Assembly: GCA_022791875.1 (NCBI GenBank)
Contig: JAAVZX010000024.1
Coordinates: forward strand, 1-64,000
Direction: 5' to 3'
Source: Oscillibacter sp.
GTDB taxonomy: Bacteria; Bacillota; Clostridia; Oscillospirales; Oscillospiraceae
Length of the DNA stretch: 64,000 bases
The translations under genes were made by a program, and so were the position numbers. Shown in pieces: positions 1-64,000 of the stretch. Positions within the stretch are counted from its first letter, which is position 1. Each line of letters opens with the position of its first letter. The notes beneath the pieces were generated by a model. It did no database searches. It had not been told where the DNA came from and saw only the letters and a program-made list of their open reading frames with translations.

Positions 1-1
1 C

Positions 2-178
2 AACAACCTGAGCGTCATGGCCGAGAACATCCAGGACGCCGAGTCCACCATCCGCGATACCGATATCGCCGAAGAGATGATGAGCTACACCAAGAACAAC
101 ATCCTGATCCAGTCCGCCCAGGCGATGCTGGCCCAGGCCAACGCTGTTCCCCAGGGCGTCCTCCAGCTGCTGGGCTGA
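2..178 (+). CDS. Flagellin, C-terminal 58 residues (5' truncated by window)
   Basis: The window opens inside this gene, so only the last 58 codons and the TGA are visible. The segment [13 protein letters not shown] followed by an Ala/Gln-rich amphipathic helix and the ending VLQLLG is the conserved flagellin C-terminal D0 region, which packs in the core of the flagellar filament and is recognised by the export apparatus. The next gene on the same strand is a FliB-type flagellin lysine methylase, which supports the assignment. A strong hairpin terminator follows 30 bases after the stop, so fliB is probably not simply co-transcribed. The length and variable domain of the flagellin cannot be judged. 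Confidence 0.93.
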
Positions 179-211
179 TTTCCAGACGCGGTTTGACGGC
201 AAACCTAGAAA

Positions 212-246
212 AAACCGGGCGGGCCATAGGGCCCGTCCGGTTTATC
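212..246 (+). terminator. Rho-independent terminator after flagellin
   Basis: Near-perfect inverted repeat AAACCGGGCGGGCC / GGGCCCGTCCGGTTT with an ATA loop followed by a T-rich stretch. It lies about 34 bases after the flagellin stop and just upstream of the fliB ribosome binding site. Confidence 0.85.
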
Positions 247-269
247 TTACCTGAACGGAGGACATGCTT

Positions 270-1493
270 ATGGCTGAACATCAGGAGTCGTTTCTGATCG
301 ACAAGGACCTGCGCCCCGCCTGCTATGACGATTTTCACTGTTTGATGTCGGAGTGCCGCTATTCCTGCTGCAAAGTGAGCTGGCGGATTACGTTTAATAA
401 GAAGGACTATCTCGCCCTGAAACGTCAAAATGGCTCCCCGGATCTGGAGGCCCGTATGGAACGCGCCCTGCGCCGCGTCCGGAAGGACCTCCCGGCGGAG
501 CATTATGGAGAGTTTGACATGCACAGCGGCGAATGCCCCCTCCTGCGTGAGGACTGCCTGTGTGCTTTGCAGGTGGAAAAGGGCCACGAAGTTCTTCCGA
601 AGGTCTGCCAGACCTTTCCCAGAGCGGAATCCTATACCCCCGGCTATCTGGAGAAGTCCTTGACTCCCGCCTGCGAAGGGGTGCTGGAGCTGCTGTGGAA
701 CCTGCCGGAGGGGCTTGAATTCCGCTCCGAACCGCTGCCGAAGGAGCTGCAAAGAACGCTTCATCTCCAGGAGCAGGGCCTGCACCTGATGTATTTCCCG
801 CTCATTCGGGAGTGGTGCGTGGACGTCCTCCAGGACCGGAGGTTCCCCCTGCCGGACCGGCTGCTTCTGCTGGGCCTGGGCCTCCGGCGGCTGGCGGACG
901 GGGAAAAGGATTACGCCGCCTGGCTGCTCTGGGCGAGGGCCCTGCCGGAGAGCGCGGAGCATCTTCTGGACCGCGAAGCGGACGAGCACACCCTGGCCCG
1001 GTTCCTCAGCAACAACATCCAGGTGTTGATCGAGCTGAATGTCCCCGGACCCGATTTTTCCGAGCTCAAGTCCGACCTGCTCCGGAGCCTGAATCTGACG
1101 ATCAACCGGGAGACGAACCGGACCACCATCCCCCTGGCCCCCTACCAGGAGGCCCGGAAGCGCTGGGAAAGCCGCATAGGGGAGCGGGGGTACTTTATGG
1201 AAAACCTGATGGTGATGCTGGCCCTTCACCTGTATTTTCCGGACCTGACGTCGCCGAAGGCCCTGTGGAAGAGCTATGCGAACCTGTGCAGCCTGTACAG
1301 CGTCTACCGCTTTATGGAGGTCATGAGCTGCCGGGAGGGGGCCGCAGGCGACAAGGCAGAGCTGTTCCGCCTGATTGTCTATACCAGCCGGGGCCTGATT
1401 CACAACAACAGCTTCCAGAATAAGCTCCGGGACGAGCTCTTCCAGCACGACAGCGCCACCCTGGCCCACATGGCGATCCTGCTGAGCGGCTGA
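270..1493 (+). CDS. fliB: Flagellin lysine-N-methylase (FliB family)
   Basis: FliB transfers methyl groups to surface lysines of flagellin. The protein of about 407 residues has the family's N-terminal cysteine cluster (C18, C24, C29, C33, C34), further conserved cysteines around CPLLREDCLC and the VCQTFPR segment, matching the usual FliB length of about 400. ATG 270 is preferred over ATG 264 because GGAGG at 257-261 is 8 bases from it but only 2 from the upstream ATG. It follows flagellin directly, the normal genomic partner. A small terminator between them suggests read-through or a separate promoter. Confidence 0.9.
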   Translation: MAEHQESFLIDKDLRPACYDDFHCLMSECRYSCCKVSWRITFNKKDYLALKRQNGSPDLEARMERALRRVRKDLPAEHYGEFDMHSGECPLLREDCLCALQVEKGHEVLPKVCQTFPRAESYTPGYLEKSLTPACEGVLELLWNLPEGLEFRSEPLPKELQRTLHLQEQGLHLMYFPLIREWCVDVLQDRRFPLPDRLLLLGLGLRRLADGEKDYAAWLLWARALPESAEHLLDREADEHTLARFLSNNIQVLIELNVPGPDFSELKSDLLRSLNLTINRETNRTTIPLAPYQEARKRWESRIGERGYFMENLMVMLALHLYFPDLTSPKALWKSYANLCSLYSVYRFMEVMSCREGAAGDKAELFRLIVYTSRGLIHNNSFQNKLRDELFQHDSATLAHMAILLSG

Positions 1494-1633
1494 GTGTGAG
1501 GCCCCCCTCATTTGTGTAGATCGCCCAGGAAAACGCCCCCAAATTTGTACAGCATTTTCCTCCGGAAATTGGTAAAATAAGGACAGCGCAGTTCCGCGCA
1601 AATGTGCAAATGAGGAGAGGAGAGATTGTCCCT

Positions 1634-2401
1634 ATGAATGGAAAAGACATCTTCAACATCGAGGGCAAAAAGGCCATCGTCACCGGCGGCACCCGGGGCC
1701 TGGGCTTCGGCATGGCCGAGGGCTTGATGGAGGCCGGGTGCGAGGTGGCCATCGTGGGCACCTCCGCCAAGGTCTTCGACGTCGCCAAGGGCTTCTGCGA
1801 TCGCGGCTTCAAGTGCCACGGCGTCCAGGCCGATTTCAGTAAGCGGGAGAACGTCTACAAGGGCTTCCAGGACTGTATGGAGAAGCTGGGGGACCTGGAC
1901 ATCCTCGTGACGGCCCACGGTATCCAGCGCCGCCACAGCGCCGAGGAGTTCCCCCTCAATGAGTGGGACGAGGTCATCGACGTGAACCTGAACGCCCTGT
2001 TCATCCTCTGCCAGGAGGCCGGGAAGGTCATGCTCAAGAAGGGCTACGGCAAGATTATCAACATCGCCTCCATGATCTCCTGGTTCGGCGGCCAGACCAT
2101 CCCCGCCTACGCCGCGGCCAAGGGCGGCGTGGCCCAGCTCACCAAGGAGCTCAGCAACGACTGGATCGCCCGGGGCATCAACGTCAACGCCCTGGCCCCC
2201 GGCTACATGGCCACGGAGATGAACACCGCCCTCCTGGACCCGGCCAACCCCCGCTACCAGCAGATCACCGACCGCATCCCCGCGGGCCGCTGGGGCACCG
2301 GCGACGACATGAAGGGGGCCTGCATCTTCCTGGCCTCCCACGCCAGCGACTACCTCGGCGGGGCCATTATCCCCGTGGACGGCGGGTATCTGGTGAAGTA
2401 A
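1634..2401 (+). CDS. kduD: Short-chain dehydrogenase, KduD-like (sugar-acid oxidoreductase)
   Basis: A 255-residue classical SDR. The NAD(P)-binding motif TGGTRGLG is at residues 17-24, an IASMIS serine region near 146, and the catalytic YAAAK motif has Tyr159 and Lys163. The C-terminal PVDGGYLVK is typical of 2-dehydro-3-deoxy-D-gluconate 5-dehydrogenase / gluconate 5-dehydrogenase relatives, and the segment GIQRRHSAEEFP is KduD-like. The likely job is NAD(P)-dependent oxidoreduction of a keto-sugar acid in hexuronate catabolism; the exact substrate is inferred. An in-frame GTG at 1604 exists, but the purine-rich AGGAGAGGAGAG at about 1612-1623 places the start at ATG 1634. A split UxaA dehydratase and aldolase 6 kb away fit the same kind of metabolism. 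Confidence 0.8.
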   Translation: MNGKDIFNIEGKKAIVTGGTRGLGFGMAEGLMEAGCEVAIVGTSAKVFDVAKGFCDRGFKCHGVQADFSKRENVYKGFQDCMEKLGDLDILVTAHGIQRRHSAEEFPLNEWDEVIDVNLNALFILCQEAGKVMLKKGYGKIINIASMISWFGGQTIPAYAAAKGGVAQLTKELSNDWIARGINVNALAPGYMATEMNTALLDPANPRYQQITDRIPAGRWGTGDDMKGACIFLASHASDYLGGAIIPVDGGYLVK

Positions 2402-2428
2402 GCGCCGCGGAAATAAGCGAAAAAGTGA

Positions 2429-2466
2429 GGCGGGACGCTCTGAAATGGGCGTCTCGCCGTTTTTTG
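2429..2466. terminator. Bidirectional terminator between convergent genes
   Basis: Ten-base-pair stem GGCGGGACGC / GCGTCTCGCC (one G-U) followed by GTTTTTTG on the plus strand. It lies between the kduD stop and the stop of the convergent secreted-protein gene, so it can serve the plus strand well and the minus strand more weakly. Confidence 0.8.
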
Positions 2467-2471
2467 ATGGG

Positions 2472-3647
2472 TTATTGTTCTAGCTGGGCCTCCGGCTCCG
2501 GTTCTGGTACAGGTTCCGGCTCCGGATCGGGCACCGGTTCTGGGTCAGGTTCCGGCTCCGGATCGGGCAGGGGTTCTTGATCTGGTACGGGTTCTGGCAT
2601 CGGAACCGGCACCGGCTCCGGTTCCGGCTCAGGTTCTGGCTCCGTCACCCAAACAGAAAACGACACCGTCCGGTTGAACGTATAAGAATTCATCTCCGTC
2701 TTCACCCGAACCGACAGCATCCCCGTCACCTCCGCGCGGCCAGTCAGCTCCTGGGGGACCAGTCTGCACGAGAGGGGATCGGAGGGTACCCGCTCCACCT
2801 TCAGGGCCAGCGCGTTGGAGCTGGACCAATAGGAAAACAGCACTTCGGTCCTCTCTGGGTCCATTCCCGAGAGGGTGACGGAACAGGTCTGGGGCGCGTC
2901 CGTGGTCATGGTGACGGGCTCCGCACTGAGCTCGCCGATGAAGCGGTCCTCCACGTTGAGGGTGAGGGCGTACTGCTCCGTGGTCGGGTAGCCGGAATCG
3001 GAGGCGATGAGGGTGGTGGTGCCGGGGGCCTTGGCGATGAAGCTGCCGTCTTTGGACATCGCCGCCTGGTTGTACTGGGTGCTCGTGAAGTGCATCTCCT
3101 CCGGGAGATCCAAGAAGTAGTCCCAGAGAGACCCGGTATAGCCGTAGGGGACCGTCACTTCCTGGGGATAGTACACGGTGCCGTCGAAGCCGAAGCCCAC
3201 GTCGGCCCGGAAGGAGACTGTCTCCGTCATGGTCCTGAACCTGCTGTCGGAGCAGTAGACCCGGATAGAGGCCTCGCCGGTGACCTCCGCGCTGCTGGAC
3301 TCGCCGGGGTTCTTCTGCCCGAAGATGAAATAGTACGCGTCGCTCCCGGCGAAGAAGCCGCCCCAGAGGGGGAGGTCCGCCTGGATGGTGCGGGAGGCGG
3401 TGATCCGGAAGGCGCTGTCGTAGTCCTCCGCGATCACCTTTCCGTCGATGTACTCCACCCGTGTCAGGCCCTGCCCGTTGGGGACAAGATAAGATTTGAC
3501 AGTTGTGCCGTAGGTGGAGTAGTCCTGCTTGTTGATGTTGCTGGAGACGGCGGGGGAATCAGCCGCCAGGGCGGCGGGCGGCAGCGTGAGCGTCAGCGCC
3601 AGGGCGCAGAGCAGAGCGGTCAGACGTTTGAATTGTCTGGTTTTCAT
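2472..3647 (-). CDS. Secreted protein with C-terminal Pro-Glu repeat tail
   Basis: 391 residues beginning with a Sec signal peptide (KR-rich start, Leu/Ala core, cleavage after ALA near residue 28). Residues about 40-115 ([33 protein letters not shown]) resemble the start of extracellular beta-propeller-like clostridial proteins; the middle looks like beta-sandwich or bacterial Ig-like domains. The last roughly 50 residues are almost only Pro, Glu, Asp and Val (PEPEPEP, PDPEPEP repeats) and end without LPXTG, GW, SLH or choline-binding modules. Such tails are usually spacers crossing the wall, so their position at the extreme C-terminus is odd. A strong AAAGGAGG precedes ATG 3647. Function not recognised. 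Confidence 0.75.
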
Positions 3648-3887
3648 AAAAAACCTCCTTTGTTTTTAGAGAATTTGCTAGGTTTGAGAGAAAATCACCT
3701 CCTTTGCAGGTCCCAACAAACCCTCTGTATATAGGTGCAAAAAAATGGCCGTCAGGTTCATTTTTTTGAAAAAATTCTGCACAAAGTTTTCGACTGAAAT
3801 TTAGTGATTTTGCCGAATCACGAAATCAGCGCCGCCAATTTCCGCGTCCCGCCGCGGCGGTGGGCGTGCCGGACGGCAAAACCGCGT

Positions 3888-3916
3888 TTGACCTGTGGTC
3901 CAATTTGTGATATGCT
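3888..3916 (+). promoter_or_regulatory. Sigma-A-type promoter for the DUF4230 gene
   Basis: TTGACC, 17-base spacer, TATGCT. It lies about 48 bases upstream of the ATG at 3964 in the otherwise gene-free stretch 3648-3963. The rest of that stretch holds the ribosome binding site and AT-rich upstream region of the divergent secreted-protein gene. Confidence 0.65.
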
Positions 3917-3963
3917 GTTTTCAGACGTATTTCGCGCAGTTTCAGAGGGAGGGGGATTGAATC

Positions 3964-4575
3964 ATGCGGGAGGAGAAGGTGCGGCCCTGGCGGGCTTTGA
4001 AGTATCTGCTGGCAGGGATTGTGCTGTGTGCGGCGGTGGGTCTGCTGGGCTTTTTCCTGGGCCGCCGGGAGGCCCGGGAGCCGGAGGAACCGGAGATTGC
4101 GGCGGTGGTTCTGGAGCACCGTCTGGCGGAGGTCCGGGAGCTGGTGACCACGAGCTACCACTACACGAACATGGCCCAGTTCGAGAGCAGCGGGACCTTT
4201 TACGGCGTGAAAATCCCCTTCACGACGAAGCGCTTCATTCTGACCTACGACGGCGAAATCAAGGCGGGCGTAGACCTGAGCAAAGCGACGCTGGACGTAT
4301 CGGGCCTGTCGGTCCGGGTCAGGCTGCCGGAGGCGGAGATTCTCTCCCACGAGCTGGACGAGGAAAGCGTGGAGCTCTTCGACGAGCGCACCAGCATCTT
4401 CAACCCCTTCACGATCGAGGATTTCACAGCCTTCCAGGCGGAGCAGAAAGCCGCCGTGGAGCAAAAAGCGATCGCCCAGGGCCTTCTGGAGGAGGCGGAG
4501 GCATCGGCCCAAAAGACGGTCCGCCTCCTTCTGGAGCCCATACTCCCGGAGGGAGCGAGTCTGACCATCGGGTAA
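3964..4575 (+). CDS. DUF4230 family membrane-anchored protein
   Basis: 203 residues: short cytoplasmic basic N-terminus, one transmembrane helix (about 13-33, LLAGIVLCAAVGLLGFFLG), then an extracytoplasmic domain. Features typical of DUF4230 are the segment ELVTTSYHYTN, the FTTKRFILTYDGEIKAGVDLS region and the late helical segment with many Glu/Ala (about 160-195). The family is widespread in gut Firmicutes and Bacteroidetes and has no assigned biochemical role. AGGGAGGGGG lies just ahead of the ATG. It has its own promoter, so it looks monocistronic. Confidence 0.8.
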   Translation: MREEKVRPWRALKYLLAGIVLCAAVGLLGFFLGRREAREPEEPEIAAVVLEHRLAEVRELVTTSYHYTNMAQFESSGTFYGVKIPFTTKRFILTYDGEIKAGVDLSKATLDVSGLSVRVRLPEAEILSHELDEESVELFDERTSIFNPFTIEDFTAFQAEQKAAVEQKAIAQGLLEEAEASAQKTVRLLLEPILPEGASLTIG

Positions 4576-4664
4576 AAATGCCGGGAAGCCCCCGTCAAAC
4601 CGGAGGGAAATTTGAAATTTTTTTGAATCTTTCCAAAGAAGGGGCCCTTTTTTGCCCGCCTGAC

Positions 4665-4693
4665 TTTACAAGGCGGGCAAAATTTCTTATAAT
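4665..4693 (+). promoter_or_regulatory. Near-consensus promoter for the GNAT gene
   Basis: TTTACA, exactly 17 bases, TATAAT. The spacer overlaps an inverted repeat GCCCGCC / GGCGGGC (4654-4678), which may be an operator. It is not a convincing terminator because no T-run follows. The start codon it serves is about 108 bases downstream. Confidence 0.75.
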
Positions 4694-4800
4694 AGCGGGG
4701 TGCGTCAAGGGCCGCAGCGGGTAAAAAAATGCCCCGCCTCCCCTTTGTGCGGCTGTCTTAAAATTTCAGAACGAGGGATCAGAGCAGGGAGAGAATCAAC

Positions 4801-5247
4801 ATGAAGCTCTATGAGGTGCAGACAAGATCGCCTTTGCTGATACAAAACCTTTTGACGCTCTGGGAAGAGTCGGTCCGCGCCACGCACCTGTTTCTTTCCG
4901 ACGCGGAGATAATGCAAATCAAGGACTATGTTCCGCAGGCGTTGAACAGCGTAGCCCACCTGATCATCGCTGAGAGACGGCGGGATGTCCCGGCTGCTTT
5001 TATGGGAATCGAGCAGGGCCGGCTGGAAATGCTCTTTCTCTTCCCATCGGAGCGGGGAAAGGGGCTGGGGAGGCAGCTTCTTCAATTCGGAATTCAGGAG
5101 TACGGCGTCCGGGAGCTGACAGTGAACGAGCAGAACCCCCAGGCAGTTGGATTTTATGAACATCTTGGATTTGAGATATACAAGCGTATAGATTGCGATG
5201 AGGAAGGAAGGCCGTATCCGCTTTTGTATATGCGGCTAAAGGGATAG
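4801..5247 (+). CDS. GNAT family N-acetyltransferase
   Basis: 148 residues with the GNAT acetyl-CoA-binding signature: the beta-strand MLFLFPSERGKGLGRQLL (R/Q-x-x-G-x-G/A loop, RGKGLG) near residues 79-96, followed by the VNEQNPQAVGFYEHLGF motif near 116-132 that is found in many small-molecule acetyltransferases of the YjaB/RimI-like group. The substrate cannot be told. A purine-rich AGGGAGAG precedes ATG 4801, and an almost perfect promoter lies upstream. The next gene begins 68 bases after the stop without a visible terminator. Confidence 0.88.
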   Translation: MKLYEVQTRSPLLIQNLLTLWEESVRATHLFLSDAEIMQIKDYVPQALNSVAHLIIAERRRDVPAAFMGIEQGRLEMLFLFPSERGKGLGRQLLQFGIQEYGVRELTVNEQNPQAVGFYEHLGFEIYKRIDCDEEGRPYPLLYMRLKG

Positions 5248-5315
5248 CTGGCCCCAAACCGCGCGATCTGGCGGTGTTCGGGGCGGAGCCCCGATTGCAG
5301 AGCTCGGAGGTACAG

Positions 5316-6971
5316 ATGAACTTACAAAAGACGAAGCGTCTGACAGCGGCGGTGCTGGCGGCGCTGTTGATATTGCTGCTCTCAGGCTGCAAAAAAGCGG
5401 ACGAGGGCCTGTCCCTGTCGGTATCGGTCGGGGACGCGCCGGTATCGCTGGACCCGATTTATGCGGAGGAGGCGGGGGATCAGACGATTCTGGCCCACCT
5501 CTACGAGAATTTGATGCGCGTCAGCGTAGACGCGGCGGGGCAGACCTCGGTGGTGAACGGGATGGCGAAGAGCGTCGAGGTAGACGAGGAAACGGTGGAG
5601 GGCGGCATTGCCGTCACATACACCTTCCGCCTCCAGAGTGCCCGCTGGTCCGACGGTCAGGCCGTGAAGGCGGACGACTTCGTCTACGCCTGGCAGCGCC
5701 TGGCGGACCCGGCCAGCAATTCCCCCTACGCGGGCCTGCTGTCCGTGGTGCGGGGCTACCAGGAGGCCCGCGCCGGCAAGGACATGAGCCTCTTGCAGGT
5801 CAGCGCCAAAAATGACAGCACCCTGGTGGTGGTCCTGGACGGGCATCACGAGTGGTTCCTGAACGAGGTCTGCACGGCCCCGGCCACCATGCCCCTGCGC
5901 CGGGATATCGTGCAGAAGCTGAAACTGGCGGCTGGAAAATGGTGGTCCGCCCCCACCCTGCTGGTGACGAACGGACCCTACTGCGCCGTAGACTACCAGG
6001 AGGGCAACTACGTCCAGCTGGAGCGGAACGAGCGCTACCGGAGCACCCAGAACGGCCCCGCCGGCATCACCTTCTACTTCGCGGACCCGGAGGGCGCGGA
6101 AAACCTGTACGCCTCCAGGACCACGGACGCCGTGTGGCCCCTCCCCGAGTCCCGTCTGGCGGAGCTGAGCGCCGGGGAAAACTGGTCCCTGCTCCCGGAG
6201 CTGGCCACTTACACAGCCGTGTTCAACTGCCTCCAGGAGCCCTTCGCGGACGCCTCCCTCCGGGAGGCCATGTGCCTGGCGGTGGACCGGAACGCCCTGG
6301 CCCAGGCGGCTGGCGCTTCGGCCCGTGCGGCGGAGGGCGTGGTCCCGCCGGGGGTGCCGGAGAATGAGGAGGGCGACTTCCGCACCGTGGGAGGCCCCCT
6401 TCTGGACAACGACCCCGCGGCCTACGAGGAGAACTGCCGCCGCGCCCGGGATGTGCTTCTGGAGTCGGGCTACGACAGCGGCGGGGACGTGGAGGCCCTG
6501 GAGTACCTCTATGTGGAGGACGAACCCGGCGCGAAAGAGGCGGCGGAGCTGCTGTGCCGCCAGTGGGAGGAAGTGCTGGGTATCTCCGTGACCCCCATGG
6601 GCCTGACGGAGCGGGCCCTGATGAGCCGCCTGCGCAGCGGCGACTACACCGCGGCGGGCCTGCGCCTGACCGCGGCGGTGAACGACGCGGAGTGCTTCCT
6701 GTCGGACTGGACCACCGGCGCCTACAACAACGTGGCGGGCTACGAGAGCAGCGCCTACGACACCCTGATGAGCATCATTGCCATTTCCGCCGACGGCACC
6801 GCCCGCATGGGATGTCTCCACGACGCGGAGGAGCTTCTTCTGATGGATTCGATCCTGGCCCCCCTGTACACGAAGGGCACGGCCTGGGAGCTCCGGGAAA
6901 CACTGACGGGGGCCTTCCGGGACCCCAGAGGCTGGTTCTCCTTTGCGGGCGTGTATGCCCGCACGGCATAG
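5316..6971 (+). CDS. Oligopeptide/dipeptide ABC transporter substrate-binding lipoprotein (OppA-like)
   Basis: 551 residues from ATG 5316, which has GGAGG at good spacing; the upstream in-frame codons have no ribosome binding site. The signal peptide ends in LLLSGC, a lipobox placing Cys at residue 22 for lipidation. The body has SBP_bac_5 hallmarks: SLDPIYAEEAGDQTILAHLYENL, YTFRLQSARWSDGQAVKADDFVYAW (both quoted only in part by family logic), and a late segment on unpaired residues near WTTGAYNNVAGY. It should bind peptides or related solutes outside the membrane. No permease or ATPase gene is adjacent, so this is an orphan receptor. A GntR fragment follows 37 bases downstream. Confidence 0.88.
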   Translation: MNLQKTKRLTAAVLAALLILLLSGCKKADEGLSLSVSVGDAPVSLDPIYAEEAGDQTILAHLYENLMRVSVDAAGQTSVVNGMAKSVEVDEETVEGGIAVTYTFRLQSARWSDGQAVKADDFVYAWQRLADPASNSPYAGLLSVVRGYQEARAGKDMSLLQVSAKNDSTLVVVLDGHHEWFLNEVCTAPATMPLRRDIVQKLKLAAGKWWSAPTLLVTNGPYCAVDYQEGNYVQLERNERYRSTQNGPAGITFYFADPEGAENLYASRTTDAVWPLPESRLAELSAGENWSLLPELATYTAVFNCLQEPFADASLREAMCLAVDRNALAQAAGASARAAEGVVPPGVPENEEGDFRTVGGPLLDNDPAAYEENCRRARDVLLESGYDSGGDVEALEYLYVEDEPGAKEAAELLCRQWEEVLGISVTPMGLTERALMSRLRSGDYTAAGLRLTAAVNDAECFLSDWTTGAYNNVAGYESSAYDTLMSIIAISADGTARMGCLHDAEELLLMDSILAPLYTKGTAWELRETLTGAFRDPRGWFSFAGVYARTA

Positions 6972-7007
6972 GAAACAGGGAAAATAAGGAAAGCGAGGAG
7001 GCTTTTC

Positions 7008-7608
7008 ATGGAATACAAGCTGAAGCGGGAGCAGGTGAAATCTTTGCGGGACGTGGCCTATGAGGCGATGAAGGAGGCCATTCTCAGCGGAGACATCGCC
7101 CCCGGAGAAAAGCTGACGGAGACGGACCTGTCCAACCAGCTCAGCATCAGCCGCGGCCCTATCCGGGAGGCATTGCGCCAATTGGAGCGGGGTGGCGGAG
7201 TTCCACACGGAGGAGGCCGATCAGGTCTACATGCCCATCCGCCGCATGATAGAGAACTACGCCTGCTGTCAGGCCGCAATCTTGTTTGAGCCCTGCGACT
7301 ACGAAATCCTGGAGGAATATATTGAAAAGATGGAGACGCACGTCGCCCAGCAGGACCTGAAAGGCATGTCCCAGACCGACGCGGATTTCCACCGCTATAT
7401 CGTCACCAAATGCACCAGCCGCGTCCTCATCTCCATCTGGGAATCCCTCGCCGCCCACTTCTACGGCCGCATCTACCTCCAAAACCGCGTAAAACGCGGA
7501 ACCCCCAAATTCTTCACCATCCCCCAGAAACACCGCAGCCTCATCGCCGCCATCCGCACACAGGACCACGCTGTAATCGCCGCGGAGATCGAGGGGCATA
7601 TTGATTGA
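7008..7608 (+). pseudogene. GntR/FadR-family regulator, broken by internal deletion and frameshift
   Basis: The first frame (7008 to about 7190) encodes an intact GntR winged-helix start with LTETDLSNQLSISRGPIREA and LRQLER. The second frame (about 7195-7608) encodes the FCD effector domain starting EEADQVYMPIRRMIENYA and running to the stop. Between them the wing region (normally about 15-20 residues such as a Gly-Leu-Val ... Arg-Gly-Ala segment) is missing and the frame is shifted by one. The FCD part has Asp and His residues expected for metal or ligand binding. The convergent genes downstream (split UxaA, aldolase) are the sort of sugar-acid genes such regulators control. The alternative is an assembly error, but missing residues argue against a simple indel. 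Confidence 0.75.
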
Positions 7609-7624
7609 GGGGGTGCCTGCATAC

Positions 7625-7710
7625 GGGGGGGCCTCCGGCGTCCAGAGGGCTTTGCCCTCTGGACTCCCACCAGGGAGGCGTGCGCCTCCCTGGACCCTGG
7701 CAGATCAGTC
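7625..7710 (+). repeat. Family A double-hairpin intergenic repeat, copy 1
   Basis: Starts with the shared end module GGGGGGGCCTCCGGCG, then hairpin 1 (CCAGAGGGC / GCCCTCTGG) and hairpin 2 (CCAGGGAGGC / GCCTCCCTGG), ending CCCTGGCAGATCA. It lies between the 3' ends of the GntR remnant and the convergent dehydratase gene. Confidence 0.85.
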
Positions 7711-7773
7711 CTTACTATAATATATGCGCCCCCGGATGGTGCTCCGGGGGCGCGGGCTTTTATATTCCCTTGG

Positions 7774-8937
7774 TTAGACGAAGTTGCAGACGCGGGCGAT
7801 GGCCATTTCGGTGTAGCCCAGGGATTCCGCCTTGGTTTGCTTGCCGCAGGCTACCTGCTGGACCAGCTGCAAAAGCTCTTCGCCCAGTTGGTCCAGAGTC
7901 TTCACGCCGTAGATGTACGGGGAGGCGTCGACGTCGATGTTGTCCTCCATGTTGGCGAACGTGATGCGGTTGCCTGTAATCTTGATCACGGGGGCCAGGG
8001 GGTTGCCCGTAGGCGTGCCGCGGCCCGTGGAGAAGACCACTACCTGCGCACCGCCCGCTACCATCGCGGAGACGGAGGACGGGTCGTTGCCCGGCGTGTC
8101 CATGATCACAAGGCCCTGCTTCGCCTCCACCTGCTTCGCGTAGTCATACACGGCGTTGATGGGGCTGTGCCCGCCCTTGTGGATGCAGCCCAGAGACTTC
8201 TCTTCCAGGGAGCTCAGGCCGCCCGCCTTGTTGCCCGGAGAGGGGTTGCCCTCCCGGACTTCCTCGCCATGGAGCTTGAGGGCCTTCTCGTAGCGGTGGA
8301 CAATCTCGAAGATGCGGTCCCGGATCTCCGGCGTCGCGGCCCGGCGGGCCAGAATGTGCTCCGCGCCGATGAACTCGGTTGTCTCGGAGAGGATGGAGGT
8401 GCCGCCCGCTTCCACGATCAGGTCGCTCAGCTTGCCGATCAGGGGGTTCGCGGCCAGGCCGCTGGTGGGGTCGGAGCCGCCGCACTCCGTGCCGATGATC
8501 AGCTCGGAGATGGGGAACTCTTCACGCTGGAGCAGCGTGGCCTCTCCGGCCATCTCCTTGGCGTAGCGCACGGCCTTGTCAATGGCCTTGAGGGTGCCGC
8601 CGCACTCCTGGATAATGACCTGCTTCAGCGGCTTGTTGGTCCGCTCCTGAATGGCCTTGACCACCAGGTCCATCTGGCAGTTCTCGCAGCCCAGGGAGAC
8701 GACCACAGTGCCATACACGTTGGGGTTGGCGGCGTAGCCCGCCATCACGTCCATGGTGAACTGCTGGTCGGAGGCCACCTGGGAGCAGCCCAGCTGGTTG
8801 TTGAAGGTCACGGCCCCCACCACCTGCTGGGCGATGATCCGGGTGGTATCGGAGGCGCAGACGCTGGCGGGGAGAATCAGGATCTTGTTGCGGACGCCGA
8901 CCCGCCCGTCGGGGCGCTTATAGCCGTAAAAATTCAT
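7774..8937 (-). CDS. UxaA/GarD-family hydro-lyase, large subunit (sugar-acid dehydratase)
   Basis: 387 residues starting at ATG 8937, with AAGGAGGA 8 bases upstream. It matches the large domain of altronate/galactarate dehydratases: GYKRPDGRVGVRN at the start, the Cys-containing segments NNQLGCSQ, SLGCENCQMD, GTECGGSDPTSG and the late MDTPGNDPSS region, which build the metal-binding active site. In many bacteria this part is fused to an N-terminal SAF domain; here that domain is the separate upstream gene. Close homologues of the split form dehydrate altronate or galactarate, or cleave (R)-sulfolactate (SuyB), so substrate is open. The HpcH/HpaI aldolase next door favours a 2-keto-3-deoxy sugar acid route. 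Confidence 0.85.
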   Translation of the reverse strand: MNFYGYKRPDGRVGVRNKILILPASVCASDTTRIIAQQVVGAVTFNNQLGCSQVASDQQFTMDVMAGYAANPNVYGTVVVSLGCENCQMDLVVKAIQERTNKPLKQVIIQECGGTLKAIDKAVRYAKEMAGEATLLQREEFPISELIIGTECGGSDPTSGLAANPLIGKLSDLIVEAGGTSILSETTEFIGAEHILARRAATPEIRDRIFEIVHRYEKALKLHGEEVREGNPSPGNKAGGLSSLEEKSLGCIHKGGHSPINAVYDYAKQVEAKQGLVIMDTPGNDPSSVSAMVAGGAQVVVFSTGRGTPTGNPLAPVIKITGNRITFANMEDNIDVDASPYIYGVKTLDQLGEELLQLVQQVACGKQTKAESLGYTEMAIARVCNFV

Positions 8938-8955
8938 GCTTTCTTCCTCCTTCAC

Positions 8956-9246
8956 TCACACCTTGTCATCCAGGTTTTCACGGTGGTCTTCCAGATTGTG
9001 GCAGTGGACGTGCTGGCCCTGCTTGATATCACAGGCGGCTAAGCCGATGTGCTCGCCGTATTTGCTGATGGGGGTCCCCTTGGGGATGTCGCTGGCGGCG
9101 ATTTTGTGGTAGATGGTGACGTCCTCCAGGGCGGTGAAGCTCTTCTCCTCGCCGCCGCAGGTGTAGGTGACGGTGTCGCCCTTGCTGATGGGCTCGATGG
9201 CGACCACGACGTTGTCCTGGGGCTCGACAATCATTGCGTTGAGCAT
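8956..9246 (-). CDS. UxaA/GarD-family hydro-lyase, small SAF-domain subunit
   Basis: 96 residues from ATG 9246 (AAAGGAG upstream; an upstream in-frame start lacks one). It is a single SAF domain like the N-terminus of UxaA or SuyA: VVVAIEPISKGDTVTY, then HKIAASDIPKGTPISKYG, and the late GQHVHCHN. The SAF domain forms part of the active-site lid in the paired dehydratase. The gene ends 18 bases before the large-subunit ATG, so the two form an operon. Confidence 0.85.
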   Translation of the reverse strand: MLNAMIVEPQDNVVVAIEPISKGDTVTYTCGGEEKSFTALEDVTIYHKIAASDIPKGTPISKYGEHIGLAACDIKQGQHVHCHNLEDHRENLDDKV

Positions 9247-9414
9247 GGTGGATTCTCCTTTTCTCATGATTGGCCCTCCGGCGGGGCGGGGCCCCGGGAG
9301 CGCCGCGCGCTTCTTGCAGAGTCTAGCTCTACTTTAGCGGTTTTTGTCCCTTTTGTCAAGGGAAAACCCAAATATTGGGATGAAATTCGTCGCTTTGACG
9401 GAGGGAAGGGAAAG

Positions 9415-9442
9415 GCCCCCCAACGCGGGAGCGCCGGGGGGC
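9415..9442 (-). terminator. Possible terminator after the aldolase gene
   Basis: Inverted repeat GCCCCCC / GGGGGGC with a 14-base loop, followed on the minus strand by a CTTTCCCTT stretch. The T-run is poor, so termination may be partial. Confidence 0.4.
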
Positions 9443-9460
9443 GGGAAAACACGGGAGAGC

Positions 9461-10249
9461 TTACTCGGCGAAGATGGCCACGTCCTCCATAGCGGCCCGC
9501 ATGAAGATAGCGGTGTCGCAGGAGTAGCCCACGAACTTGACGCCCAGGTCCCGGAGCTTCCGGGCGGTGTGGGGGTTGTCGGAGAAGCAGCCGACTTTGA
9601 CGCCCTTGGCCCCGGCCTTCTGCACGATTTCCTTGATGTAGTCCATGACCTTCGGGTGCTCGATCTGGCCGATGAGGCCCAGGGAGCTGGAGAGGTCGTA
9701 GGGGCCCACGAAGAGCATGTCGATGCCGGGAACCTCCAGGATCTCGTCCAGGTTGTCGAAGGCTTTCTTGCCCTCGGCCTGGAGGATCACCACGGTTTCC
9801 TGGGCCTCGGAGAAGTAGTCGCTTCCAGGGATAGCGCCGTAGCCCGCGGAGCGGACGAAGCGGCAGGTGCCCCGGGTGCCCATGGGGGAGAACTTGGCGG
9901 CGGAGACGGCGGCGCGGGCCTGCTCAGCGGTGTCGATCTGGGGGACCAGGACGCCGCCGGCGCCCACGTCCAGGGCGCGGTCGATCCAGATATCGGTGCC
10001 GCGGGGGACCCGGACCAGGGGGAAGACGTTGGCCACGTTGGCGGCGCGGATCAGGTTCTGGAGGTTCTGGAAGGAGCCGGGGCCGTGCTCCATGTCCAGC
10101 AGGACGAAGTCATAGCCCGCGTAGCCCGCGGCCTCGACGAAGGCGGCGTCGCCGGTGATCATAAAGGGGCCGAAGACGCCCTTCGGAGTCTCCAGCTTCG
10201 CACGGAACGCGCGGACGCTCTCCATGGAGGGCATAGGAATCTTGCTCAT
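9461..10249 (-). CDS. HpcH/HpaI-family class II aldolase (GarL-like)
   Basis: 262 residues. DMEHGP with His55 is the family's catalytic-base motif; QAEGKKAFDN carries the metal-ligand Glu (near 159) and FVGPYDLS the metal-ligand Asp. Family members cleave 2-keto-3-deoxy acids such as 5-keto-4-deoxy-D-glucarate or 2,4-dihydroxyhept-2-enedioate into pyruvate and an aldehyde using a divalent metal. It is transcribed from its own strong promoter ahead of the split dehydratase genes on the same strand, 215 bases downstream, giving dehydratase plus aldolase as in galactarate/glucarate breakdown. The assignment to GarL chemistry is inferred from this context. Confidence 0.85.
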   Translation of the reverse strand: MSKIPMPSMESVRAFRAKLETPKGVFGPFMITGDAAFVEAAGYAGYDFVLLDMEHGPGSFQNLQNLIRAANVANVFPLVRVPRGTDIWIDRALDVGAGGVLVPQIDTAEQARAAVSAAKFSPMGTRGTCRFVRSAGYGAIPGSDYFSEAQETVVILQAEGKKAFDNLDEILEVPGIDMLFVGPYDLSSSLGLIGQIEHPKVMDYIKEIVQKAGAKGVKVGCFSDNPHTARKLRDLGVKFVGYSCDTAIFMRAAMEDVAIFAE

Positions 10250-10312
10250 GTTGTGTTTCTCCTTTCACTGTTCGGAAGTATTTTCCTGGGGATTGCACGG
10301 ATAGACAACCCT

Positions 10313-10341
10313 ATTATAACAGCCCCTGTGAATTGTGACAA
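10313..10341 (-). promoter_or_regulatory. Strong promoter for the aldolase/dehydratase genes
   Basis: On the minus strand: TTGTCA, 17 bases, TATAAT. A partial palindrome TTGTCTATCCGTGCAA directly downstream of the -10 could be the operator of a GntR-type regulator such as the broken one at 7008. The promoter abuts the 3' end of the recombinase gene. Confidence 0.7.
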
Positions 10342-10350
10342 CACCCAATC

Positions 10351-11898
10351 TCAAAATTTCCAATAGATTTGTATAGGAGGACCTTCTTCCCCCTCTGCCC
10401 GCCGTCCCACTTCGACGTGTTCGATCAAAATCTCCACGGCCTCCCGGCAAAGCCGCTCCGGAGGTCTGTACGGCCCCGCGGGGGTCAAAGCCGCCTCCGG
10501 CGGCTGGAAGAGGCGCGCTTGGGCATCGGAAAGCGCGGCGGAGAGGCGGTCCCGCTGGGCGGAAAAATCCTCCGTGAGGGCGAAGAAATCCGCCTCAGAG
10601 ATCCGCCCTGCGGCGCGGTCCAGGTACAGCGCCCGAAGGGCGGCGGTGAACTCCCCTAAACGCCTCTCCCAGGCGGCGCAGTCCGCCTCCAAACGTTGGC
10701 GCTCAGCGTTTTCACGCGGGTCCTCCTGGGACGCAAGGAGGGAGGCCAGCAGCGCCTGATCGAGGTAAGCGTCCGCCAAACGGCGAAGCTCGCCGGAAAC
10801 CATACCTTCCAGCCGCGCCTCAGAGACGAACGCGCCGGGACAGGCATCCTTGGCAAGGCGGCGGGTAGGGCACTGCAAATACCGCCGCCCCCGACTTCCC
10901 GTGGCCCGCAAAGCGCGTCCGCAGTAAGCACAGCGGACCTTCCCCGTAAACAGCCCCGCCTGCCCGCCGCAGGCAATAAAAGGCCGCGCCCGCTGCTCCA
11001 GCATAGCCTGCACCTGTTCCCAGACCTCCCGCGTCACAACCGCCGGAAGCGCCCCCTCCACCCGATACCACGTCTCCCGCGGCCTTGCCCGCGTCCCCCT
11101 GGCCTTGTACGACACACTCCCATAGCGCCCCTGCACCATCACCCCGGCATACATCTCATTTCGCAGCATGGACGCCACCGCGGCGCTGGTCCAGAGGCCC
11201 CCGCCGTTCCCCCTGGGCTGGCGGTAGCGCAGGCCCTTCAAACGCTTGTAAGCCGTGGGATTCGGGACGCCCCGGTCGTTGAGGGACCGGGCGATGGCGC
11301 TCTTTCCCCAGCCCTGAGAGAACAGCCAGTAGACCTCCCGCACCACGGCGGCGGCCTCCTCGTCGACGAGAAGCCGCCCCTTGTGATCGGGGTCCTTGCG
11401 GTAACCATAGAGGGCGAAAGCCCCGATATGCAGCCCGCTCCGGCGGCGGCTGTCGAGGACGCTGCGGATGTTCTCGGACAGGTCCTCCAGATACCACTCG
11501 TTCACCAGGCCGTTGATCTGGCGGGCCTTTTTGTTGGCGCGGTCGGCGCTGTCGGCGTTGTCCACCACACCGATGAAGCGGATGCCCCAGAGGGGAAAGA
11601 GGCCGTGGATGTACTTCTCCACCAGCTCCAGCTCCCGCGTGAAGCGGGACTGGGTTTTGCACAGAACCACGTCAAAGCGGCGGGCCTCCGCGTCGGCCAG
11701 GAGGCGGTTGAAGGCGGGGCGGGCGCGGTCGGAACCGGCGTAGTCGTCGTCGCTGTAAATTTGGTAGACCTCCCAGCCCCGCTCGGCGGCGTAGCGGAGC
11801 AGGAGGGCCTTTTGGTTCTGGATGCTCCCGCTGTCGTCTTCGGGGTTCCGCTTGCTGCGGTCCTCCTCGGAGAGGCGGCAGTAGAGGGCGGCTTTCAC
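10351..11898 (-). CDS. Large serine recombinase
   Basis: 515 residues from GTG 11898. The resolvase/invertase catalytic domain starts LYCRLSEED with nucleophile Ser10, followed by SDDDYAGSDRARPAFNRLL and the KTQSRFTRE segment with catalytic arginines. A Recombinase domain (about 165-290) and a zinc-ribbon domain (CAYCGRAL ... CP ... C, about 330-370) and a C-terminal coiled coil (about 385-440) follow, as in mobile-element integrases. No other mobile-element genes or att repeats are evident beside it. Its GTG start overlaps the stop of a small upstream ORF by four bases, and no ribosome binding site of its own is visible, so translation is probably coupled. Confidence 0.9.
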   Translation of the reverse strand: MKAALYCRLSEEDRSKRNPEDDSGSIQNQKALLLRYAAERGWEVYQIYSDDDYAGSDRARPAFNRLLADAEARRFDVVLCKTQSRFTRELELVEKYIHGLFPLWGIRFIGVVDNADSADRANKKARQINGLVNEWYLEDLSENIRSVLDSRRRSGLHIGAFALYGYRKDPDHKGRLLVDEEAAAVVREVYWLFSQGWGKSAIARSLNDRGVPNPTAYKRLKGLRYRQPRGNGGGLWTSAAVASMLRNEMYAGVMVQGRYGSVSYKARGTRARPRETWYRVEGALPAVVTREVWEQVQAMLEQRARPFIACGGQAGLFTGKVRCAYCGRALRATGSRGRRYLQCPTRRLAKDACPGAFVSEARLEGMVSGELRRLADAYLDQALLASLLASQEDPRENAERQRLEADCAAWERRLGEFTAALRALYLDRAAGRISEADFFALTEDFSAQRDRLSAALSDAQARLFQPPEAALTPAGPYRPPERLCREAVEILIEHVEVGRRAEGEEGPPIQIYWKF

Positions 11899-12026
11899 GA
11901 CGGCCTCTCCGCGTCGGGCCTGTCCGCCGTCCGGCGGATCAGCTCCGCCAGGGCGCGGGCCAGGGCCTCCGGGTCCGGCTCGCCGCCGGACTGGAAGACG
12001 CTTTTGCACAGGGAATCCTGCTCCAT
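11895..12026 (-). CDS. 43-residue ORF translationally coupled to the recombinase
   Basis: ATG 12026 has a near-perfect AAAAGGAGG 10 bases upstream, better than anything in front of the recombinase itself. It encodes MEQDSLCKSVFQ, then GGEPDPEALARALAELIRR and ends RPDAERPS. The predicted amphipathic helix (about 18-33) is the only structural feature. The stop TGA overlaps the recombinase GTG in the sequence GTGA. It could be a small accessory factor or merely a leader that sets recombinase translation. Unrecognised family. Confidence 0.65.
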   Translation of the reverse strand: MEQDSLCKSVFQSGGEPDPEALARALAELIRRTADRPDAERPS

Positions 12027-12087
12027 TCGGGGTGCCTCCTTTTCCGCAATTTCTATCGTAGGCTATGCGGATAAGGGGGGCAGAAAG

Positions 12088-12128
12088 AACAGGGCGCGGA
12101 AGCGGTCTGTGCCGTTTCCGCGCTCTGT
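12088..12128 (-). terminator. Terminator after gloA
   Basis: Inverted repeat AACAGAGCGCGGAA / TTCCGCGCCCTGTT followed by CTTTCTG on the minus strand, 17 bases beyond the gloA stop. Confidence 0.75.
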
Positions 12129-12144
12129 TTCAATAAGTTCAGGA

Positions 12145-12510
12145 TTACCGGACCGGGATGATCTCGATCCAGTAGCCGTCGGGGTCAGAGATGAAGTAGA
12201 TGCCCATGGTAGGATTCTCGAAGCAGACGCAGCCCATGGCGTCATGCCTGGCCTTGGCGGCGTCGAAGTCCTGGGCCTGCAAGGCCAGGTGGAACTCGCA
12301 CTCCCCCAGGTCGTACTTCTGGGGGTGGTCCCGGAGCCAGGTCAGCTCCAGGGTGAAGTCCGTCTTCCCGTCCCCCAGGTAGACCAGCACAAAGCTGCCG
12401 TCCGCGGACTCCTTGCGCCGCACCGGCTCCAGGCCCAGGGCCTCCTTGTAGAATTGGAGGGAGCGGTCCAGGTCGGTGACGTTGAAGTTAAAATGGTTGA
12501 AAGTAAACAT
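12145..12510 (-). CDS. gloA: Glyoxalase I-like VOC-fold lyase
   Basis: 121 residues, normal for a single-domain bacterial glyoxalase I. The four expected metal ligands are present: His6, Glu55, His74 and Glu116, in the motifs FNHFNFNV, FTLELTW, CEFHLAL and YWIEIIP. GloA isomerises the hemithioacetal of methylglyoxal and a thiol to an acylthiol, detoxifying a glycolytic by-product in the cytoplasm; in Clostridia the thiol cofactor may not be glutathione. The gene stands alone with its own terminator. Confidence 0.88.
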   Translation of the reverse strand: MFTFNHFNFNVTDLDRSLQFYKEALGLEPVRRKESADGSFVLVYLGDGKTDFTLELTWLRDHPQKYDLGECEFHLALQAQDFDAAKARHDAMGCVCFENPTMGIYFISDPDGYWIEIIPVR

Positions 12511-12725
12511 AGCGGCCTCCTGTCATATAGAATTCCGGCAAATCCTTGTTCCCATGATACCAGAAAGGGAGACGGCTGTAAAGGGGTATCCGGCGGGCGG
12601 AAAAGTGTCTGCGCCACAGAGACAACAGCGCCCCCTTTTGCCCGCGCCGTCTCATTTTTGTAAAATCCATCGAAACGGGGCAGGATTTTCACTGATTTTC
12701 CGTATAATTTTCAGCGGTCGGGCAG

Positions 12726-12754
12726 TTGACATTCGCCCGCGGGGCCGATAAAAT
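12726..12754 (+). promoter_or_regulatory. Promoter for the small membrane protein
   Basis: TTGACA, 17 bases, TAAAAT, within the 341-base gap 12511-12851. The rest of that gap holds the upstream region of the divergent gloA. Confidence 0.75.
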
Positions 12755-12851
12755 AACACCATGCCGTTTTTGTCCGCCCCTGCGGGCATAGGAAGCGGAT
12801 TTCGGGCGGAACATCCATTTTCCGTCATTTTTTCGAGAGGGGGACGCCGTG

Positions 12852-13106
12852 ATGACCGCTATGCTCAGAGCCGCTATGGGCCATACTGCGTCTGCCGCTC
12901 ATGCAGACGCCGCTTCCTCCTGCGCGTTTTACAATGCCTTCAACTGCGCGGACGCCATGATCGTGGCGTCCGTTTTCATTTTCGTACTTCTGGCGGGCCT
13001 GGTATGCGTGGGCGCTGTTCTGGGGATTATCCTGGTGGTGCTGGCAGGTCTGGCAGTCCTGGTACGCGGGGCAGATGGTCCGTCGGGCTGCGGCGCGCGG
13101 CTGTAG
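12852..13106 (+). CDS. Small hydrophobic membrane protein of unknown function
   Basis: 84 residues. The first 35 are Ala/His/Cys-containing and weakly hydrophobic (GHTASAAHADAASSCAF), the next roughly 40 form one long or two short transmembrane helices (AMIVASVFIFVLLAGLVC, then IILVVLAGLAVLV), ending in a short polar tail. GAGAGGGGG precedes the start; GTG 12849 directly before the ATG could also serve. A good promoter lies upstream and a strong terminator directly downstream, so it forms a self-contained transcription unit, which is the main reason to believe it. No family recognised. Confidence 0.55.
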   Translation: MTAMLRAAMGHTASAAHADAASSCAFYNAFNCADAMIVASVFIFVLLAGLVCVGAVLGIILVVLAGLAVLVRGADGPSGCGARL

Positions 13107-13119
13107 AGTGATACAGCAA

Positions 13120-13153
13120 AGCGGCTCTGCCAGGACGGCGGGGCTGCTTTTTT
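13120..13153 (+). terminator. Terminator after the small membrane protein
   Basis: Stem AGCGGCTCTGCC / GGCGGGGCTGCT (several G-U pairs) followed directly by TTTTTT, 13 bases after the stop. Confidence 0.8.
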
Positions 13154-13187
13154 GTATAATATTTTATCGCAAAAGGAGAAAAGTAAG

Positions 13188-14447
13188 ATGAAGAAGTTTT
13201 GCAGCATCCTCTTGGCTCTGGCCCTCGTGCTGAGCCTCGCCGCCTGCGGCGGCAGTTCCTCCGGCTCCGGAGACAGCGGGGCCAATTCCGGCGCCTCCAG
13301 TGGTTCCGGTTCCGGCGACGCGGGCTCCAGCGGTTCCGGTTCCGCCAGCGACGCGGGCTCCGGCGATTCCGGTTCCTCCGCCGAGGGCGGCGCGTTCATG
13401 CTGGGCGGCACCGGCCCCCTCACCGGCGACGCCGCCATCTACGGCAACGCCGCACGCAACGGCGCACAGATCGCCGTGGACGAGATCAACGCCATGGGCG
13501 GCATCCAGTTCGAGCTGAACTACCAGGACGACGCCCACGACGCCGAGAAGGCCGTCAACGCCTACAACAGCCTGAAGGACTGGGGCATGCAGATCTCCCT
13601 GGGCTCCGTGACCTCCACCCCCTGCGAGGCCACCGCGGCTGAGACTTACGCCGACCGTATTTTCGCCCTGACTCCCTCCGCCTCCTCCACCGCCACCACC
13701 GCGGGCAAGGACAACATGTTCCAAATGTGCTTCATCGACCCCACCCAGGGCACCCTGGCCGCCCAGAGCATCGCGGAGAAGAAGCTGGGCACCAAGATCG
13801 CCGTCATCTGGAAGAATGACGACGTGTACTCCAAGGGCATTTACGACACCTTCATGGCCGAGTGCGCCAACCAGGGCCTGGAGGTTGTCTCCGACACCAA
13901 CTTCAACAACAGCAACGCCACTGACTTCTCCGTCCAGATTGCCGACGCCCAGAGCAAGGGCGCGGACCTGGTGTTCCTCCCCATGTACTATCAGGTTGCG
14001 GCTCTGATTTTCGCCCAGGCGAAGTCCGTGAGCTACGCCCCCGCCTGGTTCGGCGTGGACGGCATGGACGGCATCCTGACCCTGGACGGCTTCGACACCT
14101 CCCTGGCCGAGGGCGTCATGCTCCTGACCCCCTTCAACGCCAACTCTGACGACGAGAAGGTCACCTCCTTCGTCAACGAGTACAAGACCCGCCACAACGA
14201 GGTCCCCAACCAGTTCGCCGCCGACGGCTACGACTGCGTCTACGCCTACAAGCAGGCCCTCGAAAACGCCGGAGCCACCCCCGACATGAGCGCCGAAGAA
14301 CTCTGCGGCCTCATGATCGAGCAGTTCACCAGCATGAGCTTCGACGGCCTCACCGGCAGCAACGCCACCTGGGGCGCTGACGGCGCCGTCACCAAGTCCC
14401 CCATCGTCGTGCAGATCCAGGGCGGTGAATACGTCACTGTGAGCTGA
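13188..14447 (+). CDS. livK: Branched-chain amino-acid ABC transporter substrate-binding lipoprotein (liv1)
   Basis: 419 residues from ATG 13188 (AAAAGGAG upstream). Lipobox LSLAAC gives a lipidated Cys near residue 20, followed by a flexible Gly/Ser linker of about 45 residues (GSGDSG repeats) that spaces the receptor from the membrane. The Peripla_BP_6 domain starts at FMLGGTGPLTGDAAIYG and shows the Leu/Ile/Val-binding fold: DEINAMGG, then SGVTS-like loop SVTSTPCEAT. It feeds the permease and ATPase genes downstream. A 456-base gap holding a family B palindrome separates it from livH, so receptor and permease mRNA levels may be uncoupled. Confidence 0.93.
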   Translation: MKKFCSILLALALVLSLAACGGSSSGSGDSGANSGASSGSGSGDAGSSGSGSASDAGSGDSGSSAEGGAFMLGGTGPLTGDAAIYGNAARNGAQIAVDEINAMGGIQFELNYQDDAHDAEKAVNAYNSLKDWGMQISLGSVTSTPCEATAAETYADRIFALTPSASSTATTAGKDNMFQMCFIDPTQGTLAAQSIAEKKLGTKIAVIWKNDDVYSKGIYDTFMAECANQGLEVVSDTNFNNSNATDFSVQIADAQSKGADLVFLPMYYQVAALIFAQAKSVSYAPAWFGVDGMDGILTLDGFDTSLAEGVMLLTPFNANSDDEKVTSFVNEYKTRHNEVPNQFAADGYDCVYAYKQALENAGATPDMSAEELCGLMIEQFTSMSFDGLTGSNATWGADGAVTKSPIVVQIQGGEYVTVS

Positions 14448-14460
14448 GTGCTTACCCCCG

Positions 14461-14815
14461 CGGGGGACGGGGGGCCTCCGGCGGCTTCCTTTTCTCGAGA
14501 GAAAAGGAAGCGAAAAGAGCTTTAGATCCGCTCTATACCTTGGTGGGTGTTTTGGCCTGTCACACGGTAACGGAGGCGCTTGCGTGCGGAACCTTTCAGG
14601 TCCCGCAGGGTATGTTTTCCACGATACCCAGGACTGCCTGGGATACCCAGACACAATCTGCGGAACCTTCCATGCTAATGGAAGGTTCCGCACCCCGGCA
14701 CCCCGTTACCGTGCGGGACGCCTCCGCGAACTCCAGAGTATAGAGCGGTATGAAAGCTCTTTTTGCTTCCTTTTCTCTCGAGAAAAAGTAAGCCGCCGGA
14801 GGCCCCCCGTATGCA
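14461..14815. repeat. Family B long palindromic element, copy 1 (both ends present)
   Basis: About 355 bases filling most of the gap 14448-14903. The left end (GGCCTCCGGCGGCTTCC, then TTTTCTCGAGAGAAAAGG and AAAAGAGCTTTAG) recurs inverted at the right end, giving a terminal inverted repeat of about 75 bases ending near GCTCTATAC. The interior holds smaller hairpins (GCGGAACCTTCC / GGAAGGTTCCGC and others) and inverted copies of a GTTACCGTG motif. No open frame of interest is inside. Confidence 0.85.
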
Positions 14816-14903
14816 CACGGGGCGCGTATCTGAAAAATACTGCTGGTGCGGTATCTTTCAGATACGCACTCCATAGATCTACTTTCTGAAAGAGGTGTGG
14901 TGA

Positions 14904-15815
14904 ATGTCATTTCTCAACTTCCTGATCAGCGGTATCAGCCTGGGGAGTATCTACGCCATTATTGCCTTGGGATATACCATGGTCTACGGTATCGCTAAAA
15001 TGCTGAACTTTGCTCATGGAGACGTGATCATGGTCGGCGCTTACATCTGCTTCTTTGCTGTGTCGTCCTATGGGCTTCCGCCTGTGGTGGGGATTCTTGG
15101 GGCCGTTGTGGTCTGTACCATTCTTGGTATGGCCGTGGAACGGCTGGCGTACAAGCCCTTGCGGCAGGCTCCGTCCTTGGCGGTTCTGATTACTGCCATT
15201 GGTGTCAGCTACTTTTTGCAGAACAGCGCTCTTTTGCTGTGGTCCTCTAATCCGAAAATGTTCCCCGCATTCTTTACACTTGGGAACGCGGAGGCCGGGG
15301 AAGAAGTGACCAACAGCCTCCGGCTGTTTGATGGGCAGCTGACCATTTCCTACGTCACTATCGTGACGATTATCACCTGCCTTGTCATCATGATTGGACT
15401 GATGGCGTTCATCAGCCAGACGAAAATGGGCAAAGCCATGCGGGCCTGCTCCGAAGACAAGGGCGCGGCGCAGCTCATGGGCATCAACGTGGACGGCACC
15501 ATCTCCATGACCTTCGCCATTGGCTCCGGCCTCGCGGCCATTGCCGGCGTGCTGCTCTGCTCCGCCTACCCGACGCTGGTGCCCACCACCGGCTCCATGC
15601 CCGGCATCAAAGCCTTCACCGCGGCAGTGTTCGGAGGCATCGGGTCCATTCCCGGGGCCTTCCTGGGCGGACTGCTCCTGGGCGTCATTGAAACATTCGC
15701 CAAAGCCTACATCTCCATGCAGCTCAGCGACGCGATTGTCTTCGGCGTGCTGATAGTGGTGCTGCTGGTGAAGCCCGCGGGTCTGCTGGGCAAGCAGATG
15801 CGGGAGAAAGTGTGA
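14904..15815 (+). CDS. livH: Branched-chain amino-acid ABC permease LivH (liv1)
   Basis: 303 residues with about eight hydrophobic helices. The start LISGISLGSIYAIIALGYTMVYG and the phrase MLNFAHGDVIMVGAYI are diagnostic of LivH; the EAA-like loop around MRACSEDKGAAQLMGINVD contacts the ATPases. Together with LivM it forms the inner-membrane channel. GTG-rich leader and AAAGAGGTGTGG precede ATG 14904. livM starts 9 bases after the stop. Confidence 0.95.
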   Translation: MSFLNFLISGISLGSIYAIIALGYTMVYGIAKMLNFAHGDVIMVGAYICFFAVSSYGLPPVVGILGAVVVCTILGMAVERLAYKPLRQAPSLAVLITAIGVSYFLQNSALLLWSSNPKMFPAFFTLGNAEAGEEVTNSLRLFDGQLTISYVTIVTIITCLVIMIGLMAFISQTKMGKAMRACSEDKGAAQLMGINVDGTISMTFAIGSGLAAIAGVLLCSAYPTLVPTTGSMPGIKAFTAAVFGGIGSIPGAFLGGLLLGVIETFAKAYISMQLSDAIVFGVLIVVLLVKPAGLLGKQMREKV

Positions 15816-15824
15816 GGTGGAACG

Positions 15825-16883
15825 ATGGCTTATTTCAAAAAATTAGGCAAAACCGCACGGCGGAACTACCTCACCTATGGACTGGTGATCCTGGCTTTTG
15901 TCATTCTCCAGGTGATGATGGGGTCTCTCAGCTCTTCCTTGAAGGGAATGCTGGTGCCCATCTGCGCCTACGTGGTCATGGCGGTTTCGCTGAACCTGAC
16001 CGTCGGCATCCTGGGCGAGCTGTCCCTGGGGCACGCGGGCTTTATGAGCGTCGGCGCGTTCATGGGCGTAGTGGCGGCGGCGTCGCTTCAGGAGATCATC
16101 CCCTTTGCGCCGGTGCGTCTGGCCATCAGCATGGTTGTGGGCGCGGCCTTTGCGGCGGTAGCGGGCTTCCTGATCGGCATCCCGGTTCTGCGCCTGAAAG
16201 GCGACTATCTGGCAATTGTGACCCTGGCCTTCGGCGAGATCATCAAGACGATTTTCACGAACCTGTATGTGGGCCTGGACGGCAGCGGCCTTCACATGAG
16301 CCTCCTGGAGGACAAGACGGACCTGGCGGAGGGCGGAAAGCTGATCATCGCAGGACCCATGGGTATGGGCGGCATCCAGAAGATTTCCACCTTTTCGGCG
16401 GGCTTCGTGCTGGTGATGGTGACGCTGCTGATCGTGTTCAACCTGGTAAAGAGCCGGGACGGTCGGGCCATCATGGCGATTCGGGACAACCGGATCGCGG
16501 CGGAGAGCATCGGCATCAACATTACGAAGTATAAGATGATCGCCTTTGTGACCTCGGCGGCCCTGGCGGGCGCGGCCGGAACGCTCTTTGCAATGAACTA
16601 CTCCACAATCGTGGCAACCAAGTTCGACTTCAACACCTCGATCCTGGTACTGGTCTTCGTGGTGCTGGGGGGCCTGGGGAACATGCTGGGCTCGATCATT
16701 GCGGCGGCGGTGCTGACGATTCTCCCGGAAGCCCTGCGGCAGTTTGCGGACTACCGGATGCTGGTCTATGCGATTGTGCTGATTCTGGTAATGCTGGCGA
16801 CGAACAACCCCACTCTCCGGGCCTATCTGGACCGGTTCAAGAACAAGTTCCGGCGCAGGAACAGCAAGAAGGAGGCGGTCTGA
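15825..16883 (+). CDS. livM: Branched-chain amino-acid ABC permease LivM (liv1)
   Basis: 352 residues, about ten hydrophobic helices. VSLNLTVGILGELSLGHAGFMSVGA (core phrase GELSLGHAGF) and the cytoplasmic loop GRAIMAIRDNRIAAESIGIN are LivM signatures. The charged tail KNKFRRRNSKKEAV is cytoplasmic. GTGAGGTGGAACG before the ATG supplies the ribosome binding site, overlapping the livH end. livG follows one base after the stop region, as expected for a tight operon. Confidence 0.95.
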   Translation: MAYFKKLGKTARRNYLTYGLVILAFVILQVMMGSLSSSLKGMLVPICAYVVMAVSLNLTVGILGELSLGHAGFMSVGAFMGVVAAASLQEIIPFAPVRLAISMVVGAAFAAVAGFLIGIPVLRLKGDYLAIVTLAFGEIIKTIFTNLYVGLDGSGLHMSLLEDKTDLAEGGKLIIAGPMGMGGIQKISTFSAGFVLVMVTLLIVFNLVKSRDGRAIMAIRDNRIAAESIGINITKYKMIAFVTSAALAGAAGTLFAMNYSTIVATKFDFNTSILVLVFVVLGGLGNMLGSIIAAAVLTILPEALRQFADYRMLVYAIVLILVMLATNNPTLRAYLDRFKNKFRRRNSKKEAV

Positions 16884-16884
16884 G

Positions 16885-17715
16885 ATGGCGAAGCTGGTTC
16901 CCATTCCCTCTGACAGTCTGATCCCGGAGCGGGATATCAACAAGGCTCCGATTCTGGAGTGCATCAACCTGGGCATCACCTTCGGCGGCTTGAAGGCCGT
17001 GGAGGACTTCAACCTGACCATAGGCCGCACGGAGATTGCGGGCCTTATCGGCCCCAACGGCGCGGGAAAGACCACGGTCTTCAACCTCCTGACGAAGGTG
17101 TACCAGCCCACCAAGGGCACCATCCTCCTGGACGGTATGGACACCCACGGCATGGACACCATCAAAGTGAACCGGGCGGGCATCGCCCGGACCTTCCAGA
17201 ACATCCGCCTCTTCCAGGACCTGTCCGTGGTGGACAACGTGAAGACGGCCATGGACAACCAGATGCACTACAACATGTGGGAGGGTATTTTCCGCCTCCC
17301 CCGCTACTGGCGTGAGGAGCGGACGGCCCACGAGCGGGCCCTGGAACTGCTGTCCCTGTTCCACATGGAAGAACTGGCGAAGGTGCGGGCGGGCTCCCTG
17401 CCCTACGGCGCCCAGCGCCGCTTAGAGATTGTCCGGGCCCTGGCGACGAACCCGTCCCTGCTGCTCCTGGACGAACCGGCGGCGGGCATGAACCCGTCGG
17501 AGACGGCGGAGCTGATGGAGAACATTCGGAAAATCCGCGACACGTTCCAGATTGCGGTCATGCTGATCGAGCACGACATGAACCTGGTAATGAACATCTG
17601 CGAGGGCATCTGCGTGCTGAACTTCGGGCGCGTGATCGCCAAGGGAAGCCCCGAGGACATCCAGGCGAACCCGGCGGTCATTGAGGCGTACCTGGGCAAG
17701 AAGAAGGAGGCGTGA
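16885..17715 (+). CDS. livG: Branched-chain amino-acid ABC ATPase LivG (liv1)
   Basis: 276 residues. Walker A GPNGAGKTT, the LivG-specific long insert after the Q-loop (ARTFQNIRLF and the following W-rich stretch), signature LPYGAQRR (a common LivG variant of LSGGQ), Walker B LLLLDEPAAGM and the H-loop IEHDMN are all present. It pairs with LivF to power import. An N-terminal extension of about 25 residues precedes the first strand compared with the liv2 paralogue. Confidence 0.95.
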   Translation: MAKLVPIPSDSLIPERDINKAPILECINLGITFGGLKAVEDFNLTIGRTEIAGLIGPNGAGKTTVFNLLTKVYQPTKGTILLDGMDTHGMDTIKVNRAGIARTFQNIRLFQDLSVVDNVKTAMDNQMHYNMWEGIFRLPRYWREERTAHERALELLSLFHMEELAKVRAGSLPYGAQRRLEIVRALATNPSLLLLDEPAAGMNPSETAELMENIRKIRDTFQIAVMLIEHDMNLVMNICEGICVLNFGRVIAKGSPEDIQANPAVIEAYLGKKKEA

Positions 17716-17717
17716 GG

Positions 17718-18428
17718 ATGGAAACCATTTTGAAGGTAGACAACATCAACGTCTACTACGGCAGCATTCACGCCATCAAAGGCGTCTCCTTCCAGGTGGA
17801 GAAGGGGGAGATCGTGACCCTGATCGGGGCCAACGGTGCGGGGAAGTCTACAACCCTGAACACGATTTCCGGCCTCCTGCGGAGCAAGACGGGCTCCGTG
17901 AGCTTCATGGGCGAAGAGCTGTCCAGGATTGCGCCCCACAAGATTGTGGCGAAGGGCCTGGCCCTGGTCCCGGAGGGACGCCGCGTCTTTCTCCAGATGA
18001 CCACCCAGGAAAATCTGGAGATGGGGGCCTACACCCAGAGCGGCAAGCCTGCGGAGTCGGATCTGGAGATGGTCTACCAGCAGTTTCCACGCTTAAAGGA
18101 GCGGCGCAAGCAGGTGGCGGGCACTCTCTCCGGCGGCGAGCAGCAGATGCTGGCCATGGGCCGCGCCCTGATGAGCCACCCCCAGCTCCTGATGCTGGAC
18201 GAACCCTCCATGGGCCTGGCCCCGATTCTGGTGGAGCAGATTTTCGAGATCATTCAAAGCCTCCACAAGTCCGGCACCACCATCCTCCTGGTGGAGCAGA
18301 ACGCCCAGGCCGCCCTCTCCATTGCCGACCGCGGCTACGTCCTGGAGACCGGCAAAATCGTAACGACCGGCATCGGGAAGGAACTGCTGGAATCGCCTGC
18401 GATTAAGAAGGCGTACCTGGGGGGCTGA
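17718..18428 (+). CDS. livF: Branched-chain amino-acid ABC ATPase LivF (liv1)
   Basis: 236 residues from ATG 17718. Walker A GANGAGKST, signature LSGGEQQML, Walker B LMLDEPSMGLAP and H-loop VEQNAQAAL are intact. The phrase VPEGRRVFLQMT is typical of LivF. The start overlaps the end of livG by codon proximity (GAGGCGTGAGGATG), indicating coupling. It is the last gene of liv1; a GC-rich tandem repeat follows instead of a clear terminator. Confidence 0.95.
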   Translation: METILKVDNINVYYGSIHAIKGVSFQVEKGEIVTLIGANGAGKSTTLNTISGLLRSKTGSVSFMGEELSRIAPHKIVAKGLALVPEGRRVFLQMTTQENLEMGAYTQSGKPAESDLEMVYQQFPRLKERRKQVAGTLSGGEQQMLAMGRALMSHPQLLMLDEPSMGLAPILVEQIFEIIQSLHKSGTTILLVEQNAQAALSIADRGYVLETGKIVTTGIGKELLESPAIKKAYLGG

Positions 18429-18501
18429 GGGCTCCCGCCCGCCGACCGGGCTCCCGCCCGCCGGTCGGGCTTCCGGCCGCCGGTCGGGCTTCCGGCCTGG
18501 A
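18429..18501 (+). repeat. 19-base tandem repeat after livF
   Basis: Three full units and part of a fourth of a 19-base motif (GGGCTCCCGCCCGCCGRYC, later units GGGCTTCCGGCCGCCGGTC) starting right after the livF stop. The units can fold into CCGGCGG/CCGCCGG hairpins. The rest of 18502-18560 shows nothing recognisable. Confidence 0.8.
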
Positions 18502-18560
18502 CCCCGCTGACTGTGCTTGTTTAATAGGAACAGCGTTTTTTCGCGAAGAAGCGGCCTTTG

Positions 18561-18740
18561 CCGAACTGCACCCCATTTGTTAGACAGTATGGTATACTGA
18601 AAACAAATGGGGTGATTTATTATGTCAAAGGGAGTGCCAAAGAAGCAATACGCAGCAGAATTCAAGAGGCTGGTGGTAGAAACCATGCTGGAAGGAATTT
18701 CTTGAATATCGTAATTACTACAACCACCGTTTCCATGATG
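18561..18740 (+). mobile_element. IS3-family (IS150-like) remnant
   Basis: The left end AACTGCACCCCATTTGTTAG is characteristic of IS3-group ends, followed by a short promoter-like TATACT and an OrfA start at 18622: MSKGVPKKQYAAEF, then KRLVVETMLEGIS and a stop at 18705. OrfA normally continues for about 70 more residues, so the element is heavily deleted. A following phrase readable as EYRNYYNHRF could be the tail of the DDE transposase OrfB, but this is uncertain. The remnant abuts the broken end of a gene on the other strand. Confidence 0.65.
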
Positions 18741-18871
18741 TCCAGGCGCATGGCAACACAGCGGATCGCACTTTCGTACAGGGCCATCAACTGCTTATAG
18801 TGCAGAATAAATATTGTAAAAGCATTGTCGTCCGGCAGGGGAATATCCAGAATTTCACTTCTATCCATCAT
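18662..18871 (-). pseudogene. Truncated small alarmone synthetase (RelA/SpoT-domain), N-terminal part only
   Basis: The frame from ATG 18871 reads MMDRSEILDIPLPDDN, then HYKQLMALYESAIRCVAMRLDIM, which resembles the first helices of YjbM/YwaC-type (p)ppGpp synthetases (KELMxLYESAI...KLEIL). Homology stops near 18745, where the IS remnant begins; the catalytic domain is absent, so it cannot make alarmone. It starts 11 bases after the MATE stop with GTGAGGA as ribosome binding site, so it was the third gene of a marR-MATE operon before the insertion/deletion. Identification rests on a short segment. Confidence 0.55.
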
Positions 18872-18881
18872 GTTTATTTCC

Positions 18882-20231
18882 TCACTTGCCTTCAAGCATC
18901 ATCTTCCGGGAGACCCGGACATAGAGGAACAATGCCAGACCGATGGAAAGAATATCCGCCACCGGCTGCGCCCACACAAGGCCGGTGATGCCAATCGCCG
19001 CCTGCAAAATGAACAGAGCCGAGATGAAGATGATCCCTTGACGGCTCAAATTGATCACCAGGGCAGGAGTGGCGGCTCCCATCGCTTGCAGTGTGTTGAT
19101 CAGCACATAGAACACGCCGAACAGAGAGCTTGTGGTCAGCAGAATGCAGGAGAATTGCACGGCGTAGGAATAGGCGTTTACGTCCGTCAGGAATGCCCCC
19201 ACAATCTGATTGACAAACAGGTAGCAAATGACCGTCAGGGCCACCCCCAGCGCCAGCGAGAAAACCAGTGAGAACCGCAGCGCCTTTTTGAACCGCTCCC
19301 ACAGCTTCGACCCCACGCAGTAGCCCAGCAGCGGTTGGACACCCTGCACAAGCCCCATGCAGACCATTCCGGTGATGGTCACGACCTTCATCGCAACCCC
19401 CATCCCGGCCACCGCCATATCGTCATACCGGGTTATCTGGCTGTTGATGATGATCTGGGAAACGCTCATCAGCAGGGAGCCCAGCGCCGCCGGAACACCG
19501 ATGGCCAGAACACCGCTGCACACCTGGTCTTTCAGCGTAAAGTCCCTGATACTGACGCTCAAAGCAGATTTGCCCCGCACGAAATAGAGGATGTAGTAAA
19601 CAGCGCCAGCCACATTTCCAATCACCGTAGCAATCGCCGCGCCTGCGATATTCCAGCCAAAACCGAGTATCATAATCGGGTCAAGAATGACATTCAGCAA
19701 GTTGCCAATGATCTGCCCCATCATGGCTTGGCTTGACCGGCCCTCGGCGCGGACCACGTTGGAATAGCAGTTGGAAATCAGCACGAACGGCCCGCCCATG
19801 CTGACAATAGTAAGATAGGATTTCGCGTAGTCCCAGGTGTCGGGGCTTGCTCCCACCAGGGACAGAATTTCATCCATAAAAATGAGGAAAAGCACCGACA
19901 TAACTACGCCGACAACGACGCATCCCCACATACAGAACGAGCAGACCTTCTTGGCGTATTCCGTCCGGCCCTGCCCCAGCGCGCGGGAGATCACCGAAGT
20001 GCCGCCCATGCCGAACACCGTGCCGACGGCCATGAACATCAGGAACACAGGCATCGCCAGGGACACCGCCGCCACCTGGAGTGCGTCATGGGTCTGGCCG
20101 ATAAAGAACGTGTCCGCCAGGTTGTAGATCAGCACCATCAGCATCGCGGCCATGGCGGGCAGGGCGTTTTGCAGTACGGCCTGGGACACAGGGGCTTTCT
20201 CAAAGAGTTCTACCGCTTTCGAGTTGTTCAT
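18882..20231 (-). CDS. MATE family multidrug/sodium antiporter
   Basis: 449 residues with twelve hydrophobic segments in two related halves. The start of the first half (PAMAAMLMVLIYNLADTFFIG) and the motif GMGGTSVISRALGQG are standard for the DinF/NorM-like MATE clade of Firmicutes; the second half repeats the pattern at GVQPLLGYCVGSKLWERF. It should export cationic drugs or metabolites using Na+ or H+. AAGGAGGTC precedes the ATG. An operator-like site matching those at the marR promoter lies between marR and this gene, pointing to control by the MarR protein. Confidence 0.92.
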   Translation of the reverse strand: MNNSKAVELFEKAPVSQAVLQNALPAMAAMLMVLIYNLADTFFIGQTHDALQVAAVSLAMPVFLMFMAVGTVFGMGGTSVISRALGQGRTEYAKKVCSFCMWGCVVVGVVMSVLFLIFMDEILSLVGASPDTWDYAKSYLTIVSMGGPFVLISNCYSNVVRAEGRSSQAMMGQIIGNLLNVILDPIMILGFGWNIAGAAIATVIGNVAGAVYYILYFVRGKSALSVSIRDFTLKDQVCSGVLAIGVPAALGSLLMSVSQIIINSQITRYDDMAVAGMGVAMKVVTITGMVCMGLVQGVQPLLGYCVGSKLWERFKKALRFSLVFSLALGVALTVICYLFVNQIVGAFLTDVNAYSYAVQFSCILLTTSSLFGVFYVLINTLQAMGAATPALVINLSRQGIIFISALFILQAAIGITGLVWAQPVADILSIGLALFLYVRVSRKMMLEGK

Positions 20232-20254
20232 ACAAAGACCTCCTTAATGTAATT

Positions 20255-20268
20255 GTAAGCTTGCTGTT
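20255..20268 (-). promoter_or_regulatory. Operator-like site between marR and MATE genes
   Basis: Minus-strand AACAGCAAGCTTA, matching AACAGCNNGCTATT at the marR promoter (20771-20784 and 20796-20809). It contains the same AGCNNGCT core. Confidence 0.5.
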
Positions 20269-20320
20269 AATATCATGCTGTTGATTTGCCTGAAATAAAT
20301 GCCCGTTGCTGGGCGGACAT

Positions 20321-20746
20321 TTATTTCAAATTGCCTGCTGTCCGTTTCAACAGAGCAACAAATGTAGTGCGTTCGGCTTCGGTCAAGCCGGAGAGCAAGG
20401 TTTCCTCGAACGCCGCCATATGCTGGTCCGCAATCTGGCAGCACGCCTCCCCTTCAGGGGTAATGCGGAGCATTTTGATCCTGCGGTCGCTTGCGTCGCC
20501 GAACCCCTCCACAAACCCCTTCTGCTCCAGCCGTGCCACAATCCCGGCGGCGGTAGACTGCGCCACATGGAGCCGCCGTTCCAATTCCTTTAGGGCCATC
20601 TGCTTTTCCGGCGCAAAACGGAGTTCAATCAGCACCCCCACTTGGGACATGGTGAGGTCCTGGGTGCGCAGGGAGTTGTTGGCCTGCTTTTCCAGCCCGT
20701 CATGGATCTGCTTGATCAGCGTTACGCAGGTCATTCTTTCTTTCAC
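20321..20746 (-). CDS. MarR-family transcriptional regulator
   Basis: 141 residues starting at GTG 20746, which has AAGGAGGTG 6 bases upstream; the ATG four codons later lies too far from it. The winged helix is clear: DLTMSQVGVLIELRF, then LKELERRLHVAQSTAAGIVARLEQKGFVEG, with the wing DASDRRIKMLRIT. MarR proteins bind palindromes as dimers and release on ligand binding. It heads the operon with the MATE pump 89 bases downstream. Two copies of a 14-base motif overlap its promoter, suggesting autorepression. Confidence 0.9.
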   Translation of the reverse strand: MKERMTCVTLIKQIHDGLEKQANNSLRTQDLTMSQVGVLIELRFAPEKQMALKELERRLHVAQSTAAGIVARLEQKGFVEGFGDASDRRIKMLRITPEGEACCQIADQHMAAFEETLLSGLTEAERTTFVALLKRTAGNLK

Positions 20747-20768
20747 GGGCTTCACCTCCTTGGGATAT

Positions 20769-20809
20769 ATAATAGCACGCTGTTGTTCTCCTGTCAATAG
20801 CTTGCTGTT
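20769..20809 (-). promoter_or_regulatory. marR promoter overlapped by two operator-like repeats
   Basis: Minus strand: TTGACA (20792-20797), 17 bases, TATTAT (20769-20774). Two direct repeats AACAGCNNGCTATT (20796-20809 and 20771-20784), 25 bases apart on the same helix face plus a half turn, cover the -35 and -10. A third copy is upstream of the MATE gene. Confidence 0.65.
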
Positions 20810-20973
20810 AATAATCAAAAAATAATTTCATGTCATGACAAAAGAACAGTTATAGTAAGCATATGTTCACGTAAATTTGAATAATTCCCATTGGACAGCC
20901 TCCTCCGCCTGGTTTGCGGGCGGAGTTACGGAAGACGAAGGAAGGGGACGCTGCCGCGCCCCCCATCCCAACA

Positions 20974-23634
20974 TCAATCCCCCCCGCACTCCTCCAGCAC
21001 CTTCCTGACTGTCTGCTCCAGCACCGCCATATCCACCGGCTTTGCCACATGGGCGTTCATCCCCGCCTCCAGGGCGTCCTTGATGTCCTCCGCGAACGCG
21101 TTGGCGGTCATGGCAATAATCGGAATCGTCCGCGCCAGAGGGTGCTCCGAGGCCCGGATCGCCCGCGCCGCCTCGTACCCGTTCATCACCGGCATCTGCA
21201 CGTCCATCAGAATCAGATCATACGCCCCCGGCTCCGAGCGGCCGAAGGCCTCCGCCGCCAGCTGCCCGTTCTCGAACACGTCGCAGGAGGCCCCCGACAT
21301 GTCCAGCAGCTCCGTGAGAATCTCCGCGTTGATCTCGTTGTCCTCCGCCGCCAGGATGCGCAGGCCCTCCAGGACGCTGCGCTCCTCTCCGGCGCCGCCG
21401 GCGTCCTCCTTGCCTGCCCCGCGGGCCAGAACGGCCTCCACCTTCTGGCGGAAGCTGGTGAGGAAGAAGGGCTTTGGCATGAAGGCGTCCACCCTAGCCT
21501 CCCCCGCCGCTTCCTCCAGCTCCGGCCAGTCGTAGCTGGTGAGGATCAGGATGGGGATGTCCGCCGGAAGGGCCTGGCGGATGCGCCGGGCCGTCTCGAT
21601 GCCGTCCATGCCGGGCATTTTCCAGTCCAGGAGGATCATGTGGTAGCCCCGGTCCGCCTCGTGGGCCTCGATGGCCATGGCCAGGCCCGTCCGGCCATCC
21701 AGGGCGCAGTCCACCGACACCCCCGCCGAGCGCATCACCATCTGGATGTTCTGCCCGATGACCTCCTCGTCGTCCACCGCCAGGAGCCGGGTCAGCCCGT
21801 TCTTCTTCCAGAAGTCGTGGTCCACCGCCTGCTCGCTGATCCGCAGGTTCAGGTCCACCGTGAAGGTGGAGCCCGCCCCCTTCACGCTGTCCACCGTGAT
21901 ATGGCCCCCCATCAGGTCCACCAGGTTCTTTGTGATGGCCATGCCCAGCCCCGTGCCCTGGATCTTGTTGGTGACGCTGTCCTCCTCACGGGTGAAGGCA
22001 CTGAAAATTTTCTCCACGTACTCCGGGCTCATGCCGTAGCCGTTGTCGGAGACGATGAAGCGGTACTGGGCCAGCTGCTTGGCGTACTGGGGCAGCTCCT
22101 GGACCGTCAGGGTCACCTGCCCCCCGTCCGGCGTGTACTTCACCGCGTTGGACAGCAGGTTCAGTAGGATCTGGTTCAGGCGCAGCTTATCCATGATAAC
22201 GTGCTCGTGCTTCACGTCCACGCTGTAGACCTCGAAGTTGTGCCCTTTGGCCTTCATCTGGGGCCGGATGATGGAGTCGATATTTTCAATCAGGTCCACA
22301 ATGTTCTCGTCGGAGAGGTTCAGCACGGTTTTCCCCGCCTCGATTTTGCTGATGTCCAGGATGTCGTTGATGAGCCCCAGAAGGTGCTGGCTGGAGGCGG
22401 TGATTTTCTTTGTGTACTCCCGAACCTTCTCCGGGCTCTCCGCGTCCCGGAAGAGGAGGGCGGCGAAGCCCACGATGGCGTTCATAGGGGTGCGGATGTC
22501 GTGGGACATGTTGGAGAGGAAGGAGCTCTTGGCGCGGTTGGCGTCCTCGGCGATGCGGAACGCCTGCTCCGCCGCCTCCTTGGACTGGGCCAGCATGGTG
22601 TTGTACTCCTCCAGCTGCTGGTTCAGGGCTTCCTGCTGGCGAAGGCTCTCCTGCTCCTGGAGGAAGCGCCGGGCGCTCATCTGCTGGCGCAGAACGGCCC
22701 CCACGGCCAGGAACAGCATGGCCACCAGGAACATGGACAGGAGCAGCAGCGTCCGGATGACGGTCTGCACCATGTTCACCGTGCTGGAGGCCACCAGCTC
22801 CGCGGGGATCAGGAACAGGAGGAGGGTGCCGTAGCTCTCCAGGGAGGTGAGGCAGTAGTAGTATTCCGTGCCGTTGTAGCGGAAACTGGCGCTGAGGATA
22901 TGGGACTGTCTGAGGGTGGCGCGGAGGTCCGGCAGGGCCTGGTCCTCCATCTCCTCCAGGTCTTTCAGGACGTTGTAGGACTGGATGGTCCGGTCCTCGG
23001 CCAGGCCGTTGTGCATCCGGGTGCCGTCGCTTTTGAGGATGTAGGTTTCGCTCTGACTGCCATAGGCGGCGGTGTTATAGTAGTCCGTCAGGGTGCGTAC
23101 GTCCTTCAAAAGCACCGCGTGGGTGAAGCGGACGGCGCCGTCGGCGGTTTCCAGGGGGCTGTCCAGCCGCTGGACGAAGGCCCAGTAGCCGTTGTAGAGG
23201 CTGCTGTCGGTGATGAAGGTGTAGCGCTCCTCCCCGGTGGATACAAGGTCGATGTCGGCCCAGACGCCGTGGCGGCCCGTGGAGTCGCAGCAGTTCCCCT
23301 GGCTGTCCAGGAGCATCAGCATGGCGGTGGTGTTGCGGTCCAGGCCCAGGAGGCGCTCCAGCTCCCCCACGGCCTCCGGCGCGGCCTCTCCCGAGGGGAT
23401 GGACACCTGCTCCAGGAGGTTCACGGCGGCGGTGATGTAAGTCCAGTGGGCGTCCAGGGCGTTGCTCAGGTTCACCCGGACCTGGGCGGTGATCTCCAGG
23501 AGCTGTGTGGTCCGCTCCTCGGCGATCTGGGCTTTGAGGTAGCGGCTGAACAAGGTCCCGCCCACCAGCAGCGCCAGGAGCAGGCAGGCCGCCAGCGCCC
23601 CAGGAAGAATCAGTCGTTTCTTGTTATGGTCCAT
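20974..23634 (-). CDS. Hybrid sensor histidine kinase with two receiver domains
   Basis: 886 residues. A transmembrane helix at about 9-30 and another at about 285-310 bracket an extracytoplasmic sensor region (dCache-like in size). A cytoplasmic coiled coil leads to HisKA with His378 in SNMSHDIRTPMN, an HATPase domain with NLLSNAVKYTP and DNGYGM, then two REC domains with phospho-acceptors Asp670 (LLDWKMPGMDG) and Asp811 (LMDVQMPVMNG). No Hpt domain is present, so output goes to a separate Hpt/regulator or stays internal. The ribosome binding site before ATG 23634 is weak (CAGGGGG). No partner response regulator is adjacent. Confidence 0.92.
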   Translation of the reverse strand: MDHNKKRLILPGALAACLLLALLVGGTLFSRYLKAQIAEERTTQLLEITAQVRVNLSNALDAHWTYITAAVNLLEQVSIPSGEAAPEAVGELERLLGLDRNTTAMLMLLDSQGNCCDSTGRHGVWADIDLVSTGEERYTFITDSSLYNGYWAFVQRLDSPLETADGAVRFTHAVLLKDVRTLTDYYNTAAYGSQSETYILKSDGTRMHNGLAEDRTIQSYNVLKDLEEMEDQALPDLRATLRQSHILSASFRYNGTEYYYCLTSLESYGTLLLFLIPAELVASSTVNMVQTVIRTLLLLSMFLVAMLFLAVGAVLRQQMSARRFLQEQESLRQQEALNQQLEEYNTMLAQSKEAAEQAFRIAEDANRAKSSFLSNMSHDIRTPMNAIVGFAALLFRDAESPEKVREYTKKITASSQHLLGLINDILDISKIEAGKTVLNLSDENIVDLIENIDSIIRPQMKAKGHNFEVYSVDVKHEHVIMDKLRLNQILLNLLSNAVKYTPDGGQVTLTVQELPQYAKQLAQYRFIVSDNGYGMSPEYVEKIFSAFTREEDSVTNKIQGTGLGMAITKNLVDLMGGHITVDSVKGAGSTFTVDLNLRISEQAVDHDFWKKNGLTRLLAVDDEEVIGQNIQMVMRSAGVSVDCALDGRTGLAMAIEAHEADRGYHMILLDWKMPGMDGIETARRIRQALPADIPILILTSYDWPELEEAAGEARVDAFMPKPFFLTSFRQKVEAVLARGAGKEDAGGAGEERSVLEGLRILAAEDNEINAEILTELLDMSGASCDVFENGQLAAEAFGRSEPGAYDLILMDVQMPVMNGYEAARAIRASEHPLARTIPIIAMTANAFAEDIKDALEAGMNAHVAKPVDMAVLEQTVRKVLEECGGD

Positions 23635-23826
23635 ACGGCCCCCTGTCTCCCGCGGCTCAGCGCAGGGTGATATAGTCCGCCGGAGGGCGGGCCGCGGCGC
23701 TCGGAGCGGCGGGCCGTGCCTCGCGTTCGTACTCTGTGAATCCCGCCGCCGTCATGCGCACGAAGGATGTCTGCGGCCTCCCCGGCAGGCGGGAGGCGGC
23801 GCTTCTCTATAAATTCAGCTTCTATT

Positions 23827-23854
23827 ATTTTACCACGCCGGGTAGGATTGTCAA
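23827..23854 (-). promoter_or_regulatory. Promoter for the hybrid kinase gene
   Basis: Minus strand: TTGACA, 16 bases, TAAAAT, about 190 bases upstream of the ATG. The intervening leader (23635-23820) is GC-rich with no riboswitch I recognise. Confidence 0.6.
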
Positions 23855-23933
23855 GGAAATTCACAGGGCCGCGCCAGGCGGATACGGAGAGTTTGCACAG
23901 CGCGGAACGGCCCGAAAACCCTAAACGCAGTCC

Positions 23934-23962
23934 TTGACTTTCCCCTTCCGGTATGCTATACT
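23934..23962 (+). promoter_or_regulatory. Promoter for the SCIFF peptide gene
   Basis: TTGACT, 17 bases, TATACT, roughly 60 bases upstream of the scfA ATG. Confidence 0.75.
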
Positions 23963-24023
23963 GCCAGAGATAACACCCCGCCTCCAACGGCGGAACAATC
24001 TGAGAGAAACGGAGAAAACAGCC

Positions 24024-24170
24024 ATGAAGAGAATCAAAACCCTGGAAACCTGCAGTCTCTGCGAAAGCGCGAAAAAGGGCGGCTGCGGCGAATGCCAGAC
24101 CTCCTGCCAGTCCGCCTGCAAAACCTCCTGCGGCGTCGCCAACCAGAAGTGTGAAAACAAGCAGAAGTAA
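24024..24170 (+). CDS. scfA: SCIFF ranthipeptide precursor, eight-cysteine variant
   Basis: 48 residues. The core CGECQTSCQSACKTSC followed by a later Cys is the SCIFF ('six cysteines in forty-five') signature, with C21, C24, C28, C32, C36 and C43 in the canonical places. Two additional cysteines, C10 and C13 in TCSLCES, lie where typical SCIFF leaders have non-Cys residues. The partner radical SAM enzyme installs Cys-to-Thr thioether bridges, so the extra CxxC pair could give more crosslinks, bind metal or be a redox switch. Translation starts at ATG 24024 near a weak AGAGAAACGGAG site. The maturase gene follows after a family A repeat. Confidence 0.93.
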   Translation: MKRIKTLETCSLCESAKKGGCGECQTSCQSACKTSCGVANQKCENKQK

Positions 24171-24238
24171 CACCCCCGCCGAAAAGCGCTGCCACCCGGC
24201 GGCGCTTTTGCTATGCCTGTGGTGCGTGCCAGGCCCCG

Positions 24239-24351
24239 CGGGGGGGACGAGGGACGAGGGACGAGGGACGGGGGGCCTCCGGCGGCCAGAGGGCTTTGCC
24301 CTCTGGACTCCCACCAGGGAGGCACGCGCCTCCCTGGACCCTGGCAGATCA
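24239..24351 (+). repeat. Family A repeat, copy 2, preceded by GGGACGA tandem repeats
   Basis: About four heptamers GGGACGA lead into the GGCCTCCGGCGG module, hairpin 1 (CCAGAGGGC / GCCCTCTGG) and hairpin 2 (CCAGGGAGGC / GCCTCCCTGG), ending CTGGCAGATCA. It sits between scfA and scfB in their transcript direction. Confidence 0.85.
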
Positions 24352-24378
24352 CTTTTTTACTTTAGGAGTGTGGTTCTT

Positions 24379-25782
24379 TTGGTACATCAATATATTCTCA
24401 ATGGCTTTCATATCGTGCTTGATACCTGTTCCGGCGGCATCCATGTGGTGGATGACGTGGCCTATGACCTGATCGCCCTCTTTCAGGATCGGTCCCAGGA
24501 TGAAATCGTTTCCGTGCTGCTGGAGAAGTACCGGGACCGTCCGGACGTGAACGAGGACGAACTGCGCGCCTGCTGGGAGGACGTGGACGCCCTTCGCCGC
24601 GCCGGGAAGCTCTTTACACCCGATACCTTCGCCGGCCTCGCCGGGACCTTCAAGGAGCGCTCCGGCGACATCGTAAAGGCCCTCTGCCTCCATGTGGCCC
24701 ACACCTGCAACCTCAACTGTTCCTACTGCTTCGCCAGCCAGGGCAAGTACCGCGGTGAACGCGCCCTCATGTCCTACGAAGTCGGAAAACAGGCCCTGGA
24801 CTTCCTCGTCGCCCACTCCGGCTCCCGAACCAACCTGGAAGTGGACTTCTTCGGCGGCGAGCCCCTCATGAACTGGGACGTAGTAAAACAACTGGTAGCC
24901 TACGCCCGCACCCAGGAGGCCCCCCACGGCAAAAAGTTCCGCTTCACCCTCACCACCAACGGAATGCTCATCGACGACGAGGTCATCGACTTCGCCAACC
25001 GCGAGATGGACAATGTGGTCCTCTCCCTGGACGGCCGGAAGGAAATCCACGACGCCCTTCGGGTTGATTACGCCGGAAACGGCAGCTACGACCGCATTGT
25101 GCCGAAGTTCCAGAAACTGGTGGAATCCCGCGGCGGCACCCGCTACTACATGCGGGGCACCTTCACCCACGCCAACCCCGATTTTGTTCAGGATGTGCTT
25201 CACATGGCGGACCTGGGCTTCACGGAGCTGAGCATGGAGCCGGTGGTCTGCGCCCCCGGCGACCCGGCGGGCCTCACAACCGAGGACATCGAAATCGTAA
25301 AAGAGCAGTACGAACTCCTGGCGAAAGAAATGCTGAAACGCCGCCGGGAAGGCCGCCCCATCACTTTCTACCACTATATGCTGGACCTGGAGGGCGGTCC
25401 CTGCGTCTACAAGCGCATCTCCGGCTGTGGCTCCGGCACGGAGTACATGGCCGTCACCCCCTGGGGCAACCTGTACCCCTGCCACCAGTTCGTAGGCGAG
25501 GAGGCTTACAGGCTGGGCGACGTCTGGAACGGTGTGACGAACCCAACCCTCCGCGAGGAATTCCGCGCCTGCAACGCCTACGCCCGTCCCGCCTGCGCGG
25601 ACTGCTGGGCGAAGCTCTACTGCTCCGGCGGCTGTGCCGCCAACGCCTACCACGCCTCCGGCTCCATCCGCGGCGTCTACGAGGCAGGCTGTGAGCTGTT
25701 CCGCAAGCGGATCGAGTGCGCCATCATGCTGAAAGCGGCGGAGCAGGCAGACGCGGAGCAGGAAGACGCGTCCGAGCCATGA
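24379..25782 (+). CDS. scfB: SCIFF radical SAM maturase (thioether synthase)
   Basis: 467 residues from TTG 24379, chosen because family members begin with VHQYxLNG and TAGGAG lies about 10 bases upstream; GTG 24370 is too close. An N-terminal RRE-like region (about 1-95) binds the precursor; the radical SAM motif CNLNCSYC has C110, C114 and C117; FFGGEP and LTTNGML follow. The C-terminal SPASM region (CGSGTEYMAVTPWG, YPCHQF, CADCWAKLYCSGGC) holds two auxiliary clusters. It makes Cys-to-Thr thioethers in ScfA. The decarboxylase-like gene starts inside its stop (ATGA). Confidence 0.95.
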   Translation: MVHQYILNGFHIVLDTCSGGIHVVDDVAYDLIALFQDRSQDEIVSVLLEKYRDRPDVNEDELRACWEDVDALRRAGKLFTPDTFAGLAGTFKERSGDIVKALCLHVAHTCNLNCSYCFASQGKYRGERALMSYEVGKQALDFLVAHSGSRTNLEVDFFGGEPLMNWDVVKQLVAYARTQEAPHGKKFRFTLTTNGMLIDDEVIDFANREMDNVVLSLDGRKEIHDALRVDYAGNGSYDRIVPKFQKLVESRGGTRYYMRGTFTHANPDFVQDVLHMADLGFTELSMEPVVCAPGDPAGLTTEDIEIVKEQYELLAKEMLKRRREGRPITFYHYMLDLEGGPCVYKRISGCGSGTEYMAVTPWGNLYPCHQFVGEEAYRLGDVWNGVTNPTLREEFRACNAYARPACADCWAKLYCSGGCAANAYHASGSIRGVYEAGCELFRKRIECAIMLKAAEQADAEQEDASEP

Positions 25783-27131
25783 GAACGCCCATTGCAGATG
25801 TTGTCCGGGGCTACGAGCGGGAGGGCACCTGCCGCTTCCACATGCCGGGCCACAAGGGCACAGGCCCCATAGGCTGTGAGCCCTGGGACATCACGGAGAT
25901 CCAGGGCGCGGATTCCCTCTACGAAGCGTCGGGCCCCATCGCGGAGAGCGAGCGCAATGCCGCCCGCCTCTTCGGCTCCGGCGCAACCTTCTACTCCACG
26001 GAAGGCTCCAGCCAGTGCATTCGCGCTATGCTCTTTCTGGCCCTGCAAAACCGCCCCGCCGGAACGCCCCCCGTCATCGTGGCCGCGCGGAACGTCCACA
26101 AATCCTACGTCTACGCCGCCGCCCTCCTGGACTTCGAGACGGTCTGGCTCTGGCCGGAGAGCGCCCAGACGCAATCCCTCTGCGCCTGCCCTGTCACGGC
26201 CAAAACTCTCGATGAAACCCTCTCGACTATGGAAACGCCCCCCGCCGCCGTCTACGTCACCAGCCCCGACTACCTGGGCAACATGCAGGACATCGCCTCC
26301 CTGGCGGCGGTGTGCCACGCCCACAAAACCCTCCTGCTGGTAGACAACGCCCACGGCGCCTATCTCCGCTTCCTCCGCCCCTCCCTCCACCCCATGGACC
26401 AAGGCGCAGACGCCTGCTGTGACTCCGCCCATAAGACCCTCCCGGTCCTCACGGGAGGCGCGTACCTGCACATTTCAAAAATTGCACCGCCCCTTCTCCG
26501 CGAGCAGGCAAAACACGCCCTAGCCCTCTTCGGCTCTACCAGCCCATCCTATCTGATCCTGACCTCCCTGGACCTCTGCAACGCCCGCCTAGCGGAAGAC
26601 TATCCCGCCCGCCTCGCCGAAACAATCCAGCGCTTGAACGCCCTGAAAAAATCCCTGACCGCCCGCGGCTGGACCCTAACTGGCCAGGAACCCCTGAAAC
26701 TGACCATAGACGCCGCCGCCTGGGGCTGGGATGGCCAGGAACTGGCGGAGCTCCTGCGGACGGGAAGTGTAGAGCCAGAATACGCAGACCGCGACTACTG
26801 TGTCCTGATGGTATCCCCGGAAAACACGCCGGAGGACCTCCAATGGGCGGCGGATTCTCTGGACTGCGCCATCCAAAAGCCCCCAATCCCCCACCCCGCC
26901 CTGCCTATAGCAAAAGGCGAGCGCATTCTCTCCATCCGCGAAGCCATTTTCTCCCCCAACCGCGCAACGGTCCACCGCACCGAAAGCCTGAACAAAATCT
27001 GCGGAGCGCCCACCGTCTCCTGTCCCCCCGCGGTTCCCATAGCGATTTCCGGCGAGCGCATCGGCCCGGAGGCCGCCGCGCTTTTCCGCTACTATGGAGC
27101 AGACCGGGTAGAAATTTTGCAATCTGAATGA
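25779..27131 (+). CDS. Orn/Lys/Arg decarboxylase-like PLP enzyme
   Basis: 450 residues, fold type I. FHMPGHKGTG near the start is the family fingerprint; the PLP lysine is Lys219 in DSAHKTLPVLTGGAYL; DNAHGAYLRF supplies the Asp and His that hold the cofactor. Length and pattern fit the YaaO/SpeA-like group of Firmicutes, which decarboxylate arginine, lysine or ornithine for polyamines; some members have other substrates. Its ATG overlaps the scfB stop by four bases, and a ferredoxin gene follows, so it is co-transcribed with the SCIFF maturase, an uncommon pairing. No N-terminal wing domain is present. Confidence 0.85.
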   Translation: MRTPIADVVRGYEREGTCRFHMPGHKGTGPIGCEPWDITEIQGADSLYEASGPIAESERNAARLFGSGATFYSTEGSSQCIRAMLFLALQNRPAGTPPVIVAARNVHKSYVYAAALLDFETVWLWPESAQTQSLCACPVTAKTLDETLSTMETPPAAVYVTSPDYLGNMQDIASLAAVCHAHKTLLLVDNAHGAYLRFLRPSLHPMDQGADACCDSAHKTLPVLTGGAYLHISKIAPPLLREQAKHALALFGSTSPSYLILTSLDLCNARLAEDYPARLAETIQRLNALKKSLTARGWTLTGQEPLKLTIDAAAWGWDGQELAELLRTGSVEPEYADRDYCVLMVSPENTPEDLQWAADSLDCAIQKPPIPHPALPIAKGERILSIREAIFSPNRATVHRTESLNKICGAPTVSCPPAVPIAISGERIGPEAAALFRYYGADRVEILQSE

Positions 27132-27229
27132 AACAGAGCAAAATGGACAACCTACCCCAGTACAGAAAAGAAAAAAGGGAGCAAAATCCCACCTGTACGA
27201 AAACGAACCACCGACACGGAGGACAAGAA

Positions 27230-27412
27230 ATGAAAGCGACAGTAAACGAGAACTGCATCGGCTGCGGCCTCTGCACGAACGTATGCCCGGGCATATTTGA
27301 GATGGGCGACGACGGCTTCGCCCACGCCGGCGACCTCCCCGACTCCGCCCTCGAATCCGCGCAGAATGCGCGGGACGAGTGTCCCGTGAGTGCGATCAGC
27401 ATCGAGGACTGA
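27230..27412 (+). CDS. Ferredoxin, single [4Fe-4S] type
   Basis: 60 residues from ATG 27230 (CGGAGGACAAGAA upstream; longer in-frame starts have none). CIGCGLCTNVCP with C9, C12, C15 plus Cys51 in DECPVSAI gives one [4Fe-4S] cluster; C19 remains as a possible extra or disulfide residue. It is highly acidic, as electron-transfer ferredoxins are. Position directly after scfB and the decarboxylase suggests it could supply electrons to the radical SAM maturase; this is inference. Confidence 0.9.
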   Translation: MKATVNENCIGCGLCTNVCPGIFEMGDDGFAHAGDLPDSALESAQNARDECPVSAISIED

Positions 27413-27417
27413 GGGGG

Positions 27418-27799
27418 TGCCTGCCTACGGGGGGCTGCCAGCGGGGCTTCCCGCCTCCGGCGGGTCACTTTTTCTCGAGAGAAAAAGTAACCAAAAAGAG
27501 CTTTAACTCGACGCGAATCTGGTGGGCGTTATGGCTTGTAGCGCCGTAACGGGGAAGCTGCAAAGTGGTCCTTACCTTGCTCAAGGTAAGGACCACGGAT
27601 TTTTTTACGTCCAAATAAAGAAAATCTGTGGGGCATACCGGCCAGGTATGCCCCACACGCACTTCTCACGTCACCGTGTGACAGGCCAATTCAACCACCA
27701 GGGTATAGAGCGGTATGAAAGCTCTTTTCGCTTCCTTTTCTCTCGAGAAAAGGAAGCCGCCGGAGGCCGGAAGCCCGGCTGGCAGCCCCCCGTAGGCAT
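27418..27799. repeat. Family B long palindromic element, copy 2 (both ends present)
   Basis: About 382 bases. Outer ends TGCCTACGGGGGGCTGCC and its inverse at 27783-27799 pair over about 45 bases, followed inward by the TTTCTCGAGAGAAA core and AAAAGAGCTTTAA. The interior has perfect hairpins GTGGTCCTTACC / GGTAAGGACCAC and TGTGGGGCATACC / GGTATGCCCCACA plus the CACCGTGTGACAGGC motif also seen in copies 1 and 4. It fills the gap between ferredoxin and the convergent spoVAF-like gene. Confidence 0.85.
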
Positions 27800-27804
27800 G
27801 GCAT

Positions 27805-29223
27805 TTACGTGTTGCTCCGGCTGATGGGTTCACGGAGCAGGAGACGGCGGAGGGCTTGGGCGTTGAAGGGGAACAGGGGGTAGAGGTAGCCTTTGCCGAC
27901 CATGGGTTTGGTTGTGGCGAGGAGGAGGAGGATTCCGGCGATGCCGAGGGCGTAGCCCCAGATGTCAAATGCTGCGGTCAGGATTAGGAGGACTACTCTC
28001 AGGAGCTTGAAGGCGTAGCCCAGTTCGTAGCTGGGCTGGGCGAAGCTGGCGACGGAGACGAAGGCCATATACACCAGGACTTCCGGGCCTAGCCAGCCTG
28101 CCTGGACGGCGAAATCGCCCAGGATGAGAGCGCCCAGCATCGAGAACGAGTTCGATAGGGAATCCGGGGTGTTCAGGGACGCCAGCTTTAGGACATCTAT
28201 CAAAAATTCAACTACAAGTAATTGCCAGAGCAGATCCAAGGACGCTGGCTCCGGTGAAGTCAAGAAGCTGAGGGACTCCGGTAATCTGCCTGTTTCTTTT
28301 ACCATTAAATACCAGGTCGGCGTGATCAGAAGCGAGATCAAAAAGACCACAATTCTGAGAAGCCTCAGATACGTGCCGATCAGGGGCGGGAAATAAAACT
28401 CGTTGGCCTCCTGGGTAAAATCGAAAAAGGTGGTGGGCAGGATCATCACCGACGGACTGTTGTCCACCATCAGCACGATATTACCCTCCATAATGCTGGC
28501 GGCGGCGCTGTCTGGGCGCTCCGTATACCGCACTTTCGGGAAGGGATTATACCACTGTTTCGGCCGAATCGCCTCTGCTACGCTCTCCTGGGCCATGGAA
28601 AGTGAATTCACGTCAATCTCCCGCAGCTTCCTCCGGATCTCCTCCAGAAGTTCCAAATTCACCTTGTCGTCCAGATAGCACAGCACTGCATCCGTATGGG
28701 AACGCGCCCCTACTTTGTGGCCCTCCATCGTAAGGTGTGTGTCCCGGATACGGCGGCGCAGGAGGGCCATGTTGGGCACCACCGCCTCCACGAAGCCGTC
28801 GTGGGACCCCCGCAGGACCTTGCCGTCCGGCGGCTCCTCCACGCCGCGGCCCGGGTAGTCCTTCGCGTCGATCTGGGCCGCGCCCTGAAGTCCCTCCACC
28901 AGCAGCAGTGTCTTTCCCATAAAGACAGCCGTGACGAGCTCATCCACGTCGTCGGCGACATCCGTCTCCGAAAACGTGATAAAGCGGTCCGAGAATTCCT
29001 GCATATTTTTCAGATTTTCCAGGCTTTCCAGCCCCTGTGAAAGCCAGAACGCGCCCATGCGCTCCAGCGTTTCGTCCTTCCCATAGCCGTCCACCACCCA
29101 GAGACGGGCCCGCCGCCCGCCGATCACGTAGTCCCGGCTCACCATGTCCACGCTCCGCCCGACGCCCAAAAGCTGGTCGAGCTGACGCACATTTTCCATG
29201 TAATTCTCTGATAGCTTCTTCAT
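27805..29223 (-). CDS. spoVAF: GerA-family spore protein, SpoVAF-like
   Basis: 472 residues from ATG 29223 (TTGGAGGTG upstream). The N-terminal soluble half reads LDQLLGVGRSVDMVSRDYVIGG, closer to SpoVAF than to GerAA/GerBA proteins, and includes the conserved SHTDAVLCYLDD region; the C-terminal half has five or six membrane helices (IVVFLISLLITPTWYLMV, MLGALILGDFAVQAGWL). SpoVAF sits in the spore inner membrane and helps the SpoVA channel or germinant receptor signalling. It stands apart from other spoVA or ger genes here. The end of the gene abuts a family B palindrome. Confidence 0.8.
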   Translation of the reverse strand: MKKLSENYMENVRQLDQLLGVGRSVDMVSRDYVIGGRRARLWVVDGYGKDETLERMGAFWLSQGLESLENLKNMQEFSDRFITFSETDVADDVDELVTAVFMGKTLLLVEGLQGAAQIDAKDYPGRGVEEPPDGKVLRGSHDGFVEAVVPNMALLRRRIRDTHLTMEGHKVGARSHTDAVLCYLDDKVNLELLEEIRRKLREIDVNSLSMAQESVAEAIRPKQWYNPFPKVRYTERPDSAAASIMEGNIVLMVDNSPSVMILPTTFFDFTQEANEFYFPPLIGTYLRLLRIVVFLISLLITPTWYLMVKETGRLPESLSFLTSPEPASLDLLWQLLVVEFLIDVLKLASLNTPDSLSNSFSMLGALILGDFAVQAGWLGPEVLVYMAFVSVASFAQPSYELGYAFKLLRVVLLILTAAFDIWGYALGIAGILLLLATTKPMVGKGYLYPLFPFNAQALRRLLLREPISRSNT

Positions 29224-29515
29224 GATCCACCTCCAAGATTGGGGGTAGTATGAGCCAGGGCAGGAAAAAATATTTGTGGAAAATTTTGCATTCCGCCGCT
29301 GGTTTTTGGCAGAATGTACAGGAAAAGGGGTCCGCTTCGCCTGCGGACTGCTTTTGGAGCGGTACAGATTTCCTTTTGCCGCCCCTGTCCCGCCGTGTTT
29401 TTCAGACTGCAACACTTTTGTAATAAGAAATGAAAACCGAACGCCCTTGCTTTCTGCACCCGCTTGTGGTATATTCAAAACGATCCGGTATACAAAAAAG
29501 GGAAGGAGGCCGGTC

Positions 29516-29701
29516 ATGAAAAAGTACGAGTATGTCAATGTCCACATCGGCAAGTTTTGCGGCGCCAAATCTGAGGAACACCGGGCGATTATTGACGCCT
29601 ACGCTGCCAAGGGATACAGCTATGTGGGCTACATTCCCACGAATATCAGCGACTATGGAAAGATTAAGGACATGGATCTGGTCTTTGAAACAGAGCGCTG
29701 A
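29516..29701 (+). CDS. DUF4177-type small protein
   Basis: 61 residues starting MKKYEYVNVHIGKF, with YAAKGYSYVGYIP and the ending MDLVFETER. This beta-alpha-beta pattern (opening with a Tyr-rich strand, closing on MDLVFE) matches the DUF4177 family, whose function is unknown. GGGAAGGAGG precedes the ATG. It begins a run of three small same-strand genes with strong ribosome binding sites. Confidence 0.75.
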   Translation: MKKYEYVNVHIGKFCGAKSEEHRAIIDAYAAKGYSYVGYIPTNISDYGKIKDMDLVFETER

Positions 29702-29772
29702 TCATACGCGAAAAAATAGTAAAAATTGGAACGAAAACAGCCGGAAAAGCGGACGGCAGGAGGATTGCAAAT

Positions 29773-29988
29773 ATGAGAATGTGTATTCGCTGCAACACGG
29801 AAATGCTGGAGGGATTGGATATCCGTGCCACTATGAACTCCGACAAACTGAGAGTGACCAGGCCGGAAACGTCGGGGATGCTGCCCAAAAACTACTTTGG
29901 AGAGTTGAAGGCCGCGGTCTGTCCTCAGTGCGGCTATGTTGAAACCTACCTGTCCCGTTTGGATAAAATACAGCAGTACGACAAATAA
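29773..29988 (+). CDS. Small zinc-ribbon protein
   Basis: 71 residues with CIRC at residues 4-7 and CPQCGYVE near residue 50, a CxxC...CxxC zinc ribbon. The middle (about 15-45) is polar. Such proteins are common next to stress or membrane genes in Clostridia but their roles are unknown. GGAGG lies 9 bases before ATG 29773. Confidence 0.7.
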   Translation: MRMCIRCNTEMLEGLDIRATMNSDKLRVTRPETSGMLPKNYFGELKAAVCPQCGYVETYLSRLDKIQQYDK

Positions 29989-30037
29989 ACCAGACATATC
30001 AAATATTAAACTGCGCCATAAAAAAGGAGGAGCAATC

Positions 30038-30520
30038 ATGTACATCACGAAATACTGGGGCAATTTCATCGGAGGCACCGACGACAGCCTGACCCTCGCC
30101 GAACTCCTGGCAGAGATGAAGAAAGAGGAAATTTCCGTAAGCGAAATCTTAGCCGCCTTCGAGATGGACAAGCTCAACGGCGATTTCCGCGACCCCGGTA
30201 TCTGCATCGAGCGCACCGACGCCGCAGGCTGGCAGGTTCTGATCTACTACGCCATCGACCTCATTTCCGATCTGGCCGCCCTCATGCTGGAGTGCAAAAT
30301 GAGCGGCTACGTGGACCTGCAGGAGATTGACAGCGATCTGGAAGAGGGCGGACGCGTCCGCATCACCGCCTCGGAGGAGGACAACGCCCTCATCAACCGC
30401 ACCCTGGCCGACTTCGCGGAGAACCCCACCGCCTACGACCTCAAGGAAATGATGACCCCCGAAGACCTGCAGACCCTGGCGAACCTCTGCGGACAAATAC
30501 GGGAGGAGCTCTACGGCTGA
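30038..30520 (+). CDS. Hypothetical acidic protein
   Basis: 160 residues from ATG 30038 with AAAAAGGAGG upstream. It starts MYITKYWGNFIGGTDDS, is rich in Asp, Glu, Leu and Ala and predicted largely alpha-helical, with no signal peptide, membrane helix or Cys motif. I do not recognise a family. It is the third of a same-strand group (29516, 29773, 30038) and is convergent with a SUFU-domain gene 41 bases beyond its stop; small acidic proteins in such places are sometimes immunity proteins, but there is no toxin gene in view. Confidence 0.7.
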   Translation: MYITKYWGNFIGGTDDSLTLAELLAEMKKEEISVSEILAAFEMDKLNGDFRDPGICIERTDAAGWQVLIYYAIDLISDLAALMLECKMSGYVDLQEIDSDLEEGGRVRITASEEDNALINRTLADFAENPTAYDLKEMMTPEDLQTLANLCGQIREELYG

Positions 30521-30561
30521 AAACCGGGGGAAGCCGCGGCTCACTGCCAAAAAATGGAGAG

Positions 30562-31224
30562 TCAGAAATAGGACCTGCTTCTTTTCATATCTGTAACCAA
30601 GTCTGTATTCCCGTCCGCTTTCATACAGGCGGTCAGCTTAGAAATGTTGCTGCGATCCGCGATGATTGCCTCAAGCTCCGCTTCGGTTATACCGACCAGC
30701 TGAATAAATTCTGTTTTTCCATACACAGACATCTGGGGCTTTGCCTCTGTGTCGTATACCAGCAGAAGGGCCGTTATCAAGGAATCTGTGCCGGCGTGGA
30801 GGGAAGTTCCGTTCCCCTTAACGAATTGGTTGGGCTCAAAAAAACGTTTGGTGGTATATGTATATCTTGCCAGATTAGACATCATATTGATTGCCCACAT
30901 ACAGCTTTCGGCGTCCTGCTCTTTCAGCTTCATGGTCATTTCGTAGCCCCAGCCATTCCACTCGCCGCCGAACGCGTCCTCGTCACCGTAAAGAACGGTC
31001 ATGCCGTAAGTAACCAGGTGCTGATAACCTTTGGGAGAGCTGTATACTGAGCAGCCGTCTAAATATTCATCGCCGCCCATCATGGCCCTTGATGTCAGGA
31101 GCGTCCCGAAGTGAGCGGGGGACTGACCCGGATAGAGCGTTTCAAAAGCGTCGTCAATGGCCTGCCAGCCAGGTGCGTATTCTTCGTCTTCTTTCAGACG
31201 GGTTAAGAATTCTTCCTTTGTCAT
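30562..31224 (-). CDS. SUFU (suppressor of fused)-domain protein
   Basis: 220 residues. The bacterial SUFU signature is visible: TVLYGDEDAFGGEWNGWGYEMTMKL (core GGEWNGWGYEMT), then an AINMMSNLARY helix and PNQFVKGNG. In bacteria SUFU proteins are mostly found as immunity proteins near polymorphic toxins, which is family knowledge; here no toxin is adjacent. GAGGAACG precedes the ATG at 31224. The C-terminus KRSRSYF is basic. Confidence 0.8.
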   Translation of the reverse strand: MTKEEFLTRLKEDEEYAPGWQAIDDAFETLYPGQSPAHFGTLLTSRAMMGGDEYLDGCSVYSSPKGYQHLVTYGMTVLYGDEDAFGGEWNGWGYEMTMKLKEQDAESCMWAINMMSNLARYTYTTKRFFEPNQFVKGNGTSLHAGTDSLITALLLVYDTEAKPQMSVYGKTEFIQLVGITEAELEAIIADRSNISKLTACMKADGNTDLVTDMKRSRSYF

Positions 31225-31422
31225 AACGTTCCTCCTGATCCCGGTTTGCCGGGCGGGCGCAATTCATAGGTGACTGCTGTATTTGTAAAAATAGCGGTCA
31301 GCAGCACAGATCCTGAGCAGGGAGATTCAAGATCCTGTTTTGACGTTTCCTCCAAATCGCGCTGTATTCAAAGTGCTTCCGATTGCAGATAATCGCCAAG
31401 TTTCCATTGGGAGGTAGGCGCA

Positions 31423-32319
31423 ATGAATCTTTCAGATTACCAGATGTTTGTCACCATCGCGGAGTGCAGGAACCTGACCTTAGCGGCCAGCCAGCTGCAC
31501 CTGACGAAGTCAGCGGTGAGCCACGCCCTGGCGAAGCTGGAAAAGCAGCTCCAGTTTCCCCTGTTTTACCGCAACCAAAAAAACATGCTCCTGACGGACA
31601 TCGGCGCACAGCTCCTGCCCTACGCCCACGCCGTCCTCCGGGAAAACGACAATTTCAAGGAGCAGATCTACAAGCTCCAGGGCCTGGACACCGGCGTAGT
31701 CCGCATCGGCACCTGGACCAGCACCGGCATCCACTGGATACCGGATATTGTCAATGCCTTCCGAGCCCAGTACCCTCAGATTGAGATACAGGTCCGCTCA
31801 GGCGCGAACAACGTGCAGATTCTGCGCTGGCTTGCGAATCACGAGATCGACATCGGCATCGGCGACGCCGAGCCCTCCCCGGATCTAAAGGTGGAGGAAC
31901 TCTGCAAAGACGAGATGCTCTGCGTCACCAGCCGTTCCTTCCGCCCCGCCAACCCGGCCTACGTAACTCCGGAGGACATTCAGGACCTTCCCCTCATCCT
32001 GCAAGACGGCGACTACAGCCAGGAGGCCATCGAAACCCTGGAAAAAATCAACCTGAACAGCTTTTCCAGCTTTACCGCCTACGACGACTTCTGCTTAGTA
32101 GCCATGGCGGAAAGCGGCCTGGGCTACTGCGTCGAAGGCAAACTGGCCCTGAAAAAACTCCACATGAACGTCTCCGCCTACCCCTTCCACCCCCCAATCT
32201 ACCGCCGCATCTCCCTCATCCAAAACAGCCGCGTCCCACCCTCCCCGGCCATCCGCGAAATGTGCCGCTTTATCCGCGAGTACGCTGCGGCTTACCCGGA
32301 GTATGAGCTGAATCTGTAG
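31423..32319 (+). CDS. LysR-family transcriptional regulator
   Basis: 298 residues. The N-terminal winged helix (about 1-60) reads FVTIAECRNLTLAASQLHLTKSAVSHALAKLE, and the rest is the two-lobed periplasmic-binding-like effector domain starting VVRIGTWTST. GGGAGGTAGGCGCA supplies the ribosome binding site. The regulated gene is not obvious: the divergent neighbour is the SUFU gene and the convergent neighbour a threonine dehydratase; LysR proteins often control the divergent unit, so the target is unknown. Confidence 0.9.
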   Translation: MNLSDYQMFVTIAECRNLTLAASQLHLTKSAVSHALAKLEKQLQFPLFYRNQKNMLLTDIGAQLLPYAHAVLRENDNFKEQIYKLQGLDTGVVRIGTWTSTGIHWIPDIVNAFRAQYPQIEIQVRSGANNVQILRWLANHEIDIGIGDAEPSPDLKVEELCKDEMLCVTSRSFRPANPAYVTPEDIQDLPLILQDGDYSQEAIETLEKINLNSFSSFTAYDDFCLVAMAESGLGYCVEGKLALKKLHMNVSAYPFHPPIYRRISLIQNSRVPPSPAIREMCRFIREYAAAYPEYELNL

Positions 32320-32334
32320 GTGCGGTGATACGGG

Positions 32335-32421
32335 GGACGGGGGGCCTCCGGCGGCCAGAGGGCTTTGCCCTCTGGACTCCCACCAGGGAGGCATGCGCCT
32401 CCCTGGACCCTGGCAGATCAG
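32335..32421 (+). repeat. Family A repeat, copy 3
   Basis: GGGGGGCCTCCGGCGG, hairpin CCAGAGGGC / GCCCTCTGG, hairpin CCAGGGAGGC / GCCTCCCTGG, and CTGGCAGATCA. It lies between the convergent LysR and dehydratase genes. Confidence 0.85.
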
Positions 32422-32447
32422 TCCTTTTTGTTGGACTTTTACTTCTA

Positions 32448-33428
32448 TTAGAGGGGCATCTTGAGGCAGGCTTCCAGGACCGTTTGGTCGATGTTGCCGC
32501 CGCTGCAAATCAATACGGTGTGGTCTGTGGCGGTGGTCTTGCCCTCGATGAGGGAGGCCAGCGCCATTGCCGCTGCGCCCTCCAGGGTCAGCTTGGCATA
32601 GAGGCAGGCTGTCTTGATTGCCTTGCGAATATTGTCCTCCGTTACTGTCACCAGCTCGTCCACGTACTTCTCAATATACGGGAAAAGATACTCTTCGCCG
32701 CCGACGCGGACGCAGGCGTCGGCGATGGACGAGGCGTGATCCAGCGTCACCAGTCTGCCCGCCTTGCGGGACTCCACATAGACCGCCGAGTCCTCCGGCA
32801 TCACGCCCACAATCTTCACGCTGGGTTTCAAGTGTTTCATTGCATAGGAAATACCCGTAATCAGACCGCCGCCTCCCAGGGGGACGATGACCTGATCCAC
32901 CTCCGGGAGCTGACGCAGAAGTTCCAGGGTAATCGTACCTTGCCCTGCCAGGGTATAGCGGTCGGAGACGGGGTGGACGTAGTACATTTTCTGCTCGTCG
33001 GCCAGCTTGCAGGCAGTGAGGAAGGAGATGTCATAATTGATACCGGACTCCACCAGCTCCGCCCCCAGGGCACGAATGCAGTCCTTCTTAATCTGGGGCG
33101 TCGGCTCCGGAACGACGACAGTCGCCTGAATTCCCAGCCGCGCCGCCGCCAGGGCGCAGGCCATTCCGTGATTCCCGGAGGACGCGGTGATAATCCGGAT
33201 ATCGGGCCCATATTTTTCGATGAGGGTGGTAATTTTATTGGTAGCGCCACGGAACTTGTAAGCGGCGGAGGGCAGCAGGCTCTCCGCTTTCAAGTACACA
33301 TTTGCGCCCAACTGCTTATTCAGAAGAGCCATAGACAGCAGCGGCGAAGCCGGAAAAACCTTCCGAATTCTCTGTTCCGCCTCGATCATATCAGCGATCT
33401 GCACAGGCTCCAAAACTTGTCCCAGCAT
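32448..33428 (-). CDS. Threonine/serine dehydratase-like PLP enzyme
   Basis: 326 residues, fold type II PLP, without a C-terminal ACT regulatory domain, so of the catabolic TdcB-like size rather than biosynthetic IlvA. The Schiff-base lysine is Lys58 in SAAYKFRGA; ASSGNHGMA binds the amino-acid carboxylate; LGGGGLITG (near 180-190) grips the phosphate. It would deaminate threonine or serine to 2-oxobutyrate or pyruvate. The second branched-chain amino-acid importer is encoded downstream on the same strand beyond a repeat. Related enzymes (hydroxyaspartate dehydratase, serine racemase) cannot be excluded. Confidence 0.85.
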   Translation of the reverse strand: MLGQVLEPVQIADMIEAEQRIRKVFPASPLLSMALLNKQLGANVYLKAESLLPSAAYKFRGATNKITTLIEKYGPDIRIITASSGNHGMACALAAARLGIQATVVVPEPTPQIKKDCIRALGAELVESGINYDISFLTACKLADEQKMYYVHPVSDRYTLAGQGTITLELLRQLPEVDQVIVPLGGGGLITGISYAMKHLKPSVKIVGVMPEDSAVYVESRKAGRLVTLDHASSIADACVRVGGEEYLFPYIEKYVDELVTVTEDNIRKAIKTACLYAKLTLEGAAAMALASLIEGKTTATDHTVLICSGGNIDQTVLEACLKMPL

Positions 33429-33481
33429 ACCAAAAACCTCCCAAAAACAGTATTTTTCACAATAAAAATAAAAATTCTCAT

Positions 33482-33600
33482 GTGGTAAACCGTTTGCGGT
33501 TTACCACAGTTAAAGCTCTTTTCGCTTCCTTTTCTCTCGAGAAAAGGAAGCCGCCGGAGGCCCCCGCCCGCCGGAGGCCCCCCGTATTGCAGGCACCATA
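33482..33600. repeat. Family B repeat, copy 3 (single module)
   Basis: Hairpin TGTGGTAAACC / GGTTTACCACA, then AGTTAAAGCTCTTTTCGC, the TTTTCTCTCGAGAAAAGG core and CCGCCGGAGGCCCCC twice, ending at GTATTGCAGGCAC. Only one end type is present. It lies between the dehydratase and the convergent-side end of livF2. Confidence 0.8.
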
Positions 33601-33650
33601 TAACGCAAACGGGCAGAGATCGTTGCTCTGCCCGTTTTGCGCGTGGGGGG

Positions 33651-34349
33651 TCATTTGCCGAGGTAGGCGGCTTTTACTTCGGGGTTTACGAGGAGCTCGT
33701 GGCCGGTGCCGGTTAGGGTGATGTGGCCGGTTTCGAGGACGTAGCCGATGTCGGCGATTTTTAGGGCCATGTTGGCGTTTTGCTCGATGAGTAGGACGGT
33801 TACACCCTGGTTGCGGATCTCCTTGATGATTTCAAATATGTCCTTGATGACCAGGGGGGCGAGGCCCAGGGAGGGTTCGTCCATCATGATCAGCTTGGGG
33901 CGGCTGATGAGGGCGCGGGCGACGGCCAACATCTGCTGTTCGCCGCCGGAGAGGGTGCCGGCGGTCTGCCAGCTGCGCTCTTTCAGGCGGGGGAAGAGGC
34001 CGTAGACCCAATCCACGTCCTTCGTCCAGTCGTCCTTGCGGAGATAGGCGCCGATGCGGATGTTTTCATATACGGTCAGGTTCGGGAAGACGCGGCGTCC
34101 CTCGGGGACGAGGGTGATGCCCCGTTTCACGATCTGGGCGGAGTCCTTGCCGGTGATGTCCTCGCCCAGGAAGGAGATGGAGCCGCCGCCGGGCTTCACC
34201 AGTCCGGAAATGGTGCGCAGGGTCGTGCTCTTGCCCGCGCCGTTGGCGCCGATCAGTGTGACAATCTTGCCCTCGGGCACCTCGAAGGAGATGCCCTGCA
34301 CGGCCTTGATGCCGCCATAGCTGACGGAGAGCTGATCTACTTTAAGCAT
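33651..34349 (-). CDS. livF: Branched-chain amino-acid ABC ATPase LivF (liv2)
   Basis: 232 residues from ATG 34349. Walker A GANGAGKST, signature LSGGEQQML, Walker B IMMDEPSLGLAP and H-loop IEQNANMAL are intact; VPEGRRVFPNLT is LivF-typical. The start overlaps the livG2 end by 8 bases, indicating coupling. It differs widely from the liv1 LivF, so the two operons are not a recent duplication. Last gene of liv2. Confidence 0.95.
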   Translation of the reverse strand: MLKVDQLSVSYGGIKAVQGISFEVPEGKIVTLIGANGAGKSTTLRTISGLVKPGGGSISFLGEDITGKDSAQIVKRGITLVPEGRRVFPNLTVYENIRIGAYLRKDDWTKDVDWVYGLFPRLKERSWQTAGTLSGGEQQMLAVARALISRPKLIMMDEPSLGLAPLVIKDIFEIIKEIRNQGVTVLLIEQNANMALKIADIGYVLETGHITLTGTGHELLVNPEVKAAYLGK

Positions 34350-35130
34350 CCTCGTCCACCCCCAAATAGGCGTCAATGACGCGCTGGTCGTTCTGGATCT
34401 CGGCGGGCACGCCGTCGGCGATAGTCTTGCCGAACTCCAGGACGTAAATCCGGTCGGAAATGTCCATGATAATCTGCATATGGTGCTCGATGAGCAGGAT
34501 GGTGAGCTGGAACTCGTCCCGGATCTCCCGGACGAAGTGGGTGAGCTCCAGGGTCTCGGTGGGGTTCATGCCCGCGGCGGGCTCGTCGAGGAGCAGCAGC
34601 TTCGGATTGGTTGCCAGGGCGCGGGCAATCTCCAGGCGGCGCTGGAGGCCGTAGGGCAGGGAGGTGGCCAGGTCGTTGCAGTTGTCCGCCAGACCCACCC
34701 GCTCCAGGAGCTGCATGGCCTTCTCCCGCATGGCCTTTTCCTCTTTATGGTAGTTGGGCCAGTAGAAAATCGCGCCCGGCATAGAGCTCTTGACGTGCAG
34801 GTGCTGCGCGATCAGCACGTTGTCCAGCACGGTCTGCTTGGAGAACAGCCGGATATTCTGGAAGGTCCGGGCCACGCCCATGGACACGATCCGGTCCGGG
34901 CGCATTCCCGTAATATCGACCTCCTGGGTCTGGTTCACAGGCTCCAGGAAAATCTTACCCTCCGTAGGCGTATAAACGCCGGTGATCTGGTTGAAAGCGG
35001 TGGTCTTCCCCGCGCCGTTGGGCCCGATGATGGCGACGATCTCGCCCTTTTCCACGTGGAGGTTGAAATCGTCCACCGCGGTGACGCCGCCGAAGCGCAT
35101 CGTCATATGTTCCGTTCTCAGTACGCTCAT
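34342..35130 (-). CDS. livG: Branched-chain amino-acid ABC ATPase LivG (liv2)
   Basis: 262 residues. Walker A GPNGAGKTT, ARTFQNIRLF, signature LPYGLQRR, Walker B LLLLDEPAAGM and H-loop IEHHMQ are present. It lacks the 25-residue N-terminal extension of the liv1 paralogue. The start overlaps the livM2 stop by four bases. Confidence 0.95.
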   Translation of the reverse strand: MSVLRTEHMTMRFGGVTAVDDFNLHVEKGEIVAIIGPNGAGKTTAFNQITGVYTPTEGKIFLEPVNQTQEVDITGMRPDRIVSMGVARTFQNIRLFSKQTVLDNVLIAQHLHVKSSMPGAIFYWPNYHKEEKAMREKAMQLLERVGLADNCNDLATSLPYGLQRRLEIARALATNPKLLLLDEPAAGMNPTETLELTHFVREIRDEFQLTILLIEHHMQIIMDISDRIYVLEFGKTIADGVPAEIQNDQRVIDAYLGVDEDA

Positions 35131-36257
35131 TTTCCAGCCCCCGCCTTCCCGCTCTTAGTGAAGCGCGCCGCAATCTTTCTGGGGAATCCGAACAGGCGGT
35201 CCCAGCTGAATTCCTTCCCGCCGGAGAGGCCCTTGTGGTAGAACAGGACCACGATCATCAGCATGACGGAGAACATGACCATCCGGAGGCCCGCAATGGC
35301 GGGGACCTGGATGAAGCCGATGGCGAAGCCGCTGTCCATGAAGCGGAGGGCCTCCTTGGCGATGACGAAGATGAAGCCGCCGAGGATCGCGCCCGTCATG
35401 GTGCCCGTGCCGCCCAGGACCATGATCAGCAGGATGTCGTAGCTCATCATGTGGCGGAACAGCACCGGTGTAACGGCCCCCAGGACGCTGGCCATCAGCC
35501 CGCCGCCGATGCCCGCGATCACCGCGGAGGACACGAAGGCCATCATCTTGTGCTTGAAGATGGACACGCCCATGGCCTCCGCGGCCACCTCGTCGTCCCG
35601 GATTGCCAGGAAGGCGCGGCCGTAGCTGCTGCGGAACAGCCGGGTCATGAACAGGACCACCAGGGCCAGGGCCCCGAAGCACCACCAGAGGTTGGCGGTG
35701 GGGTTGATGTTTTTCAGGCCCGTGGCGCCGTTGCTGATGCTCTGGGCGTTGTTGAGGAGGATGCGGATGATCTCGGAGAAGCCCAGAGTCGCGATGCTCA
35801 GGTAATCGCCCTTCAAACGCAGGACCGGGATGCCGATCAGCAGCGCCACCAGGCCCGCCAGGATGCCGCCCAGGATCAAGGCCGCGCCGTAAGGCAGATG
35901 GATGCTGGCCAGCCACGAGGCCATGGGCTTGAGGTAGTAGACCGATTCCCGGTTCGCGTCCGACATGGAGAGGATGGCGGTGACGTAGGCCCCCAGGGCC
36001 ATGAAGCCCGCGGAGCCCAGGGAGAACTGGCCCGTGTAGCCCTGGATCAGGTTCAGGGACAGGGCGCAGATGGAGTACACGGCGCACAGGCGCAGGATGC
36101 GCACGCCGTACGCGTCCAGAAGGGAGCCGCTCTGGGCCATGTAGAGGAACGCGGCGACGGCGATTAAGGCGACGCAGGTGAGGGCCGCGTTCCGGCGCTG
36201 CTTCGCGCTCATCATGCCGACAAGGCCGGAATAGGAGCTTCCGTTATTTTTACTCAT
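35127..36257 (-). CDS. livM: Branched-chain amino-acid ABC permease LivM (liv2)
   Basis: 376 residues from ATG 36257 with GGAGGG upstream. About ten membrane helices; signatures LNLIQGYTGQFSLGSAGFMALGA (core GQFSLGSAGF) and the loop GRAFLAIRDDEVAAEAMGV. A polar tail with DRLFGFPRK and GKAGAGK follows the last helix. It begins 16 bases after the livH2 stop. Confidence 0.95.
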   Translation of the reverse strand: MSKNNGSSYSGLVGMMSAKQRRNAALTCVALIAVAAFLYMAQSGSLLDAYGVRILRLCAVYSICALSLNLIQGYTGQFSLGSAGFMALGAYVTAILSMSDANRESVYYLKPMASWLASIHLPYGAALILGGILAGLVALLIGIPVLRLKGDYLSIATLGFSEIIRILLNNAQSISNGATGLKNINPTANLWWCFGALALVVLFMTRLFRSSYGRAFLAIRDDEVAAEAMGVSIFKHKMMAFVSSAVIAGIGGGLMASVLGAVTPVLFRHMMSYDILLIMVLGGTGTMTGAILGGFIFVIAKEALRFMDSGFAIGFIQVPAIAGLRMVMFSVMLMIVVLFYHKGLSGGKEFSWDRLFGFPRKIAARFTKSGKAGAGK

Positions 36258-36273
36258 AGTCTTTCCCTCCTTC

Positions 36274-37161
36274 TTACGCCTTGTCCGACAGCTCTTCGCC
36301 AAACAGGCCCGTAGGCTTGATGCACAGGATCAGAATCAGCGCGATGAACGCGAACACGTCCCGGTAGCCAGACGCGCCGGGGAACAGGTAGACGATCATG
36401 ATCTCCATGACGCCCAGGATCAGTCCGCCGACGATGGCGCCCTTGATGCTTCCGATGCCGCCGATGACCGCGGCGATGAAGCATTTCAGGCCGGGCATAG
36501 CGCCCACCAGAGGCGTAATCTGGGGATAGCGCAGGCCCCACATGAAGCCGCCCACAGCGGCCAGGCCGGAGCCGATGGCGAAGGTGATGCTGATGGTCAG
36601 GTTGATGTTCACGCCCATGAGCTTGGAAGTCTCGAAGTCCCGAGAGACGGCCCGCATGGCGATGCCGACTTTGGTCTTGTTGACGATGTACAGAAGGGCC
36701 CCCACCAGCACCACCATGGCGATGATCACGAAGAACACCAGCCGCTGCACCCGCAGCCCGGCGATGGTGACGATTTCCTGCAAATACTCAACGGTGGGGA
36801 AGGACTTCGCCACCGCGCCGAAGAGCACGATGCCCAGGTTTTCCAGCAGGTAGGACGAGCCGACGGCGGAGATGAGCACCGACGTCCGGGGAGCGGTCCG
36901 CAGGGGGCGGTACGCCACCCGCTCCAGACACACGCCCAGAAGGGCCGTGCCCGCGATTGCGAGCAGCAGGGACAGATACCAGGGGAGATAGAAGAGGCTC
37001 ATGGAGTAGAACGCGAAATACATCGACATCATGAAGATGTCGCAGTGCGCGAAGTTAATCAGGAGCAAAATGCCGTACACCATGGTGTATCCAATGGCCA
37101 CCAGGCCGAAGAGACACCCCAGGGTCAGGCCGTTGATCAGCTGCTGTACCAGAGTTAACAT
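36274..37161 (-). CDS. livH: Branched-chain amino-acid ABC permease LivH (liv2)
   Basis: 295 residues, about eight membrane helices, with GLTLGCLFGLVAIGYTMVYG and LINFAHCDIFM; the usual FAHG is FAHC here. The cytoplasmic loop MRAVSRDFETSKLMGVN contacts LivG/F. Separated from the receptor gene livK2 by about 330 bases with a repeat and a hairpin, which may lower its expression relative to the receptor. Confidence 0.95.
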   Translation of the reverse strand: MLTLVQQLINGLTLGCLFGLVAIGYTMVYGILLLINFAHCDIFMMSMYFAFYSMSLFYLPWYLSLLLAIAGTALLGVCLERVAYRPLRTAPRTSVLISAVGSSYLLENLGIVLFGAVAKSFPTVEYLQEIVTIAGLRVQRLVFFVIIAMVVLVGALLYIVNKTKVGIAMRAVSRDFETSKLMGVNINLTISITFAIGSGLAAVGGFMWGLRYPQITPLVGAMPGLKCFIAAVIGGIGSIKGAIVGGLILGVMEIMIVYLFPGASGYRDVFAFIALILILCIKPTGLFGEELSDKA

Positions 37162-37192
37162 TGGCCTTACCTCATTTGAAACGATTTTTGTG

Positions 37193-37300
37193 CCTCCGGC
37201 GGGCGGGGGACGGAGGACGGGGGGCCTCCGGCGGCCAGAGGGCTCTGCCCTCTGGACTCCCGCCAGGGGAAACGGTTTCCCCTGGACCCCGCCAGATCAC
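37193..37300 (+). repeat. Family A repeat, copy 4 (variant hairpin 2)
   Basis: GGCCTCCGGCGG module, hairpin 1 CCAGAGGGC / GCCCTCTGG (CTCT loop variant), and a replaced hairpin 2 CCAGGGGAAAC / GTTTCCCCTGG, ending CCCCGCCAGATCA. It lies in the livK2-livH2 spacer, opposite in orientation to transcription. Confidence 0.85.
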
Positions 37301-37421
37301 CCTTGCTTTGGGTACTTGCGGTTTTTTGATGGTTTCCCTCTCGCGGTTTGGAATAGGGCGGGGACGGAGATTCTGCCTCCGGTCCCTGCCTCATGATCCA
37401 TTCTCAGGCATACTTAGTAGC

Positions 37422-37453
37422 ATGGAGGTGGCGGATCGCTCCACCACCTCCAT
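37422..37453 (-). other. Stable hairpin in livK2-livH2 spacer
   Basis: Perfect 10-base stem ATGGAGGTGG / CCACCTCCAT, 40 bases after the livK2 stop, with no T-run on either strand. It looks like a 3'-end stabilising or processing stem-loop for the receptor mRNA rather than a full terminator. Confidence 0.55.
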
Positions 37454-37492
37454 TTCATCATGCCTTATGCGGTTTTACGCGGGACTCAGGGC

Positions 37493-38704
37493 TTAGTTGG
37501 ACAGGGCCGCGATGCCGCCGAAGGTGAACTGGCCGTCCTTGGCGCTCTTCAGATAGGCAATGTCCTTGATGGCGTCGCCGTTGTCGTCAAACTCAATGTG
37601 GCCGGTGACGCAGTCGCGGGAGGTCTTGTAGAGCTGGTCCCGGAGGGTCTCGCCGTCGGTGGAGTTGCAGGCTTCAATGGCGTCCAGAAGAACCATGTAG
37701 GCGTCGTAGCTGACGGCGGTGTAGGAGCTCCGGGGCTTGCCGCCGTAAACGGAGTCGTAGTCTTTCAGGTACTGCTCGGACTCGGGGGTGGGGTCGGCGT
37801 CGGCGTCGAAGAAGGTGACGAAGGCGCAGTCGTCCACGGCGGAGCCGCCGATGTCCAGGAAGGTCTCAGTCTCCCAGCCGTCGGTGCCCAGGAAGGTGAG
37901 GTCCAGACCCTGCTGCTCGGCCTGCACCTGCATCAGAGCGCCCTCGGTGTACTGGGAGCCGGAGAAGACCACGTCGGGATTCGCGGCCGCGATGGTGGTC
38001 AGAGCGGCGGAGAAGTCCTGGTCGCCGGTGTTGAAGTACAGCTCTTCCACGATGTTCTCCTCGCCGAAGTTGGCCTTGAAGTATTCCGCCAGGCCGATGC
38101 AGTAGGCGTCGGTGATGTCGCAGAGGATGGCGGCGGTCTTCGCGCCCAGGGTGTCTTTAGCGTAAGTAGCGAGGATGGAGCCCTGGCCGGGGTCCGTGTA
38201 GCAGAGACGGAAGTAGTAGGTGTTGTCCTGGGTGACCAGGGGGTTGGTGCAGGTGGTGCCGACGATGGGCATTTTGGCCTCCTCGAAGGTGGGGGCGGCG
38301 GCGATGCACAGGCCGGAGCCGGTGCCGCCCATGGCGGCGACGCAGCCGGAGGAAACCAGGCTGGCAGCGGCGGTGACGGCCTCAACGGTGTCGGTCTTGT
38401 TGTCGGCCACAACCAGCTCGACGGGGTGCTCCGTGCCGTCGATGGTGACGGTGGGGCGGATGGTGTTGGCCAGGCGGAAGCCCTCCAGCTCCAGCTCGCC
38501 GGCAGCGGCGTTGCCGCCGGTCATGGCTTCAAAGACGCCGATCTTGATGGTGTCGCCGGTGGCGCCGCTGTCGCCGCCGCCGGAGGCCCCGCCGGAGGAC
38601 GCTCCGCCGCCGGACGAAGAGCCGCCGGAGCCGCTTCCGCCGCCGCAGGCGGCCAGGGACAGGACCATCACAAGAGACAGCACTGTGCAGAGAAACTTTT
38701 TCAT
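37493..38704 (-). CDS. livK: Branched-chain amino-acid ABC substrate-binding lipoprotein (liv2)
   Basis: 403 residues from ATG 38704 (GGGAGGTAAGAAC upstream). Lipobox LSLAAC, then a Gly/Ser linker of about 30 residues and a Peripla_BP_6 domain starting IKIGVFEAMTGGNAAAG; GTGSGLCIAAAPTFEEA and the late DYDSVYGGKP region fit amino-acid receptors. First gene of liv2. Comparison with the liv1 receptor shows low similarity outside the fold, so ligand preferences may differ. Confidence 0.93.
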   Translation of the reverse strand: MKKFLCTVLSLVMVLSLAACGGGSGSGGSSSGGGASSGGASGGGDSGATGDTIKIGVFEAMTGGNAAAGELELEGFRLANTIRPTVTIDGTEHPVELVVADNKTDTVEAVTAAASLVSSGCVAAMGGTGSGLCIAAAPTFEEAKMPIVGTTCTNPLVTQDNTYYFRLCYTDPGQGSILATYAKDTLGAKTAAILCDITDAYCIGLAEYFKANFGEENIVEELYFNTGDQDFSAALTTIAAANPDVVFSGSQYTEGALMQVQAEQQGLDLTFLGTDGWETETFLDIGGSAVDDCAFVTFFDADADPTPESEQYLKDYDSVYGGKPRSSYTAVSYDAYMVLLDAIEACNSTDGETLRDQLYKTSRDCVTGHIEFDDNGDAIKDIAYLKSAKDGQFTFGGIAALSN

Positions 38705-38944
38705 GTTCTTACCTCCCAAACTTTTTTTGGTCACTTCTTGCTGGGTAATGTCTCCAATATACAGGAAAAAGGAAAGTTTTGCAAGTATAAAGTACAAAAA
38801 ATTAATCAACGACAGTTGCACAAAATTGTACGCACGCGCAATTGTCCACATGTAACGGACAATCAAAGCTGCTATGTTTTCGACAAAGGGACAACAAAAA
38901 TTGTATACATTTTTCGGCGTTTTTCATAAGAGACGCCTGTGCAA

Positions 38945-38984
38945 TTTCGATATGCAGAATATACAGTTTTCGATATGCGAAAAC
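38945..38984 (+). promoter_or_regulatory. Direct and inverted repeats upstream of thrH
   Basis: TTTCGATATGC occurs at 38945-38955 and 38968-38978, 23 bases apart, and the second lies within the inverted repeat GTTTTCG-ATATG-CGAAAAC (38966-38984). They lie about 30 bases ahead of the thrH promoter and also within reach of the divergent livK2 upstream region, so either gene could be controlled. The remainder of 38705-39083 is AT-rich without further recognisable signals. Confidence 0.45.
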
Positions 38985-39008
38985 AGGGGGATGCGGACGA
39001 AATAATCA

Positions 39009-39037
39009 GTGACAAAAAAAGCGGGGTCTGGTACAAT
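39009..39037 (+). promoter_or_regulatory. Promoter for thrH
   Basis: GTGACA, 17 bases, TACAAT, about 46 bases upstream of the thrH start. Confidence 0.65.
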
Positions 39038-39083
39038 GGGGGTACGCGGACGCGGAAAATCAGGAAAGGAGCATATTTTACCT

Positions 39084-39683
39084 ATGAATATTGTCTGTTT
39101 GGATATGGAAGGGGTTCTGGTGCCGGAGATCTGGATTGCGTTTTCGGAGGCCAGCGGAATCCCGGAGCTGCGGAGGACCACCCGGGACGAGCCGGACTAC
39201 GACAAGCTGATGCGCTGGCGTCTGGGCATTCTGAAAGAGCACGGCCTTGGCCTGCGCGAGATTCAGGCGACCATCGCGAAAATCGACCCCCTGCCGGGTG
39301 CGAAAGCGTTCCTGGACGAGCTGCGGACCCTGACCCAGGTGCTGATCCTCAGCGACACCTTCGAGGAATTCGCGAAGCCCCTGATGCAGAAGCTGGACTG
39401 GCCCGCGATTTTCTGCAACTCCCTGGAGGTGGCGGAGAGCGGCGAGATCACCGGCTATAAGATGCGCTGCCAGCAGTCGAAGCTGACGACGGTGAAAGCG
39501 CTGCAATCCATAGGCTATGAGACGATCGCGGCTGGGGACAGCTTCAACGACCTGGGCATGATCCAGGCCAGCAAAGCGGGCTTCCTCTTCAAGAGCACGG
39601 AGGCCATCAAAGCGGCGCACCCGGAATTGCCAGCGTATGAGGAATTTGGGGACCTGCTGACCGCCATCAAAGGCACGCTGTAA
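39084..39683 (+). CDS. thrH: ThrH: phosphoserine phosphatase / phosphoserine:homoserine phosphotransferase
   Basis: 199 residues from ATG 39084. The HAD motif I is DMEGVLVPEIW with nucleophile Asp7 and Glu9, the unusual DxE form that defines ThrH rather than SerB; motif II is ILSDTF and motif IV AAGDSFNDLGM. ThrH dephosphorylates phosphoserine and can pass the phosphate to homoserine, linking serine and threonine synthesis. The DUF1015 gene follows on the same strand after a hairpin repeat, a neighbour seen with serine genes in Clostridia. AAAGGAG is a little far (about 13 bases) from the ATG. Confidence 0.9.
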   Translation: MNIVCLDMEGVLVPEIWIAFSEASGIPELRRTTRDEPDYDKLMRWRLGILKEHGLGLREIQATIAKIDPLPGAKAFLDELRTLTQVLILSDTFEEFAKPLMQKLDWPAIFCNSLEVAESGEITGYKMRCQQSKLTTVKALQSIGYETIAAGDSFNDLGMIQASKAGFLFKSTEAIKAAHPELPAYEEFGDLLTAIKGTL

Positions 39684-39711
39684 CCCCCCGCAAAACGCAA
39701 AAAATAACCCC

Positions 39712-39803
39712 GCGGGAAAACGCCCGTTTTCCCGCAGATAAAGTTTAGGGTCCAGCCCTTTTCAAAGGGCTGGCGGGGTCCAGGGGCAGAGCCCCTGGGG
39801 ACC
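39712..39803. repeat. Hairpin repeat related to families A and B
   Basis: Perfect hairpin GCGGGAAAAC / GTTTTCCCGC, then AGATAAAGTTTAGGGTCC, then CCAGCCC / GGGCTGG and CCAGGGGC / GCCCCTGG hairpins. The plan (variable hairpin, AGWTAAAG, paired modules) mirrors family B and A copies. It lies between thrH and the DUF1015 gene. Confidence 0.65.
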
Positions 39804-39823
39804 GAAGTGAAAGGAGCAGCCAC

Positions 39824-41098
39824 ATGAACACGGTATTTACCCCGGCGGACATTCTGCTGCCGGGACCAGAGATTGACATGACGAAGTGGGCGGTAGTGGC
39901 GTGCGATCAGTTCACGTCGCAGCCCGAATATTGGAAAGCGGTGGAGGCGCATGTTGGAAATGCGCCGTCGGCTTTGCGGCTGATTCTGCCGGAGGCGGAG
40001 TTGGGGGCGGAGGGCGTGGAGGCGCGGATCGCGGGGATCAATGCGGCAATGCGGGAGTATCTTCGTTCCGGAGTGCTTCGGGCGTTTCCGAATTCTCTGT
40101 TTTACATCGAACGAACCCAGTCTAATGGGCGGGTCCGGCGCGGGCTGATTGGGCGGGTGGATCTGGAGCAGTACGACTTCACGCCCGGGTCCGGGGCCCT
40201 GGTGCGGGCTACGGAGGGGACGGTGCTGGAGCGGATTCCGCCCCGCGTGCGGGTGCGGCGGGACGCGCCGCTGGAGCTGCCCCACGTGATGCTGCTGATC
40301 GACGACCCGGAGGGGACGGTCATCGAGCCCCTTGCGGCGGAGCGGGAGGCCATGACGCCGCTGTACGGCTTTGATTTGCAGGCCGGCGGCGGGCACCTGA
40401 ACGGGTGGCGGCTGACGGAGGACCAGATGGAGCGCGTGTCCCGGGGGTTGGAGGCGCTCTGCGCTCCCGAGGCCCAGGCGCGGCGGTACGGCGTCCACGG
40501 CGCTTCGCCGATGCTGTTCGCCGTGGGCGACGGAAACCACTCCCTGGCGGCCGCGAAAGCCTGCTGGGAGGAAGTCAAGAAGACGCTGCCGGAGGCGGAG
40601 TGGGCCGGGTGTCCGGCGCGCTACGCGCTGGCGGAAGTGGTGAACAACCACGACCCGGCTTTGGAATTCGAGCCGATCCACCGCTGCCTCTCCGGCGTGG
40701 AGCCGGAGGCGGTTCTGGAAGCCCTGCGCCGCTTCTACCCCGCCTGCATTGAGGGTCGGGGCGAGGGCCACGTGCTCTCCTACGTCTACCAGAACGGCGC
40801 GGGGGCGCTGACGGTGCCGGAGCCAAAGGCTCAGCTGGCCGTGGGGACCTTGCAGGCGTTCATCGACGCTTACCTGGCGGAGCATCCCGGGTCGGTAGAC
40901 TACATCCACGGGGACGAAACCGCCGCTGCCCTGGGACAGCGGGAGGGGTGCCTCGCGTTCCTCCTGCCCGCCATGGGGAAGGAAGAGCTGTTCCGAACCG
41001 TCATGGCCGACGGCGTGCTGCCGCGGAAGACCTTCTCCATGGGGAACGCGGAGGATAAGCGGTACTACGTGGAGGCGCGGAAAATTGACAATGGATAA
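39824..41098 (+). CDS. DUF1015 family protein
   Basis: 424 residues. ATG 39824 follows AAAGGAGCAGCCAC. DUF1015 hallmarks: opening FTPADILLP and WAVVACDQFTSQPEYW, then FAVGDGNHSLAAAKACWEE with Asp236, Gly237, Asn238 and His239. This DGNH segment resembles the DGHHR-type motif of the ParB/sulfiredoxin fold, which includes serine kinases; that link plus ThrH next door suggests serine or phosphoserine metabolism, but this is inference. The last codons and 3' flank are built of a GATAATGGATAATT tandem repeat, so the C-terminus IDNG is probably repeat-derived. Confidence 0.85.
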   Translation: MNTVFTPADILLPGPEIDMTKWAVVACDQFTSQPEYWKAVEAHVGNAPSALRLILPEAELGAEGVEARIAGINAAMREYLRSGVLRAFPNSLFYIERTQSNGRVRRGLIGRVDLEQYDFTPGSGALVRATEGTVLERIPPRVRVRRDAPLELPHVMLLIDDPEGTVIEPLAAEREAMTPLYGFDLQAGGGHLNGWRLTEDQMERVSRGLEALCAPEAQARRYGVHGASPMLFAVGDGNHSLAAAKACWEEVKKTLPEAEWAGCPARYALAEVVNNHDPALEFEPIHRCLSGVEPEAVLEALRRFYPACIEGRGEGHVLSYVYQNGAGALTVPEPKAQLAVGTLQAFIDAYLAEHPGSVDYIHGDETAAALGQREGCLAFLLPAMGKEELFRTVMADGVLPRKTFSMGNAEDKRYYVEARKIDNG

Positions 41099-41166
41099 TT
41101 GATAATGGATAATGTTGGAGGACGGGACCCTGGAGCGGATTTCAGGGTTCCGTCCTTTTTGCGGGC

Positions 41167-41823
41167 TTATGTGGGCCAGGTTACGGATACTGCGCCGCAT
41201 AATTTGTTTCCGCTGCCCCCGACACAGCGGACGTCTACAGTCAGAAAGGCAGGAAGTTTTTCCGGGACCTTCCAGGTGAAGAGAATCGGGCCGGTTTCAC
41301 CCTCTTTGATGGTGCGGCGGGCCAGGGGGATGGACGCGGAGGTATCGCTGAAGAAGTCCATGTCGAGAGCGGCGCTGGCGGGAAGAAAACTCGGGTTTCC
41401 TTTGGTATCGACGGTTATGGCGACGATTATTTTTTGGCCGGGCGTCAGATGATACCAGCCGTATTCCTTGGGCAGAAGCACCCCGGTTTCGTCAAAGGCA
41501 TAGACGTCGAGCGTAGGATAGCGCTCCGGCGGGGGCCAGGTGAGAAAGGCGTACAGAAGGACCGGCAGGCAGGCTATGACGATCAGCACCAGCGAGCAGG
41601 TTTTCCATGGGTTCCGCGGCTCCGGCGGGACGGGCGGAGTGTCCGGAATGAAGGCTGCGCCCAGAACTGCGCTGAGGGCTTGCAGGTTTTCCGGTGTGGG
41701 CGCGGATGCGCCCCGCTCCCATTTCGATATGGCCTGACGGCTGAGGTTCAGCTTTTCCGCCAGAGCTTCCTGGCTGAGATTGTGGGCCTCGCGGGCCTGA
41801 CGGAGCTGTTCGGACAGGGGCAT
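41167..41823 (-). CDS. XRE-family regulator with single membrane helix (paralogue 1)
   Basis: 218 residues: helix-turn-helix domain at 5-60 (LRQAREAHNLSQEALAEKLN, then LSRQAISKWERG), Pro-rich linker, one transmembrane helix about 75-92 (CSLVLIVIACLPVLLYAFL), and an extracytoplasmic beta-rich domain of about 120 residues. The layout suggests a membrane-bound repressor sensing something outside, or transcription control by a tethered HTH. It is a close copy of the next gene upstream (37 bases away); the HTH is almost identical while the outer domains have diverged. Confidence 0.88.
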   Translation of the reverse strand: MPLSEQLRQAREAHNLSQEALAEKLNLSRQAISKWERGASAPTPENLQALSAVLGAAFIPDTPPVPPEPRNPWKTCSLVLIVIACLPVLLYAFLTWPPPERYPTLDVYAFDETGVLLPKEYGWYHLTPGQKIIVAITVDTKGNPSFLPASAALDMDFFSDTSASIPLARRTIKEGETGPILFTWKVPEKLPAFLTVDVRCVGGSGNKLCGAVSVTWPT

Positions 41824-41860
41824 TTTTACGGCCTCCTTTGTGTTGGAGTGGATGCGCCGC

Positions 41861-42538
41861 CTATCCCGCGGGCGGGAAGGAGGTCACGTTGATATCGCCG
41901 TATGTGACGGTGTAGCCGTCCAGGCATTCCAGCACTACTTCCAGGTGGTCCATCAGATCCTGGGGGACCTCCCAGATGAAGAGGACCAGGCGGCTCTCCC
42001 CGTCGCCGATGGCGCGGAGGGCAAGCTGCTCGCGCTGCTCGAAGGTCTCGCTTCCGGCGGGGGTCAGATAGAGGATGGCGGCGTCGGGGAAGCGGCTCGG
42101 GTCCGTTCCGGCGTCGAAGGTGACGGCGGTGATGACCGTCTCTCCTGGGGAGAGGAAGTACCAGCCCGCCTCCGTGTGCAGAGGCGCGCCGGTTTCGTCG
42201 TAGAAGCTGACGCCGGTGACGGTGGGGGACGGGTCCGGCACGGTGCGGAACAGGAACGCGTACAGGAGCGCCGACAGGAGGGCCAGGAGGAACAGGGCGG
42301 TCATAGACAGGGCGAAGATTTTCCAGGGATTGGGCGGCTTCGGAGCGTCCGGCGCGTCGGGGGTGAACGGGACGCCTAAAACGTCGCTGAGGGCTTGCAG
42401 GTTTTCCGGGGTGGGCGCGGACGCGCCCAGCTCCCATTTCGAGATGGCCTGGCGGCTGAGGTTCAGCTTTTCCGCCAGGGCTTCCTGGCTGAGGTTGTGG
42501 GCCTCGCGGGCCTGGCGGAGCTGTTCGGGCAGGGTCAT
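41861..42538 (-). CDS. XRE-family regulator with single membrane helix (paralogue 2)
   Basis: 225 residues from ATG 42538 (AAGGAGGTCCC upstream). Same design as the downstream paralogue: HTH (about 5-60), linker, helix about 73-95 (IFALSMTALFLLALLSALLYAF, shown in part), outer domain with SPGETVITAVTFDAG. First gene of the pair and the one carrying the promoter with four GGTTGCG repeats, so it probably regulates itself and its twin. The outer domain shows no recognised ligand-binding motif. Confidence 0.88.
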   Translation of the reverse strand: MTLPEQLRQAREAHNLSQEALAEKLNLSRQAISKWELGASAPTPENLQALSDVLGVPFTPDAPDAPKPPNPWKIFALSMTALFLLALLSALLYAFLFRTVPDPSPTVTGVSFYDETGAPLHTEAGWYFLSPGETVITAVTFDAGTDPSRFPDAAILYLTPAGSETFEQREQLALRAIGDGESRLVLFIWEVPQDLMDHLEVVLECLDGYTVTYGDINVTSFPPAG

Positions 42539-42570
42539 AAAAGGGACCTCCTTCGTGTTTGGATGCCTCC

Positions 42571-42628
42571 AGTATAGCCGGTTGCGGCGGTTGCGTCTAC
42601 CAACTTGGGCGCAACCGGCGGGGTTGCG
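42571..42628 (-). promoter_or_regulatory. Promoter of the XRE pair with four GGTTGCG operator repeats
   Basis: Minus strand: TAGACG (42594-42599), 17 bases, TATACT (42571-42576). CGCAACC/GGTTGCG occurs at 42580-42586, 42589-42595, 42610-42616 (inverted) and 42622-42628; two copies sit in the promoter spacer. The inverted pair 42589/42610 is a plausible dimer site for an XRE protein. Confidence 0.6.
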
Positions 42629-42728
42629 GAGGGGGAAGAGCGAAAAAAATATGGGGAAATTGTAAAAATGGGCTTGACAAAACGGGCTGAACATGAGAGA
42701 TTAGACATAATTTAACGATTTAAAGGGG

Positions 42729-44063
42729 ATGTGTAAAGGCGTGGAACGTAAAAAGCATTTTTCCAGCAGCTGGGGCTTCGTCCTGGCGGCTGTGGGGTCG
42801 GCTGTGGGTATGGCCAATGTGTGGGGCTTCCCGGCGAAAATGGGGAGCTACGGAGGAAGCGCGTTCCTCATCGCGTACCTGGTGTTCATCGCGCTGTTCG
42901 GGACCGTGGGCCTGTCGGCGGAGTACGCCGTGGGGCGGAGGGCCAAGACCGGGACTTTGGGGTCCTACCGGATGGCCTGGGGGAAGCGGGACCCGAAGCT
43001 GGGGCAGGCCGGGGGGCTGCTGGGCTGGCTGCCTTTGGCGGGGTCTATGTGCATCGCTTTGGGCTACGCCGTCATTATCGCTTATGTGCTCAAGGCGTTC
43101 GTGAACTCCGTCAGCGGGGCCCTCATGACCGCCGACACCTCCGCCTGGTTCGAGTCCTTCTCCCTGGCGGATTACTCCGTGATTCCCTTCCACGCCATTG
43201 TGGTGGTGGGGACACTCCTGACCCTCCTGCTGGGGGCCAACAGCATCGAGAAGACCAACAAGGTCATGATGCCCCTGTTCTTCATCATCTTCGTGATTCT
43301 GGCGGTCCGGGTGGCGTTCCTGCCCGGGGCTATGGAGGGCTACCGCTATATGTTCACCCCCCGCTGGCAGGAGCTGCTGGACCCGATGGTCTGGATCTGG
43401 GCTATGGGCCAGGCGTTTTTCTCCCTGTCCATCACCGGAAGCGGCATGATTGTCTACGGGGCCTACCTGGACAAGAACGAGGACGTAGTGGCCCTGGCGA
43501 AGCGGACGGCGCTGTTCGACACCATCGCCGCCATGGTGGCCGCGCTGGTAATCATCCCGGCCTGCTTCGCTTATGGGCTGGACGTGGGCGCGGGGCCGTC
43601 CCTCCTGTTCGTGACCCTGCCCCGCATTTTGCAGGACATCCCTTTGGGGCAGGTGTTCGCAATCATCCTCTATACGGCCATGGTCTTCGCGGGGGTCAGC
43701 TCCCTGCAAAACATGTTTGAAGCGGTGGGCGAGTCGCTGCTGCACCGGTTCCCGAAGCTGGATCGGCGGATGATGCTGGTCATTCTGTGCGTGGTGTGTT
43801 TGGGGATTGGCGTGCATATGGAGCCGATTTTCAAGTGGGGGCCGTGGATGGATATCGTGTCCATCTATATCATCCCCATCGGGGCTACGCTGGGGGCCGC
43901 GTCGTGGTTCTGGATCATGCCCAAGGGCGAGCTGATGGACGAGATTGCCAGAGGCGCGAAGAAGAGCGTAGGGAAGGTCTGGTACTCCGTTGGGCGCTAT
44001 GTGTATGTGCCCTGCGCGGTGATTCTGTGCCTGGTGGCGCTGTTGTTAAAGGTTGCGTTTTAA
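42729..44063 (+). CDS. Sodium:neurotransmitter symporter (SNF/NSS) family transporter 1
   Basis: 444 residues (GTG 42741 is a possible alternative start). About eleven to twelve membrane helices. TM1 reads WGFVLAAVGSAVGMANVWGFP; the sodium-site backbone region AVGMAN is kept, but the position that is Arg30 in LeuT is Gly (VWGFP), and the following ENGGG is replaced by SYGGS. TM6 FFSLSITGSGM and TM8 AGVSSLQN are present. The family imports amino acids or amines with Na+. Convergent with a second family member; a family B repeat lies between. Confidence 0.88.
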   Translation: MCKGVERKKHFSSSWGFVLAAVGSAVGMANVWGFPAKMGSYGGSAFLIAYLVFIALFGTVGLSAEYAVGRRAKTGTLGSYRMAWGKRDPKLGQAGGLLGWLPLAGSMCIALGYAVIIAYVLKAFVNSVSGALMTADTSAWFESFSLADYSVIPFHAIVVVGTLLTLLLGANSIEKTNKVMMPLFFIIFVILAVRVAFLPGAMEGYRYMFTPRWQELLDPMVWIWAMGQAFFSLSITGSGMIVYGAYLDKNEDVVALAKRTALFDTIAAMVAALVIIPACFAYGLDVGAGPSLLFVTLPRILQDIPLGQVFAIILYTAMVFAGVSSLQNMFEAVGESLLHRFPKLDRRMMLVILCVVCLGIGVHMEPIFKWGPWMDIVSIYIIPIGATLGAASWFWIMPKGELMDEIARGAKKSVGKVWYSVGRYVYVPCAVILCLVALLLKVAF

Positions 44064-44110
44064 GGAAGACCCAGTAGAGGTCACGTTTCCAAAAATATCA
44101 ACAAAAATGA

Positions 44111-44262
44111 GTGGGACCTTCCATGTCAATGGAAGGTCCCACTTGCACCCTCTGCGTTACCGTGTGACAGGCTATAACGCCCACCAGCACCACAGAGCGG
44201 TATTAAAGCTCTTTTCGCTTCCTTTTCTCTCGAGAAAAGGAAGCCGCCGGAGGCCCCCCGTA
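44111..44262. repeat. Family B repeat, copy 4
   Basis: Hairpin GTGGGACCTTCC / GGAAGGTCCCAC, the GTTACCGTGTGACAGGC motif, AGCGGTATTAAAGCTCTTTT, the TTTTCTCTCGAGAAAAGG core, and CCGCCGGAGGCCCCCCG. It ends at the stop codon region of the convergent transporter gene, so it may serve as the 3' end of both. Confidence 0.8.
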
Positions 44263-45615
44263 TTACACGAGGCCCTGGATTAGAATAATGAGGATCAAAA
44301 CCGGGAGGATGAACTGGAAGTAGGGCTTGAGCCAGCGGGGCATTTTGATGCCGTCTCCGGCGTTGGCCTCGGCGAGGTAGCGGTCGTAGCCCCAGCCGGA
44401 TTTGCTGACGCAGAAGAGGAGGTAGACGAGGGAGCCGAGGGGCAGGAGGAGGTTGCTGACGAGGAAGTCTTCGCTGTCGAGGACGTCGCGGCCTCCGATG
44501 AGGTGGAGGTTGATCCAGACGTTGTAGCCGAGGACGCAGGGGAGGCTGGCGATGAGGATGAAGAGGCCGTTGATGAGGGCGGACTTTTTGCGGGTCCAGC
44601 CGAAGTTGTCGATGGTGTTGGCCTGGAGGTTCTCGAAGACGGCGATGACGGTGGAGAAGCTGGCGAAGGTCATGAAGAGGAAGAAGAGGGCGCCCCAGAG
44701 GCGTCCGCCGGCCATGCTCAGGAAGACGCGGGGGAGGGTGATGAAAATGAGCGGAGGGCCCTGGTTGGGCTGGACGTTGAAGGCGAAGCAGGCGGGGAAG
44801 ATGATCAGGCCCGCCATGAGGGCCACGAAGGTGTCCAGGCAGCAGATGCGGACCGCTTCGCTGGTCAGGGTGTGGTCCCGCTTCATGTAGCTGCCGAAGA
44901 CCTCCATGGCGGCGATGCCCAGGCTGAGGGTGAAGAACGCCTGGTTCATGGCGGCGGTGATCACGTGGCCGATGCCTGCGTCCAGGGCCCTCTGAACGTC
45001 AGGCAGAAGGTAGAACTTCACGCCCTCCATGCCGTTGGGGAGGGTCAGGCTGTGGACGGCCAGGACCGCGATCAGGCTTAAAAGGCCCAGCATCATGACT
45101 TTCGTGATCCGCTCCAGGCCGTTTTGCAGACCGAAGCTGCAAACCAGGAAGCCTGCCAGGACCGTAATGACCATCCAGGCGCCCATCTCCCAGGGGTTGG
45201 CCAGCATGGAGGAGAACACCGCGTCCACAGCCTCCCCTGTCAGGCCGTCGAAGGTTCCGGCGGCGAACTTGAAGAAGTAGCCCAGCATCCACCCGGACAC
45301 CGTGGTATAGTACATCATTAAAAGGCAGCACCCGGCGACGCAGAACCAGCCGTGAATATGCCACTTGGTCCCCGGCTTTTGCAGCGCCTGATAGCCCTGC
45401 ACCGCACTCTTCCGGCTGGCGCGCCCCACGGCCAGCTCCATGGTCAGCACCGGCACGCCCATAATGGCCAGAAACAGCAAATAGAACAGGACGAACACCC
45501 CGCCCCCGTTCTCACCCGTAATATACGGAAATTTCCACACATTCCCAATGCCGACGGCGCACCCGGCGCTCACCAGCAAAAATCCCAACCGTGATTGAAA
45601 ACGTTCTCGTTTCAT
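44263..45615 (-). CDS. Sodium:neurotransmitter symporter (SNF/NSS) family transporter 2
   Basis: 450 residues. TM1 has the more usual GCAVGIGNVWKFPYITGENGGG, with Lys at the LeuT Arg30 position and ENGGG intact; TM6 FFTLSLGIAAMEVFGSYM (family core FFTLSLG) and TM8 TFASFSTVIAVFEN also conserved. About twelve helices. Likely Na+-coupled amino-acid uptake. Compared with transporter 1 it is a distant paralogue. Its stop lies inside or at the edge of the family B repeat. Confidence 0.9.
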   Translation of the reverse strand: MKRERFQSRLGFLLVSAGCAVGIGNVWKFPYITGENGGGVFVLFYLLFLAIMGVPVLTMELAVGRASRKSAVQGYQALQKPGTKWHIHGWFCVAGCCLLMMYYTTVSGWMLGYFFKFAAGTFDGLTGEAVDAVFSSMLANPWEMGAWMVITVLAGFLVCSFGLQNGLERITKVMMLGLLSLIAVLAVHSLTLPNGMEGVKFYLLPDVQRALDAGIGHVITAAMNQAFFTLSLGIAAMEVFGSYMKRDHTLTSEAVRICCLDTFVALMAGLIIFPACFAFNVQPNQGPPLIFITLPRVFLSMAGGRLWGALFFLFMTFASFSTVIAVFENLQANTIDNFGWTRKKSALINGLFILIASLPCVLGYNVWINLHLIGGRDVLDSEDFLVSNLLLPLGSLVYLLFCVSKSGWGYDRYLAEANAGDGIKMPRWLKPYFQFILPVLILIILIQGLV

Positions 45616-45657
45616 GTAGCTTCCTCTCTTTGACTATAGTGCGCAGATACGGGAGTT

Positions 45658-45760
45658 TCCCCGCGGGGGGACGGGGGGCCTCCGGCGGCCAAGGAGGCTC
45701 TGCCTCCTTGGATTCTCCGCCAGGGAGGCACGCGCCTTCCTGGACCCTGGCAAATCACCC
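45658..45760 (+). repeat. Family A repeat, copy 5 (variant hairpin 1)
   Basis: GGGGGGCCTCCGGCGG module, hairpin 1 changed to CCAAGGAGGC / GCCTCCTTGG, linker GATTCTCCG, hairpin 2 CCAGGGAGGC / GCCTTCCTGG, end CTGGCAAATCA. It occupies the spacer between the transporter start and the beta-galactosidase end (45616-45887); nothing else is seen there. Confidence 0.85.
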
Positions 45761-45887
45761 AGTTTTGGGGCGTCCCGTTTTCGCGTTGTCCTTTATCATA
45801 ATCGAGTTGCGCGGGATTGTCAATACTTTCATTTGTGGGTGGCATGACGCGGACCGGAACCTTTTTGGGGTCCCGGTCCGTGCTTTT

Positions 45888-47834
45888 CTATATGCGCTCT
45901 ATCTTGCAGCCATACGCGGGAAGCTCTTCGCCCTCTGCCTGCGTCGGCTCGCCGTTGTGGTTCAGGTAGATGCGGATTCGCTCTGTTTCGCCGCGGTCGA
46001 TGATTTCTACGCCCGGAGGCGTGATGCGCAGGGGGATGCCCTGGGAAAGCATCACTGATTGCAGAAGCGACGCCGTTGTGGCTTCGTCCAGGGCTGTGCC
46101 CAGATAGTAGACTGCGCCTGCGCCGCAGGGCTTGCGGGTTACGGCGGCGTAGTCCTTGTAGAAGGTATCCGCATAGCGGAAGAGAACCTCCGTGCCTTCC
46201 TCCGGAACCAGCATGTCGCGGAAAATGCCACCGTGGGCTGACGCGCCGTCGTGGGGGCCTGTTCCCCTGACGGGGAAGGCGGCCAGGTCCTGTAGGCTTT
46301 CCGTTTCGGCGACAGTTATGCCTGCCAGCTTTGTGAGGCCCACGGGAAGCGGTTCGTTGAGGACAAGATTGTTGTACTCGTCTTTGACAGCGGTGCGGTA
46401 GGTCAGGATTACCGTTCCGCCTTTCTCCGCGAAGACTTGCAGGCGTTGGATCAGCTCCGGTTTTACAATCGCCATCTGGGGCAGGAGGACAATTTTATAC
46501 GCGTCCAGGTCCGACGTGTCGGGGAGGATGTCTGTGGGGACGTTGACATCGTAGAACGCTTTGTACAGCTTCTTCATCTCGCCCGGAGGGTCTAACAGGA
46601 GGCTTTGGCGCTGGATGCGGAAGGAGGCAAGGGATTCATAGTTGTACAGAATCGCGGCGGGGGCCTGGATGGGGGTGCTCAGCGGGGCTTCGTATTGGCG
46701 GATGTCCGCGAAGAAGTCCTGGACTTCCTGGAACCTGCGGCCCCTGCGGTTGTCCGCGTCGATGACGCCGTAGCAGAACTGCTCCGCGCCCTTTGTCGCG
46801 CCGCGGTAGCGGAAGTAAAGGAGGGATTCACAGCCGTGGGCCATGGCCTGGCAGGACCAGAGCTTCGCCTGGTTCGGACGGGGGAGGTAGCCGGTGACGT
46901 CGTGGCCCTGGGCCCCCATGATGGCCTCCGTGATCCAGAAATTCCGGCGCTTCAGGCCCCGGATGTAGTCGAGGCCAAAGGCGATTTCGTGGGGCGGAAG
47001 GGGTTCCTTTTGTCCGCCCCAGACGGGGTAGTTGTTGTAGGCCGCGACGTCCAAGTGGCGGGCGATTTGGGAGTAGTCCGCGTGCTTTTCGATGCCGCCG
47101 CCGGGGAAGTCGTGGAGGATCTGCGCGTTGGGGATGATGGAGCGGATCAGGTCCGCCTGGAATGCGGCGAAGTCCGTCAGGACCTGGGCGCGGTAGCGTT
47201 CCCAGTCAAGGCGGAGGGAGGGGTTGTGGGTCGTGACCGTCGGGAGGGGGAGGGGGATTTCCTCGAAGCGGTTGTACTGCTGGGACCAGAAGACCGTGCC
47301 CCAGGTTTCGTTCAGGTCGTCAATACCGCCGTATCTGGCGCGGAGATAGGCGTGGAATCCCTTGCGGCAGGCGGGACAGAGGCAGAGGTCGCTGCCCTCG
47401 TGGCCCAGTTCGTTGTCGATCTGCCAGGCCACAATCTGGGACTCGTTTTTGTAGTGCTCCGCCTGGGCGCGGATGATTTTTTCGGCGTATGCGCGGAGGA
47501 TGGGGCTGTTGTAGCAGGCGGTGTGGCGTCCGCCGTAGGAGTGGGTCTGACCAGTCTCGGAGACGGAGAGGATTTCCGGGTGTTTCCGCGCCAGCCAGGC
47601 GGGAATCGCCGCTGTGGGGGTGCCCATCATGATCTTTAGATCCCGCTTTTTTGCCTGGGCGATCACCTCGTCGAAATAGCTGAAATCGTATTGCCCTTCA
47701 TCCGGCTCCATGATGTGCCACGCAAATTCCGCAATGCGGATGATGTTGCAGCCTAATTCTTTGATGGTATCCAGATCGCTTTCCAAAAGCTCCCGGGGCC
47801 ACTGCTCGGGGTAGTAGTCAACGCCTAGCCACAT
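45888..47834 (-). CDS. Beta-galactosidase, glycoside hydrolase family 42
   Basis: 648 residues. GVDYYPEQWP opens the TIM barrel; the acid/base is Glu142 in DNELGHEG, and the nucleophile Glu303 in WITEAIMGAQGH. A zinc site is formed by Cys107, Cys151, Cys153 and Cys156 (DLCLCPACRKG), as in Thermus-type GH42. The trimerisation and C-terminal domains follow (about 390-648). No signal peptide, so it acts in the cytoplasm on imported lactose-like or plant galactosides. GAAAGGAG precedes the ATG. It stands between transporters and thi genes with no sugar transporter adjacent. Confidence 0.95.
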   Translation of the reverse strand: MWLGVDYYPEQWPRELLESDLDTIKELGCNIIRIAEFAWHIMEPDEGQYDFSYFDEVIAQAKKRDLKIMMGTPTAAIPAWLARKHPEILSVSETGQTHSYGGRHTACYNSPILRAYAEKIIRAQAEHYKNESQIVAWQIDNELGHEGSDLCLCPACRKGFHAYLRARYGGIDDLNETWGTVFWSQQYNRFEEIPLPLPTVTTHNPSLRLDWERYRAQVLTDFAAFQADLIRSIIPNAQILHDFPGGGIEKHADYSQIARHLDVAAYNNYPVWGGQKEPLPPHEIAFGLDYIRGLKRRNFWITEAIMGAQGHDVTGYLPRPNQAKLWSCQAMAHGCESLLYFRYRGATKGAEQFCYGVIDADNRRGRRFQEVQDFFADIRQYEAPLSTPIQAPAAILYNYESLASFRIQRQSLLLDPPGEMKKLYKAFYDVNVPTDILPDTSDLDAYKIVLLPQMAIVKPELIQRLQVFAEKGGTVILTYRTAVKDEYNNLVLNEPLPVGLTKLAGITVAETESLQDLAAFPVRGTGPHDGASAHGGIFRDMLVPEEGTEVLFRYADTFYKDYAAVTRKPCGAGAVYYLGTALDEATTASLLQSVMLSQGIPLRITPPGVEIIDRGETERIRIYLNHNGEPTQAEGEELPAYGCKIERI

Positions 47835-47859
47835 AGGGATGCTCCTTTCTCATTCACAA

Positions 47860-48666
47860 TTATAATATCCGCCGGAGGCGGGACGCCTGGGCACAGTCCG
47901 CAGGGGTCAGGGTTCCCGCGGCGTCCATGAGGGCCACGCGGAAGCTGCCAGGGGCGCGTGACGCCTCCGCCGCTTTTTCGGCGCAGATTTTCCAGAAAAT
48001 GGATGCCAACAGAGCGGCGTCAAGGGGGGCCTCTTCCGCCGCGGAGAAGACGCCGCAGAGTACGGAGAGCATACAGCCCGTCCCGGTGATGCGGGTCATG
48101 AGCTCGCTGCCGCCGGAGACGGACCAGACGGTTTCGCCGTCGGTGATCAGGTCTTCGGGGCCGCTCAGCAGGACCGCTGTTTTGCCGCCAAACCGGCGGG
48201 CCAGGTGAAGCGCGGCGTCCAGACGCTGGGTCTGGGGGGCCGCAGGGCTGTCCACGCCATGCTCCCGCCCAAAGCCGCCGCAAAGGGCCTGGGCCTCGGC
48301 CAGGTTGACGCGGAGGATGGTGGGGGTGAACCGCTCCAGGAGCTGGTTCACAGCGTCAAGCCGCCAGGCGCTGGCCCCCGCGCCCACGGGGTCCAGCACA
48401 ATGGGGTGGCCCAGCCGTGCGGCCTCCGCGCCTGCAAGGAGGCAGGCGCGAAACTTGTCCCGGGCAGGCGTTCCGGTGTTCAGGATGGTGACAGCGGCGG
48501 CGGCGGTAATTGTCTCCGCCTCCTGGGGCGCGTGGGCCATGATAGGGCTGGCCCCCAGGGCATAGGCCAGGTTGGCGCAGTCGTTGGCGGTAACAAGATT
48601 TGAAATGCAGTGGATTAAGGGATGGAGCCGGCGGATAGAGGCAAGGCAGGAGAAATTGGGGAGCAT
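47860..48666 (-). CDS. thiM: Hydroxyethylthiazole kinase ThiM
   Basis: 268 residues, normal for ThiM. PLIHCISNLVTANDCAN at the start, HPIVLDPVGAGAS in the middle and ITGTGCMLSVLCGVF near the end are the family motifs; the last contains the anion hole and catalytic Cys. It phosphorylates 4-methyl-5-(2-hydroxyethyl)thiazole for thiamine salvage. It is downstream of thiW on the same strand, under the TPP riboswitch, with a family A repeat in between. No thiE is seen next to it. Confidence 0.93.
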   Translation of the reverse strand: MLPNFSCLASIRRLHPLIHCISNLVTANDCANLAYALGASPIMAHAPQEAETITAAAAVTILNTGTPARDKFRACLLAGAEAARLGHPIVLDPVGAGASAWRLDAVNQLLERFTPTILRVNLAEAQALCGGFGREHGVDSPAAPQTQRLDAALHLARRFGGKTAVLLSGPEDLITDGETVWSVSGGSELMTRITGTGCMLSVLCGVFSAAEEAPLDAALLASIFWKICAEKAAEASRAPGSFRVALMDAAGTLTPADCAQASRLRRIL

Positions 48667-48684
48667 AATGGCCTCCTAAAATCT

Positions 48685-48728
48685 GGTGGTTGCGGGGGAA
48701 GGGCGGGCGCAGAGGCCCGCCCCTACAG
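48685..48728 (-). repeat. Family C repeat, copy 1
   Basis: GGTGGTTGCGGGGGA, then hairpin GGGCGGGC / GCCCGCCC and CCTACAG. Copies 2 and 3 are at 53912 and 63744. Confidence 0.7.
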
Positions 48729-48766
48729 ATGGATTTCCAGAAGAAGCAGGGGGACAATAAAAGGGT

Positions 48767-48865
48767 GATCTGCCAGGGTCCAGGGAGGCGCGTGCCTCCC
48801 TGGCGGAGAATCCAAGGAGGCAGAGCCTCCTTGGCCGCCGGAGGCCCCCGTCCCCCCGCGGGGAC
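48767..48865 (-). repeat. Family A repeat, copy 6 (reverse orientation)
   Basis: Reverse of copy 5's variant: hairpin 2 CCAGGGAGGC / GCCTCCCTGG, hairpin 1 CCAAGGAGGC / GCCTCCTTGG, GGCCGCCGGAGGCCCCC and a terminal CCCCGCGGGG. It lies between thiW and thiM in their transcript. Confidence 0.85.
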
Positions 48866-48877
48866 CCACGCAGGCAC

Positions 48878-49378
48878 CTACAGGGTCTTGAGTGCCTTCG
48901 TCCGGCGGAGGGCCTGGAGGAGGGCGGAGAGGAGGCTGCCTGCGATGGTGGAGATGAGGAAGGGGGTGACGTAGGCGTAGAAGGCGACCTGGGCGGCGTC
49001 GGCGTTCAGGAAGGCGAGGGCGAGGGGGTAGGCGGCTAAGCCGCCGAGGATGCCGGTGCCTATGACTTCGGCCAGGAGGGTCAGGGTGAGATTCTTCGTT
49101 TTTTTGTAGGCCAGGCCGCAGAGAAGGGCTCCGCACATGCTGCCGGGGAAGGCCAGGATGCTGCCGACGCCCAGGAGATTGCGCAGGAGGCTGGCGGTGA
49201 AGGCCGCGCCTACGCCGTACCATGGGCCGAGGAAGACGGCGCAGAGGATGTTGACCATGTGCTGGACAGGGGCGCACTTGCTTCCTAATACTGGGAATGT
49301 GAGGAAGATGCTGCCCGCTACGGCGGCGGCGGTGAGGACGCCTGCCGTCGCGGCTTTTTTGATGGACTCGTTTTTCAT
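48878..49378 (-). CDS. thiW: Thiazole/thiamine precursor transporter component ThiW
   Basis: 166 residues with five or six hydrophobic helices and the ECF S-component look of ThiW: GSIFLTFPVLGSKCAPVQHMVNIL (core SKCAPVQHMVN) and PWYGVGAAF in the first half. ThiW is the presumed hydroxyethylthiazole-specific S component that works with a shared energy-coupling module encoded elsewhere. AAGGAGCAG precedes ATG 49378. It lies 318 bases downstream of a TPP riboswitch and upstream of thiM, so both salvage steps, uptake and phosphorylation, share control. Confidence 0.9.
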   Translation of the reverse strand: MKNESIKKAATAGVLTAAAVAGSIFLTFPVLGSKCAPVQHMVNILCAVFLGPWYGVGAAFTASLLRNLLGVGSILAFPGSMCGALLCGLAYKKTKNLTLTLLAEVIGTGILGGLAAYPLALAFLNADAAQVAFYAYVTPFLISTIAGSLLSALLQALRRTKALKTL

Positions 49379-49695
49379 ATCTGCTCCTTAATCTGTTGCG
49401 GACGCGGGAAACCCCGGACTGCGGGTCCCCTGACGCCGCCTGGCGTGGGCGGAGACTCCTTCCTCTCCGCCTGGGGCCGGTCGAGGCTTCCTGGCCTCCT
49501 CTCACGCCGGAACACGGCTTCCCATCGCAGTCCCAAAAACCGGCCCGGACCCAGGGCGCTCCCCCTCGATCCGCTCCCGGCCCCGCCGGGACGCCGCAGT
49601 TCCCACCGATCCCCCTTTCCCTTGCAGCAGCAGTGAAAAACACGGCGGCGGACACCCTTTTTCCGTGCAATGCCGCCGCCAAATCCGTACACTAT

Positions 49696-49779
49696 GGCTC
49701 CCTACGGCGGCATTACCCGCATCAGGTTCTAGGGTCGAAGCGTCCGCTTCCTCTCAGCCTTTCGGCTCCCCTGTTTTTC
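49696..49779 (-). promoter_or_regulatory. TPP riboswitch (THI element)
   Basis: Minus strand carries the conserved parts in order: ACAGGGGAGCC, GGCTGAGAGG, GACCCT, AACCTGATGCGGGTAATGCCG and AGGGA. It senses thiamine pyrophosphate and should lower thiW-thiM expression when TPP is plentiful. The 318 bases before the thiW start are GC-rich with hairpins (GGCGGAGA / TCTCCGCC among them) that may form the expression platform; no clear T-run terminator is seen. Confidence 0.93.
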
Positions 49780-49785
49780 GCTTCC

Positions 49786-49813
49786 ATTATACATCCTCAG
49801 AAAAGTTTGTCAA
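49786..49813 (-). promoter_or_regulatory. Promoter of the thiW-thiM transcript
   Basis: Minus strand: TTGACA, 16 bases, TATAAT, ending a few bases before the riboswitch. Confidence 0.85.
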
Positions 49814-49857
49814 GGGGCTTGCAATGCGGGGAGGTTTGGGACGCTGAGGACATTAAC

Positions 49858-49942
49858 GGGGGCCTCCGGCGGGTTCCTTTTCTCGAGAGAAAAGGAACCG
49901 AAAAGAGCTTTAACTGTGGAAAATCGTACCGATTTTCCACGG
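49858..49942. repeat. Family B repeat, copy 5 (single module)
   Basis: GGGGCCTCCGGCGGGTTCC, the TTTTCTCGAGAGAAAAGG core, AAAAGAGCTTTAAC and the hairpin TGTGGAAAATCG / CGATTTTCCACG. It lies 160 bases ahead of the phage-like cluster. Confidence 0.8.
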
Positions 49943-49987
49943 GGCCGGATGTTCCCTCTCCGGCGCGATTGCCTTCAAGCATGAAAG

Positions 49988-50015
49988 GCAGGCGGCATTG
50001 CCGCCTGCTTTTTTT
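49988..50015 (+). terminator. Strong terminator just upstream of the phage-like cluster
   Basis: Stem GCAGGCGGC / GCCGCCTGC, loop ATT, then TTTTTTT on the plus strand. No plus-strand gene precedes it within 500 bases; it either ends an unseen short transcript or insulates the cluster. Confidence 0.8.
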
Positions 50016-50041
50016 GCATTTTTTGAAAAAATTTCCCCGGA

Positions 50042-50061
50042 GTTGCACACAAACGTGCAAC
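50042..50061 (+). promoter_or_regulatory. Palindrome GTTGCAC-N6-GTGCAAC, site 1
   Basis: Seven-base arms around ACAAAC, 43 bases before the terS ATG. An identical arrangement precedes the second structural block (54146-54165), so it is a candidate operator or activator site for the cluster. Confidence 0.6.
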
Positions 50062-50104
50062 TTTTCCCCCTTTGGAGCCCATTAGTGAAAGGGGGCGCTA
50101 AAGA

Positions 50105-50575
50105 ATGAATGCGCGGGAGAATGTGGAAAAGTTCTGCGGGGTGTACCTGCGGACCATGGACCCGGACCGGGCGGCGGAGGCCAGCGGTGTTCGGGACGGG
50201 TATGATTTTTTGAGGCGGCAGACCGTAGGAGGCCGGCTGGAGAAGATGCGCCGGGGGACCTCAGACCAGCTCCGCCGTGAGGATGTGCTCCGCCGTCTGG
50301 CCCAGCTGGCTTTCGGGCGGGCCAACGACGCGGTGGCCCTGGCTCTGCGGCCCGGGGAGCTGAATCCGGAGACGCTGGACCTCTCCGCCGTCAGCGAGTT
50401 CAAGGTGACGGACAAGGGCGGCGTGGAGGTGAAGCTGGCGGACCGGGTGCGGGCGATGGAAACCCTGTGTACCCTCCTGGAGCAGCAGGGAAACGGGGAG
50501 CTGGAAGCGCTCTTCCAGGCCCTGGAGGGCGCGGGGAAGCGGCTGGAAGGAGCGGACGATGACGGGGACGCGTGA
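50105..50575 (+). CDS. terS: Phage terminase small subunit
   Basis: 156 residues. FCGVYLRTMDPDRAAEASGVRDGYDFLRR is an N-terminal helix-turn-helix like those of PBSX-type small terminases (core MDPDRAAEASGV), followed by a helical central part and an acidic tail. It recognises DNA for packaging and recruits the large subunit. The ribosome binding site AAAGGGGGCG is nearby. The last 17 bases overlap the large-subunit gene. First gene of the cluster. Confidence 0.8.
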   Translation: MNARENVEKFCGVYLRTMDPDRAAEASGVRDGYDFLRRQTVGGRLEKMRRGTSDQLRREDVLRRLAQLAFGRANDAVALALRPGELNPETLDLSAVSEFKVTDKGGVEVKLADRVRAMETLCTLLEQQGNGELEALFQALEGAGKRLEGADDDGDA

Positions 50576-51821
50576 GCAGCGGATGGCCTTTTCCGAGAAG
50601 CAGCTGCAAGTCATGAGCTGGTGGCGCACAAACCGCTGGGACGCCCTGATCTGCGACGGAGCCGTCCGGAGCGGGAAGACGTTTTCTATGGGTCTGTCCT
50701 TCTTCCTGTGGGCACAGACGTGCTTTAACGGGCGGCAGTTCGGCCTCTGCGGGAAGACGATTTCCTCTATGCGCCGGAACCTCCTGGCGGAGCTGACGCC
50801 TTACCTGCGCCGTCTTGGGATGAGCCTGCGGGAGCGCCGCACGGAAAATTTGCTGATCGTCCGTTTTGGGGGGCGCGAGAACCGCTTCCTCCTGTTCGGG
50901 GGCCGCGACGAGTCCAGCGCGTCCCTGATCCAGGGGGCGACGCTGGCGGGGGTCCTGCTGGACGAGGCGGCGCTGATGCCCCGTTCCTTCGTAGAGCAGG
51001 CGATTGCGCGGTGCAGCGTGAACGGGAGTAAGATCTGGTTCAACTGCAACCCGGAGACGCCCTCCCACTGGCTGTACCAGGAGTGGGTACTCAAGGCCAA
51101 GGAGCGCCGCGCGCTCCACCTCCATTTCACCATGGAGGACAATCCAGCCCTGTCGGAGCGGATTCGGGAGCGCTACAGGCGCAGTTATTCAGGGGCTTTT
51201 TACCGCCGCTTTGTTCTTGGGGAGTGGACGGTGGCCGAGGGCCGTGTCTACGACTTCTATGACCCGGAGGAAGACGCGTCGGAGGTCCCGCTGGGCCCCT
51301 TTGACGAGTGGCGGATCTCCGTGGACTACGGGACGGTGAACCCCGCGTCCTTTGGGCTCTGGGGGCTTTACGGGGGCGTGTGGTACAGGGTGGAGGAGTA
51401 TTACTACGACTCCCGGAAGCAGGGGCGTCAGAAGACGGACGAGGAATATGCCGAGGACTTAACGCGCCTGGCGGCGGGGCGGGAGATCCGGCGCGTCGTA
51501 GTGGACCCGTCAGCGGCCAGCTTCATCCAGGCCCTGCAAAGGCGGGGCTTCACCGTAGTCAAAGCGGAGAACGACGTAACAGACGGAATCCGCGTAACGG
51601 CGGACCTGCTGAGGCGGCGGGAGCTTGTGGTCTGTATGACCTGCACGGACTGCCTGCGCGAGTTTGCGTCCTACTGCTGGGACCAGCACGGAGAGCGCGA
51701 CGCGCCGAGAAAGCGGGACGATCACGCCATGGACGATTTGCGCTACTTCGCCATGGACATAGCAAAGGGAGGCAGCGGCTTCGCCGCCGTGTCCGTAGAG
51801 CGGACCGGCTGGCTTGGCTGA
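50559..51821 (+). CDS. terL: Phage terminase large subunit
   Basis: 420 residues. ATPase domain with Walker A GAVRSGKT (residues 34-41) and Walker B LAGVLLDEAAL (near 123-133), coupling motif WFNCNPE, then the RNase H-like nuclease domain with DYGTVNPAS, VVDPSAA and the final DDHAMDDLRYF acidic cluster. All catalytic parts appear intact, so packaging could still work. It matches PBSX-type terminases in length. Confidence 0.95.
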   Translation: MTGTREQRMAFSEKQLQVMSWWRTNRWDALICDGAVRSGKTFSMGLSFFLWAQTCFNGRQFGLCGKTISSMRRNLLAELTPYLRRLGMSLRERRTENLLIVRFGGRENRFLLFGGRDESSASLIQGATLAGVLLDEAALMPRSFVEQAIARCSVNGSKIWFNCNPETPSHWLYQEWVLKAKERRALHLHFTMEDNPALSERIRERYRRSYSGAFYRRFVLGEWTVAEGRVYDFYDPEEDASEVPLGPFDEWRISVDYGTVNPASFGLWGLYGGVWYRVEEYYYDSRKQGRQKTDEEYAEDLTRLAAGREIRRVVVDPSAASFIQALQRRGFTVVKAENDVTDGIRVTADLLRRRELVVCMTCTDCLREFASYCWDQHGERDAPRKRDDHAMDDLRYFAMDIAKGGSGFAAVSVERTGWLG

Positions 51822-51845
51822 GACTTGAAAGGGAGTTGATAAACT

Positions 51846-53012
51846 GTGAAATTATGGAAGAAACGAACCCCGCCGGAGGCCGCCGCGCCCCCCGCTCCGG
51901 ATGCCTGCGTGCAGCTCCGGGACGGGGAGCGGCACCCCTTCGGGGCCCTGCGTGAGTACGTCCCCATGGGCCGCGGGGAGGCGCGGCTTTACCGCGCCGT
52001 GCGGGAGGCCGTGCCGGTGGTGGACGCGGCCATTTATAAGCTGATCCGCATGGCCGGAGGCGTCCGCGCGGCCTGCGGCGACCCGAAAGCGGAGGCGGAA
52101 TTGGCGCAGTTCCTGCGGCGCGTGCCGGTGGGACGGGGACAGTTCGGGATCAACGCGTTCCTGGACCAGTACCTGGATTCCCTGCTGACCTGCGGACAGG
52201 CCGTTGGGGAAATCCTGCCCGCCGCCGGAAACCGGGAGATCGCCGCCCTGCTCTGCGGACGGGTAGAGGATATTCAGATCCAGGAGGGGGCGCATCCCCT
52301 GGACTTCACCATCTGCGGCTGGGACGAAAGCGGACAATTGGCCCCGCTGCCCTACCAGAACCTGCTCCTGTTCACACCTCTGAACCCGGAGAGCGGGAAC
52401 CCCTGCGGCGTCTCCCTCCTGCGCTCCCTGCCCTTCCTGGCGGAAATCCTGATGAAGATCTACCACACCATCGGTGTGAACTGGGAGCGCTGCGGAAACG
52501 TGCGCTTCGCCGTGACCTGCAAGAACAGCGACGGCGCGGGGGCCGCGGAACGGGGGCGTCTGCTGGCCGGGGAGTGGTCCCGGGCTATGCGGGAATCCTC
52601 CGGGCGGGGCGTCCGGGACTTCGTGGCCGTGGGGGACGTGGACATCCGCGTCATCGGCGGCGACGCCCCTATCCTGGACAGCCAGGTCCCCGTCCGCCAG
52701 ATCCTGGAGCAGATCGTGGCCAAGACGGGCATTCCGCCCTTCATGCTGGGGCTGAGCTGGAACTCCACCGAGCGGATGAGTACCCAGCAGGCCGATATGC
52801 TGACTACGGAAGTGACGGCCCTGCGGAGGACGCTGACGCCTGTTGTGGAGCGGATCTGCGGCCTCTGGCTGAAAATGCACGGGTATACCTGCGGCTGTGA
52901 AGTCCAGTGGGACGACATCAACTTGCAGGACCAGGTGGAGGAGGCGCGGGCCGCCCTGTTCCGCGAACAGGCGCGGAAGCTGAGACTCGAAAACGACTTA
53001 ATGGAGGGATGA
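51846..53012 (+). CDS. Phage portal protein
   Basis: 388 residues, on the short side (PBSX-type portals are about 400-500). Begins KLWKKRTPPEAAA, with AIYKLIRMAGG and DFTICGWDESGQ in the clip/wing part, then the stem-like helix with GIPPFMLGLSWNSTERMSTQQADML, typical of portals. The dodecamer forms the DNA gate at the capsid vertex. GAAAGGGAG precedes the start. The downstream protease gene begins inside or 6 bases after its stop. Confidence 0.88.
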   Translation: MKLWKKRTPPEAAAPPAPDACVQLRDGERHPFGALREYVPMGRGEARLYRAVREAVPVVDAAIYKLIRMAGGVRAACGDPKAEAELAQFLRRVPVGRGQFGINAFLDQYLDSLLTCGQAVGEILPAAGNREIAALLCGRVEDIQIQEGAHPLDFTICGWDESGQLAPLPYQNLLLFTPLNPESGNPCGVSLLRSLPFLAEILMKIYHTIGVNWERCGNVRFAVTCKNSDGAGAAERGRLLAGEWSRAMRESSGRGVRDFVAVGDVDIRVIGGDAPILDSQVPVRQILEQIVAKTGIPPFMLGLSWNSTERMSTQQADMLTTEVTALRRTLTPVVERICGLWLKMHGYTCGCEVQWDDINLQDQVEEARAALFREQARKLRLENDLMEG

Positions 53013-53017
53013 ATCAC

Positions 53018-53875
53018 ATGGAACACGGAACGGATATTCATACGGATTTGGCGCTCATCAACCAGTGGGCGAAGACGGATTTGATCGCCGATCAGGTCTA
53101 CACCTTCACGGTGCGCCTCTGTGATAACGAGGTGGACCGGGACTATGAGCGCTTCGACGGGGCGTGTCTGGAAGAGCTGGGGCGGCTTTTCCTGGGAAAA
53201 TGCGGAATCTTTGACCACCAGTGGTCCGCGGCGGGGCAGACCGCGCGGATTTACCGCACGGAGGTGGTGCGGGAGGAAGCTGTTACCACCGCCGCCGGGG
53301 ACGGGTACTGCTGGCTCAAGGGCTGGGCGTACCTGCTTCGGACGGAGAAAAACGCGGACCTGATCGCGGAGATCGAGGGCGGAATCAAGAAGGAAGTCAG
53401 CGTCGGGTGCAGCATGGGCCGGGGCGTGTGCTCGATCTGCGGCGCGGAGGACGGCTGCTGCGGCCACGTCAAGGGGCAGGAATACGAGGGACGCCTGTGT
53501 TTCCGGGAACTGCGGGAGCCGTTGGACGCCTATGAGTGGTCCTTCGTGGCCGTGCCTGCCCAGCGGCGGGCAGGGATTCTGAAACGCTTCGGCGCGGAGC
53601 GGGATGAGGAGCGTGTTCTGCGGAAGGAGGCGGAGCTGGGGCGGAAGTATCTGGGCGGGCTGCGGCGCGAGGTGGTCCGGTTGGCGATGCTGGCCGACGA
53701 GGGGCTGGACGGCGCGGCGTTTGCAAGGGCCGTGGGACAGATTGGGGAGGCCGATTTGCTGGAGCTGAGGAAGAGCTTTGAGGGGCGCGTGGCACGGCTG
53801 TTTCCGGCGGTTCCGCAGTTGAGGGAGAGGCCGGTTGGCGGCGCAACGGATAGGGGGGAGGATTTTTTGGTTTAG
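53018..53875 (+). CDS. Putative prohead protease / capsid maturation protein
   Basis: About 285 residues from ATG 53018 (GGAGGG is 8-9 bases upstream; ATG 53009 overlapping the portal stop is possible). KKEVSVGCSMGRGVCSICGAED and the later DAYEWSFVAVPAQRRAGI resemble the Ser-containing strands of phage head proteases (XkdF-like). The insert CSICGAEDGCCGH adds a cluster of cysteines that could bind zinc, which I do not know from the family. Place between portal and capsid supports the role. The C-terminal helical part (about 200-270) may act as scaffold. Confidence 0.6.
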   Translation: MEHGTDIHTDLALINQWAKTDLIADQVYTFTVRLCDNEVDRDYERFDGACLEELGRLFLGKCGIFDHQWSAAGQTARIYRTEVVREEAVTTAAGDGYCWLKGWAYLLRTEKNADLIAEIEGGIKKEVSVGCSMGRGVCSICGAEDGCCGHVKGQEYEGRLCFRELREPLDAYEWSFVAVPAQRRAGILKRFGAERDEERVLRKEAELGRKYLGGLRREVVRLAMLADEGLDGAAFARAVGQIGEADLLELRKSFEGRVARLFPAVPQLRERPVGGATDRGEDFLV

Positions 53876-53911
53876 GGATGGGGGGTGTTGGGGGTGCATG
53901 TCAGGCGGGCA

Positions 53912-53956
53912 TGGTGGTTGCGGGGGACGGGCCGCCGAGGGCGGCGGCCCCTACGG
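53912..53956 (+). repeat. Family C repeat, copy 2
   Basis: GGTGGTTGCGGGGGA, hairpin GGGCCGCC / GGCGGCCC, CCTACGG. Stem sequence differs from copy 1 but still pairs. It lies inside the phage-like cluster. Confidence 0.7.
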
Positions 53957-54011
53957 TGTGCATCCCAGGCGATCATGGCAGTAGTTGTGAAGCACCCCAC
54001 GAACAAATTCG

Positions 54012-54119
54012 GCGGGGAAACGAAGTTTTCCCGCAGTTAAAGCTCTTTTCGGTTCCTTTTCTCTCGAGAAAAGGAACCCGCCGGAGGCCCCCGTCCTTCG
54101 TCCCCCGCAGGGCTGGCAG
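54012..54119. repeat. Family B repeat, copy 6, inside the phage-like cluster
   Basis: Hairpin GCGGGGAAAC / GTTTTCCCGC, AGTTAAAGCTCTTTTCGG, the TTTTCTCTCGAGAAAAGG core, CCGCCGGAGGCCCCCG and a CCCCCGCAGGG end. With family C copy 2 it fills the 358-base gap 53876-54233 together with the palindrome at 54146. Confidence 0.8.
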
Positions 54120-54145
54120 GCACTTTCAAAAAAATTTTTGCGGCA

Positions 54146-54165
54146 GTTGCACGCAGACGTGCAAC
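54146..54165 (+). promoter_or_regulatory. Palindrome GTTGCAC-N6-GTGCAAC, site 2
   Basis: Same seven-base arms and same six-base spacing (GCAGAC) as site 1 at 50042, here 68 bases before the decoration-protein start. No T-run follows, so it is not a terminator. Confidence 0.6.
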
Positions 54166-54233
54166 TATGGGCGGTTTGGCGGGGTAGGTTGAGGGGAGTT
54201 TTTCTCTATCTTATGAATTTGGAGGTTTTTTGT

Positions 54234-54575
54234 ATGAGCTGGTTTACCGGGATTGGTCAGTGGGCCGCTACGTTTTCGTGTGAGGGCGTGGAAAACGGGC
54301 AGGTGGTGAAGGTTTCCGGCAATGGGGCGGTGGCGTCCTGTGGGGCCGGAGAGGGCATCGGGGGCGTTGTGGTGTCCCTGGGGCGGGATAAGAAAGCCTG
54401 CGGTGTGGCGCTGGGCGGGATCGTGTGCGTGCCCTATACGGGGGACGCGCCTGCGGTGGGGTGGTCTGGGCTGTCCGCGGACGGCGCTGGGGGCGTGGCC
54501 TGCGACGCTGATGGGCGGGCTTACCTGGTGGTGGACGTGGACGACGTTGGGAAAATGGTTACGTTCGCGCTGTGA
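54234..54575 (+). CDS. Putative capsid decoration protein (DUF2190-like)
   Basis: 113 residues from ATG 54234 with TTGGAGG upstream. Gly/Val/Ala-rich, beta-type sequence (GNGAVASCGAGEGIGGVVVSLG, shown in part) ending LVVDVDDVGKMVTFAL, similar in plan to small capsid-stabilising proteins encoded directly before major capsid genes. It begins the second block of the cluster, behind the palindrome site 2. Confidence 0.6.
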   Translation: MSWFTGIGQWAATFSCEGVENGQVVKVSGNGAVASCGAGEGIGGVVVSLGRDKKACGVALGGIVCVPYTGDAPAVGWSGLSADGAGGVACDADGRAYLVVDVDDVGKMVTFAL

Positions 54576-54606
54576 TAAAATTTGAAATTGAAACGGAGGG
54601 CTTGAT

Positions 54607-55638
54607 TTGAGTTACCACTATGAAACAATTTCCCTTGAAAAGGGCATGTACGGGCGGGGCGGGCGCAGCTTTTCCCAGACGCTGGAAGAGCTGGACCCCA
54701 GTGAGCGCTATCGCGGGACCGCGCTGGAATCCCTGGACGCCTTTCAGCGCCAGCTGAAACGCTTCGACATTCACGTCAAAGGCGCGGGGAGCGACCTTGT
54801 GGAGAAATTCTTCTACTCCGCGGACTCCGCCGTGCTGTTCCCCGAGTTCGTGGCCCGGGTGGTGCGGCAGGGCATGGAGGAGGAGAGCATTCTCCCCCTG
54901 ATCACCGCCACCGTCACCAAATTCGACGGCATGGACTACCGATCCATCGCCTCCACCCCCTCTGAAGAGGAAAAAAAGCTGCTGCGGGTGGAAGAGGGCG
55001 CGGAAATCCCCCGCACGGTCATCCGCACCCAGGAAAACCTGGTGCGCCTCCACAAGCGGGGCCGGATGCTGGTGGCCTCCTACGAGGCGATCCGCTGGCA
55101 GCGCCTGGACCTCTTCTCCGTAACCCTGCGCCAGATCGGCGCGTACATCGGCCGGATGCACCTCCAGGACGCCGTGGAGGTCCTGCAGAACGGCGACGGA
55201 AACGGCAACCCCGCGGACATCTACGCCGTGGGCACCGCGCCCATCACCGGCTCATCCGGGACCCTGAGCTACAACGCCCTGCTGGACTTCTGGAGCCAGT
55301 TCGACCCGTACCGCATGAACACGCTGCTGGTGGGCGGCGACACGATGCTGGGCCTCCTTCGGATGCCCGAGTTCCAGAACCCCCTGACGGGCCTGAATTT
55401 CCAGGGCACGGGCACGCTGGACACGCCCCTGGGGGCGAAGCTGCTGCGGACCTCCGCCATGCCCTCCGGGATGCTGATCGGCCTGGACAAGAACTACGCG
55501 CTGGAGCAGATCTGCGCGGGGGACGTGTGCGTGGAATACGACAAGCTGATTGACCGCCAGCTTGAACGGGCGGCGATCACGTCCGTGTCCGGCTTCTCGA
55601 AGCTGTTCCGGGACGCGTCCAAGGTGCTGATGGTGTGA
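54607..55638 (+). CDS. Phage major capsid protein
   Basis: 343 residues starting at TTG 54607 (GGAGGGC upstream). HK97-fold features by position and pattern: N-terminal helical arm, then KFDGMDYRSIASTP and EIPRTVIRTQENLVRLHKRG, ending with DKLIDRQLERAAITSVSGFSKLF. No delta-domain is obvious ahead of it, so scaffolding may lie in the protease. Place between decoration and connector genes fits. The stop overlaps the following gene's ATG. Confidence 0.8.
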   Translation: MSYHYETISLEKGMYGRGGRSFSQTLEELDPSERYRGTALESLDAFQRQLKRFDIHVKGAGSDLVEKFFYSADSAVLFPEFVARVVRQGMEEESILPLITATVTKFDGMDYRSIASTPSEEEKKLLRVEEGAEIPRTVIRTQENLVRLHKRGRMLVASYEAIRWQRLDLFSVTLRQIGAYIGRMHLQDAVEVLQNGDGNGNPADIYAVGTAPITGSSGTLSYNALLDFWSQFDPYRMNTLLVGGDTMLGLLRMPEFQNPLTGLNFQGTGTLDTPLGAKLLRTSAMPSGMLIGLDKNYALEQICAGDVCVEYDKLIDRQLERAAITSVSGFSKLFRDASKVLMV

Positions 55639-55985
55639 TGGATTTGAAGGAACGGGTGATTTCCGCTGCACGGATCGTGTGCGGCGCGGGGGAGGAAGAG
55701 ATGCCGGTGCTGGAAGCGCTGTGCGGCGCGGCGGCGGACCGCTGGCTTTCCCGCCTGCGGTCCGGCGTGGCCCCCGCGGACTGCGAAGAGGCGCTGATCT
55801 GCGCGGCGGCGTTCACCGCGGCGGCGGACCTGGCGGCGGGGCAGGGCGGCGTGACCGCCTTCTCCGCCGGGGCGCTGTCCGTAAAAGCGGGCACAAACAC
55901 GGGGGAACTGCGGCGGGCCGCGGAGCGGCTGATGGAGCCGTTCGTGACGCCGGGGGACATCTTTTTACAGGGGGTGCGGACATGA
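55638..55985 (+). CDS. Head-tail connector protein
   Basis: 115 residues from ATG 55638, one base shared with the capsid stop. All-helical with Ala-rich middle (EEALICAAAFTAAADLAAGQ), and the end SAGALSVKAGTN, as in adaptor proteins (gp6/gp15-like) that sit under the portal. Assignment depends mainly on order. Confidence 0.6.
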   Translation: MDLKERVISAARIVCGAGEEEMPVLEALCGAAADRWLSRLRSGVAPADCEEALICAAAFTAAADLAAGQGGVTAFSAGALSVKAGTNTGELRRAAERLMEPFVTPGDIFLQGVRT

Positions 55986-56305
55986 TGCGGAACTGGGTGC
56001 GAACGCTGCTGGAGCGCTGGGGTGAGGACGTGTCGATCTCCTGTAAAGACGGCGCTCCGCGTACTACCAAAGCCTTGATCCATCCTGTCAGCGAGCGGCG
56101 CGAGGGCGTGCCGGAGTCCGTAACCCCCGTTGGGTGGACCGATGAACGCCTCTGGCTGTATGTGGGGCTGGATGAGCTGCATGACGGCGACACGCTCTGC
56201 TGGCGGGATTTGACATTCCGCGTGCGGAGCGGTCGGGGCTTCTTCCTCGGCGGGGCGCTGTGCCACTGGCAGGCGGTGCTGGAACAGGAACGAGGTGCGT
56301 TATGA
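55982..56305 (+). CDS. Head completion / stopper protein
   Basis: 107 residues from ATG 55982, overlapping the previous stop. Begins MMRNWVRTLLERWGEDV and is beta-rich afterwards (RLWLYVGLDELHDGDTL, shown in part; DLTFRVRSG). The size and position match stopper proteins of PBSX-like phages (XkdH region). The next gene starts inside its stop. Confidence 0.6.
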   Translation: MMRNWVRTLLERWGEDVSISCKDGAPRTTKALIHPVSERREGVPESVTPVGWTDERLWLYVGLDELHDGDTLCWRDLTFRVRSGRGFFLGGALCHWQAVLEQERGAL

Positions 56306-56790
56306 AGGAGCTGACGCAGATTCGGGACGCCGTAATCACCGCCCTGCAAGGTGCGGGCCTGCGGTCCGAAGCCGCGTACCCGGACCGGCGGGTCCCCAAG
56401 TGTACGGAAGCGCTGGCCTCCGTGTCCGTAGGAGCGGCGGAGGGGCGCGCCCTGGGCTTCTGCAACTACCTGGGCGAGTGCGCGGACGAACACGGCGGCC
56501 TGCGGGAGCTGTACGGAAAGCAGCTGGAGGGCCAGATAACGGTAGAAATCCGCGCGGAGCGGGCCCAGACCTGTGAGGACGGCTGTGAAACTGCGTCCGG
56601 CGTGCTTCTGGGAAGCCTGCCGGAGGGCATCGCGCCGGGTGAACTGCGCTGGGAAGCCATGGCCTGGGAGCGGGAGACGGGTCTGTTCCTGCGGAAGGGA
56701 ACCCTGAGCTGTCAGGCCCTGTTCACCGCCTGGGCCGGCGAAGACAGCGAATTCCTTGACTTTATCCTGAAAGGAGCTATGAAAACGTGA
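56302..56790 (+). CDS. Tail completion / terminator protein
   Basis: 162 residues from ATG 56302. KELTQIRDAVITALQGAGL is an N-terminal helix; the rest alternates strands and helices (EGQITVEIRAERAQ, shown in part). Position before the sheath gene matches tail terminator proteins (XkdI/XkdJ region). The sheath GTG overlaps its stop. Confidence 0.55.
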   Translation: MKELTQIRDAVITALQGAGLRSEAAYPDRRVPKCTEALASVSVGAAEGRALGFCNYLGECADEHGGLRELYGKQLEGQITVEIRAERAQTCEDGCETASGVLLGSLPEGIAPGELRWEAMAWERETGLFLRKGTLSCQALFTAWAGEDSEFLDFILKGAMKT

Positions 56791-57848
56791 ACGGAATCGT
56801 ACATGAGAGGCCGGGTGTATACTCGGCATACGACGCCTCGGCGGCGGTGTCCGGAGGGCAGGCCGCAAAGGTGGTAGGCGTGGCGGCCAAAGCCGCCCAG
56901 GGGAGCGTGGGCAAGGCTGTAACCGTGACCGGCTACGCCGCCGGGGCGGCGGCATTCGGCGAGGACATCGACCCGGGAATGTGTACCCTGCTGCGGCTGC
57001 TGTTTGCCAACGGGGCGTCGGTGGTGAGGGCCGTGCGGGTGTCCGACGACGGGACGGACGAGGACTACCAGGCCGCGTTTGAGGCCCTCGGGAACCTGGA
57101 CGTGCAGGTGATGATCTGCGACAGCGGGGAGGAATCCGTGCAGCAGCTCCTGCGGGAGGCGGTGGAGAGCGCCTCCGCCCTGCGCCGGGAGCGGATCGCC
57201 GTGGCGGGGGGAAGCGGGTGTACCGTGGACGAGCTGATCGCCCGGGCCGAGGCGCTCAACAGCGAGCGCATGGTGCTGGTGGGCCCGGACGCGCTGGACG
57301 CCGGCGGCGGAAGCCTGGGGGGCGTGTTCGCGGCGGCGGCGGTGGCCGGGGCCATCGCTTCGGAGGGCGATCCGGCGGTGCCGCTGAACGGCGTGGAGCT
57401 GCGGGGCCTTTACGGCCTGGCGGAGGACTATAACGACAACGAGATCGACCTGCTGGTCCGGGGCGGCGTGACGCCGCTGGAGGCCGCGGAGGGCGTCATT
57501 TCCCCTGTACGGGGCATCACCACGAGGACGAAAACCGGCGGCGCGGCCGACACCGCCTGGCGGGAGCTGACCACGATCCTGATCGTGGACCACGTGATTC
57601 CGGCGGTGCGGGCGGCGATCCGGAGCAAGTTCGCCCGGAGCAAGAACAACGCCCGCAGCCGCGCCGCAATCCGCTCCCAGGTGATCGTGGAGCTGGAGAA
57701 GCAGATGGCGGCGGAGGTCATCGACGGCTACGACAGCGTGTCCGTCCGGGCCTCCGAGGACGACCCGACGGTCTGCCTGGTGGAGTTCGGCTTCTCCGTG
57801 GCCCACGGCCTGAACCAGGTGTATCTGACGGTGCATATTTCGATTTAA
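56787..57848 (+). CDS. Contractile tail sheath protein (XkdK-like)
   Basis: 353 residues, start GTG 56787. Opens IVHERPGVYSAYDASAAV, the usual first strand of sheath proteins (RPGVY). The conserved C-terminal half carries RGITTRTKTGGAADTAWRELT (core GITTRTKTG) and LVEFGFSVAHGLNQVYLTV, which form the inter-subunit handshake. It is shorter than XkdK (about 466), lacking most of the outer domains. Presence of sheath shows that the particle is of contractile type. Confidence 0.9.
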   Translation: MNGIVHERPGVYSAYDASAAVSGGQAAKVVGVAAKAAQGSVGKAVTVTGYAAGAAAFGEDIDPGMCTLLRLLFANGASVVRAVRVSDDGTDEDYQAAFEALGNLDVQVMICDSGEESVQQLLREAVESASALRRERIAVAGGSGCTVDELIARAEALNSERMVLVGPDALDAGGGSLGGVFAAAAVAGAIASEGDPAVPLNGVELRGLYGLAEDYNDNEIDLLVRGGVTPLEAAEGVISPVRGITTRTKTGGAADTAWRELTTILIVDHVIPAVRAAIRSKFARSKNNARSRAAIRSQVIVELEKQMAAEVIDGYDSVSVRASEDDPTVCLVEFGFSVAHGLNQVYLTVHISI

Positions 57849-57863
57849 GAAAGGGGTGCGGAT

Positions 57864-58247
57864 ATGAAGGGATTTCCCACCAGCGCGGACATCTATCTGG
57901 AGATGGACGGCAAGAAAATCGCGGTGGTGCAGAGCTACACGGCAAAGGCGTCGAAGTCGTCCCAGAGCGTGGAGGCGTTCGGCGAAAGCGAGCCGGTAGC
58001 GACCATCGAGGGCCAGAAGAAGTACACCCTGGAGCTGACGCGCCTGTACGCCACAGACAGCGCCGTGTCCGACAACATCAACTTCTACGATTTGACGGAC
58101 TTCTCCCTGGTGATCTGCAAGCCGGACCGCCGGATCATCTACAGCGGGTGCCAGTGGGGCGCGATCCAGGAGGACGGCCAGCTGAACGCCATGGTGGCGG
58201 AGCGGGTCACGGTAGTAGCCGCGAAGCGGATCGAGACGACGGCATGA
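57864..58247 (+). CDS. Tail tube protein (XkdM-like)
   Basis: 127 residues with AAGGGG before the ATG. SADIYLEMDGKKIAVVQS and QKKYTLELTRLYA are typical XkdM-family strands; the tube is the inner cylinder on which the sheath contracts. Start of next gene overlaps its stop (ATGA). Confidence 0.85.
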   Translation: MKGFPTSADIYLEMDGKKIAVVQSYTAKASKSSQSVEAFGESEPVATIEGQKKYTLELTRLYATDSAVSDNINFYDLTDFSLVICKPDRRIIYSGCQWGAIQEDGQLNAMVAERVTVVAAKRIETTA

Positions 58248-58564
58248 GGCAGATCGACGAGCTGCGGCCCCTGACAGCAGGGCGTATCCTGGAGATATGG
58301 CGCATGTGCCGCGAGACGAGCAGGGACCCTCTGGAACGGACGCTGATCTGCAACGCGAGGATACTGGCCGAGTGCTGCCTGTACCAGGGCGGAGCGGTAT
58401 ACGAGGGGCCGGAGGAGGTCCTGCGAGACTTGACCGGCCGGGAGATTGCGCGCCTGCTGACGCGCCTGGCGGAGGACGACCGTGAAGCGGAGCGGCCCTC
58501 CGTCCCTCCGGCGGAGAATCCGACCTTTGACGCGGCACGGTTTGAAGCACTGAAAGAGAGGTGA
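58244..58564 (+). CDS. Tail assembly chaperone-like protein (XkdN position)
   Basis: 106 residues. Helical, RQIDELRPLTAGRILEIW, then CRETSRDPLERTLICNARILAECC, and a Pro-rich tail. Position between tube and the next gene matches XkdN-type chaperones, which in phages often have a frameshifted longer product; no obvious slippery heptamer is seen near its end. Confidence 0.5.
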   Translation: MRQIDELRPLTAGRILEIWRMCRETSRDPLERTLICNARILAECCLYQGGAVYEGPEEVLRDLTGREIARLLTRLAEDDREAERPSVPPAENPTFDAARFEALKER

Positions 58565-58569
58565 CAGGT

Positions 58570-59241
58570 ATGGACTATATACGGGAGGAATTTACACGGC
58601 AGCGCCGCGTATTAGAGGCGCTGCTGACCGGCGGCGGGGGCGGGGACGCCGCCCGGAATCCCACGGAGGCCCAGACCGTTTTTTCCCGCAGAAGCGGGGA
58701 AGGGCCGCGCCCTAGCGCGGAACGGCGGACCACGTGGCTTGCGGACGGGGATGCCGCTTCCAGGGAACCGGAAGCGCTGGGCGCATGGGAGGCGGTACGC
58801 CGGAGGACTGCCATCTTCGATAGTACGTCTGGCACCAGCCGCGCAAGGGCGCCGGAACACGGATCAAACCCGGCGGGGCAGCGAAGCGTCCCCCCGCCCC
58901 TCTGGGAGGCGCGTCAGCCCGCCGAAGGGACAGGCGGTGGGCCTGACGCGGAGGGAACCCAAACGGCGCGAGCATGGGAGCAATCCATAGCGGCGGAACG
59001 GATCGCGCCGGTTCCTGCGAGCGGGCTTCCCGCCGCATGGAGGCCGGGAGGCGGTGGGGACACATCGCTTCCCGCGCTGATGGGCCGGCCTGCATGGCTG
59101 ACAGAGGGCGCATTCACAGCCGCCCAACCTCCCCGAACGGAAACGATAGAGGAACCGGCGGACATGGCTAGCGTCCGCACGGTATCGCGTGCGATCCAGC
59201 GTGATGCGCGCCGCTATGACGGCGGCTTCATGCTGTACTGA
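58570..59241 (+). CDS. 223-residue low-complexity protein in the tape-measure position
   Basis: Starts at ATG 58570 (GAGAGGTGACAG upstream). A short N-terminal helix (MDYIREEFTRQRRVLEALL) and a C-terminal segment (SVRTVSRAIQRDARRYDGGF) flank about 170 residues rich in Gly, Ala, Pro, Arg and Glu with no hydrophobic or coiled-coil regions. In PBSX order a tape measure of more than 1000 residues belongs here. Sequence-wise it does not look like one. It might be a minimal tape measure, an assembly adaptor or the remnant of one. No other open frame of size in this interval on either strand fits better. Confidence 0.65.
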   Translation: MDYIREEFTRQRRVLEALLTGGGGGDAARNPTEAQTVFSRRSGEGPRPSAERRTTWLADGDAASREPEALGAWEAVRRRTAIFDSTSGTSRARAPEHGSNPAGQRSVPPPLWEARQPAEGTGGGPDAEGTQTARAWEQSIAAERIAPVPASGLPAAWRPGGGGDTSLPALMGRPAWLTEGAFTAAQPPRTETIEEPADMASVRTVSRAIQRDARRYDGGFMLY

Positions 59242-59329
59242 CGCGCCGCACCAACAGGCATCGAGGGCTTGAAGGCCCTCTTGACATAGAAATTTTGCAA
59301 GACAACGGCAAAAGCCAACAAAAACGGAG

Positions 59330-59453
59330 TGATCTGCCAGGGTCCAGGGAGGCGCTTGCCTCCCTGGTGGGAGTCCAGAGGGCAAAGCCCTTTGGCCGCC
59401 GGAGGCCCCCCCGTCCCCCGTCCTTCGTCCCCCCGCGGGGACTGGCAGGCACT
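59330..59453 (-). repeat. Family A repeat, copy 7, inside the phage-like cluster
   Basis: Reverse orientation: CTGCCAGGG, hairpin 2 CCAGGGAGGC / GCCTCCCTGG, hairpin 1 CCAGAGGGC / GCCCTTTGG, GGCCGCCGGAGGCCCCC, ending CCCCGCGGGGACTGGCAGGCAC. It fills the 59242-59477 gap. Confidence 0.85.
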
Positions 59454-59477
59454 TACATTATTAAGGGAGGGATTTAC

Positions 59478-60062
59478 GTGCGTTTGACGCCGATGCGGTT
59501 CAAGAGCTTTACGTGGCCGCACAATCCGGAGGTGTGTACAGTGGAGCTGAAGCGGCGGATTGCGGTGCAGAGGGTGCCGTATGGAGGGTGTGTTTTGCAG
59601 GACTTGGGGCGGAATTTTCGGGTGATGCGGGGAGAGGGGGTGTTTGCGGGAGAGGGGGCGTATGAGCAGTTCCGGAGTCTGGCGGCAGTGTTTCAGGAGT
59701 CGGGGCCGGGGCTGCTGGTGCATCCGGTGTGGCAGACGGAGCGGGCTTACTTCGTGTCGCTGGAGATGACGGAGAAGCCGCTGCCGGACTATGTGCGGTA
59801 CAGCTTCGTGTTCTGGGAGGACTGGGGCGGGTATGACGGGAAACTTACAGAGGTTCCCGGCGCTGCTGGTTCCGGAGAGATTGGGGTTGGGACTGGGGGA
59901 GCCAGTTCTTCTGTTGGCACGGTGTACGCCGTGCGGAAAGGGGACACCCTCTGGGGCATCGCCAAGCGGTACGGCGTGAAGCTGGCAGACCTGATTGCTA
60001 TGAACCCCCAAATCAAGAACCCCAATTTGATATATCCCGGAAACGAGGTGAAAATCCCATGA
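59478..60062 (+). CDS. LysM-domain baseplate hub protein (XkdP-like)
   Basis: 194 residues from GTG 59478 (AAGGGAGGG upstream; ATG 59493 possible). FKSFTWPHNPEVC opens a domain as in XkdP; the C-terminal about 48 residues are a LysM motif (VYAVRKGDTLWGIAKRYGVK and NPNLIYPGNEVKIP). In contractile phages this protein sits near the hub and may bind peptidoglycan. Overlaps the next gene by four bases. Confidence 0.85.
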   Translation: MRLTPMRFKSFTWPHNPEVCTVELKRRIAVQRVPYGGCVLQDLGRNFRVMRGEGVFAGEGAYEQFRSLAAVFQESGPGLLVHPVWQTERAYFVSLEMTEKPLPDYVRYSFVFWEDWGGYDGKLTEVPGAAGSGEIGVGTGGASSSVGTVYAVRKGDTLWGIAKRYGVKLADLIAMNPQIKNPNLIYPGNEVKIP

Positions 60063-60997
60063 TTGCCCAGCTTTACACCTGCGACCACCACATCTACGAC
60101 CTACCTGTGCTGCTCACCTGGACGGTGACGCACACCGGCTCCGTTCCCTGCGACAGCTTTTCCGTGTCCTTCGTCTACGAGGGGGACATGGGCGAAGTCC
60201 TGGAAAAAGCCTCCGGCTTCCTGGCCTGGGACCAGGGCCAAATCATGCTTCGGGGCATCGTAGACGAATACGCCGTGGAGCTGGGCCCCGGGGGCTTGAC
60301 GGCCTCCGTCACCGGACGCGGCTATGCGGCCCGTCTTCTCGACAACGAATCCCGCCCCATCACCTACGAATCCGCGACCCTCTCCGAAATCCTCCGCAAC
60401 CACGCGGAGCCCTACGGCGTCACCTGCCGCGAAGCGGCGGACCTGCGCGCCGGTTCCGTCTACACGGTAGCGGCGGGCACAAGCCAGTGGAAGGCCCTGG
60501 ACAGCTTCTGCCGCACCTACGGCGGCTTCTCCCCCCGCTTCACCCGGGACGGCCTCCTTCTGGCGGTCCCCGAAGGGGACGGCTGCCGCCGCCTCACCAT
60601 CGACGCCGCCGCCCCGGTCCTCTCCTGCGTCCTGCGGGAGGACCGCTACGGCGTCCTGACGGAGGCGCTGGTCATCGACAAGACCCGCAACGCGAGCTAT
60701 TCCGTAAAAAACCAGGCGCTTATCGACAAAGGCGGACAATGCCGCCGCGTGATCTACACCCCCGGCCAAAGCACCTGGGCGGCCATGCGCTACACCGGCG
60801 AATACCAAATCGAGCGCTCCAGGGAAGAGGAACGGACCGTAACCCTGACCCTCCCCGGGAGTTTCCCGGCATTCCCCGGCGACCGCGTCATCCTGGACCT
60901 GGAGCGGATGGGCCTGAGCGGCGAATTCCGCGTGTCGGAGGCAGAGAACACCTTCTCCGCGAAAAGCGGTTCCATATCGACCCTGACCCTGCAATAA
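60059..60997 (+). CDS. Baseplate hub protein (XkdQ-like)
   Basis: 312 residues. The pattern TVTHTGSVPCDSFSVSFVYEGDM and GIVDEYAVELGPGGLTASVTGRGYAARLLDNE (parts of longer strands) match the XkdQ/gpD-like hub fold. It forms the ring between tube end and spike. Normal length for the family (about 320). Confidence 0.85.
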   Translation: MIAQLYTCDHHIYDLPVLLTWTVTHTGSVPCDSFSVSFVYEGDMGEVLEKASGFLAWDQGQIMLRGIVDEYAVELGPGGLTASVTGRGYAARLLDNESRPITYESATLSEILRNHAEPYGVTCREAADLRAGSVYTVAAGTSQWKALDSFCRTYGGFSPRFTRDGLLLAVPEGDGCRRLTIDAAAPVLSCVLREDRYGVLTEALVIDKTRNASYSVKNQALIDKGGQCRRVIYTPGQSTWAAMRYTGEYQIERSREEERTVTLTLPGSFPAFPGDRVILDLERMGLSGEFRVSEAENTFSAKSGSISTLTLQ

Positions 60998-61021
60998 AAA
61001 AGAAAGCAAAGGAGCAAGCAC

Positions 61022-61438
61022 ATGTGGCTATCAAAGCAAATGAAGACCCCGGCGGCGACCACCGACGCGGACCTGGGCGTCACCACCATCTCCGGCGACA
61101 GCGTAGGCGTCGTGACCCGCGGCGAGGTCCGCTCCCTGCCGGTCTACGGCCCCGGCGGCTACGTATGGCTTCCGGAAAACGGCTCCGCAGTCCTGGTGAT
61201 GAAGGGGGGCCCCGGCGGTGAGGAGCAGTGCGTGTCGGGCATGAAGCAAAAGCAGCCCCCCGCGGGAATGCGCCCCGGCGAGGTATACATCCACGGCCCC
61301 GGCGGAAATGCCGTTTACCTCCGGAGCAACGGAAGCATAGAGATCGCAGGCGGCACGATCAGCCTCACCGGCGGCACCGTGAGCATCCACGGAAGCCTCC
61401 TGGTGAACGGCCAGCCGTACCGCCCCTGCCATTGCTGA
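61022..61438 (+). CDS. Baseplate spike protein (gpV-like)
   Basis: 138 residues. An OB-like N-terminal part (TTISGDSVGVVTRGEVRSLPV in part, GPGGYVWLPENG) and a C-terminal triple beta-helix repeat (SIEIAGGTISLTGGTVSIHG). It ends YRPCHC, a Cys-His-Cys tip. Phage spike tips often bind iron or zinc with His, so this end may be a metal knot, an inference. Short for the family, with no PAAR extension. Confidence 0.75.
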   Translation: MWLSKQMKTPAATTDADLGVTTISGDSVGVVTRGEVRSLPVYGPGGYVWLPENGSAVLVMKGGPGGEEQCVSGMKQKQPPAGMRPGEVYIHGPGGNAVYLRSNGSIEIAGGTISLTGGTVSIHGSLLVNGQPYRPCHC

Positions 61439-61449
61439 GGAGGCCCGCC

Positions 61450-61803
61450 ATGGAACTGGAGCTGCGAAACGGCGACTACGTCCCCGACGGCGTGGGCGGC
61501 CTGCGCCGCGTATCCGGCCGGGAGGCCCTGACCCAGCGCATCCTGTACCGCCTGACGGCCCGCCGCGGCGCGTTCCCCTTCTGGGAAACCCTGGGGAGCC
61601 GCCTCTGGGAACTGGGGAAGCACCCCGCCGCCGAGCGTCCCGCCGCCGCCCGCCAATACGTGGCGGAGGCCCTCACGGAGGAGCCGGACATAGAGGTGGA
61701 GTCGGTGACGCTCCACGAAGCCCCCGGCGGACGCGCCGAAGTGAGCGTCAGCCTGCGCCACAACGGCGCGGCCCTTCCCCTGACCGTAGAAGTGACCATG
61801 TAA
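61450..61803 (+). CDS. Baseplate wedge gp25-like protein (XkdS-like, DUF2634)
   Basis: 117 residues from ATG 61450 (GAGGAGG upstream). EALTQRILYRLTARRGAFPFWETLGSRLW is the gp25-type helical signature (in part), followed by RQYVAEALTEEPDIEVESV. It is a component of the inner baseplate wedge that ties sheath initiation to the baseplate. Confidence 0.85.
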   Translation: MELELRNGDYVPDGVGGLRRVSGREALTQRILYRLTARRGAFPFWETLGSRLWELGKHPAAERPAAARQYVAEALTEEPDIEVESVTLHEAPGGRAEVSVSLRHNGAALPLTVEVTM

Positions 61804-61831
61804 GCGGGAAAACCGCGAGAGAGGAGCGACA

Positions 61832-62893
61832 TTGAGAAGCATAGAAGAGATCTACGAAGCGCTGCTGAACGCCTATACGGAGCGCGCGGGCTTCACCCCG
61901 GAAAGCGGCTGCGACCTGGCCGTCCGCCTCTGGGCCTCAGCGGCGGAGATCCAGTCCCTGGAGGCCCAGGCGGACTGGGTATTAAACCAGAGCTTCCCCC
62001 AGACGGCCCAGGGCATCCACCTGGACCGCCACGGCGAGATGCGCAATCTGCGCCGCACCCCCGCCACCCGCGCCGCCGGGACCCTGCGTTTTTCGGTCAG
62101 CGCGCCGCCGGTGGTGGACATCACGATCCCGGCGGGGACCGTGTGCATGACGGCGGACGAGGTGCGTTTTCAGACGGCGGCGGACACGGTGCTGGCGGCG
62201 GGAAGCACCTGGGCGGACGCCCCGGCGGAGGCCCTGGAGCCCGGAACGGGGGGCAACGTGGTGCCGGGGGCGGTGCGCTTCCTGACGGCCTGCCCCCTGG
62301 CCGTCACAGCGGTGACGAACCCCAACGCCTTCACCGGCGGCGCGGACCAGGAGGACGACGCCGCCTTCCGGACCCGGATTATGGAGAGCTACCACCGCCT
62401 CCCCAACGGGGCCAACGCCGCCTGGTACGAGGAGACGGCGATGAATTTTGCAGGCGTCACCGCCGCGAAAGCGGTGGGCCGCGCCCGCGGCATCGGGACG
62501 GTAGACGTATACGTGACAGGGGAGAACGGCCTGCCGGACCCAGATTTGCTGACCGCCCTGAAAGCGGAATTCCAGGAGAAGCGTGAAATCGCCGTGGACG
62601 TAGAGGTAAAGGCCCCCGCGCCCCAGCCGGTGAATGTGGCCGTGGCCGTCCTGGCGAAGGAGGGGGCGGACAAGGCGGCGGTCCTGGAGGCCGCAGGCCG
62701 CGCTGTCACGGATTTTTTCAGCGGGCGTCTTCTGGGACGCCCCGTCCGTCTTGCGGAGCTGGGGAGCCGCCTGTTCGCCCTGGAGGATGTGGAGAATTAC
62801 AGATTCACGTCCCCCACAGCCGACCTCCTCGCCGACAACACAATCCTCCCGGTCCTGGGCACGCTGAGCGTGACGGAAATGGAGGAGCCGTAA
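61832..62893 (+). CDS. Baseplate protein J (XkdT-like)
   Basis: 353 residues with TTG start at 61832 (GAGAGGAG upstream). Begins RSIEEIYEALLNAYTERAGF, has GCDLAVRLWASAAEIQSLEAQADW and the baseplate_J core QEDDAAFRTRIMESYHRLPNGANAAWYEETAM (in part). Normal length. gpJ forms the outer wedge where tail fibres usually attach. ATG of the next gene follows at once. Confidence 0.9.
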   Translation: MRSIEEIYEALLNAYTERAGFTPESGCDLAVRLWASAAEIQSLEAQADWVLNQSFPQTAQGIHLDRHGEMRNLRRTPATRAAGTLRFSVSAPPVVDITIPAGTVCMTADEVRFQTAADTVLAAGSTWADAPAEALEPGTGGNVVPGAVRFLTACPLAVTAVTNPNAFTGGADQEDDAAFRTRIMESYHRLPNGANAAWYEETAMNFAGVTAAKAVGRARGIGTVDVYVTGENGLPDPDLLTALKAEFQEKREIAVDVEVKAPAPQPVNVAVAVLAKEGADKAAVLEAAGRAVTDFFSGRLLGRPVRLAELGSRLFALEDVENYRFTSPTADLLADNTILPVLGTLSVTEMEEP

Positions 62894-63466
62894 ATGTACG
62901 AGGCATATTTAAGGGGGCTGCTGGCGCCCCTGGGGGTCTACGACCTGTCAGACAGCGCGGTCAACGCCGCGGAGCTCCACGCCCTGGGCCGGCTCATGGA
63001 CGCCGTCAGCGCGAAACTGGACGAAGCGGAACGGGAGTCCCATTTGACCACCGCGGAGGACGAGGGCCTCCGCCGCCGCGAGTCGCTCCTGGCCAGGAAG
63101 CCCGCGGCATCGACCCTCCAGGAGCGCCGCGCCGCCATAGCGGCCCTCTTCCAGATCGCGGGCGACAGCCTGACCCCGGAGGCCATCAACCGCACCATCC
63201 GAGGCTGCGGCATCCGCGCCAGAGCGACAGAAAAGGGAGACGGCGAAATCCGCATCACCTTCCCCGACAAGCCCGGCGTCCCCGACGAATTCGACAAAAT
63301 CCAGAAAATCATCCTGGATATCCTCCCCTGCCACCTGGCCGTCGAATTCTATTTCCGCTACCTGACCTGGCGCGAATGCGAAGCAGAGCGCTGCACCTGG
63401 CAGACCGTGCAGGCCTACCCCCACACCTGGCAGACCTTCCAGCTCTCCGTCCCGCCGGAAGACTAA
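62894..63466 (+). CDS. Tail protein XkdU-like (DUF2313)
   Basis: 190 residues. YEAYLRGLLAPLGVYDLSD and the TTAEDEGLRRRESLL region match DUF2313 (gpI/YmfQ-type), which joins baseplate J to fibres. In phages the fibre gene comes next, but here the plus strand has no further gene before a convergent host gene. Ends the cluster. Confidence 0.85.
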   Translation: MYEAYLRGLLAPLGVYDLSDSAVNAAELHALGRLMDAVSAKLDEAERESHLTTAEDEGLRRRESLLARKPAASTLQERRAAIAALFQIAGDSLTPEAINRTIRGCGIRARATEKGDGEIRITFPDKPGVPDEFDKIQKIILDILPCHLAVEFYFRYLTWRECEAERCTWQTVQAYPHTWQTFQLSVPPED

Positions 63467-63469
63467 TCG

Positions 63470-63580
63470 GCCTCCGGCGGGCGGGGGACGAGGGACGGGG
63501 GGCCTCCGGCGGCCAAAGGGCTTTGCCCTCTGGACTCCCACCAGGGGAAACGGTTTCCCCTGGACCCCGCCAGATCACCC
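63470..63580 (+). repeat. Family A repeat, copy 8 (variant hairpin 2), end of cluster
   Basis: GGCCTCCGGCGG twice, hairpin 1 CCAAAGGGC / GCCCTCTGG, hairpin 2 CCAGGGGAAAC / GTTTCCCCTGG as in copy 4, end CCCCGCCAGATCA. It follows the cluster's last stop codon by a few bases. Confidence 0.85.
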
Positions 63581-63743
63581 TGGACTATAACCCGAAGCAT
63601 CTATCAAAACCTGTGCTCAGAAGTCCAGGGTGCAAAGGGGGCAGTCTGTACTTTTGTAAATATTGATTCGCGATCACGTTTCCGCCGTTTCAATCACGGC
63701 GATCTGCATCCGGCGGGAACAACGGCGCTGAATTGGGGCATCT

Positions 63744-63771
63744 TGTAGGGGCGGGCCTCTGTGCCCGCCCG
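63744..63771 (+). repeat. Family C repeat, copy 3
   Basis: TGTAGG followed by hairpin GGGCGGGC / GCCCGCCC in reverse order relative to copy 1. The remainder of 63581-63840 shows nothing further. Confidence 0.6.
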
Positions 63772-63841
63772 TTTGGCAGGAACTTGCGGAAAACAGTCCG
63801 GGACAGAGCCAGGCCCCTGCAAAATGTCCAAAAACATGGAA

Positions 63842-63879
63842 AAAAGGGAACGGCCTCAAGAAAGAAGCCGTTCCCTTTT
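63842..63879 (-). terminator. Terminator between phage-like cluster and convergent host gene
   Basis: Perfect stem AAAGGGAACGGC / GCCGTTCCCTTT with T-runs on both strands; best placed to end the minus-strand gene at 63915. Confidence 0.85.
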
Positions 63880-63914
63880 GTTCTGTTTTTACGGAAATTT
63901 ATGCCCTTTTTCAA

Positions 63915-64000
63915 TTATTCAATCGGCAAATTATGCTGCTTTAAGAAAGAGAGCTTATCCCAATATCCACGTTGGAACAGAATTTTCCCCCTGACGACGT
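63915..64000 (-). CDS. C-terminal fragment of a minus-strand gene (truncated by window)
   Basis: The last 27 codons and stop are visible, reading VVRGKILFQRGYWDKLSFL, then KQHNLPIE. The coding look (no low complexity, mixed residues) and the strong terminator just beyond it support a real gene. It converges on the phage-like cluster and therefore marks the cluster's right boundary. Not enough sequence to name a family. Confidence 0.6.
   Translation of the reverse strand, partial: VVRGKILFQRGYWDKLSFLKQHNLPIE

What the first reader, a model, noticed from the sequence alone, without database searches (positions are those of the whole stretch)
50105..63466. Compact contractile-tail, head-containing phage-derived cluster without lysis, regulation, fibre or integration genes
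Seen: 18 same-strand genes in 13.4 kb in PBSX xkd order, with intact-looking TerL ATPase and nuclease motifs, portal, capsid, sheath, tube and baseplate. Several proteins are shorter than family norm (sheath 353, portal 388). Plus-strand coding stops at 63466; a convergent host gene and terminator follow, so no holin, endolysin, fibre or regulator genes are appended. Family knowledge: PBSX and gene-transfer agents are domesticated head-tail particles. Inference: a maintained particle (gene-transfer-agent-like or defective tailed particle) with release and control genes elsewhere, or an eroding prophage that by chance kept only structure genes.
Basis: partly seen in the sequence, partly recalled or inferred. 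Interest (0 to 1): 0.78.

Follow-up and report, generated by a model that had tools for sequence, protein, structure and literature searches.

The report
Scattered domesticated phage-particle system, gut bacteria
A gut bacterium and its relatives keep, as a lasting part of their chromosome, the genes for a phage-like particle with a very short contractile tail; its likely attachment and cell-bursting genes sit elsewhere in the genome behind the same DNA switch, so it looks like a host-owned gene-transfer machine rather than a dying virus.

Summary
The cluster at 50105-63466 is real: 19 same-strand genes, terS to gp48, without a tape-measure gene. It is neither a whole nor, in most relatives, an eroding prophage. 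The portal occurs once in 44 of 61 same-genus genomes and once in each of 70 positive genomes of the order (8 with a stop). The cluster broadly tracks the host tree, with host-like dS and low dN/dS.

The missing genes exist elsewhere. A palindrome, GTTGCAC-N6-GTGCAAC, precedes terS and, again, the decoration/capsid genes. It also precedes a stand-alone XhlA-holin-endolysin cassette 30 kb away, two fibre-like genes and replication-type genes. Over 61 genomes: 28 sites, 0 in the reversed control; exact palindromes are not, however, significantly tied to the portal. Fibre-like genes are often convergent with an S-layer-type gene (14 of 23).

Best reading: a domesticated, multi-locus particle system that works like a gene transfer agent. 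Particles, DNA content, delivery and killing are untested, and the window's TerS keeps its N-terminal domain, unlike known GTAs.

The parts
49983..50013 (+). terminator-like hairpin that would shield the cluster from upstream transcription
   Evidence: 14-pair stem plus T run; such matches in the region did not exceed shuffles overall (12 found, mean 10.7)
50042..50064 (+). palindromic operator 1, upstream of terS
   Evidence: exact match to GTTGCACNNNNNCGTGCAACTWT; counterparts before terS in relatives
50105..50575 (+). terS, 156 aa, N-terminal domain retained
   Evidence: Pfam Terminase_2 4.8e-6; alignment
50559..51821 (+). terL, 420 aa
   Evidence: Terminase_6N 4.6e-17, phrog_2 2.8e-51
51846..53012 (+). 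portal, 388 aa
   Evidence: phrog_30703 2.3e-176
53009..53875 (+). XkdF-like head protein, 288 aa (label recalled)
   Evidence: phrog_16951, unknown function, 7e-120
54146..54168 (+). palindromic operator 2, inside the cluster, upstream of decoration/capsid genes
   Evidence: exact match
54234..54575 (+). virion (decoration-type) protein, 113 aa
   Evidence: phrog_4588 6.7e-25
54607..55638 (+). major capsid protein, 343 aa
   Evidence: Phage_capsid_4 3.6e-13, phrog_3922 8.9e-108
55635..55985 (+). small head-tail connector 1 (by position)
   Evidence: no family hit; position and conservation in relatives
55982..56305 (+). small head-tail connector 2 (by position)
   Evidence: no family hit; position and conservation
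56302..56790 (+). small head-tail connector 3 (by position)
   Evidence: phrog_25177, unknown, 9.8e-46
56787..57848 (+). tail sheath, 353 aa
   Evidence: Phage_sheath_1 7.5e-16, phrog_279 5.2e-47
57864..58247 (+). tail tube, 127 aa (by position)
   Evidence: phrog_27038, unknown, 4.2e-63, plus weak phrog_985
58244..58564 (+). XkdN-like chaperone-type protein (by position)
   Evidence: no family hit; position and conservation
58561..59241 (+). slot protein, 226 aa, in place of the tape measure: conserved N-terminus, low-complexity linker, C-terminal RDARRYDGGF peptide
59478..60062 (+). LysM baseplate protein (XkdP-like)
   Evidence: LysM 1.1e-15, DNA_circ_N 3e-8; best PHROG is an endolysin family
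60059..60997 (+). baseplate hub (XkdQ-like), 312 aa
   Evidence: phrog_177 1e-38
61022..61438 (+). spike-like baseplate protein, 138 aa (by position)
   Evidence: phrog_25991, unknown, 5.7e-44
61450..61803 (+). gp25-like baseplate wedge
   Evidence: phrog_43 3e-7
61832..62893 (+). baseplate J-like wedge
   Evidence: Baseplate_J 4.2e-53
62894..63466 (+). Mu gp48-like baseplate protein, last gene of the cluster
   Evidence: Phage_Mu_Gp48 2.7e-9

Best explanation
The cluster is the core structural locus of a domesticated, vertically inherited, multi-locus particle system that works like a gene transfer agent (GTA). The head genes package DNA through TerL and portal (inferred from intact families; not shown). 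The head carries a short contractile tail whose length is set by a small low-complexity linker instead of a tape-measure protein (inferred). A shared palindromic operator, centred by eye about 30 bp before a -10-like box, switches on together the head-tail cluster, its internal capsid promoter, a stand-alone holin/endolysin cassette, stand-alone fibre-like genes and replication-type genes (shared operator shown; co-regulation inferred; regulator unknown). Cells lyse and release the particles (inferred). The fibre-like protein, often encoded tail-to-tail with an S-layer-type gene, probably directs the particle to cells with a matching S-layer (linkage shown; binding inferred). Whether the particle delivers host DNA to kin or kills like PBSX is open; I favour DNA delivery because head and packaging genes are kept while tail parts are dropped in other lineages.
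For: Single copy: 44 of 61 same-genus genomes, always one match, no internal stop, two of them cut at contig ends; 70 of 394 genomes of the order, always one match at E<=1e-20. Vertical descent: portal+xkdF distances follow RecA distances over 21 genomes, Mantel r 0.67, p 1e-4. For one pair (G005-G032) median dS is 0.32 over 17 cluster genes against 0.35 over 5 host genes, median dN/dS 0.21. Flanks are host genes shared within subclades. Regulon: 8 distinct palindromes in the own genome, seven before an intact gene and one before a decayed one. Over 61 genomes 28 sites, 0 control sites: terS 5, fibre-like 7, lysis 3, capsid 1, DUF6291-like 3, RepA_N 2, others 7. In G012 the operators before terS and before the fibre-like gene are identical over 24 nt and unlike the consensus; in G008 they agree at 23 of 24. 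Lysis genes follow gp48 directly in G008, G011, G012, G014, G017 and G034. Fibre-like gene in 21 of 26 portal-positive and 3 of 15 portal-negative genomes, p 2e-4; among good genomes 12 of 13 against 1 of 6, p 0.003. Head genes kept while sheath, tube or baseplate genes are lost in L042, L047, G058 and Ruminococcus-type loci.
Against: No particle, packaged DNA, expression or transfer was observed. The window's TerS keeps a detectable N-terminal Terminase_2 domain, whereas known GTAs are reported to lack a DNA-binding domain. Over 61 genomes the exact palindrome is not significantly tied to the portal (13 of 44 against 3 of 17, p 0.52): operators vary by lineage, or the regulator has other targets. 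Only 13 of 30 fibre-like leaders have the strict half-site, and a third fibre relative in this genome (C36) has neither the N-terminus nor an operator. The RepA_N gene is not conserved with the cluster. Fibre-like proteins match no Pfam family and only weak PHROGs, so that label rests on recall. The trees disagree for several genomes, this one included. Decay: G017, L008, L067, and one stop in 8 of the 70 order-wide portals. Absent from 20 of 41 family genomes sampled. The scan finds no sigma-70 promoter at the operator. The review PMC11841831 warns that gene content and synteny cannot definitively identify GTAs.
Confidence: 0.7

Rival explanations
1. PBSX-like killer particle: it packages host DNA but works as a bacteriocin, with variable fibres matched to S-layer types of competitors.
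For: Contractile tail and baseplate, xkd-like order, variable C-termini of the fibre-like genes, linkage to S-layer-type genes. In print PBSX does not inject its DNA and acts as a tailocin (PMC12946183, discussion).
Against: No tape measure, and tail parts are lost in some lineages while head and packaging genes stay; killers usually lose the head instead (recalled). No immunity gene was seen among the Pfam hits of the cluster; none was searched for elsewhere.
Confidence: 0.3
2. Eroding prophage remnant that by chance kept only structural genes.
For: Compact, no integrase; internal deletions in G017, L008 and L067; one stop in 8 of 70 order-wide portals.
Against: One copy without stops in 44 of 61 genomes, purifying selection and host-like dS, conserved operator, lysis and fibre-like loci behind the same operator.
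Confidence: 0.06
3. Satellite or phage-borne cluster controlled by a helper phage whose regulator binds the palindrome.
For: Palindromes also precede replication-type genes and, in G023, a different phage tail operon.
Against: In this genome the lysis, fibre-like and head-tail genes lie among host genes; no direct repeat of 30 nt or more in 49400-64000 (shorter att sites not excluded); the cluster follows the host tree.
Confidence: 0.06
4. Protein-injecting contractile system (eCIS-like) that kept a head by inertia.
For: Complete baseplate with spike-like and hub proteins.
Against: TerL, portal and capsid under strong purifying selection; no eCIS-type ATPase or effector among the Pfam hits of the cluster.
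Confidence: 0.03

Closest known systems
PBSX of Bacillus subtilis (xkd genes)
   Same: Same gene order terS-terL-portal-capsid-sheath-tube-XkdN-XkdP-XkdQ-wedge-J-gp48 (order recalled, families); defective phage-like particle on the chromosome.
   Different: No tape measure (in 60 loci no plus-strand ORF over 304 aa in the XkdO slot); lysis and fibre-like genes at separate loci behind a shared operator; single vertically inherited copy over a family.
RcGTA and other alphaproteobacterial GTAs
   Same: Core head-tail cluster plus scattered structural and lysis genes (review PMC11841831, passages); vertical inheritance.
   Different: Contractile rather than siphovirus-like tail (RcGTA tail type recalled); different phage families; window TerS keeps its N-terminal domain; replication-type genes in the operator set.
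FpGTA of Faecalibacterium prausnitzii (PMC12946183)
   Same: Same order of bacteria (recalled); split loci with a structural operon and a lysis/fibre operon (section 9).
   Different: FpGTA is called podovirus-like; in the sections I read no operon is given for Oscillospiraceae although GTA-like packaging was seen (3 of 25 events). Homology between the two was not tested: I had no named Faecalibacterium sequence.
BaGTA of Bartonella
   Same: If the RepA_N and DnaB-type genes take part, it would resemble a GTA with phage-derived replication (recalled).
   Different: No sequence comparison made.

Membership tests
Gene transfer agent | Packages random host DNA, not its own genome | not testable with these tools
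   No particle data; TerL, portal and capsid families present.
Gene transfer agent | Core cluster plus accessory structural, lysis and regulatory genes at several loci | tested here: met
   Shared operator links head-tail cluster, lysis cassette and fibre-like genes; regulator not found.
Gene transfer agent | Vertical inheritance and conservation | tested here: met
   trees agree in part only.
Gene transfer agent | TerS lacks a detectable DNA-binding domain (true of known GTAs, PMC11841831) | tested here: not met
   Window TerS matches Terminase_2 from residue 9. Four of ten rows in alignment A2 (L010, L022, L029, L042) lack the first 50-60 residues; in these four the operator half-site lies 43-55 bp before the shorter start.
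Gene transfer agent | No integration or excision genes | tested here: met
   None hit within the cluster or its next neighbours; an integrase-fold protein 5.8 kb away matches only part of the family.
PBSX-like element | xkd-type gene order with contractile tail | tested here: met
   (XkdN/XkdP/XkdQ names by position).
PBSX-like element | Tape-measure gene XkdO | tested here: not met
   60 loci with tube and LysM genes: gap 164-1445 nt, longest plus-strand ORF 304 aa.
PBSX-like element | Kills related strains without DNA injection | not testable with these tools
   Needs bench work.
Temperate prophage | Integrase, repressor, replication, lysis in one block with att repeats | tested here: not met
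   lysis and replication-type genes are at separate loci. att repeats under 30 nt were not excluded.
Tailocin | Head genes absent, tail intact | tested here: not met
   Head genes present and under selection.

The most novel reading that the evidence does not exclude
A kin-targeted DNA-exchange machine of gut Oscillospiraceae: a head with a tape-measure-less contractile tail, whose fibre is inherited beside the gene of the S-layer protein it recognises, so that particles reach cells of the same surface type. The same regulator also fires lysis and a replication initiator and helicase that could amplify DNA for packaging. It could be the unassigned source of the GTA-like packaged Oscillospiraceae DNA already seen in human stool.
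Probability: 0.3. Interest if true: 0.92.

Novelty: new variant of a known kind. Interest (0 to 1): 0.8.

Why it matters
A 2026 study of human stool saw GTA-like packaging of Oscillospiraceae DNA but, in the sections I read, gave an operon only for Faecalibacterium. This work supplies a concrete, conserved candidate locus for Oscillospiraceae, likely accessory genes and a DNA motif by which to look for them. It also gives a natural series of tail reduction (contractile tail without tape measure, no sheath, no sheath and tube, head with few tail genes) that makes the role of the tape measure testable, and a fibre/S-layer gene linkage that predicts who receives the particle. Such clusters are filed in a virus database: one scan with the portal found 38 IMG/VR contigs.

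Tried and rejected
Rejected: a full prophage (host genes flank the cluster); one common insertion site (several subclade sites); a tape measure hidden in another frame (no plus-strand ORF over 304 aa in the slot of 60 loci); RepA_N as the universal regulator (not conserved with the cluster; of eight relatives' RepA_N genes looked at, only the G020 copy, which has a stop, has a palindrome upstream); a Crp/Fnr gene beside the cluster in G017 as regulator (no homologue among the proteins called in the regions compared).

Led nowhere: no sigma-70 promoter at the operator; no Pfam family for the two fibre-like proteins; the GenBank stool records with the cluster resemble a Mexican VLP study (PMC8361208, passages), but the accession prefix is not in its main text, so they are not used as evidence. 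No structure prediction was run. Homology to FpGTA was not tested.

Limits to know: my simple ORF caller picks some wrong starts, so flanking gene lengths are approximate. Flank names (AddAB, KdpDE-like, glg, carboxypeptidase, gltX, SbcD-like) are my reading of the sequences, not database hits. Loci are not independent (G033 and L006 are one genome; related species share history). The palindrome score was made after seeing the motif, and some of its high scorers are other hairpins (for example G033 and G036 before terS; G007_L361, G017_L378 and G022_L377 before fibre-like genes); the per-locus controls overlap the sites themselves. In one search only part of the first-look candidates was scored for some genomes, so one copy means one scored match. 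The tables were typed from earlier outputs. One search replaced my first fibre/portal table (20 of 25 against 2 of 12), from which G060-G063 had been left out.
Full report
What is there. The window is the first 64 kb of a 253 kb contig of a 2.95 Mb, 85% complete genome. The sheath (by Pfam family) and TerL (by protein) have one match each in the genome. Between the XkdN-like and LysM genes, where contractile phages carry their tape measure (recalled), there is only a 226 aa protein.

The slot protein. In relatives the slot holds a protein with a conserved start (MDYIxxELxRQRxAL-type in the own genus), a low-complexity linker and a nearly fixed C-terminus (R-D-A/S-R-R-Y-D-G-G-F) just before the LysM gene. 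Of 60 loci in which my caller found both tube and LysM genes, 51 have a slot protein with the motif (52-304 aa) and 9 do not match the strict pattern (one of these, G011, differs by one letter); the gaps are 164-1445 nt and no plus-strand ORF in them exceeds 304 aa. With 1.5 angstrom per residue (recalled), 144-304 aa would mean a tail of about 20-45 nm. In L042 and L047, which lack the sheath, the protein is only 52 and 56 aa but keeps the motif.

Vertical inheritance. The portal is found once in 44 of 61 same-genus genomes, 24 of 31 good ones, with no stop inside; two of the 44 matches are cut at contig ends (first seen as 27 of 60 relatives). With a profile, 70 of 394 genomes of the order have it, one match each at E<=1e-20; 8 of the 70 contain one stop; in the own family 21 of 41 have it. 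Over 21 genomes the portal+xkdF distances follow RecA (Mantel r 0.67, p 1e-4; without this genome 0.72). {G007,G028,G029}, {G018,G024} and {G008,G012} group in both trees, and G005, G015, G032 and G036 are each other's nearest by both distances, although the RecA tree nests G033 and G000 among them with weak support. The trees disagree for others: G000 goes with G033 by RecA but with G020 by portal; G006 and G011 also move. For G005 and G032 median dS is 0.32 in 17 cluster genes and 0.35 in 5 host genes; median dN/dS is 0.21. TerL, portal, capsid and tube are the most constrained (0.04-0.23), the small connectors the least (up to 0.7). Flanks are host genes: AddAB-like left of the cluster in five regions, a KdpDE-like pair in another group, a carbamate-kinase-like gene in a third, and the glg operon plus a carboxypeptidase-like gene in Flavonifractor, Flintibacter, Pseudoflavonifractor and Colidextribacter loci. 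No family flanking the cluster in this genome was shared with the 14 other same-genus regions, G058 or the 13 named loci compared.

Tail reduction. Among the best 80 of 93 named loci and the unnamed ones, head genes stay while tail parts go: L042 and L047 have no room for a sheath and end after the spike-like gene; G058 lacks sheath, tube and slot protein but keeps the baseplate; Ruminococcus-type loci keep TerS, TerL, portal, capsid, the XkdF-like gene and a few small genes, sometimes with a hub-like protein (some of the small genes may be diverged tail genes). This argues for selection on DNA packaging. Against that, G017 has lost the stretch from portal to the start of the sheath, L008 the portal-to-capsid part, and L067 most of the cluster.

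The missing genes. In G012 and G014 an XhlA-like gene, small membrane proteins and an endolysin-like gene follow gp48 directly, in G011 a holin-like and an endolysin-like gene; likewise in G008, G017 and G034. In this genome the same kind of cassette stands alone among host genes (gltX-like on one side, SbcD-like nuclease on the other) at contig position 93.8-95.4 kb, about 30 kb past the cluster (CHAP, XhlA-type and endolysin families).

The operator. The leaders of terS and of this lysis cassette share GTTGCAC-N6-GTGCAACT and a following C-rich/TTTGGAG/TAGTGAA stretch. The pattern GTTGCACNNNNNCGTGCAACTWT gives 8 exact rows in the genome, which are 7 sites (one matches on both strands); with the one-mismatch site on C44 there are 8 distinct palindromes. 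With up to 3 mismatches there are 15 rows against 3 for the reversed control. In the window, 4 rows (two sites, both strands) against 0.08 expected. The sites precede terS (50042), the decoration/capsid genes (54146), the lysis cassette, two fibre-like genes (contig C35, and C66 at 75.9 kb), a RepA_N/DUF6017 gene (PHROG: DnaD-like helicase loader), a DUF6291 plus DnaB-helicase pair, and a decayed RepA_N copy. The exact palindrome has 28 sites in 16 of 61 genus genomes and none for the reversed control. Downstream: terS 5 (G023 by position only), fibre-like 7, lysis 3, capsid 1, DUF6291-like 3 (one by Pfam, two by my reading), RepA_N 2 (one decayed), a DUF4417-like gene 2 (name recalled) plus a similar leader without an ORF of 40 aa 1, another phage tail operon 1, a polysaccharide-deacetylase/nuclease-like pair 2, unclear 1. 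The lineage form of the operator is shared within a genome: in G012 the terS and fibre-like operators are identical over 24 nt, in G008 at 23 of 24. Against 960 control windows, 21 of 29 terS and 20 of 31 fibre-like leaders reach the 95% level, 14 and 10 the 99% level, some through other hairpins. A stricter half-site lies before terS in 39 of 70 named loci against 1.1% of 3,500 control windows (27 of 38 loci with tail genes, 12 of 32 others) and before 13 of 30 fibre-like genes against 2.3% of 1,800. Half-sites or palindromes precede 5 of 8 lysis loci looked at: G000, G001, G021, G032, G036. Result against: exact palindromes are not significantly commoner in portal-positive genomes (13 of 44, 3 of 17, p 0.52).

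Fibre-like genes. They share 35-40 N-terminal residues (YxLxQWExxDRIxMEDFNxDN) and differ in the rest. They occur in 24 of 41 genomes, 1-3 copies, and go with the portal: 21 of 26 portal-positive, 3 of 15 portal-negative genomes, p 2e-4; among the 19 good genomes 12 of 13 and 1 of 6, p 0.003. A third relative in this genome (C36) lacks the N-terminus and an operator. The fibre label is my reading; no database names them. In 26 regions 23 such genes were labelled (in L418, L427 and L433, fetched for such genes, my caller found none). Of the 23, 14 are convergent, at 73-178 nt, with a large protein of one of two families. Four of five representatives tested carry SLH domains (the fifth starts near the edge of its region, so its N-terminus may be missing). 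In this genome the second fibre-like gene ends 80 nt from a 1402 aa SLH protein.

TerS. The window's TerS keeps the N-terminal part; in L010, L022, L029 and L042 it is missing. Known GTAs are reported to lack a DNA-binding domain in TerS (PMC11841831, passages; RcGTA in PMC7947584, passages). So this cluster is called GTA-like, not filed as a GTA.

What it works like. The anatomy fits the published description of GTAs: a core structural cluster with lysis and other structural genes at distant sites; the same review warns that such features cannot definitively identify a GTA (PMC11841831, passages). PMC12946183 (abstract and sections 8 part 1, 9, 10 and 26 read) reports GTA-like packaging in Ruminococcaceae 17, Oscillospiraceae 3 and Christensenellaceae 3 of 25 events and a split FpGTA in Faecalibacterium; of four MAGs searched, one of them Oscillospiraceae, it names a strong candidate operon in one, F. 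prausnitzii. The present cluster is a candidate for that gap; I did not test this against the reads. [quoted passage not shown] the RepA_N and DnaB-type genes behind the operator are therefore either a new element or unrelated targets of the same regulator.

Not in print. Seven searches showed no title or abstract that describes this cluster, its slot protein or its operator. They cover only the open-licence PMC set, and three listings were capped (12 of 24 papers, 12 of 153, 8 of 39); one search held none.

Noticed in passing
window 49856-49923 / 54027-54094 and 59362-59411 / 63497-63546: Two inverted intergenic repeats (68 nt 97%, 50 nt 100%) sit beside and inside the cluster, one of them just before the internal operator; perhaps that second promoter compensates for a repeat insertion.
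   Followed up: partly
L052-L065, L141: Ruminococcus-type loci carry the same head module with only a few further genes; could be the source of GTA-like packaging seen in Ruminococcus.
   Followed up: partly
L044, L053 and L018, L021, L026, L038, L048: The glg (glycogen) operon flanks the cluster in Flavonifractor-type loci and, on the other side and orientation, a head-only locus in other Clostridia (names by my reading).
   Followed up: no
contig C66 69295-70569 (L003:9296-10570), L416, L419, L421: A protein with integrase-like folds and a winged helix, or a fragment of it (L416), lies near fibre/S-layer loci in four genomes or loci; role unknown.
   Followed up: partly
L402 (G023:C44) 2711-4800: The same palindrome precedes a different phage tail operon with another sheath (Phage_sheath_1C just under its cut-off).
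   Followed up: no
L408 (G061) and L411 (G451): The palindrome lies between a polysaccharide-deacetylase-like gene and a gene resembling a DNA-entry nuclease (my reading), in one genome without and one with the portal.
   Followed up: no
L143-L180 (IMG/VR): Several of these 38 virus-database contigs span only genes of this cluster.
   Followed up: partly
L233 8865-9521 (G017): A Crp/Fnr-type regulator gene lies next to the lysis cassette; the operator geometry (7 bp arms, 6 bp spacer) would suit that family.
   Followed up: partly
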